Shown here piece by piece: positions 1-37,135 of a DNA stretch of 37,135 nt. Below the pieces are notes generated by a model. The model saw only the letters and a list, made by a program, of their open reading frames with translations, had not been told where the DNA came from and made no database searches. A program made the translations under genes and the position numbers. Source of the stretch: a virus; the IMG/VR virus record IMGVR_UViG_3300044951_001904, positions 1-37,135 of that record, one strand, 5' to 3'. Numbering within the stretch: the first letter of the stretch is position 1; each line of letters begins with the position of its first letter.

Positions 1-122
1 GCTAGTTCCCGCGCCATACCCCCAGCGTTCGGCGGAAATATCAGACCGCATGTGTGGCAGATCCATACCCTACGCCATGCAAGTTTGCCGACGTTTACGG
101 AGGAGCATTTTGGACAGCAACC
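1..122. repeat. Terminal direct repeat, left copy
   Basis: Bases 1-122 are identical to 37014-37135. The repeat lies inside a protein-coding gene that reads on through the join, which is what an assembly overlap of a circular or circularly permuted genome looks like. A biological long terminal repeat would more often lie between genes. Confidence 0.95.
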
Positions 123-350
123 CGGATCGGGGTCGTGCTGGTGTAACCATTCATGCGCTGCGGAAATCGCATCTTTTTGGTCATCCACCAATCTAGGGCC
201 GTCGAATTGCTCAACGAGATTTCGGAGGATCAAGATCGCCGAACAATCCGTCGCACCTGATGGGTGAGAGGCCTGCTCTTTGGCTGCTTTACGGCACGCA
301 CAGCCCGCGCCGGGTAGGTATTCCTTGTAGCATCGTTTGCAGGTTTTCAT
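1..350 (-). CDS. Zinc-ribbon protein, crosses the circle join (N-terminal part)
   Basis: Reading leftward from the ATG at 350, the frame is open to base 1 and continues at 37013 to a TAG at 36974-36976, giving a 129-residue protein on the circle. It begins with a Cys cluster (C4, C7, C17, C19) and has a second pair of knuckles near the C-terminus (C79/C82 and C98/C101), a typical zinc-ribbon spacing. The middle is helical and acidic. The start is 4 bases after the stop of the 100-aa gene, and the stop is 27 bases before the PAPS-reductase-like start, so it belongs to the early minus-strand operon. Zinc ribbons of this type usually bind nucleic acid or protein, but the specific role is unknown. 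Confidence 0.8.
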   Translation of the reverse strand, partial: MKTCKRCYKEYLPGAGCACRKAAKEQASHPSGATDCSAILILRNLVEQFDGPRLVDDQKDAISAAHEWLHQHDPDPGCCPKCSSVNVGKLAWRRVWICHTCGLIFPPNAGGMAREL

Positions 351-354
351 CATA

Positions 355-657
355 TCACTTTTCAGTTGCGCCCACGGGTGGGCAGTTGGCGTTCGGCTTA
401 CGCGGTCCGGCGTTTCTGAAATGACTGCATCCAGTCGTTTTGAGCGTCGGTTTGGTGAGGTTGATTCCCCATCTCTCGTGTTCCGTCCATCGGCATGGAA
501 TCACTCCGTGGACAAAATGGAATCCAGCAAGCAGCAATCCTTTGCCAGTCACCATCCAGTTGGCCGCGAGATGCACCAGATAAAGCCGAACAAGGCGTCC
601 CAGCCAATGAGCGCCAGCGGCGTTCTTGGTGGGGGTAAGATTTGGGGTGGCGCTCAT
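355..657 (-). CDS. Hypothetical early protein, 100 aa
   Basis: I do not recognise this protein. It starts at an ATG and sits 25 bases after the nucleotidyltransferase stop and 4 bases before the zinc-ribbon gene, so spacing and strand fit the early operon. Residues 14-55 are rich in Leu, Val, His and aromatics and could form an amphipathic or weakly membrane-associated helical hairpin, but the many His and Arg residues argue against a simple transmembrane helix. The C-terminal third is basic, with scattered Cys and Pro residues. Confidence rests on operon position and length rather than on a recognised fold. Confidence 0.6.
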   Translation of the reverse strand: MSATPNLTPTKNAAGAHWLGRLVRLYLVHLAANWMVTGKGLLLAGFHFVHGVIPCRWTEHERWGINLTKPTLKTTGCSHFRNAGPRKPNANCPPVGATEK

Positions 658-682
658 GGCTGGACTTTATCGTTCGTCTGAT

Positions 683-1297
683 TCATTTGCGCTCCCATGG
701 TTCGGCGTATGGGAGGCCCACGAAGGCGAAGACGGCGGCCTCGCTGTCCATCGCCGTCACGGTTCCATCGGCCAGCTTGGTGTATCCGATGCCGTAGGGA
801 TTCCAGCGGTAGCCGCGCCGTTGCGCTTCAGTGGCGATCCGCGTGTTGCTGTCGGCGGGGCCGGTGCGGCATACCAGATAATTGCACCAGGATTCTTCCG
901 CCGTGCGGAAGAGGTCGACGGGCATCCCCGAGCGGTGGACGGCGAGCTTGTTTTTGTCGCCCCATGCCGTGCCACCTGTTTTCGACGGGCGTTTCGTCAG
1001 CGTTCCATCGGCCAACATTCTCGTGATTTCCTCATCGGCCAGGCTCACGGCGACAGTAGAGAACATATCCAGCGGGCGCTCTTCCATCCGTGAGACGTAG
1101 AGGATTTCCACGTCGCCCACTTCGGCTTTCCGACGGCGCAGACTTCCGGCGACGATCAGTTTTTCGCAGTGCGGTTTCAGGCGGTCGCAGAGTTCCTTGG
1201 CCACTTCGAGCGCAGCACTTCTCGGCCACTTTACTTTTGCCACAGACGAACAAGGGGCTGATGAACGACCCTCAATAGCTTTGCTGTTACTTTCCAT
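683..1297 (-). CDS. DNA polymerase beta-like (family X) nucleotidyltransferase, 204 aa
   Basis: Residues 50-65 carry the nucleotidyltransferase signature: Gly51-Ser52, two Arg, then Gly61-Asp62-x-Glu64. A third acidic residue, Asp128 in a MPVDLF context, follows, so the D-x-E plus distal D set of the pol beta palm is complete. The second metal ligand is Glu rather than the usual Asp. The C-terminal part (AWGDKN, RGYRWNPYG) matches the fingers/thumb region of phage pol X-like proteins. At 204 residues it lacks the 8-kDa lyase domain and the PHP domain of full PolX enzymes. The predicted reaction is metal-dependent transfer of nucleotides to a 3'-OH, possibly in gap filling or end processing. 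Its start overlaps the upstream coiled-coil gene by 11 bases. Confidence 0.82.
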   Translation of the reverse strand: MESNSKAIEGRSSAPCSSVAKVKWPRSAALEVAKELCDRLKPHCEKLIVAGSLRRRKAEVGDVEILYVSRMEERPLDMFSTVAVSLADEEITRMLADGTLTKRPSKTGGTAWGDKNKLAVHRSGMPVDLFRTAEESWCNYLVCRTGPADSNTRIATEAQRRGYRWNPYGIGYTKLADGTVTAMDSEAAVFAFVGLPYAEPWERK

Positions 1298-1673
1298 GAT
1301 CTTGATCAGTTGCGGGCGTCATAGCCCTAGCGTTCGCTGGATACTTTGCGGCGATCCGCTGCACCGTGCCGTGATCCCGTAGGCCGTTGACCTCACAGAG
1401 ATGGAGTAGCGACGATATTTCGATTGACGCCTCAGCGCGCGCCTGATCGGCGTATCCTTTTTGCACGATAGCTATATCCCTCTCCCTCCGATACATATCG
1501 CGTTCCTCGCACATCAAGTCGCGCTCGCGCTCCAGTTTGCGTGAGAACTCGGCCTCGACCCACCAGCCTCCTACGGCGAGACGCTTGCCATGCAGGGCCA
1601 TTGCTGCCGCATCCGTTTCTGGAGTATCAGACGCCAAACCAGCCGGTGCGTGGTGTGTTATTTTGTTGTGCAT
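1287..1673 (-). CDS. Phage coiled-coil protein with TDAA-type N-terminus, 128 aa
   Basis: The chosen ATG at 1673 lies just after the RusA stop (1682). The N-terminus has a SDTPETDAAA segment followed by an ERERD-rich heptad stretch, roughly residues 55-80, that should form a coiled coil. This TPETDAA...ARKLERERD pattern is common in small accessory proteins of temperate phages whose function is unknown. The C-terminal part is mixed helical and contains one Cys. The stop overlaps the start of the nucleotidyltransferase gene, so the two are translationally linked. No enzymatic motif is visible. Confidence 0.7.
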   Translation of the reverse strand: MHNKITHHAPAGLASDTPETDAAAMALHGKRLAVGGWWVEAEFSRKLERERDLMCEERDMYRRERDIAIVQKGYADQARAEASIEISSLLHLCEVNGLRDHGTVQRIAAKYPANARAMTPATDQDHGK

Positions 1674-1681
1674 GGTATTAT

Positions 1682-2134
1682 TCAGTTGGGGTTTAATTCG
1701 CGGGGCCACAGCGTGATTTCCACCCGTGGCAATTTTGAGTCCTTCTCGTAGGTGCTCAGACGGCACTTTCTCAAATGGCGATCGTTCATCCTGAGCGCTT
1801 GGGAGATGCCGTCGCGGTACGCTTTTATCGACGCGTCCGCATTGTCATCATCTCGAAATGCGGCGGTCTTGAAATAGAACGCCAGAGAATAGCCGGTAAA
1901 ATCCGGGTCGGTCACGCCGGCAGCAATCATGGCGCATTGGGCGAGGAGACGATGCGCCCGGATGGCGCGCGCCTTCCCCAGCGCCGCCGCTTTGGACTGC
2001 CCCCGGCAGGCATTCGGCGAGCAGGCCCGAGTCGGTATGGGCAAAAACAAGGTCACCCGTCCGCCCGGCAGGATCAACGGCGGCGGGAGTTTGAGCGCCG
2101 GATACCGGAGCGGGCGTTTCGTGGCGTAACTCAT
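1682..2134 (-). CDS. rusA: RusA-like Holliday junction resolvase, 150 aa
   Basis: The protein has the RusA layout. An N-terminal strand region with PPP and PGGR leads into an acidic cluster, Asp95-Asp96-Asp97-Asn98, followed by Lys104, Asp108 and Asp118 in a NDRH context. In RusA enzymes the equivalent Asp residues bind magnesium and the Lys supports catalysis. The length is close to the usual 120-150. The enzyme would cleave four-way junctions symmetrically and so debranch replicating or recombining phage DNA before packaging. The ATG overlaps the stop of the winged-helix gene (ATGA). Its place beside the nucleotidyltransferase supports a DNA-metabolism cluster. Confidence 0.82.
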   Translation of the reverse strand: MSYATKRPLRYPALKLPPPLILPGGRVTLFLPIPTRACSPNACRGQSKAAALGKARAIRAHRLLAQCAMIAAGVTDPDFTGYSLAFYFKTAAFRDDDNADASIKAYRDGISQALRMNDRHLRKCRLSTYEKDSKLPRVEITLWPRELNPN

Positions 2135-2454
2135 GGCATCGGTGGGATGGGGAAGGGGATTTGTTGGGCGGGCAGCGTCACCGTCACCACGGTTTGCAGG
2201 AGCGCCAGACCATGCGGGCAGATGGTATAGCGCAGTGGCATTCCGCGCCCGGTGTCACGGCTAGGAGCCGTGACGAAGCCGGCACGCTCCAAACGCCGCA
2301 GGGATCGGCGCGCCGTGGCGGGTTCCATTCCCAGCGCCCCAGCCCCTACTTGCGCGCTCAGCCCAGCCGTGCCGCACCGGCCGACCAACAACAGGAGCGC
2401 CGCATCCCCCAACTCGCGCAGGCCGTGCAGGTAAAATGTCACCGCACAACTCAC
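2131..2454 (-). CDS. Winged-helix DNA-binding protein, 107 aa
   Basis: A GTG at 2454 overlaps the stop of the preceding 58-aa gene as GTGA, and this decides the start; an upstream GTG in the same frame would run through that gene. Residues 5-85 look like a MarR-type winged helix: a leading helix, then LGMEPATARRSLRRLERAGFV-type recognition elements, a basic wing, and a helix ending in PHGLALL. The tail is Pro-rich. It is likely a transcriptional regulator or replication accessory protein within the early operon; the target is unknown. A GGAGG lies about 16 bases upstream, too far to be a clear ribosome site. Confidence 0.7.
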   Translation of the reverse strand: MSCAVTFYLHGLRELGDAALLLLVGRCGTAGLSAQVGAGALGMEPATARRSLRRLERAGFVTAPSRDTGRGMPLRYTICPHGLALLQTVVTVTLPAQQIPFPIPPMP

Positions 2455-2627
2455 GGCCGCCCCCGCCCTTCCTCCGCGCGATGAGTGTAAAAAATTCGGG
2501 CCTGATTCCACGTCTCAACTCCGATCCGCCGGATCTTCCGGCGCGCCGTCATCCATGAGGCAAAATAACCGAGCGGAAACGCCAATAAAGCCGCTCCGAG
2601 AATATAGGGCATAGGGTCGATTTGCAT
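2451..2627 (-). CDS. Small single-span membrane protein, 58 aa
   Basis: The frame runs from an ATG at 2627 to a TGA at 2451 that overlaps the GTG of the winged-helix gene. Residues 7-26 form one hydrophobic helix (ILGAALLAFPLGYFASW). A strongly basic juxtamembrane segment (ARRKIRRI) and a hydrophilic C-terminus follow. The positive charges suggest N-out/C-in topology. It is not a recognised family. Its early position rules out a simple lysis role and would fit a host-takeover or membrane-anchoring function, but this is inference. The exact stop-start overlap supports translation. Confidence 0.65.
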   Translation of the reverse strand: MQIDPMPYILGAALLAFPLGYFASWMTARRKIRRIGVETWNQARIFYTHRAEEGRGRP

Positions 2628-2652
2628 GGTATTTTGGGGAGAATGTTAGATG

Positions 2653-2922
2653 TTAGACTCTGGTGGGAATGTGATGCAGCTTGCGCAGCGCAGCCGCTTT
2701 CCGCGCCATGCACCAACGTTGCAACGGATCCCGCCTGTCCCAATCCCGCGTAGCGCACAGATCCCGCGCGATACCCCTCAGCGCCGTTTCCGAGTAGCCG
2801 GACACCCACGCATCCGCATCCAACGCCTCCCGCGTCTGGTTCTCCCTCAGGTAATCCAGACCGGTCTTGCCCGGCGTCGATTGCCGTCTGTAATTCGTGG
2901 TTCTGCATTTTGCGATTTTCAT
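2653..2922 (-). CDS. Hypothetical early protein, 89 aa
   Basis: The ATG at 2922 overlaps the upstream stop (ATGA), which supports both start and frame. The protein is basic at its N-terminus. Its centre is rich in Trp, Tyr and Asp (ADAWVSGYSETALRGIARD), and a basic RxxCMARKAAALRK helix sits near the end. The composition suggests a small soluble, possibly nucleic-acid-binding protein, but no family is recognisable. It is followed 25 bases later by the 58-aa membrane protein. Confidence 0.6.
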   Translation of the reverse strand: MKIAKCRTTNYRRQSTPGKTGLDYLRENQTREALDADAWVSGYSETALRGIARDLCATRDWDRRDPLQRWCMARKAAALRKLHHIPTRV

Positions 2923-3152
2923 GGTGCCGTTGCGGTTTGTGGGTAGTGGCCGCTTTCCAGCGGTCGGAAAACTTGGAAAAACTCATCCGGGGTGCCCGAC
3001 CAGCTCATCATGCGGTGATCCAGATCCGGGTTGCGGCTGGTCAGCTCGCAATCGTGACACACGATGTTTGTCGAGTTCACCAGCACCGCGCGCATGGCGC
3101 GGCCCGTCATCTGCATCCAGGTGCTTCCCGGCATCGGGAGTTGCGCGGTCAT
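2919..3152 (-). CDS. Hypothetical early protein, 77 aa
   Basis: This gene is bounded by ATGA overlaps on both sides. It has the only clear strong Shine-Dalgarno in the window, GGAGG five bases before its ATG. The sequence contains a Met-rich N-terminus, a CHDCE motif at about residues 32-36 and a Trp-Ser-Gly-Thr segment. The two Cys with an adjacent His could bind a metal, but one pair alone is not enough to call a zinc finger. Function is unknown. Confidence 0.65.
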   Translation of the reverse strand: MTAQLPMPGSTWMQMTGRAMRAVLVNSTNIVCHDCELTSRNPDLDHRMMSWSGTPDEFFQVFRPLESGHYPQTATAP

Positions 3153-3433
3153 GCGATCCTCCTTTTCCTGTCAGCCGCCGGGAAAACCGTGCGTTTCTGG
3201 ATGTATTCTTGCAGCACCGAGAGTTGCACCCCGTGCTTGCCCAGGCTCATTTCCACCACGGGAAGCTGGGCGCGCAGCGTGTTGCGCGTCAGGCCCGTCA
3301 TCTTCTCGGCGATGGCCAGCGGAATCACATACAGGCTCGTGAATGTGCCGCCCATCTTGTCGCGCAGTTCTTCCACCAGCATTTCTGCTACCGTGTCCAC
3401 CACTCGGCGCTTTTGTTCGGGGCTCAGGTTCAT
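3149..3433 (-). CDS. Small HTH-like early regulator, 94 aa
   Basis: ATGA overlaps join this gene to its neighbours on both sides. The N-terminal half is helical and acidic/basic (SPEQKRRVVDTVAEMLVEEL). The C-terminal half contains a helix-turn-helix-like stretch, roughly residues 40-80: IAEKMTGLTRNTLRAQLP followed by a Gly-rich turn and the helix VLQEYIQKR. This resembles excisionase or MerR-like DNA-binding modules that choose a target by a short recognition helix. Because it sits in the lytic operon opposite the integrase, an excisionase or Cro-like role is possible; I cannot prove either. A GGGGAG at -6 from the ATG is a modest ribosome site. Confidence 0.6.
   Translation of the reverse strand: MNLSPEQKRRVVDTVAEMLVEELRDKMGGTFTSLYVIPLAIAEKMTGLTRNTLRAQLPVVEMSLGKHGVQLSVLQEYIQKRTVFPAADRKRRIA
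3158..3166 (-). promoter_or_regulatory. Canonical ribosome binding site
   Basis: On the minus strand AAAAGGAGG lies 5 bases before the ATG at 3152. It stands out because nearly all other genes here lack such a motif, so this 77-aa early product may be made at a distinct rate. Confidence 0.7.
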
Positions 3434-3741
3434 AAATGCTCCCCAAAGTTTTGTTCGTTGAACTCCTGCATGGCGTTCTCAACCAGTCCGCAACGGAACA
3501 GCACCAGCGGCTCCAGATTGTCCTTGTCGGTGAAACCCACCACATACTTGGGCCAAGTCGCAAACGGCGTCTGGATGCAATACAGCCACCGCCCATCTTG
3601 CTCGATCCACGACAGACCAAGCACCGCATAAACATCCAACTCTTGCAGGATCAGCCCGCGAAGCCTTAGAAAAGTCTCCCGATCTTCAGTTTCCCCGCCG
3701 CTCATTGAACGCGGGGCCGTATCTTTGATTTCTGATTCCAT
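3430..3741 (-). CDS. Hypothetical early protein, 103 aa
   Basis: It starts at an ATG preceded by an A-rich leader without a Shine-Dalgarno, and its stop overlaps the next ATG (ATGA). After a charged, probably disordered N-terminus (about 20 residues), the protein alternates helix and strands with many aromatics (WIEQDGRWLYCIQTPF, ATWPKYVVGF), giving a compact alpha/beta look. No catalytic motif or known family is visible. It is the third frame after the switch promoter and so is expressed very early in the lytic cycle. Confidence 0.65.
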   Translation of the reverse strand: MESEIKDTAPRSMSGGETEDRETFLRLRGLILQELDVYAVLGLSWIEQDGRWLYCIQTPFATWPKYVVGFTDKDNLEPLVLFRCGLVENAMQEFNEQNFGEHL

Positions 3742-3769
3742 AATTTGCGATTTTGTGGGTTAGAATGTT

Positions 3770-3835
3770 TCAAGCGGGAGACTTCGCCACAGCCGGCACG
3801 ACCACCGGCACGTTCATGTTGATTTCAGAATGCAT
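3770..3835 (-). CDS. Possible 21-residue peptide
   Basis: A short frame fills the space between the 62-aa and 103-aa genes. It has an acidic/polar start (MHSEINMN), then a Val-Pro-rich core (VPVVVPAV). It is colinear with the operon and 18 bases after the preceding stop. Nothing besides position supports translation, and the stretch could instead be a plain intergenic spacer. Confidence 0.3.
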   Translation of the reverse strand: MHSEINMNVPVVVPAVAKSPA

Positions 3836-3853
3836 CTGTTAGGTAGTGTTAGA

Positions 3854-4042
3854 TCACGCCGCTTGTGGATGCGGCACCCGCAGCGTGATGTTCAAAAAAT
3901 GTTCTGTGAGATTCGCGGCACCGGCAGCCCTCGCCGCCTCGGTGAACTTTTCGAGTTCTTCAACGGTCAGAACCTTCGCAAGATCGAATTCGATCCGCGT
4001 TGGGGAGCTGGTTTCAGGGATGGTTTCAATAGGTGGATTCAT
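3854..4042 (-). CDS. First gene of the lytic operon, 62 aa, unknown
   Basis: This is the promoter-proximal minus-strand gene, divergent from the HTH regulator across 96 bases holding operator-like repeats. By position it is where Cro- or antirepressor-type proteins usually sit. The sequence has a Pro/Thr-rich N-terminus and then an acidic helix (LAKVLTVEELEKFTEAARAAG) and a short strand-like tail. A clear HTH is not visible, so a DNA-binding role is not established; a protein-protein role such as inactivating the repressor is an alternative. The start is the ATG at 4042, with no Shine-Dalgarno. Confidence 0.6.
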   Translation of the reverse strand: MNPPIETIPETSSPTRIEFDLAKVLTVEELEKFTEAARAAGAANLTEHFLNITLRVPHPQAA

Positions 4043-4050
4043 GGCGAATT

Positions 4051-4116
4051 ATTGCGTTGCGGCACAAATAAAGTTTCATTACGGAATTTGCGCAAGAAAA
4101 AAGTTGCGTTACGGCA
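4051..4116. promoter_or_regulatory. Three operator-like direct repeats in the genetic switch
   Basis: Three related 14-mers lie in the divergent gap: 4051-4064 (attgcgttgcggca), 4073-4086 (gtttcattacggaa) and 4103-4116 (gttgcgttacggca). They share the pattern RTTKCRTTRCGGMA, with starts 22 and 30 bp apart, close to whole helical turns. The middle copy sits in the spacer of the predicted leftward promoter, and the third overlaps the -35 of the predicted regulator promoter. A small palindrome, TTGCGCAA, lies between the second and third copies. This arrangement fits binding by the 135-aa regulator with both autoregulation and repression of the lytic operon. Confidence 0.6.
4067..4095 (-). promoter_or_regulatory. 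Predicted leftward early promoter
   Basis: On the minus strand TTGCGC and TTTATT are separated by 17 bases, a sigma70-type layout placed about 25 bases before the 62-aa gene. Operator repeat 2 fills the spacer and repeat 1 covers the expected start of transcription. It is a match by eye only; the -10 has four of six consensus bases. Confidence 0.45.
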
Positions 4117-4132
4117 AAATATTTTCTAAATT
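4104..4132 (+). promoter_or_regulatory. Predicted regulator promoter, near-leaderless
   Basis: TTGCGT, 17 bases, then TAAATT points rightward and ends only 6 bases before the GTG at 4139. Transcription would begin at or beside the start codon, giving a leaderless message like lambda cI from PRM. Operator repeat 3 overlaps the -35. The match is modest. Confidence 0.35.
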
Positions 4133-4138
4133 TCTTCC

Positions 4139-4546
4139 GTGAACACTGAAAACCACATCCGCCAAGCTCTCGCAGACGTATCTAACGAAAGAGGGGCGCA
4201 AGCCGAATTGGCAAAATCTTTCGAGGTTTCCCCATCCACAGTAAAACGCTGGGTTGACGGTGGAGAAATACCGCCCCCAATGCTGAAGCTGTTGGATTTC
4301 TATTTTTTCGGCACCATCCCGCCACGGATAGCCAACACCATCACCGATTCGGCCGCAGTGCTCGACTTTGACGAAGCCGAATGGGCCATCATCGGCAACC
4401 TTGCACGGCGGGAAGGCGTCACACAGGGCCAATGGATAGCCGGCCGCATCCGCTCATACATCGCTTGGTCTGAGGGAAAGGGGCCACTCCAATCACTCCC
4501 GCCGCCACAAGTCATCATCCGCAAAGGGAACGGTACCACTCACTAA
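4139..4546 (+). CDS. HTH repressor-like regulator, 135 aa
   Basis: Residues 18-50 form a helix-turn-helix of the XRE/Cro type (AQAELAKSFEVSPSTVKRWV). A Pro-rich turn and a second helical domain (residues 70-115) follow, and this may mediate dimerisation. It starts with GTG and has no Shine-Dalgarno; the divergent position opposite the lytic operon identifies it as the likely lysogeny repressor. It lacks the Ser-Lys protease dyad and Ala-Gly cleavage site of LexA/CI-type repressors, so induction by RecA-stimulated self-cleavage is not expected. The length is short for CI and nearer to small P2 C or Cro-like regulators. The family assignment beyond HTH is inference. Confidence 0.72.
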   Translation: MNTENHIRQALADVSNERGAQAELAKSFEVSPSTVKRWVDGGEIPPPMLKLLDFYFFGTIPPRIANTITDSAAVLDFDEAEWAIIGNLARREGVTQGQWIAGRIRSYIAWSEGKGPLQSLPPPQVIIRKGNGTTH

Positions 4547-4585
4547 TCCCCTTCCACCCCTGCCCCCACTGCCCCAACCGGTAGG

Positions 4586-4666
4586 TCAGTTGAAGAGCCA
4601 GTAAAGAACCACCACGAGCGCCACCAGCCCGCTATGAATCCAGAAATCCAGCGTGTAGCGGTTCAT
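4586..4666 (-). CDS. 26-residue single-span membrane peptide
   Basis: A minus-strand frame starts at ATG 4666, three bases after the stop of the 138-aa membrane protein, and ends at a TGA at 4586. The peptide has a short polar N-terminus (MNRYTLDFWIHS) and then one hydrophobic helix (LVALVVVLYWLF) ending at once in Asn. This is the form of type I toxin-like or regulatory micro-membrane proteins. Its tight spacing to the preceding gene suggests joint expression from the lysogenic moron. Confidence 0.5.
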   Translation of the reverse strand: MNRYTLDFWIHSGLVALVVVLYWLFN

Positions 4667-4669
4667 CGG

Positions 4670-5086
4670 TCAGCCGCGCATCTTCCTCGCCATATCAATC
4701 CCATGCAGCCTGGAAACAAGCAAATCCACGCGGCTCCTATAACCATTCTGGAAATCTTCCCACATCGCATCGCGTGTCTTTGGCCCCTTCGCTTTTGGGT
4801 GCTCCTCAAAAATACGTCCCCACATCTCTTTATGCTTATCCCATGCCTGCATTTCCCGTGAAGGTTCGTCGCCAAGAGCATCCCTAACTTCCTCTTCCGC
4901 AGCGTCCAGGTTATCAATTTCATGAGCCCACTTCAACCCGTCCAATTCCAAGCGCATCAACCTGTTGGATTCCCGCAGTTTGTCGGCTTCGAGTTTGAAC
5001 GCCAACCCCTTGTGATAAGACCTTTCCCACAAATAAATCAACCCGGCGAACGCCATCCAAATAGCATATATCCAAAGATCGCTCAT
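4670..5086 (-). CDS. Membrane-anchored coiled-coil protein, possible lysogenic conversion gene, 138 aa
   Basis: It opens with one hydrophobic helix (IYAIWMAFAGLIYLW, residues 5-20), then a basic residue pair and a long charged helical region with coiled-coil character (LEADKLRESNRLMRLELDGL), followed by an acidic/basic domain ending in ARKMRG. The gene is on the opposite strand to the flanking regulator and integrase, the usual place for a lysogenic conversion moron. A TATTAT box lies nine bases before its ATG, so it may have its own near-leaderless promoter. Superinfection exclusion or anti-phage defence is a reasonable but unproven idea. It resembles i-spanins in topology, but it is far from the lysis genes. 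Confidence 0.6.
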   Translation of the reverse strand: MSDLWIYAIWMAFAGLIYLWERSYHKGLAFKLEADKLRESNRLMRLELDGLKWAHEIDNLDAAEEEVRDALGDEPSREMQAWDKHKEMWGRIFEEHPKAKGPKTRDAMWEDFQNGYRSRVDLLVSRLHGIDMARKMRG

Positions 5087-5152
5087 GCCCGTCTCATAAT
5101 AACCGCCGCCAATCTAGGCAAGCCCATTCCTCCTCTCGCTCCCATAATTCCC

Positions 5153-5227
5153 ATGGACTACCTCAACCACCCCGCGCACGCCAACTACGATCCCGCGTTG
5201 GATTGGAACTGGCAACCCAAGAAATGA
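5153..5227 (+). CDS. 24-residue leader peptide coupled to integrase
   Basis: A plus-strand ATG opens a 24-codon frame whose TGA overlaps the integrase ATG as ATGA. The peptide is rich in Tyr, His, Pro and Trp (YLNHPAHANYDP, DWNWQPKK). The exact overlap and the absence of a ribosome site in front of the integrase suggest that translating this peptide delivers ribosomes to the integrase start. It could be a genuine micro-protein or purely a translational coupler. It is too short for a known excisionase. Confidence 0.5.
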   Translation: MDYLNHPAHANYDPALDWNWQPKK

Positions 5228-6474
5228 GCGCCAAGCGCAAATCCTTCAAGGTCCGGCACGGCAACAATCATGTCACCATTGCCCCGTGGACCCATCCGGC
5301 GAGCGGTGCAAAACGCTGGCGCATGGCATACAGGCCGGACACGGGAAGCACATGGCAATATCTCACCTTCAAGACCAAGGAAGACGCCACCGCCGCAGCG
5401 GAAAAGCACTTGCGGCAAATCACCTCGACCGCTGATTACCTCGACACCCTCACGCCCGCCCGCCGCCGCTGGCTGGCCGATGTCTCACGATCCACCCAGC
5501 CCGACGATGAACGCAAAATCCTCGACTTCCTGCGATCCCTCGGAAAAAGCGCATCCATCAGCGGAGCCGTTGACCGCTTCACCTCCAGCCGCACCAGCAG
5601 GGCAGGCGAAGAAACCCCGCACGGTGCCCGTGTCCGCAGCATCCTAGAAAATCTATCGACACACTTCCCCGGAAAGTCCGTAGCGGAAATCCACTTGCCC
5701 GAGCTGCAACAATGGTTCGACACCCGGACAGCCGGCCTCGGATGGAAACGTAAAAAAGACATCCGGGCATCCTGCGTGCAGTTTTTTAAATGGGCCCAGA
5801 AAGAAGGCATCGCTGGCAATGATCCTGTGAGCGCCGCTGAGCGCCTACCAGAGATAGGCGGGAAGCACGGTGAACGAGCCATCCTAACCCGCGCACAATA
5901 CAGCCTATTGCGCGAGGCCATCCACGAGGATTTCCGCGCCTGGCTCATCCTCGGATGTTTCGCCGGGTTACGTCCCGAAGAGATAGCACCGGGCCCCAGC
6001 AAGAAAGCCGCAAAGCGCGGCATTCGCTGTGAGGAAATCGATTGGAACTTCAACGTCATTCGTATCGCGCCGGAAACAAGCAAGGTCGGCTTGCCGCGCA
6101 TCGTCCCTTTGTCCGAGGCCTGCCGCGCCGGGCTTCTATGGGCCGGCATCGAGCCCGGCATGACCGGTCCCGTCTGTCTAACCAATCCATCCAACGCAAA
6201 AGAACTCGCCCGGCTGGGCAAATCTCTTTTCGGTGGCGCATGGCCAAAGGACATCTGCCGGCACAGCTATGGTAGCTATCGCAATGCCGTCTTGCGCGAC
6301 CTCGGAAAAGTCGCCGAAGAGATGGGCACCAGCATTGCCATGCTCCACCGCCACTATCACAACCCACAGCCCACGCAAGAGGGCGAAGCATGGTTTGCCA
6401 TCCGCCCCGGTGTTCTGATTTGTTCTGATGAAATCGAGGTAACCGATCTATCAGCCGAATCCAAATCAATCTGA
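5224..6474 (+). CDS. int: Tyrosine recombinase integrase, 416 aa
   Basis: The ATG at 5224 is chosen because it overlaps the stop of the leader peptide and begins MSAKRKSFKV, a basic arm-binding N-terminus. Residues 110-200 form the SAM-like core-binding domain. The catalytic domain shows Arg250 (AGLRPEE), Lys287 (TSKVGLP), Arg346-His347 (DICRHSYGS) and the nucleophile Tyr378 (LHRHYHN). The first His of the HxxR box is Asp here, and the His/Trp before the Tyr is not in a canonical LGH context, variations seen in many phage integrases. It would insert phage DNA into a bacterial tRNA gene; the 3' end of the gene carries arm-type sites of the attP region. Confidence 0.92.
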   Translation: MSAKRKSFKVRHGNNHVTIAPWTHPASGAKRWRMAYRPDTGSTWQYLTFKTKEDATAAAEKHLRQITSTADYLDTLTPARRRWLADVSRSTQPDDERKILDFLRSLGKSASISGAVDRFTSSRTSRAGEETPHGARVRSILENLSTHFPGKSVAEIHLPELQQWFDTRTAGLGWKRKKDIRASCVQFFKWAQKEGIAGNDPVSAAERLPEIGGKHGERAILTRAQYSLLREAIHEDFRAWLILGCFAGLRPEEIAPGPSKKAAKRGIRCEEIDWNFNVIRIAPETSKVGLPRIVPLSEACRAGLLWAGIEPGMTGPVCLTNPSNAKELARLGKSLFGGAWPKDICRHSYGSYRNAVLRDLGKVAEEMGTSIAMLHRHYHNPQPTQEGEAWFAIRPGVLICSDEIEVTDLSAESKSI

Positions 6475-6600
6475 TAGACCTTTAAATAATGCACTTTGAT
6501 CATTTCACACAGTTCTGATAGTCGTGTTATGAGGTTCAAATCCTACTCCCGCAACCACATTTTCAACGACTTGTGACTTTTGTTCTGATTTTGTTCCGAT
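6411..6600 (+). other. attP: attP-like attachment region with tRNA 3' end
   Basis: Just after and overlapping the integrase 3' end, bases 6533-6557 read as a tRNA T-loop, 3' acceptor strand and CCA end (ggttcaaat ... cccgcaacca). The CCCGCAACCA end, with A72 and A73, is most like initiator tRNA-fMet. Flanking it are copies of TGTTCTGAT: a pair at 6411-6419 and 6421-6429 (10 bp apart), one GTTCTGAT at 6512-6519, and a pair at 6581-6589 and 6592-6600 (11 bp apart, the last with C for T). Paired arm-type sites on both sides of a core are the expected anatomy of attP. The 5' half of the T-stem does not pair fully with the 3' half, so identity to the tRNA probably begins around 6531-6533. Confidence 0.75.
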
Positions 6601-6616
6601 GAAAACGGGGGTCAAA

Positions 6617-7201
6617 TCAATCACATTTCAGGTAATGGACAATCCCCGAGGCGATGGCGGCGGCGAGTTGGGGCATGTCATCGATGGCGGTTTGGAAATC
6701 TTTGGCATTGGATCCGAAAAACGGCTCACAAATCACCGCCGGGCAGTGGGTGCCTTTGACGAACTCTGCGCCACGATCGGCCGGCCCTAACGGTTTGGCA
6801 CCGCGTGGGCGGATGGAGGGCAGGGCGCTGACCATGGAAGCGCTCAGGCATTCGGCCAGGCGTTTCCCGTTCTTTGAGGTTTGCCAATAAAGCCATTCAT
6901 GCCCGTTCGATTGCGGGCTGTCCGAGTCGTTGAAGTGCAACTCCAAAGCGAGTGTAGATCCCTCGGCTTTGAGGCGGGCGGCGAGCCAGCGCTGTGCAGC
7001 GCCGTATGAGCCCCCATCATAACGGTAGATCACGAATGACGTGACTCCATGTGCTTTCAATTCCGCGACAATGAGCGGAGCCAGATCCGCGTGATATTCC
7101 CACTCTGAGGTTTGGGCATCGCAGGCAATTGCCCCACTTTCGATGTGCCCAAGGACAATGCGCGAGTGGCCGAGACAGAGTGCGACGAGTGGCGTGGTCA
7201 T
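6617..7201 (-). CDS. N-acetylmuramoyl-L-alanine amidase endolysin (Amidase_3), 194 aa
   Basis: The ATG at 7201 is fixed by an ATGA overlap with the upstream 29-aa membrane peptide. Zinc-ligand candidates are His12 (CLGHSR), Glu33 or Glu35 and His89 (LELHFND), and the catalytic Glu is Glu159 (AVICEPFFG). This is the order seen in Amidase_3 cell-wall hydrolases. The enzyme would cut the bond between muramic acid and L-Ala in peptidoglycan. There is no signal peptide or cell-wall-binding repeat, so release depends on a holin. It is the last gene of the long minus-strand transcript and ends just before the attP-like region. Confidence 0.88.
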   Translation of the reverse strand: MTTPLVALCLGHSRIVLGHIESGAIACDAQTSEWEYHADLAPLIVAELKAHGVTSFVIYRYDGGSYGAAQRWLAARLKAEGSTLALELHFNDSDSPQSNGHEWLYWQTSKNGKRLAECLSASMVSALPSIRPRGAKPLGPADRGAEFVKGTHCPAVICEPFFGSNAKDFQTAIDDMPQLAAAIASGIVHYLKCD

Positions 7202-7287
7202 TGCAAATAGATGTAGAGTATAAGGAGAGAGAGCACGACGATCACCGCCGCGCACAGTTGTTCAAAAAAAATGGATTCGTGCTTCAT
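7198..7287 (-). CDS. 29-residue membrane peptide coupled to endolysin
   Basis: The frame begins MKHESIFFEQL and continues as one hydrophobic helix (AAVIVVLSLLILYIYL) that runs nearly to the C-terminus. Its TGA overlaps the amidase ATG. A C-terminal hydrophobic anchor with a short cytoplasmic N-terminus suggests a tail-anchored or pinholin/antiholin-like peptide. No homologue is recognised; function is inferred only from its place in the lysis cassette. Confidence 0.6.
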   Translation of the reverse strand: MKHESIFFEQLCAAVIVVLSLLILYIYLQ

Positions 7288-7294
7288 AGAGTTT

Positions 7295-7399
7295 TTATGT
7301 CGTCAGAAAATAGAGCCCTGCCGCCAGCAGTATCCCCAGCGCCAGCACGATGGCAGCGACGATCATTTCATCCGCCACTCGATCCCAATCAGTCCTCAT
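7295..7399 (-). CDS. 34-residue membrane peptide in lysis cassette
   Basis: Its ATG overlaps the stop of the lipoprotein gene (ATGA). The peptide starts with a charged segment (MRTDWDRVADEM) and then has one hydrophobic helix (IVAAIVLALGILLAAGLYFL). The stop is seven bases before the next micro-gene. It may be a partner of the adjacent lipoprotein or an accessory holin. Length is far below usual i-spanins, so it is not a normal Rz protein. Confidence 0.6.
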   Translation of the reverse strand: MRTDWDRVADEMIVAAIVLALGILLAAGLYFLTT

Positions 7400-7581
7400 T
7401 TGTCAGGGTGGAGGAAGAACGGGATCGCGAGTTGCGCGGCGGTCGTGGCTGCCGTGACCGTCGCGGAGTCCGCGCCTTTGACTGTCACCACAACCACCCT
7501 GCCGTCTGGATACGTGGTTGTCGTGGTCGTGGTGACGCAGGAGACGAGTGCTAGGAGACATGCGGCGAGGATGGTTTTCAT
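7396..7581 (-). CDS. Small lipoprotein, possible o-spanin, 61 aa
   Basis: The ATG at 7581 begins a lipoprotein signal peptide: MKT, a hydrophobic core ILAACLLAL, then a lipobox LVSC with Cys15 as the lipid-attachment site. The mature part starts with a run of seven Thr and continues with beta-prone and Ala/Thr-rich stretches, about 46 residues in all. Its position between a holin and the endolysin, and an ATGA overlap on each side, suggest Rz1-like outer-membrane spanin work, which implies a Gram-negative host. The Pro-rich character of classic Rz1 is missing, so the role is tentative. Confidence 0.7.
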   Translation of the reverse strand: MKTILAACLLALVSCVTTTTTTTYPDGRVVVVTVKGADSATVTAATTAAQLAIPFFLHPDK

Positions 7582-7751
7582 GGCGCTTTGCGGAAAACAT
7601 TGATGAGCCCGATGAGTCCTAGACCAGCGGCGACAATGGCGTTGGCCATGTCGGGTTGGAGGGTGACGCCGGCGGCGGTGAGCAGGGCGATCGCCCCGCG
7701 CCAAGTAGAATTTTCAGAGAGGCGGTCTAACATCCAGTTGATAGCAGTCAT
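7578..7751 (-). CDS. Holin-like protein, 57 aa
   Basis: The protein has a short polar N-terminus (MTAINWMLDRLSENS), then two hydrophobic segments: WRGAIALLTAAGVTL at about 18-32 and ANAIVAAGLGLIGLINVF at about 36-53, with a basic RK near the C-terminus. Size and two-span topology match class II-type holins common in tailed phages. It would assemble in the inner membrane and release the amidase. The TGA overlaps the ATG of the lipoprotein gene. The start follows an A/C-rich leader without Shine-Dalgarno. Confidence 0.75.
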   Translation of the reverse strand: MTAINWMLDRLSENSTWRGAIALLTAAGVTLQPDMANAIVAAGLGLIGLINVFRKAP

Positions 7752-7779
7752 ATTTTTGAGGTTTGGGGTTGCGTGCGGG

Positions 7780-8121
7780 TTAATTGGGCAAATTGAAAAC
7801 GTGACGGACCAGCGGGCCGAACAAGGTAATAAGCGCCCCGATGATGACCATCGCGCCCATCATCCACGCCTGCCACTTTTCCAGAGAGATGATAGATTTG
7901 GAGTCCTCCTTGATCCAAACTTCAGCGTCCCGGATCCGATCCTGCAGCACGACGCACAATCCGGGACTGGGGCAGTCGCGACGGGCGGCGGCGCTGATCG
8001 CGAGTTGGTTGAGCTTGTCATGGATCGCTCGCAGTTCGCTGAGGAAGCGGTTTTCGATTCCGTCAGCGCGGACTTCCATCCGCTCGACTCTATCTGTTAG
8101 CGTCTTCATTTCCTCGGTCAT
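7780..8121 (-). CDS. Coiled-coil protein with C-terminal membrane anchor, 113 aa
   Basis: Residues 1-40 form an amphipathic, probably coiled-coil helix (TLTDRVERMEVRADGIENRF). A short loop with two Cys (RRDCPSPGLC) and a second helix follow, then one hydrophobic span (AWMMGAMVIIGALITLFGPL, about 85-104). This matches the hemolysin XhlA-like or accessory holin layout, where a soluble domain faces the cytoplasm and the tail anchors in the membrane. It is the first gene of the lysis cassette, 28 bases before the holin. A spanin-type role is a less likely alternative. Confidence 0.7.
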   Translation of the reverse strand: MTEEMKTLTDRVERMEVRADGIENRFLSELRAIHDKLNQLAISAAARRDCPSPGLCVVLQDRIRDAEVWIKEDSKSIISLEKWQAWMMGAMVIIGALITLFGPLVRHVFNLPN

Positions 8122-8129
8122 GGTGTTTG

Positions 8130-8738
8130 TTAAACAGTGATGGATTCGGCGGCGCGGAACATTTCGTCCAGTTGCGCGTCTGACAGTTGCATAGCGTCGG
8201 CCATGGCCAGCACGGTGGGGCCTCTGCGGGCAAGCCTGGCGTCTCCTGCCCAGGCGAGCCGCGCGATCGTGCGTTGCGGCTCGGGCAGGGCGGATAGGCA
8301 GTCGGCCACTTCGACCAGGAGGTTCATGGAGGCGAGCAGTGCTTTGGCGCGCCAGTTGGCGATTTCGCGCGGCACGCGTGGGGGAGGATCGGGCAGGGGG
8401 ATTCCGTCGATGAGCGCTTGGAGAGTGGTGGTGGGATCCGCACCGAGGAGCTCTAACACCCGCTCGGCGTGTTGCTCTAACGTGTCCGCACAGGCGGCGG
8501 CGAAGTCCTCTGCGCCGTAGAGGGTCAGCGGGGAGGGGATGGGCGACAGGTGGGCGCGCATCGTGCGCGCCTGTGCGTCCACGGCGAGGATCAGCGGCAG
8601 TGCGCTAAACTCGCGGTCAACGCGGTTTTCCGGCACCTCGGCACCGGGCGTGACGCGCGGGCGAGGATTTGGCGACACCCGCAAATTCAGGGTCACGGTG
8701 GGCACCAGCCGGACATAGGTTTGAGGGAGCACGCTCAT
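8130..8738 (-). CDS. Tail-fibre-associated protein, possible assembly chaperone, 202 aa
   Basis: The N-terminal half is Pro-rich and strand-like. The C-terminal half contains the conserved pattern IANWRAKALLASMNLL ... LPEPQRTIARLAW ... LSDAQLDEMF found in proteins encoded just after tail fibre genes of many temperate phages. That module is often linked to fibre attachment or assembly. Here it directly follows the 267-aa fibre-type protein, with a gap of three bases, and precedes the lysis genes, the expected place. No enzyme motif is visible. Confidence 0.62.
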   Translation of the reverse strand: MSVLPQTYVRLVPTVTLNLRVSPNPRPRVTPGAEVPENRVDREFSALPLILAVDAQARTMRAHLSPIPSPLTLYGAEDFAAACADTLEQHAERVLELLGADPTTTLQALIDGIPLPDPPPRVPREIANWRAKALLASMNLLVEVADCLSALPEPQRTIARLAWAGDARLARRGPTVLAMADAMQLSDAQLDEMFRAAESITV

Positions 8739-8741
8739 GGT

Positions 8742-9545
8742 TCATGAGGCGGTGATTTCATTCCAGACGGGCGTGTGATCGGCTTCTACCAGATTCACCC
8801 ACGCTTGGCCGGTGATGGCATTGACGCGCAACCTTGGCAGGGCGAGGCTGATTTCTTTCCCGCCGTGCAATGCGCGCGGCGCGAAAGCCGGGACGGGGTT
8901 GATCCCGGTGATCGGGCCGTGGGTTTCTACCAGAATGTTGGTGCTTGTCTCACCAATCGCAGTCACGATCGCAGAGACGAAATTAGTCATCGCCGTGACG
9001 GTGAAAGATCCGGTGGCGGTGCCTTGTGGCAAGAAGGCCCCGGCCTCGTCGGGCCAAACCGTGGATTCGCATGGCGACGAATCCCACTGGGCGGATACCG
9101 TCCCCCCGCTACCTCGGAAAACCAAAACCCATCGAGTTTCCTCATAATACAAATACGTGCCATCCGATGTTTCTGGATCGCCAAGATTATCGTCCGTCCA
9201 ATAGAGGGCGTCATTGTATTGCCCAGCTACTAACGGGTATGGATACAGTCCCATGGAGTTCACTCCATTCCACGTTGCGCCACCCAATTCCCAAAGCTTC
9301 AAGCGCTGGCGCGTACAAAGACTGATAGTGGTGGCAGATCCGTCGTCGGAAAGCGAAATCCCTTGGAATGGACCCACCCCGCGCACATGCACCACTTCCA
9401 CAGCAATTTGATTCCCGTCATCCCCCGCCGTCAACGCGGTGAATTTCAGCTCGCCTTGAATCAGAGACGCCGCAACAGCCGTGGTGACGGGCGTGCCGTA
9501 TGCAATTGGCAAGGGGAATTCTGGGGATTGGATGATTCCGCTCAT
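8742..9545 (-). CDS. Putative tail fibre or receptor-binding protein, 267 aa
   Basis: The sequence is beta-rich and full of Gly, Ser, Thr and aromatics, with no charged helices, as expected for a trimeric fibre or tip protein. A middle region (WNGVNSMGLYPYPLVAGQYNDALYW) looks like repeats of a carbohydrate-binding or structural beta-domain. It lies in a block of four such genes between the core proteins and lysis. I recognise no specific family; the assignment rests on composition and location. Two Cys in the centre could form a disulfide. Confidence 0.55.
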   Translation of the reverse strand: MSGIIQSPEFPLPIAYGTPVTTAVAASLIQGELKFTALTAGDDGNQIAVEVVHVRGVGPFQGISLSDDGSATTISLCTRQRLKLWELGGATWNGVNSMGLYPYPLVAGQYNDALYWTDDNLGDPETSDGTYLYYEETRWVLVFRGSGGTVSAQWDSSPCESTVWPDEAGAFLPQGTATGSFTVTAMTNFVSAIVTAIGETSTNILVETHGPITGINPVPAFAPRALHGGKEISLALPRLRVNAITGQAWVNLVEADHTPVWNEITAS

Positions 9546-9553
9546 GGGGATAA

Positions 9554-9835
9554 TCAGTTAGGGAGCCGGAGGAGATCCACGGAGAGGCTGGTGCCAAGGC
9601 CCGTGCCGGTGAGAACGACACGGGCCTTGGAGCTGACGGCAATAATCCGATCTTCGCTCTTATCAGTTTCGGAATACGTTCCGCCATCAACGTCCACATA
9701 AGCGGCCAATTCGTCATCCCAGATCGTGAGGGTTGCGCTGGCCCCGTCCCATGTGCCCTTGAGGGTTAAGAGGTATTCTTGGCCGGCGTTGAGTTCGGAA
9801 AAACTGGCGGTTTGGGTGGCGTCTGTAAGAATCAT
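9554..9835 (-). CDS. Small beta-rich virion protein with repeated leader, 93 aa
   Basis: The ATG at 9835 is chosen because the 60 bases in front of it are an 88% match to the leader of the 64-aa gene at 30466, and the shared sequence ends with that ATG. The protein reads as one compact beta-domain (LLTLKGTWDGASATLTIWDD, then acidic loops and VVLTGTGLGTSL), of the size of a jelly-roll or carbohydrate-binding insertion. It likely belongs to the fibre or baseplate set. An alternative upstream TTG start would translate the hairpin region and add 20 residues, and would need the repeat to be conserved as protein. Confidence 0.6.
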   Translation of the reverse strand: MILTDATQTASFSELNAGQEYLLTLKGTWDGASATLTIWDDELAAYVDVDGGTYSETDKSEDRIIAVSSKARVVLTGTGLGTSLSVDLLRLPN

Positions 9836-9898
9836 GCCCGCGTATAAACTGCGCGCGCCGGTGCGAGCAAGCGAGCGGGCGCTTGCCAAGATCAATCA
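9833..9898 (-). repeat. Hairpin leader repeat, copy A
   Basis: On the minus strand this 66-base block begins at the TGA of the upstream fibre gene and ends with the ATG of the 93-aa gene. It matches 30658-30723 at 58 of 66 positions without gaps. It contains GATTGATCTTG followed by a 20-base hairpin, GCAAGCG-CCCGCT-CGCTTGC, and ends TTATACGCGGGCATG. A third, partial copy of the hairpin and its upstream word lies at 27238-27258. Confidence 0.8.
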
Positions 9899-10699
9899 GC
9901 CTTTGAGGTTGGTGATTGCTATTCGGGCGAATTGTTTCGGGAGGGCTGTGCGGACGTCGGAAAGATTGGTGTAGGCCCCCGAGAAATAATAGCCATCCAC
10001 CCAGATAGAGAGCTGGCCGTATAGATCCGGGACGTAATACCCCGGCCAATACAGGTAATTTTTGGAGGAGAAATCCGTTTGTTCGGTGTTGGGGATGTCG
10101 ATGCGCCAAACGCCTGGCCCCGACGCCGCCACCGTGGATCCACTCCACCCGGCCGCGCGGAGGTCTGTCTGTAACTGCGCGGCGTCGGCGGGCATGTGAT
10201 ACGGGAAATTTGGCAGGGCGATGACAGTAGAATTGATCGTGAGTGCCGTGAACGGTTGGCGGCGGTCGTCCATACAACTCTCGATAAACATCACTCCTGT
10301 TTTGATCTGCGAGTCGATGGGGTAGCAGGACCGCGCCCAGAGGTCATAGGTGCCATCCTCCATGGAGAGGGGAGAATCCGCGCAGTCGGAAAATTTCCCG
10401 TAGCTCCAGTTTTCCAGATCCTCGCTCCACATAAGGTCCAGGCGATAGAGGCCCGCGCGGTCATTGAAGCCCGCAGCGGCGTTGCCGGTCCAGATATCAG
10501 CCTCGACGTTGAAGCCGACCTCGAACCATTTCTCGATACCGTTTTCCCCGTCCTCTTCGGCGATTCTAACCTCTAACAAATCCTGACGGGTGGGGAGTTC
10601 GGGATCGACGAATACGACGCGGCCGTTGCGGATGAGGCATTGCACTTTTGCGCCGGCATGGCGCAGCTCCGTCACTTGTCTGCCTCCGTGCTGGATCAT
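9896..10699 (-). CDS. Putative tail fibre/baseplate protein, 267 aa
   Basis: It starts with an ATG overlapping the stop of the 311-aa fibre gene (ATGA). The first 40 residues are a small beta-domain with Arg/Val (HGGRQVTELRHAGAKVQCLI); the rest is beta-rich with Trp, Tyr and Asp in an adhesin-like composition. No catalytic motif or named family is seen. Its stop codon is the first base triplet of leader repeat copy A. A role as receptor-binding or fibre-linking subunit is inferred from location. Confidence 0.55.
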   Translation of the reverse strand: MIQHGGRQVTELRHAGAKVQCLIRNGRVVFVDPELPTRQDLLEVRIAEEDGENGIEKWFEVGFNVEADIWTGNAAAGFNDRAGLYRLDLMWSEDLENWSYGKFSDCADSPLSMEDGTYDLWARSCYPIDSQIKTGVMFIESCMDDRRQPFTALTINSTVIALPNFPYHMPADAAQLQTDLRAAGWSGSTVAASGPGVWRIDIPNTEQTDFSSKNYLYWPGYYVPDLYGQLSIWVDGYYFSGAYTNLSDVRTALPKQFARIAITNLKG

Positions 10700-11631
10700 G
10701 CCTCGGGGATGATGTTATAGACGGTTCCGGCATCCTCTTGCTCGGCGGTGCTCAGGGCCTCGAAAGCGGAGAAGGTGATATCCACCCATTCCAACCCGGT
10801 TCCATTGGTGCCGTTCGTTCCGTTCGTTCCATTGGTGCCAGGGGTTCCGTTCGTTCCATTGGTGCCAGGGGTTCCGGTGGGCGGGTCAATGGCTTGGATC
10901 CAGATGGACGAGCCGTAATCAATGCCATCCGCGAGCGTCCAGAATCGGAAATCGAATAGATCGGCAGCGTCGGCGAGCAATAGGGTTTCGCTGTTCCAAA
11001 CGACGGCGGTTTGTTCGCCGTCTGTCCATATCTGTATTTGGTGGGCTACTTGGGTTTGGATGATGGTGGTCGGGGTGGCGTCCTCGAAGGCGTAGCCGGG
11101 CACCTCCACCGTGGCTTGGGTGCGCACTATCTTGATCCATTCGCCCGAGGCCGGGGCCGTGTCCGTGCCGTCCGAGCTCCAATGGCCGGCGGGGGTTTTC
11201 CCCAACAGGACGCCGCCGCCGGGTTCGTCGGGCAGGGGCACGTCGGGCTGGGCACTGTAAGTGGCCTGGATGACAAATCCTACTCCCGCGTTGTAAGTCT
11301 CCATCCCGTAGGTGGTAGCGACGTAATACGACACTTCTTGCGGAACCTGCAGGGCGACCGCATCCACCCCGTCCCACAACACTCCCGGGTTTTGGTAATA
11401 CAAAACAAAGTCGTCCTTGACCCAGTAATCTTCAACGGGCGCATAAGTCCCGAGCATTGCGACCCCGCCGAACGATTCCGGCAGGTGGAATCCATCGGGC
11501 AAATAATCCACCGTCATGACCGGAGCGGGGGATTCCAGACCCAAGCCATAGAGACAGGCGCTGACGACCTCTCCTTTGGCGGGCACGCGCAGAGCTTGGC
11601 GTTCGAGAATGCGGCGGCGGGAGGAGTTCAT
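10696..11631 (-). CDS. Tail fibre protein with collagen-like segment, 311 aa
   Basis: Residues 1-240 are a mixed beta-region with many Tyr, Val and Gly, beginning with a short basic helix (SSRRRILERQALRVP) that could attach to the virion. Residues about 252-276 are a collagen-like run of GTP/GTN triplets, a trimerising rod typical of phage fibres. A 35-residue tip follows. The gene overlaps the giant core gene upstream by ATGA. The host receptor cannot be told from sequence. Confidence 0.65.
   Translation of the reverse strand: MNSSRRRILERQALRVPAKGEVVSACLYGLGLESPAPVMTVDYLPDGFHLPESFGGVAMLGTYAPVEDYWVKDDFVLYYQNPGVLWDGVDAVALQVPQEVSYYVATTYGMETYNAGVGFVIQATYSAQPDVPLPDEPGGGVLLGKTPAGHWSSDGTDTAPASGEWIKIVRTQATVEVPGYAFEDATPTTIIQTQVAHQIQIWTDGEQTAVVWNSETLLLADAADLFDFRFWTLADGIDYGSSIWIQAIDPPTGTPGTNGTNGTPGTNGTNGTNGTNGTGLEWVDITFSAFEALSTAEQEDAGTVYNIIPEA
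10804..10878 (-). repeat. Collagen-like tandem repeat
   Basis: Nine-base GGN-ACN-AAY type units and a 27-base imperfect tandem duplication encode Gly-Thr-Asn/Pro triplets of the fibre rod. Such runs change length readily by slippage without breaking frame. Confidence 0.75.
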
Positions 11632-14600
11632 GGATCGGTCACTTGTTTGCTGAGGCCAAACAAGTCCTTGGCCAGGTGCATGAGCGAGGAATATTCTGCC
11701 GCACGGCCATTGAGCACGGCCAGCCCTGAAAGGATCTTATCCACGTCCGAAATGATTTCCCCGGCGTCCTTGGTCCCATCAAACCATTCTGGAGTGTGCA
11801 TAAGAGCTTGCGTTCCCTTGCCGAAGTTGCTGACGATATTTCCCTCGGGATAATACTCCCCGGCCATTGTATAAACGCCGGATTGTACCATGTCCCCGAT
11901 GATTGGCAGCCCCCCCAAAGGCCCGCAAAGCGTGGAGAGAGCCAGGTTTTTCAGACTCCAGTTCTTTTCATCAAACCACTCATCATCCCCACCATCAAGC
12001 AAATCGCGTTTGGCGGCGCGCAGGACGGCCGCCATCATTCCCATGACCAGCCACCCGACAAAGAGAACCCGAGTCTTGCGCGACAGAGACGCGTCTGGAT
12101 TGGCTAACTCAAACATCATTTTAGCTGTCTTCTGCCGCTGTTCCGAGGCAAATGCCCAGGAAAACTTCAGCGTTACCGCCGCGCGGTTTTCCAACATGGA
12201 GCGCGTGCCGGGCCGGGTTGGCTGGCCCACGCGGTCACAGCCGCGTTCCGCCTCGTTATGGGCGAACGCCTCTGCCTCTGCATCCGCCATGTCGGATTCC
12301 TTGGCCAACATGAGCTGGTAATCGTAAATCATGGCGTAAGTGCCCGCCGTGCAGAGTGCGTCCATTCCGCCGATCAGGCCGCCAAGTTGTTGCACTCGCA
12401 TATTCACATAGGTGGGTTCCGCCGCCGCCAGACTGTCAACCGCCATCCTCACCATGACCGGAAGTTCCTTGAAACGCCGCTGGATGTAAGGCGTGTTCAA
12501 TGCCACACGGTAATGCAATTGCCCGGTCGAGAGCTTAGCCAGCCGTTTGACGTAAGAGGGTATAGGCATTTCCAGTGCCGCAGCGCTAAGCTGGGTGGTT
12601 TGGATGAGAATCACGCCGGCCTTGCCAATGAGAATGGATGAAGCGGCGTTTCTCCCCATGGCGCGGAAAACATCGCTCGCCCAATTTTGCTGCCCGGCCT
12701 CCCGGTGGCCGCCCTGTGCGAAGTAATCCACAAAATCCGTGAGGGCATCGCGCGCTGCCTTCCCTCCCTTTTCCTCAACACTATTGAGCACGCCCCGGTC
12801 CAAGAACATGGCCATCATGTCGGCATTGAATTTCCCGTAGGCGATGAAGTGTTCCATCTGCTTGATGTGGCCGAGGAAGAGTTGCGCCGCATCCTGAAAC
12901 CAAGGCTCGGCAACCGCCGTTTGTGAGCGGTTGCGAAGGCTGCCGGGCGTCATGGTCATGCCATTCATCATGAAGCCGGTCGTTGGGTCCACCACTTGCC
13001 CCACTCCCTCTTTCGAGGGCTTGACGGACAAGGGCGAATAGAACGCATGGCGCGGCAGGTTCACCCCATAGAGATCACGGAACACCGCATTGATGCGGTC
13101 ATATTCGGCGGCGTATTGATCGATGAGGAAGAGCCGAACAGCCCGCGCGTTGTCATCCAGCTTGCTTTCCGCCTCGTCAACCCATGCCTGATCGTAATTC
13201 CACTCACCCACGGGCTTGCCAGCGTCATCCAGATGCCCCTGCATGTGCCGTTGGCCGTCTTCCTGCCGCCACATGAGCGAGGCCGTGATGATTTCCATCT
13301 GGCTCATGGGTCGGCGGCGGACCTTGACGGTCGGCTGGTGCATTGCCCATTGCAATTTGCGCCCATCTAACACAGACCCACCTGCCAATCGGGCAAACAG
13401 GGATTCCAGGGCCTCCGTCTTGGCAATGATCGCGTCTGTCTTGGCATTCGAGCACCAGCGTTCCCGATCCACTAGGTGATTGGTGAAAAAATCTTTTTCA
13501 CCGAAATTTTCAACCATCACCTGCTCGAATGAGCCAAAGGCAAGCCGGGCTGCATGAAGATTGGCTTTGGCCCTGTTCACGGCATTTCGGACTGCTCCCA
13601 GATCCGTGTCCTTGCCGGCGTCTTTGTACCGTTTGATTTGCCGCTCGTCGCCATCGCTGCCTACCTTTCCGGTGGCCTTCTTGAGCGCATCGCGCCCTTT
13701 GGCGCGTTCCTCACGGCGCTTTGACACCTCGATCAATCGGCCCATGTATCCGCCGTCTAACAGTCGCAGGGCTTCGGTATAAGCCTTTTCCCGGCGCGCC
13801 GCATCCGCCTGATGCCAGTTGCCCGCCAGAGTGATCATGCCGATTTCCAGATTCAGGTGCGCTTCCTGTTCGGGCGTAAGATCCTCACGCAGCAAGCAGC
13901 TTTCCAATTCTGCCACTCGCGCTTCCACGCCGGCGGCGTCCAGACCCATGGCGTGTTCGATAGCGCGGAAGAGATCGTGCATGTCCGCGCCAATCTTTCC
14001 AGACGGGCGTTTTCCTTCCTCATCCTTCTCGGGACGGGAACGCTTGAGGAGTTTTTCAAACTCGTGGCCGTATTGTTCTTTGAGGAAGCCTTTAAGCCCT
14101 TTGTCGGCCAATGCCAGCTTTTCCTTGAGGTAGCGTAGCTTGGCTTCGTCGCTCTCGATGCGCGCCATCTGGGTATGGCCCCCCAGGCGGCCCCGCAGCT
14201 CGTAGGGCAGTGCCGCGAGAATGGCATCCAGCATCGCTAACGAGCGCTGGATTTCCTCTTTCTGGGAAAAGTTCGCCGCTTGATCGCCCGTGCGTTCTGC
14301 AAGCCATGCGTTGGCTTCCTCCTTGGCGCGCAGTTTGGCGGCGCGCGCATCCTCCTGTGCTGCCTTAACGGCCTCCTTCATCTTGCCTACCGTGGCTTGC
14401 TCCTGGTGCAGAAGCGCCCACATGGCATCCGGCGTGGGTTCCTTGATGAGGTACGCTTCGAAGAGCTCTTGGGCAGCCTGATCGGGCATGAGCGTGCCAC
14501 CAAACACCGCGCGAGAAATCCCGTCCGCTCCATCGTAATCACCGGGCCGGTTCACTTGGAACATGTCTGGGTGTTTATCGATGGCCTGGCGCTTGCTCAT

Positions 14601-17600
14601 CACCCGTCCGCGCAAGGGCGTATCCGGGTTGGCCAGCAGGGCGTGCCCCGGTTGACTCTTGATCTTGGTCAAGTCCGCGTCATCCATCACACCTTGGCGC
14701 CGTGCGTAGGCAGCGCCCACGTATTCATCGCGCAGACGTTCTTCTTCCAGATTGGCCGCCCGCTTGAGTTCCCCCTTTCCCTGCTTGTGGGTGGAAAGCA
14801 GTAATTGCCGCTCATTGCGCACGCGCAGTTCATCGAAATCCCGCGCGATCCGGCTCATCACCTGGGCCAGCCGCCGAGGGTCCTTGATCCTCGACAACGC
14901 ATCACCCGCCATGATCGATGCCATGTTGGCAGGACCGAGGGAATAACTCACCCCAGTGAGCGAACCCGGCAATTCGGATTTTGCCGATTCCAAAGTATTC
15001 GCAACTGCGCCTCGCTGAAATTCTTGTATCGCGGATGCCGTGACGATTCCTCTTTGTAAAGTTGAAACGCCGATTCCGCTTGTGCCTGGACTTGCGGCGA
15101 CACTCGCTTCATTGGCGTCATCGTCTGTAAGTTCGTTCCCATCGGCTTTGCGAAAGATGCCTCTGGAAAAGTCAAATGTCCAGCTTTTTGCTTCAGGAAT
15201 TGCCTTGAAAACATTCTCCATCTCCTTCGTCAGCAACAACGATGTGTTAAGAATATCGTTATTGGTCCACTTCCCGACCTTCTGTTCCGCGTGCGGCTTC
15301 AAGTGCCGCGTGGTTCCCCACCGGATCGCGGATGCTGCCATATTGGAGGTGCGACGGATGCAGTTGATCGCGGTGATTCCGCTGGTGTCATCCTTGATCC
15401 GCTTGCCGTTGTTGCGAATCCAATCCAGAGCAGCTTGATAGAGTTGCGATCCGCCGCCGGAGAGCTTGCCTTGAGATCCCGCAGCCGAGCTGCGGATGTC
15501 CGGGCGAGCAGTGTCAATATCACGAACGTCCAGATGCCCTTCCTGGCCCATGAAACGCAGCGTCGATCCCGACTCTCTCACCGTCACCATTTTTCCGGGC
15601 AGAGATACCGCCTTGGCAATTTCCTCCGCGTCCTTGCTGGTGGTTTTGCCATACTGGAAAATCTCGTCATGCGCCCCATACGTATTCCAAACATGCGCCA
15701 CAAACGACTTGGCCGCGTTCTTCGCTTCTTCGTCACGTGCATCCAGCAACGCTGCGAAAGCGGCTTGGTGGGGGTTGAGCGTGCGGGCGGCGGCGGTTGT
15801 TGCGGCCTGCGGTGGCGGATCAGCGCTGGTGTCATTCGGATCAGGAGCGTTGACCGGATCAAATTCCTCGGATGCCAGATACAGAGCGGCCTCGGCATCG
15901 GCCAGGGATTCGCGTGCGGCCTGCAATTCCTTGTTTTCTAAAAACGGAGCGTGATCAAAACCGGTGGATTCCGCGATAATCGCGCCGTCCCGAATAATTC
16001 GGGTGGCCTTTCCGGTGCCTCGAATGGTCCCGAAATCATGCGTCACAAAATGTGTGAACCCATTTTTCAGCGAATTTTCAACAAAATCTGGCTCGGTTGC
16101 TATCCATCGGCTGTAAGATTCCCGAGAATCGCTTTCCCATTCTCCCGCAGCGTTTTTTTTGTAGGCCGTGGTGATAAAGCCCGTTGTTTGAATTTCCCGG
16201 CCGTGCTGATTCTCCCAGTGTGCGCGGTCGGCTTCGTTGGCGTGTTGCGCCTCAGCCAAAGCGGTTCTTGCCTCCGAAACCTTATTTTCCGCCTTTTCGT
16301 AATTTTCTCTTGCCCTCCCCAAAGAAAACGATACTTTCCCGCTGTCGCCGCGAGGTGACAAGTCGCCGGGTTCGCCCGGCGCGGATTGAAACGCTAACGC
16401 TAACGCTTTCGCACTGGAAACCGGGCTTGTCCCTGAATCCGCTGTAAAGTCAGCACCAATCAGAGCCGGGTCAGCAATGCCCCGGCTCTCTTGCGTAGTA
16501 GATGGAAGTTCTACCGGCCCCAGCGAAAACATCGGCCCCGCATTCTCCAGCAGCTTGGCCAACTCAGCTTTCACGCGGGCCTCATGCGCCTTTTGCCGAT
16601 CCAAGCCCATCAGCTTATCCAGATACGCTTGATAGGTGCTTGAATCGAAATGGCCGGCCTTCTCTGCTTTCTTCATCAGATAGGCTCGACTCTGCGCCAG
16701 CCCCCACCGCGCCTTGGCCGCCGCACAGAACGCTTTGAAATTCCGCGCCGCTCCCGGCTCCAGGCGTGCCACCGCGCCGATATGGCGGGAAATCACAGAT
16801 CGCGGCACATTGAATCGACTCGGCCCGCGCTTCGCTGTCTTGAAAATCTCCATTTCCCCAATTTCTCCGATCGCCTCGGAAAGCAGCTTGTCGGGAATTT
16901 GCTCGTCAGTCATCCCCTCTGGAATGAATCGCGCTTGAGTGCCGGCGCCATCGCCTCGGCGCATGTTCGTGGTGCGACCGGCAAAGATCGTGTCCAGGTC
17001 CCGCAGCAGGTCAATGTCATCCGCCCGGGTGATTGTGCCCGCCGCCCGTGCCCGCTCGCGCAATACATGGAAATCCTCATGGAAGACCGTTGGCAGCGTG
17101 CCGCCTTGGAAAATCTTGGTCACCAGGGTTGCCACGCCTCCCCGCTGTTCGGAAATTGTCAGGCCGATCACGTTGCGCGTGATCGCTCCCGTGCCGCCGG
17201 CCGCTTGTTCCTGAAGCGCCATTTCTTGCGCGTAGGTCTCGACAAACTCAGGCCCCATGGTTTCAACCGTCTCCCGATTGAACAGCTTGCCTAAATCCAC
17301 TTCCGTTTCCACGCCCATCAGCTTGGATGCCGTCTGCGTGCCGGATAACAACGTGGCAAGCGCCATCATTTGATCCGAGCTTGCATCATCCAGGGCGGCC
17401 GTGTGCGCCCGGATCAACCGGCGCGCGCCGCTGAGGTCCGCCGCCGTGCCCACTTCCTCACCCGTGCGGCTGTCATGCACAGCAAAGGTGCCGTCCGCGC
17501 GGCTGACAATCCGCGGGCTCTCGTAGCCCAGCGCCGCCAGATCGTGGCTCGCGGCTTGTTGCGCCGCCGCCTGGCGCTGCAATTCCGCCACCGCCGCCGC

Positions 17601-19478
17601 GGCTTCCTCGCTCTGCGGGTCCACCGTCTCATAAGCCGCATCGATGGCCAATTCCCCGCTGTTCAAACCTTTTGAGATTCCGCCACGGATGTTTGCCAGA
17701 CTTTCCCGCGAGTAGCCGGCGGCAAGAATCTCGGTATCGGAGGCATCCCGGAACGCTTTCACTCGCGCATCCCGCCCGGCCAGTCCGCGCAGCCCGAAGA
17801 AAGTTAGCGGCAGTACCGCCATCGCGGTTTGCAGGTTTTCCGCCCAATCACCCTTGAACTCGTTGTTTTCACCCAGCCATGTCACGTTCCCCACGTCCAT
17901 GCCCATGGCGTGCCCAAGATCCTGCATCACCGCATCAATGTAGTTGGCGGCAATTTCCTGCCCGGTTTGCTCCATGCCCGCCGCACCCAGACGCAAACCA
18001 CCCCGCACCAGACCGTTTTCCAGCTGGTCCATCGAACGGGTCAGCGCCTTGTTGAAAAACGGCAGCTTCCCGAACAACAATTTGGCGCGCAAGCGCTCGC
18101 TGACGTATTCGAGCGCCATCGCTCCGGGGGCAAGCATGGTGGCCGTGGCGCTGGCTTTCTCGTAGGGCACCCCTTGATCCATTTGGCGGCGAAGCCCGGA
18201 TTGGTAGTGCAGCTCCAGCAAATCCACCGCCAACAATGGGGGCGCGTACACCGCTTCCGCACTGCTCAGAAGAACGCCCGGCAGGTCATACACCATTTGT
18301 TCCGCCACTCCCCAGCCGCCATCCAGAATCTTTTTCACCGGATCGTAAACGCCTTCCTGAAGGTCGATGATCTTTTGCACGAAATCGCTTCTCTTCCGCC
18401 ACTCCTCTCGCTCTTGCAGGCGGGAGGCTTCGGACTTCGCGTAATTGTCAGTTCCCCAGAACGCATCGGCCAGACCTACGCCCGCGTCCGTGGGTTGATC
18501 CAGACCCAGCCCCTGCACTGTGGTAATCCCCCGCTGCAAGGAATGTTCCAGCTCGCGCCCGCCGCTCTTGGCGATATTGGCGTAGTATTCCGGCTGTTGT
18601 TCCTTGGGAAGGGACTGGACAATGATGCCGATGGCTTCCACAAACCCGTCCCGTTCTTCCGGCTTGAGGGATTGGTAGATTTCAAACGCGCTTTGCCGCA
18701 CCTGCGGCTTGGCCGCTGCTATTTCCGCCACCGCACCCAGCACCGTGGGTTGCTTGAGCACCGCCGTGATGGCCCCCGCACCGTCCTGGGCGGCCATCGT
18801 TTCCATCATGGTTTTGATCTGCGGCGCATAAGCTCCTAACCGGTGCTTCACCTCATTCCCCACCGCCTCATAACGCTCCTTGAGATCCATATCACGGCCC
18901 TTTTGGTAGCCTGGCATGGCCCGCGCCTGATCCAGTGCCGACTTCCACCCGGCAACCACCGTACCGGGCTTGACCATTTCCAGCGTGGCTTTCTGGATGG
19001 CGGCCGCAGCCACGGCATCCATCCGCGCCCGCGTGTCCGTGCGCCCTTGTGCGGCTTTGGTTTCCAGATCATGGAATCCATCTTCGGTGATCGGTTCCTT
19101 AACGCCATACACGCGCGCGGCGGTCTCCTGAAGCAGGATCTTGCGCGGAAGAGCCGTGTCATCGGTGGGGATTTCCGTGCTTCCGTCTCCGTAGAGGTCC
19201 ATCGCGGCGCTATTGAGAGCGAGGATGCGCGCACGCTTGGGGTCCGCATCAAATGAAAGATCCGTGTCCTTGAAGAACGGCTCCGGGTCCAGGCGAACGC
19301 CGTCCAGTTTGCCCCGGGCGTCCGCGAACCACGCATGGTAATCATTCCGGTAGGCCTGCCGCCCCGCGCTGGCCAGTGATCCTGCGTCCATGATGGAATT
19401 GGCCGGGTCTGCGGATGGCTGAAAATTAAACGGATCGATATCATTTGATACCGGCGCAAGCGTGAGGGTGCTTTCCAT
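11628..19478 (-). CDS. Giant internal virion core protein (gp16-like), 2616 aa
   Basis: This single frame takes 21% of the genome. By order (after gp14- and gp15-like genes) it matches the largest ejection protein of T7-like virions, which enters the host and helps form the DNA channel. Residues 1-600 are helical with a few hydrophobic patches. An HExxH motif (His800-Glu-Asp-Phe-His804), with a possible third ligand in LLSEAIGEIGE about 60 residues on, suggests a zinc metallopeptidase. Three [FY]SLG motifs at 984, 1051 and 1512 look like module boundaries. Residues about 1230-1500 hold a compact unknown domain, and coiled coils fill 1520-1900. The C-terminus (2300-2600) has hydrophobic helices (VLFVGWLVMGMMAAVL). 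The N-terminal lytic transglycosylase of T7 gp16 is not seen. The overall design resembles phage polyvalent proteins. Confidence 0.78.
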   Translation of the reverse strand: MESTLTLAPVSNDIDPFNFQPSADPANSIMDAGSLASAGRQAYRNDYHAWFADARGKLDGVRLDPEPFFKDTDLSFDADPKRARILALNSAAMDLYGDGSTEIPTDDTALPRKILLQETAARVYGVKEPITEDGFHDLETKAAQGRTDTRARMDAVAAAAIQKATLEMVKPGTVVAGWKSALDQARAMPGYQKGRDMDLKERYEAVGNEVKHRLGAYAPQIKTMMETMAAQDGAGAITAVLKQPTVLGAVAEIAAAKPQVRQSAFEIYQSLKPEERDGFVEAIGIIVQSLPKEQQPEYYANIAKSGGRELEHSLQRGITTVQGLGLDQPTDAGVGLADAFWGTDNYAKSEASRLQEREEWRKRSDFVQKIIDLQEGVYDPVKKILDGGWGVAEQMVYDLPGVLLSSAEAVYAPPLLAVDLLELHYQSGLRRQMDQGVPYEKASATATMLAPGAMALEYVSERLRAKLLFGKLPFFNKALTRSMDQLENGLVRGGLRLGAAGMEQTGQEIAANYIDAVMQDLGHAMGMDVGNVTWLGENNEFKGDWAENLQTAMAVLPLTFFGLRGLAGRDARVKAFRDASDTEILAAGYSRESLANIRGGISKGLNSGELAIDAAYETVDPQSEEAAAAVAELQRQAAAQQAASHDLAALGYESPRIVSRADGTFAVHDSRTGEEVGTAADLSGARRLIRAHTAALDDASSDQMMALATLLSGTQTASKLMGVETEVDLGKLFNRETVETMGPEFVETYAQEMALQEQAAGGTGAITRNVIGLTISEQRGGVATLVTKIFQGGTLPTVFHEDFHVLRERARAAGTITRADDIDLLRDLDTIFAGRTTNMRRGDGAGTQARFIPEGMTDEQIPDKLLSEAIGEIGEMEIFKTAKRGPSRFNVPRSVISRHIGAVARLEPGAARNFKAFCAAAKARWGLAQSRAYLMKKAEKAGHFDSSTYQAYLDKLMGLDRQKAHEARVKAELAKLLENAGPMFSLGPVELPSTTQESRGIADPALIGADFTADSGTSPVSSAKALALAFQSAPGEPGDLSPRGDSGKVSFSLGRARENYEKAENKVSEARTALAEAQHANEADRAHWENQHGREIQTTGFITTAYKKNAAGEWESDSRESYSRWIATEPDFVENSLKNGFTHFVTHDFGTIRGTGKATRIIRDGAIIAESTGFDHAPFLENKELQAARESLADAEAALYLASEEFDPVNAPDPNDTSADPPPQAATTAAARTLNPHQAAFAALLDARDEEAKNAAKSFVAHVWNTYGAHDEIFQYGKTTSKDAEEIAKAVSLPGKMVTVRESGSTLRFMGQEGHLDVRDIDTARPDIRSSAAGSQGKLSGGGSQLYQAALDWIRNNGKRIKDDTSGITAINCIRRTSNMAASAIRWGTTRHLKPHAEQKVGKWTNNDILNTSLLLTKEMENVFKAIPEAKSWTFDFSRGIFRKADGNELTDDDANEASVAASPGTSGIGVSTLQRGIVTASAIQEFQRGAVANTLESAKSELPGSLTGVSYSLGPANMASIMAGDALSRIKDPRRLAQVMSRIARDFDELRVRNERQLLLSTHKQGKGELKRAANLEEERLRDEYVGAAYARRQGVMDDADLTKIKSQPGHALLANPDTPLRGRVMSKRQAIDKHPDMFQVNRPGDYDGADGISRAVFGGTLMPDQAAQELFEAYLIKEPTPDAMWALLHQEQATVGKMKEAVKAAQEDARAAKLRAKEEANAWLAERTGDQAANFSQKEEIQRSLAMLDAILAALPYELRGRLGGHTQMARIESDEAKLRYLKEKLALADKGLKGFLKEQYGHEFEKLLKRSRPEKDEEGKRPSGKIGADMHDLFRAIEHAMGLDAAGVEARVAELESCLLREDLTPEQEAHLNLEIGMITLAGNWHQADAARREKAYTEALRLLDGGYMGRLIEVSKRREERAKGRDALKKATGKVGSDGDERQIKRYKDAGKDTDLGAVRNAVNRAKANLHAARLAFGSFEQVMVENFGEKDFFTNHLVDRERWCSNAKTDAIIAKTEALESLFARLAGGSVLDGRKLQWAMHQPTVKVRRRPMSQMEIITASLMWRQEDGQRHMQGHLDDAGKPVGEWNYDQAWVDEAESKLDDNARAVRLFLIDQYAAEYDRINAVFRDLYGVNLPRHAFYSPLSVKPSKEGVGQVVDPTTGFMMNGMTMTPGSLRNRSQTAVAEPWFQDAAQLFLGHIKQMEHFIAYGKFNADMMAMFLDRGVLNSVEEKGGKAARDALTDFVDYFAQGGHREAGQQNWASDVFRAMGRNAASSILIGKAGVILIQTTQLSAAALEMPIPSYVKRLAKLSTGQLHYRVALNTPYIQRRFKELPVMVRMAVDSLAAAEPTYVNMRVQQLGGLIGGMDALCTAGTYAMIYDYQLMLAKESDMADAEAEAFAHNEAERGCDRVGQPTRPGTRSMLENRAAVTLKFSWAFASEQRQKTAKMMFELANPDASLSRKTRVLFVGWLVMGMMAAVLRAAKRDLLDGGDDEWFDEKNWSLKNLALSTLCGPLGGLPIIGDMVQSGVYTMAGEYYPEGNIVSNFGKGTQALMHTPEWFDGTKDAGEIISDVDKILSGLAVLNGRAAEYSSLMHLAKDLFGLSKQVTDP

Positions 19479-19482
19479 GGGA

Positions 19483-21507
19483 TTATTTGTCGAGGCTCCA
19501 ACTCACCACAGTGCGGCCATCCAGTTGGCTGACTCCATCGGGCGAATAGAGATCGAAACGGTTTTTCAACGTATGCCCTTTGTAGGCATCTGCCGTTCGG
19601 TCCATCCAGCGCCCGGCCACCGTGCTGCCGTCCGAGAGCTTGAGTCGGATGCTTTGTCCGGGTTCTATGCCGGCCTCCAGTAGGCGGGATTCCACGTCCC
19701 TCGACACCGCCAGATCCCCGGCGCGCAGTTTGTTCGGGGTGTTTTCCCCGGCACGGATACGCGCAGCTTCCGCATCCCCCACCCAAGCGCCGATTCCAGC
19801 CGAAGAATTCCGGTCCGGCGTGGGATCCCCGCTGTATCCATAGGAAGTGATCCGGTCCCCAGGCGATGCAAGCCGCGCCGCGCTGGGCCGTGCGGGAATC
19901 AGGCTCTTGGAAACATCGGCGTGTAAAGCGGAACCCGTGAGCTTGAGAAGTTTGGTTTCGATCTCGGCGGATGACGCCTTGGGATTGACTTTGAGGAATT
20001 GCGCCAGTTCGGTTGTTTGCTGCCCCCATCGGATTTCCGCCGAAGTGCGGGCCGCTTGGGCGCGCGCCAAGTCCTTGGGCGCAGCAAACTTGATTTGGGG
20101 TTCCCCGTTCACGATGGCCAGCGCCGTGGCTTCCACCAGTCCGCCCGGATGGGCGTTCTTGTCGGCCCGTTGTTCCCACAGCGCTTTGAACGCGTTTTCC
20201 CGCGCCGTGTTGGTGAGGGTTTTAGGAGCCTCTCCATTGATCTTACCACCAAGCACATCCTCCCACTGGCCCTTGGAAAGACCGAGACTCGCCAGCTTGC
20301 TTGTGTCTTCCAAGAACTTGTCGTTGATCGCCTTTTGGGTCGGCTGTCCCGAGTCCCCGTCCCAAAGCTTATCCAGCACCGTGGTTTTAAAATGCGCATC
20401 CAGCGCCCTTTGCGCCGACTTGGACGCCGTCTTGATTTCCTCCTGCTTGCCGCTCTTCATCGCGGAGAGATTGCTTTCCAATTCCCCCTTTACCGGATTG
20501 TCGTCAGGAAGCCGCCGGACGAGGCCCAAAATTGCGGCCCGTTCGGAATCAAACGTGCGTTCATCGGTCGGGTCGTAACGCAGCATGCGGCGTCTTGCCT
20601 CACCGATGATTTGCGCTTGCACTTCCGGCTTGCGAATTTCCGCTGCGTAATTCGCCTGATTCCGGCGCTGATTTGATTGCACCAGCTCGGCCACCACAGA
20701 AGGCCGCTGGCCTGTTCCCAATCCGATGATTTGCTCGTCAGTCACGCCGACCGCGATCATGTCTTCAATTTTGCTCGAAAATTCATCCGCCTCGGCCGCA
20801 CGCATAGCCATGATCCCCCGGCGGACTTGTTGAGTGGCCACCTCATCGAGCCCTGGCACTAGCGTTCCCGCTGGATGCTTGTCCAACCATTCGGCATCGC
20901 CCGCCCCGAGGTTGATGGCTTGCCTCACCCCCTCGCTGCGCTGATAGTCTTTCTCTCTGTCGTTAATTCCGAGCAGGATTTTTTCACGTTCGACCGGCGT
21001 ATAGGCGAGGGACGATTGAACCGTGGTGCGGGCATGATCGAAGCGACCGGCTTGCAGGTCGGCCTCGTAGGCGTTGCTCACCCTCTGGCGAGCCGTGGCG
21101 ATCGTTTGTTTCGTCGCATCCAACTTAACCCCTGCTTGGAAATTTTGCCCCCACCCGTCGAAGGTGGTTTTAAGTTCGGCCTGCATGGCCGGGCTCATCC
21201 GCAGTTTTTCAATCCGCTTCCAGGCGGCTTCTGTGGTTTTTGAGGCGTGATCGCCCCATGTCGTTTCATCGGCGTTCTCTGCCCGGTATTGCGCGTGCTC
21301 ATTGTAGGCGGTTTGCATTTCAATGCGCGCCTGAGACTTCACCCCCTCGTCGTGGATCGTTTGGATTTCGCCCACCACATTGCCCGCTCCTTGCAGAGAT
21401 GCCCCGACTCTGGCCATTGCCAGACCGGGGGCCATTGCGGCTGCTAGGGACGGCGTAGCGGGCTCGTAACGGCCAGACTGGAATTGCAGATCAGGAATGA
21501 GGGGCAT
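19483..21507 (-). CDS. Internal virion core protein (gp15-like) with 3D/double-psi barrel C-terminus, 674 aa
   Basis: The ATG at 21507 is chosen over an upstream in-frame start because it lies four bases past the stop of the gp14-like gene and begins MPLIPDLQ. Residues 1-540 are almost all helical with long coiled-coil stretches, as in podovirus ejection proteins. The last 125 residues form a separate beta-domain (TSYGYSGDPTPDRNSSAGIG at about 554, AVSRDV, DRT near 637, RFDLYSP near 651). The YGY...D...GIG...DRT...R-D-hY-S pattern resembles 3D or MltA/RlpA-like double-psi barrels and recurs at the C-terminus of other podovirus core proteins. It may act on peptidoglycan during DNA entry, a job left open by the missing transglycosylase in the giant protein. 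Confidence 0.72.
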   Translation of the reverse strand: MPLIPDLQFQSGRYEPATPSLAAAMAPGLAMARVGASLQGAGNVVGEIQTIHDEGVKSQARIEMQTAYNEHAQYRAENADETTWGDHASKTTEAAWKRIEKLRMSPAMQAELKTTFDGWGQNFQAGVKLDATKQTIATARQRVSNAYEADLQAGRFDHARTTVQSSLAYTPVEREKILLGINDREKDYQRSEGVRQAINLGAGDAEWLDKHPAGTLVPGLDEVATQQVRRGIMAMRAAEADEFSSKIEDMIAVGVTDEQIIGLGTGQRPSVVAELVQSNQRRNQANYAAEIRKPEVQAQIIGEARRRMLRYDPTDERTFDSERAAILGLVRRLPDDNPVKGELESNLSAMKSGKQEEIKTASKSAQRALDAHFKTTVLDKLWDGDSGQPTQKAINDKFLEDTSKLASLGLSKGQWEDVLGGKINGEAPKTLTNTARENAFKALWEQRADKNAHPGGLVEATALAIVNGEPQIKFAAPKDLARAQAARTSAEIRWGQQTTELAQFLKVNPKASSAEIETKLLKLTGSALHADVSKSLIPARPSAARLASPGDRITSYGYSGDPTPDRNSSAGIGAWVGDAEAARIRAGENTPNKLRAGDLAVSRDVESRLLEAGIEPGQSIRLKLSDGSTVAGRWMDRTADAYKGHTLKNRFDLYSPDGVSQLDGRTVVSWSLDK

Positions 21508-21511
21508 AAAA

Positions 21512-21979
21512 TTAGGGCTCTTTTTTGGCGTAATCCTTCGCGAGAGATGCACCACTCGTCAGCAAGGATCCATAAGAAGAAATCCGCGTGGAAGCAGCCT
21601 GCATGCGGCCCTCCCAAAGTGCCATGGAGCCCTTGCTGCGCAAATTCTGGGCTTCCATCGCCCCCGCCCGCGCCGCGTCTTGGATTTTAAGTTCCATCCC
21701 CCCTGAGGTTTCGCCGAAAACATCCATGTTGGATCCGTCCATGACCATGCCCGAGGTGCCCGCCATCTCCGCATGGAGCCGGGCGAGCCGTCGCCGATTG
21801 TTGATGCGTTCACGGGCGATTGCCTCTGCGTTTTGCTGTTCCTCGTTTCGGGCCTGGGCATAGGCGGCTTCTTGTTCGGCTTTCGCCGCCGCCTCCGCGT
21901 TGGAGGCAGCCCGTTGCGCGGCGACAAACGTGACGCCGGTGCCGATCGCGGAGAGAATGAGGCCGATAATAGCGAACAT
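21512..21979 (-). CDS. Internal virion protein (gp14-like), 155 aa
   Basis: It begins with a hydrophobic segment (AIIGLILSAIGTGVTFVA), followed by an Ala/Glu/Gln-rich helix (ASNAEAAAKAEQEAAYAQAR) and an amphipathic Arg-rich region (RERINNRRRLARLHAEM). A small N-terminal hydrophobic helix with a long Ala-rich coiled coil is the hallmark of gp14-type core proteins, which insert in the host outer membrane during ejection. Position directly before the gp15-like gene supports this. It starts with ATG and no Shine-Dalgarno. Confidence 0.75.
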   Translation of the reverse strand: MFAIIGLILSAIGTGVTFVAAQRAASNAEAAAKAEQEAAYAQARNEEQQNAEAIARERINNRRRLARLHAEMAGTSGMVMDGSNMDVFGETSGGMELKIQDAARAGAMEAQNLRSKGSMALWEGRMQAASTRISSYGSLLTSGASLAKDYAKKEP

Positions 21980-21983
21980 GATT

Positions 21984-22382
21984 TCAGAGGGGTTTGATGA
22001 GGTGGTAACAATCCGACGCCACCCGCTCGAAGCCGCAACGAACCGCCTCGTCCAACATGACGGGATGGGTGACAGAGGCGAAAAGCCGAGTGCATCCTTG
22101 TTCTTTCGCCACAGCCGCCAGCGATGCCAAAACGGCCTGAAGCGCGGGACGGGCGACCGCTGGCCGAAGACCCGGACGCGAAATCATCCAGTCCATGAAG
22201 GCCAGAGGCACCCCGACTGGTTGATAGAGCCATGCCGCCGCCAACGGCAACCCGGCCGCGTCCACCGTGCACACTCCGAAGGGAGGCAGCACGCCCGCAG
22301 GCATCGAGCCGAGGCCGCGCTCCTCGAACCAGCCGAGAATGACAGCCAACACATCCGGCGTAATGGGTTCAACCGTCTCCAT
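21984..22382 (-). CDS. GNAT-like acetyltransferase fold protein in virion module, 132 aa
   Basis: The C-terminal half (PALQAVLASLAAVAKEQGCTRLFASVTHPVMLDEAVRCGFERV) follows the last part of the GNAT fold: an alpha helix, a strand, and the helix-turn before the final GF-x-x-V strand that closes the acetyl-CoA site. The pyrophosphate-binding Q/RxxGxG/A loop is not clear. It lies between the tail tubular B and gp14-like genes and overlaps the former by 14 bases. Similar small GNAT-like genes occur at this spot in other podoviruses. The target, if enzymatic, is unknown; a degenerate structural role is possible. Confidence 0.6.
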   Translation of the reverse strand: METVEPITPDVLAVILGWFEERGLGSMPAGVLPPFGVCTVDAAGLPLAAAWLYQPVGVPLAFMDWMISRPGLRPAVARPALQAVLASLAAVAKEQGCTRLFASVTHPVMLDEAVRCGFERVASDCYHLIKPL

Positions 22383-24864
22383 AAAAATTCATTTTCAAGG
22401 TGATGCTTCGAATGGAAAACGGGAACGGCTCGTCTGACAGAATGCAGAAATCCCCCGTCTTCCCGTAACCGCCTTCAAAAAGTTTTTCCACTTCTCCAGT
22501 GAACAAGGCACTAACACTTCCCGCGTTCAACGCATCGAACACCGCCCCGTCCGGATCCTGGCCGATTTTGCCGCCCCTACACGCATACAACGATGGAACC
22601 ACCGTGTGGATCCGACTTTCGCGCGTCCGCGAAGAGCCGTTCGGCATCGGCACCTCGGGCGTCATCGGCTCGACGGTTGCCGTGTAGGGCCTGCCAATGA
22701 CCACGCTCCCGGAAGCAATACCCGTGAAAAAAGCGCTGTTGAGTGTGGCGGCGGGCATTGCCTCCCCGTTGTGCCAACCCACCACGGAAAGCCCCGCCAG
22801 CGGGTTGCCCGTCAACGAAAAGGGGTAGGCCAAACTCTGCCAACAATCTGACCAATGGCCAGAGTCCGCCGGCGTGGTGATCGCGTGGGGCGTCAACCGC
22901 TCCACCGTTCGCGTGCTGCCGTGCTGCATGATAAACCACACCTCGTCGTCCGGCACGTTTTTGATGCACGCCACACTGACCACCGTTCCGGCGGTCGGGT
23001 GGCGCTGCCAGGCGGCAATGTTCTGGGTGCGCTCGTAGGTGAGCGAATAGAGCACTCCACCCGAGACGATCCACAAAATTTGAAACGGTCGGCGTTGAAT
23101 CGCCCAACCGGTGATGGCCGACGTGAAAAGGTGATCGGAAAGCAAGGTGAGGTTTTGGGCCTCATAGCGGTCCGAATCCATCCGATACAGCATTTCCCGA
23201 ATGATCCGCCCACCATTCTGAACGAACAAAACCGCAGAGTCTAACAGGATACACCCAATCCCGGTCGGTTGAGTCCCGAACGAACTTTGCCGGGTTGCTA
23301 ACCCGAATTCAGGAGTGATCGCTGAATCCTCGCGCTCGCCCCGCATCGCGAATTCGCCGATGCCCGAACCAATGACCAATTGCCGGTCACTGGCCATCCA
23401 GACGATGGGTTCCCGCTGCCCGATCATCACCGTGTGGCGGAACGGTTCGTCCGCATCCGTCGAGGGATAAAAATTGTTATAGTCATCGACCGCGCTGCCC
23501 CAGATCGTATGACAGCTACGGGCTGTCGCGGCCAACAACAGGCGGTTTTGATGCAGTTCCAAACAGCCCGGATACCCCTGATACCCCCCCCAGGCCCCCT
23601 CACTCCACTGGTCAGTTGTGGCCACCACAACGGGTGTCACCGTCTCAGCCTGCACACTCGTAGCGGACACGCGCGCCGTGATTTTCACGATCCCCTTGAG
23701 ACGCGTATCTGTGACTTTGACATTCCCGTAAGGGAGGTCAGAGGCCCCCGGGGCGATGGCTACATACCCCGTGTACGAAATCCGCACGTAAGACCGCGTG
23801 GAAACCTGGCCGGTGGCGGAAACGTTTTTCATCTTCGCCTCCGAACTCTGCCAACTGCGGATCGTCTTCCATGTCGCACCTCGATCCGTGCTCGTCTGGA
23901 TAGAGAAGATCCCTTGCCACCTGCCGAATGTCGTGAAATTCCACCCCTCATTGGTGATCAAAATCTTGGAATAAATCAACACCGGGCTGGTCCCCGTAGC
24001 CGAAACCGGCAGGTCCGCTTCGTAATCCCACAGGTTGCGCTCAAAACTCAGTTCCAACAAACTGCCTACATGCGCCAGCTCCCAAGTGTCCTTGCTCGCA
24101 GTGAGCGTCACACTTTGCCCTAGCACCGTCGCCTGGTCCACCCAGCATTCTTCCCAGGTGCGTGTGCCGCCGGGGAACGGGACATATCCACTCCTGTACG
24201 CTGGCGCACCCGGCTGACCGAGAGTGCCGTACGTGTTTGTATTGTGTGCGAGAATGCACCGGTAATAAATCCCATTATTTATGACAATATCGCCCACTGA
24301 ATAGGCCTCATGCGTGACGGACCAGGCCGCCGTTGTCCCACTATACGCCACACTGATTTGCCACGTCTCGTCTAAATTTTCCGCGAGAAACGCCGCCTGC
24401 TCCAGCGGGATGAATGGCGCAACCGCCCATGTGGTTGCGTCGGTGCGGGTGAGCTTTTGAGGCGCATACAACGGATGCACGAAAAACATCACGTCATTCA
24501 ATTGCTTCCAGCGCAGCGCCGGGAGATCAGCATCCGCCCACGGAATGGTAACCAATAAATCACTTCCACCGCTTTGCACGGCGGTGCCTGCCGCAAAAAC
24601 TTTCATCTTGCGCCCGCCCAACGCCAGCATCACCGAATCCGCGCCCTTGATTTCAAATTCCACCAAGCGGCCGGTCGTGGCCGCACTTTCCAGCTTTCCC
24701 CGGTATTCCATGCCGGGCCGTTTGGAAATGCCTCCCTGGGGCCGGACAATGAAATTCTCTAAGGTGCGGCATCCTGTGGTGTATTTCGCCAGATCCGTGC
24801 GGCCATCAAGCCACGGCGAGAGTTCGCCGGCGTCGAAGGAAAGTACAGTTTTGAGAATGGCCAT
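22369..24864 (-). CDS. Tail tubular protein B-like / tail hub stabilisation protein, 831 aa
   Basis: The N-terminus (LSFDAGELSPWLDGRTDLAKY, CRTLENFIVRPQGGISKRPG) is the conserved start of podovirus tail nozzle/stabilisation proteins. In these proteins a FAGGELSP-type motif is followed by a CxxxxN and a Gly-Gly-Arg-Pro-Gly loop. The rest is beta-rich with many Trp and Tyr (beta-propeller-like). This subunit forms the distal tail tube below gp11-like subunits. Length (about 800) and gene order both match. It starts with ATG, nine bases after the stop of tail tubular A. Confidence 0.88.
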   Translation of the reverse strand: MAILKTVLSFDAGELSPWLDGRTDLAKYTTGCRTLENFIVRPQGGISKRPGMEYRGKLESAATTGRLVEFEIKGADSVMLALGGRKMKVFAAGTAVQSGGSDLLVTIPWADADLPALRWKQLNDVMFFVHPLYAPQKLTRTDATTWAVAPFIPLEQAAFLAENLDETWQISVAYSGTTAAWSVTHEAYSVGDIVINNGIYYRCILAHNTNTYGTLGQPGAPAYRSGYVPFPGGTRTWEECWVDQATVLGQSVTLTASKDTWELAHVGSLLELSFERNLWDYEADLPVSATGTSPVLIYSKILITNEGWNFTTFGRWQGIFSIQTSTDRGATWKTIRSWQSSEAKMKNVSATGQVSTRSYVRISYTGYVAIAPGASDLPYGNVKVTDTRLKGIVKITARVSATSVQAETVTPVVVATTDQWSEGAWGGYQGYPGCLELHQNRLLLAATARSCHTIWGSAVDDYNNFYPSTDADEPFRHTVMIGQREPIVWMASDRQLVIGSGIGEFAMRGEREDSAITPEFGLATRQSSFGTQPTGIGCILLDSAVLFVQNGGRIIREMLYRMDSDRYEAQNLTLLSDHLFTSAITGWAIQRRPFQILWIVSGGVLYSLTYERTQNIAAWQRHPTAGTVVSVACIKNVPDDEVWFIMQHGSTRTVERLTPHAITTPADSGHWSDCWQSLAYPFSLTGNPLAGLSVVGWHNGEAMPAATLNSAFFTGIASGSVVIGRPYTATVEPMTPEVPMPNGSSRTRESRIHTVVPSLYACRGGKIGQDPDGAVFDALNAGSVSALFTGEVEKLFEGGYGKTGDFCILSDEPFPFSIRSITLKMNFYGDG

Positions 24865-24873
24865 GAGGGGGAA

Positions 24874-25506
24874 TCAATCATCGAGTTCCGGGAAAAAATC
24901 GGCGCGGGTATGAGTCAACGCTCCGCCCAGCAGCGCCCTCAATGGATGGTTCTCGCCGCTCTGCGTGTCGTGGCCGTCCGCGCAGCGGGCGGCGGGAAGA
25001 TCCACCGTCTCGTAAATCTGCCGAAGGGACGCCTCCATGTTGTCCGCCCCGGTGATCGCCCGAGCCATCCGACTGGCCAACAAAGTAACTAAAGCCGCTG
25101 AAAATAGAGGATCGAAATCAGACGGCTCATCCACGAACTGAACGTAATCCAATTGCAAGGAATCGTAATCTCCTGCCACCAGACAGCGCGTGCCCGAAAC
25201 CCGCCGGATGTCGAACTTGTCTATCTGCACGCCAGACGCATCATACACCGCCCGCAGTTTAACGAAATCACTTGGCAGCTCGAAGGCAGCCGACCAGCCC
25301 AGCGTGCCGGTAACATCAGGGATGCGGGTGAGACTCGCCGCACCCATCGCGAATCCCCAAAAATGGGCGCGGAGCGCTTCCGATAGGCACGGCTGATAAT
25401 GCAGCTTGGCCAGCCGTGCGCCCTTGTCCGTCGCCGAATCAATGTCAGTGATGGGAAGATCCCCCAACTTGGTTAGGGCGAGGTTGGCAATGTCAGTCTG
25501 GGTCAT
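24874..25506 (-). CDS. Tail tubular protein A-like (gp11-like), 210 aa
   Basis: The start TQTDIANLALTKLGDLPITD and the later ARLAKLHYQPCLSEALRAHFWGFA are diagnostic for this family, which forms the ring between the portal and the nozzle and commonly has NLAL-KLG...I and LR-HPW-FA motifs. At 210 residues it is near the usual size (about 200). The C-terminal 20 residues are acidic. It is the first gene after the capsid-module terminator. Confidence 0.88.
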   Translation of the reverse strand: MTQTDIANLALTKLGDLPITDIDSATDKGARLAKLHYQPCLSEALRAHFWGFAMGAASLTRIPDVTGTLGWSAAFELPSDFVKLRAVYDASGVQIDKFDIRRVSGTRCLVAGDYDSLQLDYVQFVDEPSDFDPLFSAALVTLLASRMARAITGADNMEASLRQIYETVDLPAARCADGHDTQSGENHPLRALLGGALTHTRADFFPELDD

Positions 25507-25512
25507 GGGCGC

Positions 25513-25555
25513 TTAAAAGAAAACCCGGCGGAACGTGTGGAAACGCGCCGCCGGG
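25513..25555 (-). terminator. Rho-independent terminator after head genes
   Basis: On the minus strand CCCGGCGG and CCGCCGGG (8 bp, GC only) enclose a 16-base loop, followed by TTTTCTTTT. It lies between the head protein (25590) and tail tubular A (25506). Some transcripts would stop here after the abundant capsid genes; others must read through to express the tail and lysis genes. Confidence 0.8.
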
Positions 25556-25589
25556 CCTGTTATGATTTCGAATCCCGGAGCGGGGAGGC

Positions 25590-26105
25590 TCAATAGGTCA
25601 TGGCATACACGATGCGCGCCCAGAATGTCTTGATGGACGAGGCACACACCAGGTTAGAGGCCGGCAGGAAGCAGACCCACGAATCCGCAGTGGCAACCCC
25701 GCAAGCGGCATTGTCCAGGAACGAATCAGGAACTACGCTCAGCGTGGTGGCGTCATGCGCCACGGCGAGGGCTTCTAGCTGGATCGTCACACTGGCGATT
25801 TCCACGGCGGCAGTCACGCCGTCGAGGGCCACCAGAACGATTTTCCCGGCAACCGCCGCCGTGTGATTCGTCGTCAGACGACTCAGGAACGGCACGATTT
25901 TAGCCCCTTTCGGGATCTTGCCGAACTTAAGGTATTCGGGGGTGGCAGTGGTGATGGTTTGATCGACCGCCATCGTCGCCACGTCGTCAAGCAAGTAGAG
26001 CTTGGCGGAGGCGGCGGGGGCGTGTGAGCCCGAATTCGGGCCTTTGGTGAGCGCCAGCGTTTGAGCGGTGGCGAGAGTAGAAACAGAGGTGCCGTTGGTT
26101 GCCAT
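25590..26105 (-). CDS. Head decoration or minor capsid protein, 171 aa
   Basis: The protein is low in charged residues and rich in Ala, Thr and Val, with a beta-prone centre (KIVPFLSRLTTNHTAAVAGKIVLVALDG). It sits 40 bases after the major capsid gene and before the terminator, the place of head decoration, fibre or head-completion subunits. It lacks any enzyme motif. The composition suits a virion surface protein. The assignment is by position and composition. Confidence 0.6.
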   Translation of the reverse strand: MATNGTSVSTLATAQTLALTKGPNSGSHAPAASAKLYLLDDVATMAVDQTITTATPEYLKFGKIPKGAKIVPFLSRLTTNHTAAVAGKIVLVALDGVTAAVEIASVTIQLEALAVAHDATTLSVVPDSFLDNAACGVATADSWVCFLPASNLVCASSIKTFWARIVYAMTY

Positions 26106-26145
26106 GATGTTGGTTCAGGTAGAAATTAAGGTGCGATGGATCGGA

Positions 26146-27087
26146 TCAACCGGCTTGCTCGCAATACACAAGGACCACATGATCCTCACTCTTGCGGCAG
26201 GCTCCGGCCTTGATGCGGGAATAGACTTGGACTGCTTGGGATTGCGTCGGTAGCACGTCGATGCTGGTCTTGACGTCATACCAGAAATCCAGATGTACGC
26301 CGTTCGAAACCCACATCGGGCAAGTCCGGGTGAACAGGCTGTTGGCCACCGCCGTGCAGGGAAGGCGCTCGCTGCGCAGGAATTGTATCCCCATGAAATA
26401 ATCGACCTCACCTTGCACCAACGCTTTAACGTCGTTGTATTGGTTCGAACCGGTCTTCTCCACATCGAACAAGAGGTTGTTGAGTTCGTCCTGGCTGACC
26501 GCCATGATGAGTTTTGCCCCTTGATCGCGCTGGTCTTGCCCGTAAACTTCGAGTTTCCCGAAACGACCCTTCGCCTGGACCAACTTGGCGAGCGACAGCC
26601 CGCAGTTTGCCGGCGATGATGTCCGGTTATAGTTCACAGCGATGATTTGAGTAGCAGGAACCGCGACGGTGCTCATCGAATCCTCAATACCCTCGTAGTT
26701 GGTCCCGCAGATCCCGGCGATGAAAATATCATCCAACTTGCGGTTCGCCGCACCTTGGTGCTGGGTCACCACTTCCCCGGTGGGAGCGACGGCCAAATCC
26801 AACTCGGCGGCATCATCTTCGTCCAAGATCGTCGCAAGGCTCGCCTTGCGGGGGAAAAGATACCGATGCTCAAGCGCGAGTTCCTGCCCAACGGTGGGTT
26901 GTAACCTTCCGGTTACATCACTCATCTCGGCCTTTTGAATTTTGCGGTGCGCCTGACTCTTGCCGGTGCAGCCGGTCTTGACGGTGGCATACGCCTTGAA
27001 GCGCGCCTGAAGTTGTTGTGCGACATGTTCCATGCCCGCTTGGAACATGTTACGTGCCGATTGAGGAACGGTGAGTGCAACTGACAT
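26146..27087 (-). CDS. Major capsid protein, 313 aa
   Basis: It lies directly after the scaffold gene and has the size and look of HK97-fold capsid proteins of podoviruses: a helical N-arm (FQAGMEHVAQQLQARFKAY), a long E-loop-like region, then a helical spine (AELDLAVAPTGEVVTQHQGAANRKLDDIFIAG) and a C-terminal beta-domain (GACRKSEDHVVLVYCEQAG). No protease cleavage domain is present. The start is an ATG after a 261-base gap with no Shine-Dalgarno. The hairpin leader copy C lies about 150 bases upstream. Confidence 0.85.
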   Translation of the reverse strand: MSVALTVPQSARNMFQAGMEHVAQQLQARFKAYATVKTGCTGKSQAHRKIQKAEMSDVTGRLQPTVGQELALEHRYLFPRKASLATILDEDDAAELDLAVAPTGEVVTQHQGAANRKLDDIFIAGICGTNYEGIEDSMSTVAVPATQIIAVNYNRTSSPANCGLSLAKLVQAKGRFGKLEVYGQDQRDQGAKLIMAVSQDELNNLLFDVEKTGSNQYNDVKALVQGEVDYFMGIQFLRSERLPCTAVANSLFTRTCPMWVSNGVHLDFWYDVKTSIDVLPTQSQAVQVYSRIKAGACRKSEDHVVLVYCEQAG

Positions 27088-27348
27088 AATGATAGGTGGT
27101 TGTTAGATAAGGAATGCAGTGGGGTGCCTTCCCGATTGTCCACCTCTGCTACGGGCCTTTGCAGGTTGTCCGCCGCCTTGCGGGTCGGTTCGTCGATCGC
27201 GCTTTTACTTCCTAGCAGATGCGCCGAGCAAGAAGTCCTTTCCTTGCCAAGATCAATCGTGGCGGCGACGCGGACCATGCAAAACCCGCGCCGCCGCCAA
27301 CCTTCGCGCCCGACAAAGCCAGCAAAGGCGGGCGGAAAATAGCGGACC
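27088..27348 (-). promoter_or_regulatory. Long leader of the major capsid gene, with hairpin copy C
   Basis: No convincing gene fills this 261-base gap, one of the longest in the genome. At 27238-27258 on the minus strand lies GATTGATCTTG followed by GCAAGGA-AAGGAC-TTCTTGC, a 7-bp stem (one G-T wobble) and 6-base loop. It has the same size as the stems of copies A and B but with different bases in the outer part of the loop-proximal stem. The rest of the gap shows no terminator or clear promoter. A frame that begins at 27278 overlaps the capsid gene for 165 bases and looks like a shadow. Confidence 0.55.
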
Positions 27349-28077
27349 CTAACCGTCTATCAGTCGTTTGACCTTCGCAATAGCGACTCGGTCCCCGGCG
27401 TGATACTTCTCAAAGTCCGGGTGCTTGCTGTCCGTCATGATCGCGTGTGCCTCTTCCGCCCCGTTGACGAAAGTATGGCCGGGCGCCACCGCGCCGCGCA
27501 TGCTCGCAACGCTGTCTTCACTGAGCATTCCAACCACTTTCCCGAGGAATGAAACCACCTTGGGATTGGAAAACAACGAGGCGTCCGCCGGGTCATAACC
27601 CAACGTTGCCACCACACTTTTCACGCGGCCCATCTTCGTGTCGAACGCCTGCCCCCACTCCTTCTTGAGCGCCGCCGTCCCGTCTTGAATCGATTTTTCA
27701 TACGCCTCCGAAATAGCGGCGTGATTGGCCTTCTCGACCTCTAAAAACGTTTGAGTGATCGCCATCGCCGCTTCAGCCGGCACACCCTTGGCATGGAAGA
27801 CCCCGGCAAACTGCTTCGCCATCTCTTCATTCCAGGAAATCCCCTCTGGGATCTTTTCAGGTTTCAATTGATATCCCTCTGGGGTTTCCGGAACCTCCAG
27901 CGCCGGCGGTCTCGCCGCATGAAATTTGGTCTCCAGCGCGCTGTATGACTTTGCCAAATTCTCGGCGTCCACCGCGCCTTCCCGCCAGAACTTCTCAGGA
28001 ACCCATTCCGGACGGACAAGGGGATCGGGAGTGACAGGATCGGGAGTGACGGGAGTGACAGGATCGGGAGTGCTCAT
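27349..28077 (-). CDS. Capsid assembly scaffold protein, 242 aa
   Basis: The N-terminus has a short repeat of DPVTP units. The conserved PEWVPEKFWREG...DAENLAKSYSALE motif then marks scaffold proteins of T7-like and related phages. The rest is helical and charged, with a C-terminal basic stretch (VAIAKVKRLIDG) that typically binds the capsid protein. The start overlaps the stop of the 142-aa gene (ATGA). It would guide procapsid assembly and leave before DNA packaging ends. Confidence 0.85.
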   Translation of the reverse strand: MSTPDPVTPVTPDPVTPDPLVRPEWVPEKFWREGAVDAENLAKSYSALETKFHAARPPALEVPETPEGYQLKPEKIPEGISWNEEMAKQFAGVFHAKGVPAEAAMAITQTFLEVEKANHAAISEAYEKSIQDGTAALKKEWGQAFDTKMGRVKSVVATLGYDPADASLFSNPKVVSFLGKVVGMLSEDSVASMRGAVAPGHTFVNGAEEAHAIMTDSKHPDFEKYHAGDRVAIAKVKRLIDG

Positions 28078-28502
28078 GGCTTTTTGATTTCTGGGGATTT
28101 TTTAACGGCTTTCGGCTTTTCAGGATCAGGCGTAGCCACTAAATCAGTGACCTCATCCGCCCAATCCGGGTAACGCCTGACGAGATCCGCCGGGGAGAGG
28201 TGCGCGTGCGCCCACTCCATCACCGCAGGCGTGCGGTCGCCCAAAACAGGACTCATCAAGGCCAAAATATCCGCCGGGAAAGCCACCAGGGGCTCCGGGG
28301 CAGGAAGCGCCCGCTTCCCCGCACTCACGCCCGCCAAGGCAATGCCTTCGCGGCTCATGAAAAACGCCCGGCACTCCTCTTTCAACCCTTCGAACTCGGG
28401 CCGGAGATAGGCCGTCAGAGTCGGGTGGTCGTATTTCCCAACGTGCTCGTCGCCTTTGAACAAGTGACGGCGTTGATACAGGTTCCATTCATGCAGATTC
28501 AT
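28074..28502 (-). CDS. Head-module protein, 142 aa
   Basis: The ATG at 28502 (MNLHEWNLYQRR) is preferred because it lies just inside the end of the Bbp19-like gene; an upstream frame extension would run back through that gene. The protein is rich in Pro and Ala with a basic tail (KPKAVKKSPEIKKP). Its N-terminal helix is followed by LTAYLRPEFEGLKEECRAFFMSREG. Position between portal/Bbp19 and scaffold suggests a minor head or assembly protein. No known family is recognised. Confidence 0.6.
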   Translation of the reverse strand: MNLHEWNLYQRRHLFKGDEHVGKYDHPTLTAYLRPEFEGLKEECRAFFMSREGIALAGVSAGKRALPAPEPLVAFPADILALMSPVLGDRTPAVMEWAHAHLSPADLVRRYPDWADEVTDLVATPDPEKPKAVKKSPEIKKP

Positions 28503-28797
28503 CGTGGGTCGGGTGGGTGGGTGGGGCCGCTGTGGCGGCACAATTGAGAATGTCTGAAAAAACCGAGCGGATGCCGTCACGGTAAGCCGCCATATGGGGA
28601 CTCATCCCGTCCTCGGCGCTGAAAACGCTACCCATGAAATTGCTTCTGGCCAGAGCGAGCCTTAACCAGTCCCGGCCGTTAGAGGTCGTGAAAAGTTTTC
28701 GCGTCAACCGCGCGAATCCCTCTTCCACCGCCACGGAATCCTTTTGCAGACGCTCCGCCTGCTCAAACAACCTCAGAGGATCTTCCATATCAATCAT
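28489..28797 (-). CDS. Bbp19-like small virion protein, 102 aa
   Basis: The protein is helical. It has a conserved middle (VFSAEDGMSPHMAAYRDGIRSVFSDIL) where a segment ending in the DGxR-x-V-F motif matches the Bbp19 family, first named in a Bordetella podovirus. Those genes follow the portal, as here, and the product is found in virions. The start ATG overlaps the portal stop (ATGA). The role inside the head is not established. Its last residues overlap the next gene by 14 bases. Confidence 0.65.
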   Translation of the reverse strand: MIDMEDPLRLFEQAERLQKDSVAVEEGFARLTRKLFTTSNGRDWLRLALARSNFMGSVFSAEDGMSPHMAAYRDGIRSVFSDILNCAATAAPPTHPTHDESA

Positions 28798-30461
28798 TGG
28801 CTTAGCTGACTCGGTAAATCTCCAGGCTGAACCTTCATGCCCACCTTTCCGGCGGCATCTGCCGCTTGCTGTGCCATTGCCAGTTGCGCTTGCTGCGCTT
28901 GGGCCTGCGCCTTTGCCTGCCTGCCCGCCTCTATGTCTTCTTGACTGCGCAATATATGGTCACTCACCCCGTCATTGCGAGCACTTTGCCGCAAATAAAC
29001 ATCCACATCGATATTGTCCAACGCCCCGGCGTCGAGTACGGCCAACTGCATCGCGCGCTCGACCAGTCGATCACTCGCCGCAGTTTCCGCCTGCCGGATC
29101 GCCAACGCCACCCTGCTTTGATAAACCACCTTTGGAGGAGGGACCTCCGCGCCCTCCCTGCCCCGCACAATCACCGCCTGTGGAATGTCCTCCACGGCAC
29201 CGAACACCCCGGCCCGGAATAAAATCGCAAAAATGCGCTCCATCATGATTTGAAAGTCCGCCGTGAAGCGCGTGAACGAGGGGGAAAACGGCATGAGTTT
29301 CTCTGCAGACAACTCGGAAACCTCCCGTGCCGTCATTTGCTTTTGCCGATCCGCAAACATGCGGAAAAGATCCGTGTGGAACGCCTGGCGGATACATTTG
29401 CGCGCGTCCTCTAACTGATCCTGCATTCCTCGCGGATCCCCGCCAGACAACCATTCTTTTGGCATCACCCCACTCGTGCTTTTGAACACGGTCTTGCCGC
29501 CGGGCCGGGTGTCCACGTTGCCGACCAGGTTATCCGGTATCAGCACTGGCGGAACCGCCAGCTTTTGCCCCACCACCTGGAGAATCTGCTTCGTCTTGTT
29601 CGCGTCGATGATCGCCGCTTCGCATTGCTCGAACGGCGCATAGCCGTATTGCTGGCGGCTGCCGGTTCGCTTCAGGTAGCGGCTCACGCAAAAGGGTAAC
29701 TCCTCGAAACCGCTTTCCTTTAACATCGTCTTCCCTTCCTCCGCCACCCAGCAGGAAGCAAACCGCATGTTGAAAACATCGCGTGAACCCTCTGCCCTCG
29801 ATAACCGTGGAAACACCGCATGAATCAAAAAATGATCCGCGTTCGTCCCTTTATCTTTGAACTTTGCCCAACTCGCCGCCAACACCGCATTCGCCCCGAT
29901 CGTCTCTTCCCCAAACTCCTGCACCAACTGCCGAATCGAATAGGAACGCCGTAAAAAAATCGTGTCCACATTGCCCTCGTTGTCCTCCTCAATGCAGAAA
30001 CTGCCAACCGGGTGGGCCTGAAACGAAATTTTGCGCTCGTCATGCGGCATCGCCGCCAAACAACAAAGTCCAAAGCCGGATCGATCCTCGAACGCCTCAT
30101 TGAGCATCGTGTGAAAATTTCCGGCGGCCAGTAAATTGCGCGCTTTTTCCGAGCACGAGTTATACCATTTGTCCGCCTCGTCGCTCTTGATCGCGTCCGG
30201 TGCCTCCCACGCAAACCATTGAGTGCCCGCCGGCGTGATGGCGCTCGAGTGCCCGCTCGCCAAAATCGCCACACTCTCAATTGCCGTGGTGTCAAACAAC
30301 CGGTTCGCGCTGTTCGTGCCCGGCCCTGGAGTTTGCACCCGCGCATGATTCCCCTTCCGTGGCAATGCGTAATCGCTCACGCGCTGCCATTGCGCATCCC
30401 ATGGCGCTCGATCGGCCGTCATCTGCGACCAGCGCGCCAGAATGTTGTGGGGATCTTCCAT
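28794..30461 (-). CDS. Portal protein (podovirus head-to-tail connector), 555 aa
   Basis: Length and order fit portals of the bacteriophage head-tail connecting family. The N-terminal half contains ALPRKGNH and the conserved DTTAIESVAILASGHSSAIT-like wing helix. The core and stem follow with RQAFHTDLFRMF and a helix AREVSELSAEKLMPFSPSF. The C-terminus is a Gln/Ala-rich coiled coil (AQAQAQQAQLAMAQQAADA). It makes the 12-fold ring at one vertex through which DNA enters and leaves. The start is an ATG four bases after the stop of the 64-aa gene. Confidence 0.92.
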   Translation of the reverse strand: MEDPHNILARWSQMTADRAPWDAQWQRVSDYALPRKGNHARVQTPGPGTNSANRLFDTTAIESVAILASGHSSAITPAGTQWFAWEAPDAIKSDEADKWYNSCSEKARNLLAAGNFHTMLNEAFEDRSGFGLCCLAAMPHDERKISFQAHPVGSFCIEEDNEGNVDTIFLRRSYSIRQLVQEFGEETIGANAVLAASWAKFKDKGTNADHFLIHAVFPRLSRAEGSRDVFNMRFASCWVAEEGKTMLKESGFEELPFCVSRYLKRTGSRQQYGYAPFEQCEAAIIDANKTKQILQVVGQKLAVPPVLIPDNLVGNVDTRPGGKTVFKSTSGVMPKEWLSGGDPRGMQDQLEDARKCIRQAFHTDLFRMFADRQKQMTAREVSELSAEKLMPFSPSFTRFTADFQIMMERIFAILFRAGVFGAVEDIPQAVIVRGREGAEVPPPKVVYQSRVALAIRQAETAASDRLVERAMQLAVLDAGALDNIDVDVYLRQSARNDGVSDHILRSQEDIEAGRQAKAQAQAQQAQLAMAQQAADAAGKVGMKVQPGDLPSQLSQ

Positions 30462-30465
30462 GCCG

Positions 30466-30660
30466 TTAGGAACCGCCCAACAAGGTTTTCAACGGAACCA
30501 CTCCCGGAGCCGCAGCAGCTAACAGCGTGCTTTGATACCCAGTGGCCTTGCCCGAGCGGCGACGCTTCGCATCTTGCTGCGCCAACGCCACATCCTCATC
30601 AGATGTCGTTACAGGCGGGGGTGGGGGAACTGCCTTAGGTGGTTTCGAGGAAAAGCCCAT
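30466..30660 (-). CDS. Small Pro-rich head-module protein with repeated leader, 64 aa
   Basis: The protein starts MGFSSKPPKAV and goes on with a run of Pro residues and an acidic/Arg-rich patch (SDEDVALAQQDAKRRR). It lies between terminase and portal and is probably a minor head or packaging factor; similar short Pro-rich proteins precede portals in other podoviruses. The ATG at 30660 is chosen because the leader repeat shared with the 93-aa gene at 9554 ends there. A longer TTG-started version would translate the repeat. Confidence 0.6.
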   Translation of the reverse strand: MGFSSKPPKAVPPPPPVTTSDEDVALAQQDAKRRRSGKATGYQSTLLAAAAPGVVPLKTLLGGS

Positions 30661-30723
30661 GCCCGCGTATAAGCCACCCGCGCCGCCGCGATCAAGCAAG
30701 CGGGCGCTTGCCAAGATCAATCA
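30658..30723 (-). repeat. Hairpin leader repeat, copy B
   Basis: The 66-base block begins with the TGA of the terminase large subunit and ends with the ATG of the 64-aa gene. It shares 58 of 66 bases with copy A at 9833-9898. The hairpin here is best drawn as GCAAGC-GCCC-GCTTGC. A TTGATC, 18 bases, TATACG box ends five bases before the ATG and could be a near-leaderless promoter. Confidence 0.8.
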
Positions 30724-32259
30724 TCGCAACCCATGCCACGTCTCCGCCTCACCCAAACCCGGAATCGCGCTGATCACCCGCGTCCGGGGTTGCGCTCCGT
30801 CCCGAATCATCCCCGCTTCCATCGCCTCTCCAATCTGCCGCAGGGCGTCCGCGTCATGGCTGCTCCAATCGTGTTCCGGCTGATTCGTCTCATGCCCATC
30901 ACGCGCCGCCTTCTTGACGTGATAAGCCTCCGCGCTGGCAATGAGCGCCGCGCACTTCGCGGCGTGCCACAGCATGCGCGGCATGAGCTCTCCCACCTTG
31001 TTGATGCCCGTCCACACCTCCGCGCAGCGCGGGACAATCTCAATGCCCGTCAACCCGGCAGCTTCTAACTGTTCTTGGAAATTCTGGCCGCTCTTTTCCT
31101 GAGCCGCCGCGTCGTGAGGCAGAAAATGCCCGCCAAAAGGATAGCCTTTCGCTTTCATGTGCGCCACCCGCGCCGCCGGACCATGCTCCAAACCGGTGTC
31201 GTGGTCGATGATGTGAATTTCCCGACCCACAAATTGCACATAGATCACCCGCGTGTTTTTCGGACTCCCCAAATCCCAAAACGTATAAACCGGGCAACTC
31301 CTGTCCCATGGGAAAACTTTGATGCGCCCCTCCGCCCGCGCCTCATCCATGCGCCGACCGTAGATGCTTCCCTCAACGGGCGCTCGGAACGCCTCGTCCA
31401 ACGTGCTGGGATATTCCCGACTCATAAAAATCCCCTGTTCGAGTTTCTTCGACGCCCACCACTTCTTTTGTTCCTGCGAAAACCGCTTCCCTAACCGCCC
31501 CACCAATTCCTTGAAATAATCCTCCACCTCCGCCGTCACTAGCCCATCCGTGCGAAACGCCACCGGGTCATCGTGCCACGGGAAAAAGTAAATCTTGCCC
31601 TCCGCGTTGGGATCATGCCGCAGCAGCGGCTCGATCAAATCCCACAGGTCCCCGCCCTTGCCGCCCATCCACGTCGTTTCAACGACCCTCCTCCCTTTCC
31701 GCGCCGCCGGAAACGCCCCGGTGCGGATTTCATTGCTGCGCCTGGCGTCTTCGGCCGCGATCGGTCCCCACTCGGAAACATGTAGCATACTGCAATCCCC
31801 ACCCCGCCCGGAGGTCGTTGCAAAAACCACCGAATCCAACGCTTCCCGCTCGTCGCCGACACGCATCCGCAACTCGCTGTCGTTGCGTTTGGCAAAATGG
31901 ATGGTGTTCAAAATCGCAGCGTCTAACGAATCAACCGCAAACCTAATAATCTCAACCATTTTTTTTGTCGCATCCGCCTGCTTCTGGTCGATCAAAATTC
32001 CGCGCCACCCGCTCGCAAAAACCGCAGCGTCCGCCTGATACGTGCAAATACCCGTGCTCAACCCCAGCCGACGACTTTTGATGATATACGCCGGCACCTC
32101 CGGGCACGCATACAAATGCTGGAAAATCGCCTCCTGTTCCGGCCTCGGCACAAACGGCGTGCTTCCCCCTTTCCCTTCCTGGCGGCACGCATACAAATTC
32201 CGCAGCCGCCATGCCGGATCCTCTAACCGTCCCTCCAGTACTGCCCAATCCATACTCAT
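30721..32259 (-). CDS. terL: Terminase large subunit, 512 aa
   Basis: The N-terminal ATPase has a Walker A at residues 62-70 (SRRLGLSTG), a Walker B region ending at Glu163 (MLHVSEWG) and a coupling motif VVETTWMGG near 192. The C-terminal RNase H-like nuclease supplies Asp329 (YTFWDLGS), Asp383 (LPHDAAAQ) and Asp469 (SSHDADALR) as metal ligands. The enzyme pumps DNA into the procapsid and cuts it. At 512 residues it is of usual size. Its ATG overlaps the TerS stop (ATGA). The packaging mode (cos or headful) cannot be told from the sequence, but the circular assembly with no preferred end favours headful. Confidence 0.93.
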   Translation of the reverse strand: MSMDWAVLEGRLEDPAWRLRNLYACRQEGKGGSTPFVPRPEQEAIFQHLYACPEVPAYIIKSRRLGLSTGICTYQADAAVFASGWRGILIDQKQADATKKMVEIIRFAVDSLDAAILNTIHFAKRNDSELRMRVGDEREALDSVVFATTSGRGGDCSMLHVSEWGPIAAEDARRSNEIRTGAFPAARKGRRVVETTWMGGKGGDLWDLIEPLLRHDPNAEGKIYFFPWHDDPVAFRTDGLVTAEVEDYFKELVGRLGKRFSQEQKKWWASKKLEQGIFMSREYPSTLDEAFRAPVEGSIYGRRMDEARAEGRIKVFPWDRSCPVYTFWDLGSPKNTRVIYVQFVGREIHIIDHDTGLEHGPAARVAHMKAKGYPFGGHFLPHDAAAQEKSGQNFQEQLEAAGLTGIEIVPRCAEVWTGINKVGELMPRMLWHAAKCAALIASAEAYHVKKAARDGHETNQPEHDWSSHDADALRQIGEAMEAGMIRDGAQPRTRVISAIPGLGEAETWHGLR

Positions 32260-32738
32260 GACCGCGACCGGATTTTTTGCAGTAGCCCGGCGAGTTGCTC
32301 GCTGGCGTCCAGGGTTATTTTCTCAGGCGCGTTCCAGCTGAGTAGAGTGGCCAGTTGCTTGGCTGCGTCCAGCTTACCCACGATCTTAATACGCGTGCGC
32401 GCCACTTGCTCGCCTATCTCCTCTCGTGTCACCTCCTGCGCCAAATCGCTTTCTTCATCGATCTGACCCACTGGAGTGGTGATCGCCCGAGTGAGAAATT
32501 CGATCAGTTGCCATTTCTGATACTGGTCGGCCTCAGCCATGCGCCGGCGCGCCGCCCGCACATACGCCATGAGCTTGTCTTTTCTCAACATCTTGCACGC
32601 TAGGGAATCGGCCGACCCTCCCCGCGCCTTGTAGCCCGCACGCTCATACGCCCGCCCCGCAGGCAGGCCGCCGATGAACCCGTCAGCAAATGTCCGCTCG
32701 CGCGGACTCAATCCAAAATCATCTTTGGCTGCGCTCAT
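32256..32738 (-). CDS. terS: Terminase small subunit, 160 aa
   Basis: The start at 32738 (MSAAKDDFGLSPRERTFADGF) is set by an ATGA overlap with the previous gene. Residues 12-60 form the N-terminal HTH of the Terminase_2 family (LSPRERTFADGFIGGLPAGRAYERAGY), followed by KMLRKDKLMAYVRAARRRM. A helical oligomerisation region and a C-terminal segment (KQLATLLSWNAPEKI) typical of the family then follow. It recognises the packaging site and loads TerL. Confidence 0.9.
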   Translation of the reverse strand: MSAAKDDFGLSPRERTFADGFIGGLPAGRAYERAGYKARGGSADSLACKMLRKDKLMAYVRAARRRMAEADQYQKWQLIEFLTRAITTPVGQIDEESDLAQEVTREEIGEQVARTRIKIVGKLDAAKQLATLLSWNAPEKITLDASEQLAGLLQKIRSRS

Positions 32739-33091
32739 GACTCGACCACCGGGGTGGCAATGCTGTCCCACTCCGTGCGAAACGCCGCGCTTTGGCGGTA
32801 ACGCCGCGCACAGGTCTGCTCAGCACTGTACACCGTGCTCCAGTCACGCCCAAACGCCCGCGCAATGTGGCACAGCGGCACATGCTCACACGCACACAGC
32901 GCCATTGCAAACGCCCGCGCACTGGCCACCCGCTCACACTCCCGGCGAGGGCTGAACAACAACTGCCACTCGACCCCGCGCACCACGGCCACCGCCGCCA
33001 CCAGCCGCAACACAGCCGCCTTGCTCCGCCCCTTCTCATGGTCACAGGTCCGGTGGTCCATTGTCGCCCCCGCGCATTCTAAAATTGGCAT
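32735..33091 (-). CDS. DnaA domain IV-like HTH protein, 118 aa
   Basis: Residues about 55-100 hold a Trp-repressor/DnaA domain IV-type helix-turn-helix (CERVASARAFAMALCACEHVPLCHIARAFGRDWSTVYSAE), where the GRDWSTVYSA segment corresponds to the DnaA signature GRDHTTVLHA. There is no AAA+ domain, so it can only bind DNA. It lies between the helicase loader and the terminase with its own candidate promoter upstream, and may regulate late genes or assist at the origin. The start ATG at 33091 is one of two in-frame choices; the other is at about residue 11. Confidence 0.75.
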   Translation of the reverse strand: MPILECAGATMDHRTCDHEKGRSKAAVLRLVAAVAVVRGVEWQLLFSPRRECERVASARAFAMALCACEHVPLCHIARAFGRDWSTVYSAEQTCARRYRQSAAFRTEWDSIATPVVES

Positions 33092-33110
33092 GATCGTTAG
33101 GGTAGGGAAT

Positions 33111-33139
33111 TCAATAAATTAATCAAGTGTTTCAGTCAA
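33111..33139 (-). promoter_or_regulatory. Possible promoter for the packaging/late genes
   Basis: On the minus strand TTGACT (33134-33139), 17 bases, then TATTGA (33111-33116) lies in an AT-rich gap between the helicase loader and the DnaA-like gene. The -35 is close to consensus and the -10 is weak. It would drive the DnaA-like, packaging and structural genes. Confidence 0.35.
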
Positions 33140-33144
33140 CTGTA

Positions 33145-33876
33145 TTATTCCGTCAGGTCAATCAATGTGGTGCGGTCCAGCAGCCGCCCGATGATGGGTG
33201 CCGAGTTGAGCCCGGAAATCAGTTGGGAAAACCCTTCCGGGTGGCAGTTGCTGGAAAACACCAGCGGAAGCCGGTGATTTTTCCGGTGGTCGAGGATTTG
33301 GAAAAATTGGCTTTCAAAGGCCGGGCTCCATTCGTTCTTGCCCAGGTCATCCAGGAACAACCAGCCGCCATGCAGACAATCTTCCAGATGCTGCCGGGCC
33401 AGCAAACTCACCGTGCGCTCCCGGTGCGTCCGGTCGCTCGCCGCGTCCTTGAGGCGGTTGGCCGTGCTCCATGTCACCCGCACCCCGGCACGCATCGCAC
33501 GCATGGCCAGCAGCGCCATGCACCGTGTCTTGCAAAGCCCGCTCTGCCCTATGATCCCCAGCCAGAATTCAGAGCCCGGCCGCCAAGACCGCACGCCCGC
33601 CCACAGCTCCCGGTTGAATTCGGGGTGCGTGTGCTCGGTTGCCAGCAGGTCCGGCGGGATTTGTGCCCTGATTTGCCCCTCAATGACCGCTTGGCGCTCA
33701 CGATTGCGCCGCGCATCCTCATCGGCCTGCGCTTTTTGCTCGCAGCGCTCGCAGCGAGTGTTGACCACCAGCCCCAAATCCACTTTGCCGAACAGAATCG
33801 GCTCGTAAAAAAACGTCTGTCCGCAGGTTTTGCAGGTCGTGCGGGCTTGCTCGATGGTGGCGATTGCTGTGCTCAT
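33145..33876 (-). CDS. DnaC-like AAA+ helicase loader, 243 aa
   Basis: An N-terminal zinc ribbon (C15, C18, C42, C45) precedes a DnaC/IstB-type AAA+ domain. Walker A is at residues 110-117 (GQSGLCKT), Walker B at 171-177 (GWLFLDD), sensor 1 is LVFSSNC and an Arg finger GRLLDRT sits near the end. Such proteins open the replicative helicase ring and place it on phage DNA. No helicase is encoded, so the host DnaB is presumably recruited. The gene follows the initiator with an ATGA overlap, giving the lambda O-P type pair. Confidence 0.9.
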   Translation of the reverse strand: MSTAIATIEQARTTCKTCGQTFFYEPILFGKVDLGLVVNTRCERCEQKAQADEDARRNRERQAVIEGQIRAQIPPDLLATEHTHPEFNRELWAGVRSWRPGSEFWLGIIGQSGLCKTRCMALLAMRAMRAGVRVTWSTANRLKDAASDRTHRERTVSLLARQHLEDCLHGGWLFLDDLGKNEWSPAFESQFFQILDHRKNHRLPLVFSSNCHPEGFSQLISGLNSAPIIGRLLDRTTLIDLTE

Positions 33877-34739
33877 GTTTTTGGTTTGGTGGATTGGATT
33901 TTGATGGTGGTGCCGGACCTTCCCCGGCCGTTCAGCTCAAGTTTTTTGTGGGGTGCCCCCGTCGATCCGCCTGCCGAGCGCAGCCACGTTTGCGGGTCAT
34001 CCTCCCAGCGGCGGTCCCGAAAGAAATTCTCAGCCGATGGCACGAACTTGTTGAGGTGCCCGCCGGGCATTTGGGAAATCACCGCCGCGATTGCCCTGGT
34101 GCCCGAAACAATCGCATCCACCGAGAATCCGCGCCGCAGGTGGTTTTGCACCATCGCGCACGCCGCCATCACCCCTTCCCGCCTCGGGTAAATCGCCACG
34201 ATCCCCGGCACATCGGGTTTCTCCCCACACCCCTCTTCCTCAGATAAGATTTCTCTTCTCTTACTCTTCTCTTCTCTTACCCCTTCCGAAAAATCGGAAG
34301 GGGCTTGCAAGGGGCTTATTTTTTCACCCTCTTTTACCCCCTCATTGGCCCATTCTTCAAACAGATCCGGGTAAGCCCCTTGGAAGGCGCTTGCCAACGG
34401 TGCGGGCAAGTGCGCGGCATAGCGCATCACGCTCACAATCACCTTGTTTTTAAGGCTCAACCTCCCGCCCTTGCCAAATTGATGCCGCAGGAAATGCACC
34501 GCAAAATACACGCCGGGGGCCAGCCGTTGGAAGCTGGACGGAAGGGCCTTGCAAGCCCCTTCAAGATATTTCGAGTCCAGACCCGTTTCAAAAGTGAAAC
34601 GCTTGTTTGAAGCACGGGTGATCCCCAACAGATCCCGGCTCGGATTGCTGATGAGCCAGAGGCAGGCCAGCTTGATTTCCGGCGGCTGTTCTTCTAGGCG
34701 TTCGTCGGTCCAAAATGAGGCTTTGATATAGGCGTCCAT
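33873..34739 (-). CDS. Replication initiator-like protein, 288 aa
   Basis: Residues 1-120 form a winged-helix region like phage replisome organisers (KASFWTDERLEEQPPEIKLACLWLISNPSRDLLGI). A disordered, charged linker (about 140-175, EGVREEKSKRREILSEEE) and a C-terminal domain (YPRREGVMAACAMVQNHLRRG, then NFFRDRRWEDDPQTWL) that may contact the loader or helicase follow. It sits directly before the DnaC-like gene, the typical initiator-loader order. The DNA coding for the linker contains iterons, a perfect inverted repeat and a pyrimidine direct repeat, so it may include the origin itself, as in lambda O. Confidence 0.78.
   Translation of the reverse strand: MDAYIKASFWTDERLEEQPPEIKLACLWLISNPSRDLLGITRASNKRFTFETGLDSKYLEGACKALPSSFQRLAPGVYFAVHFLRHQFGKGGRLSLKNKVIVSVMRYAAHLPAPLASAFQGAYPDLFEEWANEGVKEGEKISPLQAPSDFSEGVREEKSKRREILSEEEGCGEKPDVPGIVAIYPRREGVMAACAMVQNHLRRGFSVDAIVSGTRAIAAVISQMPGGHLNKFVPSAENFFRDRRWEDDPQTWLRSAGGSTGAPHKKLELNGRGRSGTTIKIQSTKPKT
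34251..34561. other. Candidate replication origin inside the initiator gene
   Basis: On the plus strand, TTCTCTTCTCTTAC occurs exactly twice with a 16-bp period (34251-34264, 34267-34280). A perfect 10-bp inverted repeat with a 4-base loop follows (34280-34289 and 34294-34303). AAGGGGCTT then appears at 34299-34307 and 34310-34318, and its reverse complement AAGCCCCTT at 34373-34381 and 34553-34561. An AT-rich run (TTATTTTTTC) adjoins the second copy. Iterons plus an AT-rich and polypyrimidine element in the linker of an initiator gene is the lambdoid origin plan. Confidence 0.55.
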
Positions 34740-34745
34740 AAAGTT

Positions 34746-35360
34746 TCATGCTTCGGTTGCATCCGCTGGCGGCCATCCGGGCAGCCCCCAGCGCCGCTTG
34801 GGAGTGTCGCCGCGCTCGACCCGCTCCCCGCTCAGGCAATCATGCAGCGGCGCGAACAGATGATAGCTCCAGAGCGTCAGGCGCGGGTCCGCAGCAATCA
34901 TCCCGCGCCCGCCACTGAACCGGAAAAATAAGGGCTCCATGGCATCCACCGGCCCCGTGTAAACCTCACAGCGCGGAAGCCTCCAGATCAGTTGCAGGAG
35001 AGAGAGGCGCACCACCGAATCCCCCACCCTCCAGACCGGCGTGGGTGCCAGGCGCATGCCTGACCACACTCCAATTTGTCCCCGCTGCGTGATGGCCGAC
35101 CGGCCCTCATCCAGCGCCCTCCACGAGCCCGCCAGCGGCCTGTCCCATGGCAGTGCCGTGATCCTCTCAACGAAAACCGGCGAGGCCGTAGGAAACTCCG
35201 CATCGATCCAGCGCCCGCGCGCCACCCGCAGCGCCACATACCCGTTTCCTGCCCAAATCTCCCCCTCATGCCGCGCCGCATGGCCGAACACATGATCCAG
35301 CCGGGGATGGCAGAAATCCTCCAAGGCGGCTTCGGTCAGTGGATAGGGGAATGGCGTCAT
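34746..35360 (-). CDS. Hypothetical early protein, 204 aa, possibly clamp-like
   Basis: The ATG at 35360 is supported by an ATGA overlap with the upstream 89-aa gene. The protein alternates short beta-strands and turns and holds many Trp, Arg and Gly residues. Towards the end, MEPLFFRFSGGRGMIA resembles the strand-GGRG turn found near the end of sliding-clamp-like phage proteins, and the front (GEIWAGNGYVALRV) also fits a clamp strand pattern. The similarity is weak and the length is about half of a beta clamp. It lies next to the replication initiator, which suits a replication role. No enzyme motif is seen. Confidence 0.55.
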   Translation of the reverse strand: MTPFPYPLTEAALEDFCHPRLDHVFGHAARHEGEIWAGNGYVALRVARGRWIDAEFPTASPVFVERITALPWDRPLAGSWRALDEGRSAITQRGQIGVWSGMRLAPTPVWRVGDSVVRLSLLQLIWRLPRCEVYTGPVDAMEPLFFRFSGGRGMIAADPRLTLWSYHLFAPLHDCLSGERVERGDTPKRRWGLPGWPPADATEA

Positions 35361-35626
35361 ACGGCCCAGCGGATCGGGGTGATGTTGTTTCTGCGGTCGC
35401 CCCTTAGCACGGCCCATCGCGTCACCTTGCCGGTGATGTGGTTGGTCCACTGGATTGCACCTAACACGCTGCCGGGGCCAAGCGTAGGGTTTGCTTTCAG
35501 CTCCATCAGGAATTCAGGAGTGATAGCCGCCTCTCGTCGGGCGCGTTGCGCGGCTTGCGATTTCTTTCCGCGCTCGCTCATTTTTAGGGAGATAGCGAGC
35601 TGGCGTTTACGGTTAAAACGTCTCAT
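35357..35626 (-). CDS. Small basic protein, 89 aa
   Basis: The start at 35626 overlaps the stop of the previous gene (ATGA). The N-terminal half is very basic (RRFNRKRQ, SERGKKSQAAQRARREA) and the C-terminal half is a compact beta-region with TNHITGKVTRWAVLRGDRR. A basic tail plus small beta-domain suggests a nucleic-acid-binding protein. No family is recognised. ATGA overlaps on both ends support translation. Confidence 0.6.
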   Translation of the reverse strand: MRRFNRKRQLAISLKMSERGKKSQAAQRARREAAITPEFLMELKANPTLGPGSVLGAIQWTNHITGKVTRWAVLRGDRRNNITPIRWAV

Positions 35627-36078
35627 GAGTCGGATAATAACATGTTGTGCCGAATCAGAACCACGTCTTGCGGGTGGACGTTCAGCTTGAGTCCGTCGTA
35701 GTGGGGTGCGTCGTCGTCGAATAGCACCTCGAAGTTCGCGCTGGAGTTGTGTCCAGTGATCGTCCCTGCGTTTCCATTGACCGTCACGCGCTGGCCACAT
35801 TCCACGTCCGGCATTCCGCGATACTTCGCATTGGCGCGGAAGCGTTCGCTGGTCATAGGCTTTCCGATTTTGCGGGCGCGGATCTTCGTGAATGGCACAT
35901 CGGGCCATGATTCTGTCAGGTCGCGGTGATACTCGCCTTTGGCTTTCCCTGCGCTTCTGGCATTGATTGTCCTGGCCCATTCAGGCTTGCCGTCCGGCCA
36001 CACCTCAAAAGAGGCACAACAAGACGCTGGTGATCGACGGGAGCCCGCCGCTTGTTTGGTTTCTGGGATAGTTTCCAT
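35623..36078 (-). CDS. Hypothetical early protein with SH3/KOW-like C-terminus, 151 aa
   Basis: The first half is charged and likely flexible (RTINARSAGKAKGEYHRDL). The second half reads as a small beta-barrel (CGQRVTVNGNAGTITGHN, then NFEVLFDDDAPHYDG, then LKLNVHPQDVVLI), the classic run of strands and Gly turns of SH3/KOW-like domains. Such domains bind RNA, DNA or protein. The gene starts 37 bases after the PAPS-reductase-like stop. The role is unknown. Confidence 0.6.
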   Translation of the reverse strand: METIPETKQAAGSRRSPASCCASFEVWPDGKPEWARTINARSAGKAKGEYHRDLTESWPDVPFTKIRARKIGKPMTSERFRANAKYRGMPDVECGQRVTVNGNAGTITGHNSSANFEVLFDDDAPHYDGLKLNVHPQDVVLIRHNMLLSDS

Positions 36079-36115
36079 GTTTCAGTGTTGTCAGCGCTCG
36101 CCCTCGGCTCCCGCG

Positions 36116-36946
36116 TCACAGCTCAGCGTTGTATGCACTGCGTCCGCTCGTTTCATCAGCGGTTTCGTCAGCGTCTCTTTCGCTCATGCAGAACAGCCCG
36201 CACGAGATTTTTGGATCTGCCCCTTTGGGATCGCCCGCAGGGATTTCGTAGAGCGGCACATCGTATTTGATGCCCTTGCGCGTTACCCGGTTGATCGCGT
36301 AGCCGAGTTCCTTTTCCAGCTTCGCCACGCGCTCAAAGTGCGCGGGGAAGTGCTTGCGCACTCGCTTCCAGTAGTCGATTGCATCGCGGGCTTTTACACA
36401 CCCGATGCAGTTGTTGTTTCGGAAGCCGAGGCGATACATCGCGGGCAGTTCGATGCCAGCGGCCATGAGGATGTCGAAGCATTCGCTTTTGCTCACGCCC
36501 TGGTCGATCAGCGTGCATTCAATCCGCCGCTCGGTGTTGTCGATTTTCCATTGTTCCAGCCGGTGCTTTTCGTCGGCGGTGTATCCGAAGATTTCCACGT
36601 CCCCGAGTCCCCAGATCCCATTGGCAGGAGTCTTTTTCATTGCCGAGGTGCATGGCGCTCCATTCGGCGACGATAGGAACCGTTGGCGTTCGCACACCTC
36701 CATTGCGTCCGTATATTCCGTGCTTTTCAGCGTCGTGATCTTTTGCCCGAACCACTTTTCACAGTCGGCGAGGAAGCGGTGATTGTCTGGGTGCTCGCTC
36801 CCCGTGTCGGTGTAGAAGATTCCCACGTTGCCATACTTTTCGATGGCTTTTTTTGTGGCGACAGCGGACGCGGCACCGCAGGAGAACCACGATATGACGC
36901 GGCCTGAATCCCACGGAAGAGAAGAGATGACGGAAGATGATGGCAT
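36116..36946 (-). CDS. PAPS reductase-like PP-loop protein, 276 aa
   Basis: The ATG at 36946 is the first after the zinc-ribbon stop. Near the N-terminus, WFSCGAAS (about 20-27) is an unusual version of the SGGxDS PP-loop that binds ATP or PAPS; the following KAIEKYG and FYTDTGSEHPDN elements match the family. Four Cys-containing motifs follow, including NNNCIGCVK (C180, C183) and CGLFC near the C-terminus, which may bind an Fe-S cluster. These phage proteins are distant relatives of CysH and DndC. A DNA- or tRNA-modification role, or evasion of host defence, is possible; sulfate assimilation is unlikely in this setting. Confidence 0.85.
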   Translation of the reverse strand: MPSSSVISSLPWDSGRVISWFSCGAASAVATKKAIEKYGNVGIFYTDTGSEHPDNHRFLADCEKWFGQKITTLKSTEYTDAMEVCERQRFLSSPNGAPCTSAMKKTPANGIWGLGDVEIFGYTADEKHRLEQWKIDNTERRIECTLIDQGVSKSECFDILMAAGIELPAMYRLGFRNNNCIGCVKARDAIDYWKRVRKHFPAHFERVAKLEKELGYAINRVTRKGIKYDVPLYEIPAGDPKGADPKISCGLFCMSERDADETADETSGRSAYNAEL

Positions 36947-36973
36947 ACAACAAGGGAGTGATGGCAACGGGAA

Positions 36974-37135
36974 CTAGCCGTTGAAGTCGTTTGAGTTATC
37001 GGAGTCCTGCGCGGCTAGTTCCCGCGCCATACCCCCAGCGTTCGGCGGAAATATCAGACCGCATGTGTGGCAGATCCATACCCTACGCCATGCAAGTTTG
37101 CCGACGTTTACGGAGGAGCATTTTGGACAGCAACC
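36974..37135 (-). CDS. Zinc-ribbon protein, crosses the circle join (C-terminal part)
   Basis: This is the other end of the 129-aa gene whose start is at 350. Bases 36974-37013 are unique (last 13 residues and TAG), while 37014-37135 duplicate bases 1-122. The encoded tail is acidic and rich in Asn and Ser (AAQDSDNSNDFNG). The stop lies 27 bases before the start of the PAPS-reductase-like gene. A linear reading would see two truncated fragments, but there is no damage to the gene. Confidence 0.8.
   Translation of the reverse strand, partial: GCCPKCSSVNVGKLAWRRVWICHTCGLIFPPNAGGMARELAAQDSDNSNDFNG
37014..37135. repeat. Terminal direct repeat, right copy
   Basis: This copy is identical to bases 1-122. 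One copy should be removed when the circle is closed. Confidence 0.95.

Follow-up and report, generated by a model that had tools for sequence, protein, structure and literature searches.

Four late promoters of phage P2 have a common TGT-N12-ACA motif and respond to the zinc-finger activator Ogr (PMC3931495), and in phage Mu the late promoters (lys, I, P, and mom) carry the C site 5' of a −35 element that departs from consensus (PMC4461284). The window analyzed here is a 37,135-nt stretch of phage DNA that begins and ends with the same exact 122-nt repeat (positions 1 to 122 and 37014 to 37135), so that it probably represents a complete genome of about 37.0 kb, circular or circularly permuted. 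An exact search of the window confirmed that the 16-mer GATTGATCTTGGCAAG, described in an earlier note on this DNA, is present in three copies, all on the minus strand (Table 1). No fourth site was found in the window with up to three mismatches, a tolerance at which 0.38 sites are expected by chance. The same exact search of IMG/VR returned 48 matches, among which the near-identical L038 is the only related phage and the remainder look like chance. The three copies are best read as the promoters of a late regulon of three operons that share an upstream recognition box, and not as an RNA hairpin, with a probability of about 0.82.

The copies in front of gene A (copy A, 9833 to 9898) and of the small head gene B (copy B, 30658 to 30723) are 66 nt long and identical at 58 of these positions (88%). 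As had been claimed, both run from the upstream stop codon (TGA) to the ATG, thus filling the whole gap. Copy C stops about 155 nt short of the capsid ATG at 27087, so that the placement of the copies in front of virion genes holds for genes A and B, whereas the capsid copy does not lie directly 5' of its gene. Likewise, the separation of 17 to 21 kb reported for the copies applies to copy A versus copies B and C, while copies C (27.2 kb) and B (30.7 kb) lie only 3.5 kb apart.

A regularity absent from the earlier note is common to the three copies: downstream of the 16-mer come 11 nt (N11) that are unrelated or only loosely related, then TTG(C/A)TC, and, after a further 18 nt, TATACG or TAAAAG. 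Copies A and B end in TATACG-CGGGC-ATG, where the start codon stands at the normal distance between a −10 element and a transcription start. A box-bearing promoter is laid out in this way, a leader is not. The proposed unit would comprise a recognition box (16 nt in this phage) at about −63 to −48, centered near −55, an 11-nt free spacer, a TTG-type −35 element, a spacer of 17 to 18 nt, and a weak −10 element. The −35 and −10 elements are weak, and a standard σ70 scan, run on five regions upstream of capsid or head genes, called no site. As we infer it, host RNA polymerase would use these weak elements, and a box-binding protein, most likely phage encoded and made before late transcription, would occupy all three sites and presumably activate the portal/scaffold, capsid, and tail/lysis-side operons together. 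A σ54 promoter (GG-N10-GC) was considered and rejected, the GG of the box and the GC of TTGC being separated by N17 in the window copies. A dyad of the form TTG-N7-CAA fits the box of the window and of some relatives but not of others, so no dyad is claimed.

Table 1. Features of the 37,135-nt window discussed in the text
Feature	Positions	Strand	Remarks
Winged-HTH-like protein	2131-2511		Candidate regulator
Small protein	3149-3433		Candidate regulator
HTH/YdaS-like protein	4139-4546		Candidate regulator
Integrase	5203-6474		Family match
Gene A, 93 aa	9554-9835	−	Heads tail/lysis-side late operon; G001 orthologue is 41% identical and lies behind the equivalent promoter
Putative −10 (TATACG), promoter A	9841-9846	−	ATG (9835-9833) starts 6 nt downstream
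Putative −35 (TTGCTC), promoter A	9865-9870	−	11 nt downstream of box
Putative recognition box, copy A	9882-9897	−	GATTGATCTTGGCAAG; equivalents at G001 L086:19480 and G008 L090:2512(−)
Major capsid gene	26146-27087	−	Pfam PF19821; PHROG 3437 major head protein
Capsid-leader RNA hairpin, 62 nt (candidate)	27129-27190	−	Between capsid promoter and ATG; covariation in relatives
Putative −10 (TAAAAG), capsid promoter	27202-27207	−	Predicted 5' leader of ~105-110 nt
Putative −35 (TTGCTC), capsid promoter	27226-27231	−	11 nt downstream of box
Putative recognition box, copy C (capsid promoter)	27243-27258	−	Equivalents 5' of the capsid gene in 9 relatives
Strong G+C hairpin	27261-27298	−	Immediately upstream of capsid promoter; from folding
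Small head gene B, 64 aa	30466-30660	−	Heads portal/scaffold operon
Putative −10 (TATACG), promoter B	30666-30671	−	ATG (30660-30658) starts 6 nt downstream
Putative −35 (TTGATC), promoter B	30690-30695	−	11 nt downstream of box
Putative recognition box, copy B	30707-30722	−	Equivalents in G001, G004, G008, L098, L118, L124, L157
DnaA-domain-IV-like protein, 118 aa	32735-33091	−	Bac_DnaA_C, E = 2e-6, below curated cut-off; candidate regulator

At the head-gene and gene A sites, transcription is predicted to start on the ATG itself, and promoters A and B would thus probably give leaderless mRNAs. The capsid site would instead give a leader of about 105 to 110 nt with an RNA structure of its own. 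The alternative offered in the earlier note, in which copies A and B would form part of a putatively leaderless promoter, is supported, and a promoter with a leader can be added to it for the capsid copy. A Shine-Dalgarno (SD)-like motif precedes 2 of the 38 window genes (three of the 38 coordinates are off start codons and should be disregarded), a scarcity that agrees with Verrucomicrobiota hosts poor in SD motifs. Published SD-scarce organisms include Akkermansia muciniphila and another Verrucomicrobia bacterium (PMC10783764). In a host of this type a missing SD motif is thus no proof of a leaderless mRNA, and leaderless starts in such a host are plausible.

Related phages were gathered from IMG/VR and GTDB genomes by capsid, portal, and large-terminase searches, with capsid identities from 80% downwards; a scaffold-based search yielded only distant or already known phages. 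One relative (L065, L118) comes from the assembly Akkermansiaceae bacterium RYN_631, and L157 lies in a genome that, like RYN_631, is grouped within the Akkermansiaceae. Relative G001, with a capsid identity of 80%, has three sites of like design (L086, positions 1943, 5583, and 19480) before the three equivalent genes. These are the three best sites of its first 20 kb, and they carry a box of their own, TTTC(C/T)GTATCGGCAAG. G008 has three sites with the box TGTCGGCAAG, the third of which precedes a 107-aa gene whose C terminus is gene A-like by eye, and G004 has two sites with the box TTTCGATATTGGAAAC. Additional sites are found in L098, L053, L054, L060, L118 (the Akkermansiaceae MAG), L124, and L157.

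The conserved positions and spacings were compared over 19 sites from 11 phages. The distance from box to TTG is 11 nt, and TTG or a one-base variant occupies the −35 position, in 19 of 19 sites, a figure that is not an unbiased count because the sites of the relatives were partly picked by eye with this architecture in mind. The GG/A of the box and the TT of TTG reach 1.7 to 2.3 bits of information, against at most 0.53 bits in the N11 columns, and N11 is not shared between the sites inside most phages. A −10-like TA follows 17 to 18 nt after TTG, and wherever a gene A or gene B site was examined in these phages, the ATG lies 6 to 10 nt downstream of the −10 element. The same box thus stands at a fixed distance upstream of the −35 elements of several late operons. 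Within a phage, the boxes are identical at 11 to 16 of 16 positions (7 of the 10 pairs are at 16 or belong to the three-copy window set), whereas between phages the mean is 9.8.

Since the choice of sites was guided by layout, upstream regions were also compared independently of the box. In 11 phages, two upstream regions were set against each other, one of 450 nt for the portal gene (including the small gene) and one of 350 nt for the capsid gene. An exact same-strand word of at least 16 nt is shared in six of the 11, with a length of 16 nt in the window, G001, G004, and L132, 26 nt in L134, and 32 nt in L157. Among the controls, random pairs within genomes reach this length in 1 of 557 cases and pairs across phages in 0 of 110, the latter never reaching even 14 nt. 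No shared word was found between the capsid and head-gene upstream regions of L133 and L140, and only 11 nt are shared in G008, L098, and L135. In L132 and L134, whose capsids are 27 to 29% identical to that of the window, the shared word differs again from those of the other phages and is absent from the rest of the stretch examined. The late sites of these two phages have an entirely different sequence and possibly a different −35 geometry. The recognition word therefore turns over between phages and moves together within a phage, with little or no difference among the sites of most phages. Such concerted change is what one would expect if a single protein reads the DNA site at several promoters.

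Turnover of the box is also compatible with a phage sigma factor or polymerase that would read the box (as −35) and TTG (as −10) directly, with no activator. This is the alternative that survives best, although it is improbable. The fixed 17 nt from the GG of the box to TTG and the weakness of the −10-like element speak for it. However, no sigma factor or RNA polymerase family matched among the window proteins scanned, and the TA-rich element 17 to 18 nt after TTG, with the ATG 6 to 10 nt further on, would be left unexplained. Concerted change would likewise be expected if the box were the shared operator of a repressor holding the late genes off in the prophage, and the window encodes both an integrase and an HTH/YdaS-like protein. 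This reading ranks next and is also unlikely, as the box lies outside the core site of the polymerase, at a position (about −63 to −48) that is usual for activators, and the promoters are weak without help.

For the activated late promoters favored here, the candidate box-binding proteins are given in Table 1. Co-occurrence points to the genes at 32735 and 3149, which are common to G004 and G008, but this is not decisive. The gene at 32735 to 33091 lies directly upstream of the small terminase gene and is conserved in both of these phages. Elsewhere in the window, a 2616-aa protein was considered as a possible phage RNA polymerase, and only an LPD37 polyvalent domain was found in it. The minus-strand gene at 10696 to 11631 contains a short tandem repeat of 9-nt units of the GGTTCCATT/GGTGCCGTT type (10798 to 10887) that encodes a collagen-like Gly-X-Y stretch.

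The reading first proposed for the copies, an RNA element with a GCAAG...CTTGC hairpin under selection for its structure and acting in put-like antitermination, processing, or translational control, is very unlikely and already largely refuted. A 7-bp stem with differing inner pairs can be drawn in all three window copies, but these fold no better than dinucleotide shuffles (z of 0.83, −0.38, and −0.27, with the same outcome over 63 nt). Over the 19 sites in 11 phages the stem is not conserved: 64.7% of cells pair compared with 63.1% in shuffled columns, a value reached by 150 of 500 shuffles, and the covariation score of the gap-free alignment is matched by 136 of 500. At the four informative stem pairs in the 16 non-window sites, 25 of 64 cells are paired, against a shuffle mean of 25.8. 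Three of the seven stem pairs come free, since the stem is built in part from the −35 TTG and the box end (GGCAAG), and the CAA/TTG part of the stem is conserved because these two elements are each conserved for their own reason. The changes between the inner pairs of copies A and C, which the earlier note took to be compensatory, are thus attributed to chance, since the stem bases of relatives change without compensation, an outcome that the earlier note itself had named as refuting its proposal, and the folds are at shuffle level; a hairpin under covariation was accordingly rejected. Furthermore, the spacing from box to TTG is fixed, as for DNA. In three relatives (L059, L060, and L098) a strong hairpin or palindrome does span the capsid promoter from box to −10 (z of −3.1 to −4.2). 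This is possibly a terminator fused into the promoter, although an RNA role may also be read there. That the copies are recombination, packaging, or replication sites repeated by happenstance is the least credible reading, because this short motif, although repeated in intergenic DNA, is always oriented with the genes and placed beside −35/−10 elements where an operon begins, and relatives have it at the equivalent genes.

If the copies are late promoters, G+C hairpins just upstream of the capsid box are as expected where one transcript ends and the next begins. A hairpin with a short T run is found at the equivalent place in G001, G004, L054, L132, and L134, and a hairpin in L053. A simple terminator scan, covering five regions upstream of capsid or head genes, called none, so we infer from folding that the hairpin at 27261 to 27298 probably ends the scaffold-side transcript.

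The predicted capsid leader contains a second hairpin (27129 to 27190), distinct from the GCAAG...CTTGC hairpin, and covariation is seen in this leader hairpin only. Its structure has two inverted 1×4 internal loops, with C opposite AYAA, and is conserved in ten phages. In a structure-fitted alignment 98.6% of cells pair, five pairs are altered on both sides, and the covariation score is reached by none of 500 shuffles. A covariance model built from nine phages recovers the tenth (L157) at 33 bits and, in more distant phages, picks up weak hits a short way 5' of the capsid genes; versions with a single motif are present upstream of the distant capsid genes of L135 and L110. An Rfam covariance-model search of the window and capsid region gave no match at gathering score and one chance-level hit, and the leader hairpin itself has no Rfam match. 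As a candidate new family of structured RNA, the leader hairpin is thus well supported by comparative analysis, and it is judged the more interesting RNA of the region.

Taken together, a testable map of late promoters replaces a doubtful RNA claim in a group of Verrucomicrobiota phages with relatives in the Akkermansiaceae. The phages of this phylum have little transcription data, and a literature search found no paper on their late promoters. With a box that changes in concert across operons, these phages offer a clean natural example of coevolution between a presumed regulator and its sites, and comparing the DNA upstream of capsid and head genes allows late promoters to be located from sequence alone. 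A tentative extension, itself rather doubtful, is that Verrucomicrobiota podoviruses possess a module in which the word of the regulator changes fast and in step at two to three late promoters. In such a module, head and tail mRNAs would be leaderless, and a structured leader with two inverted AYAA loops, found on the capsid mRNA only, would set its output, perhaps as a binding site for the capsid protein or for some other virion protein.

The portal and capsid of the Pelagibacter phage HTVC010P group are related to those of the window (identities of about 28% and about 31%, respectively), whereas no equivalent box was recognized by inspection upstream of the HTVC010P capsid gene. The put element of HK022 and the nut and qut elements of lambda are likewise short and repeated upstream of phage operons. 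However, put and nut act in nascent RNA and qut acts at one late promoter, while the window structure is not conserved and its box is predicted to be untranscribed. The activator sites of the P2 and Mu late promoters match the window box in position, near −55. In common with Mu, the window has a putative activator site upstream of the −35 element, and non-consensus −35 and −10 elements are common across its late operons; it differs in being an unrelated phage, in the sequence of the box, and in having no C/Mor-family match among the window proteins scanned. The three boxes and their flanks contain no TGT-N12-ACA, the Ogr family has no match among the proteins scanned, and no Ogr-type Cys4 zinc-finger gene was found in the window (a six-frame search gave one match, un-Ogr-like and in a plus-strand frame overlapping another gene). 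Without the P2 dyad and an Ogr gene, the window sites are therefore not members of the P2/Ogr family, from which they also differ in the leaderless starts predicted at two of the three sites and in a podovirus-like capsid (PF19821). What they have in common with P2/Ogr (and P4 delta) is the design, in which several late operons carry the same box upstream of a poor promoter and, as proposed here, would be served jointly by a phage activator.
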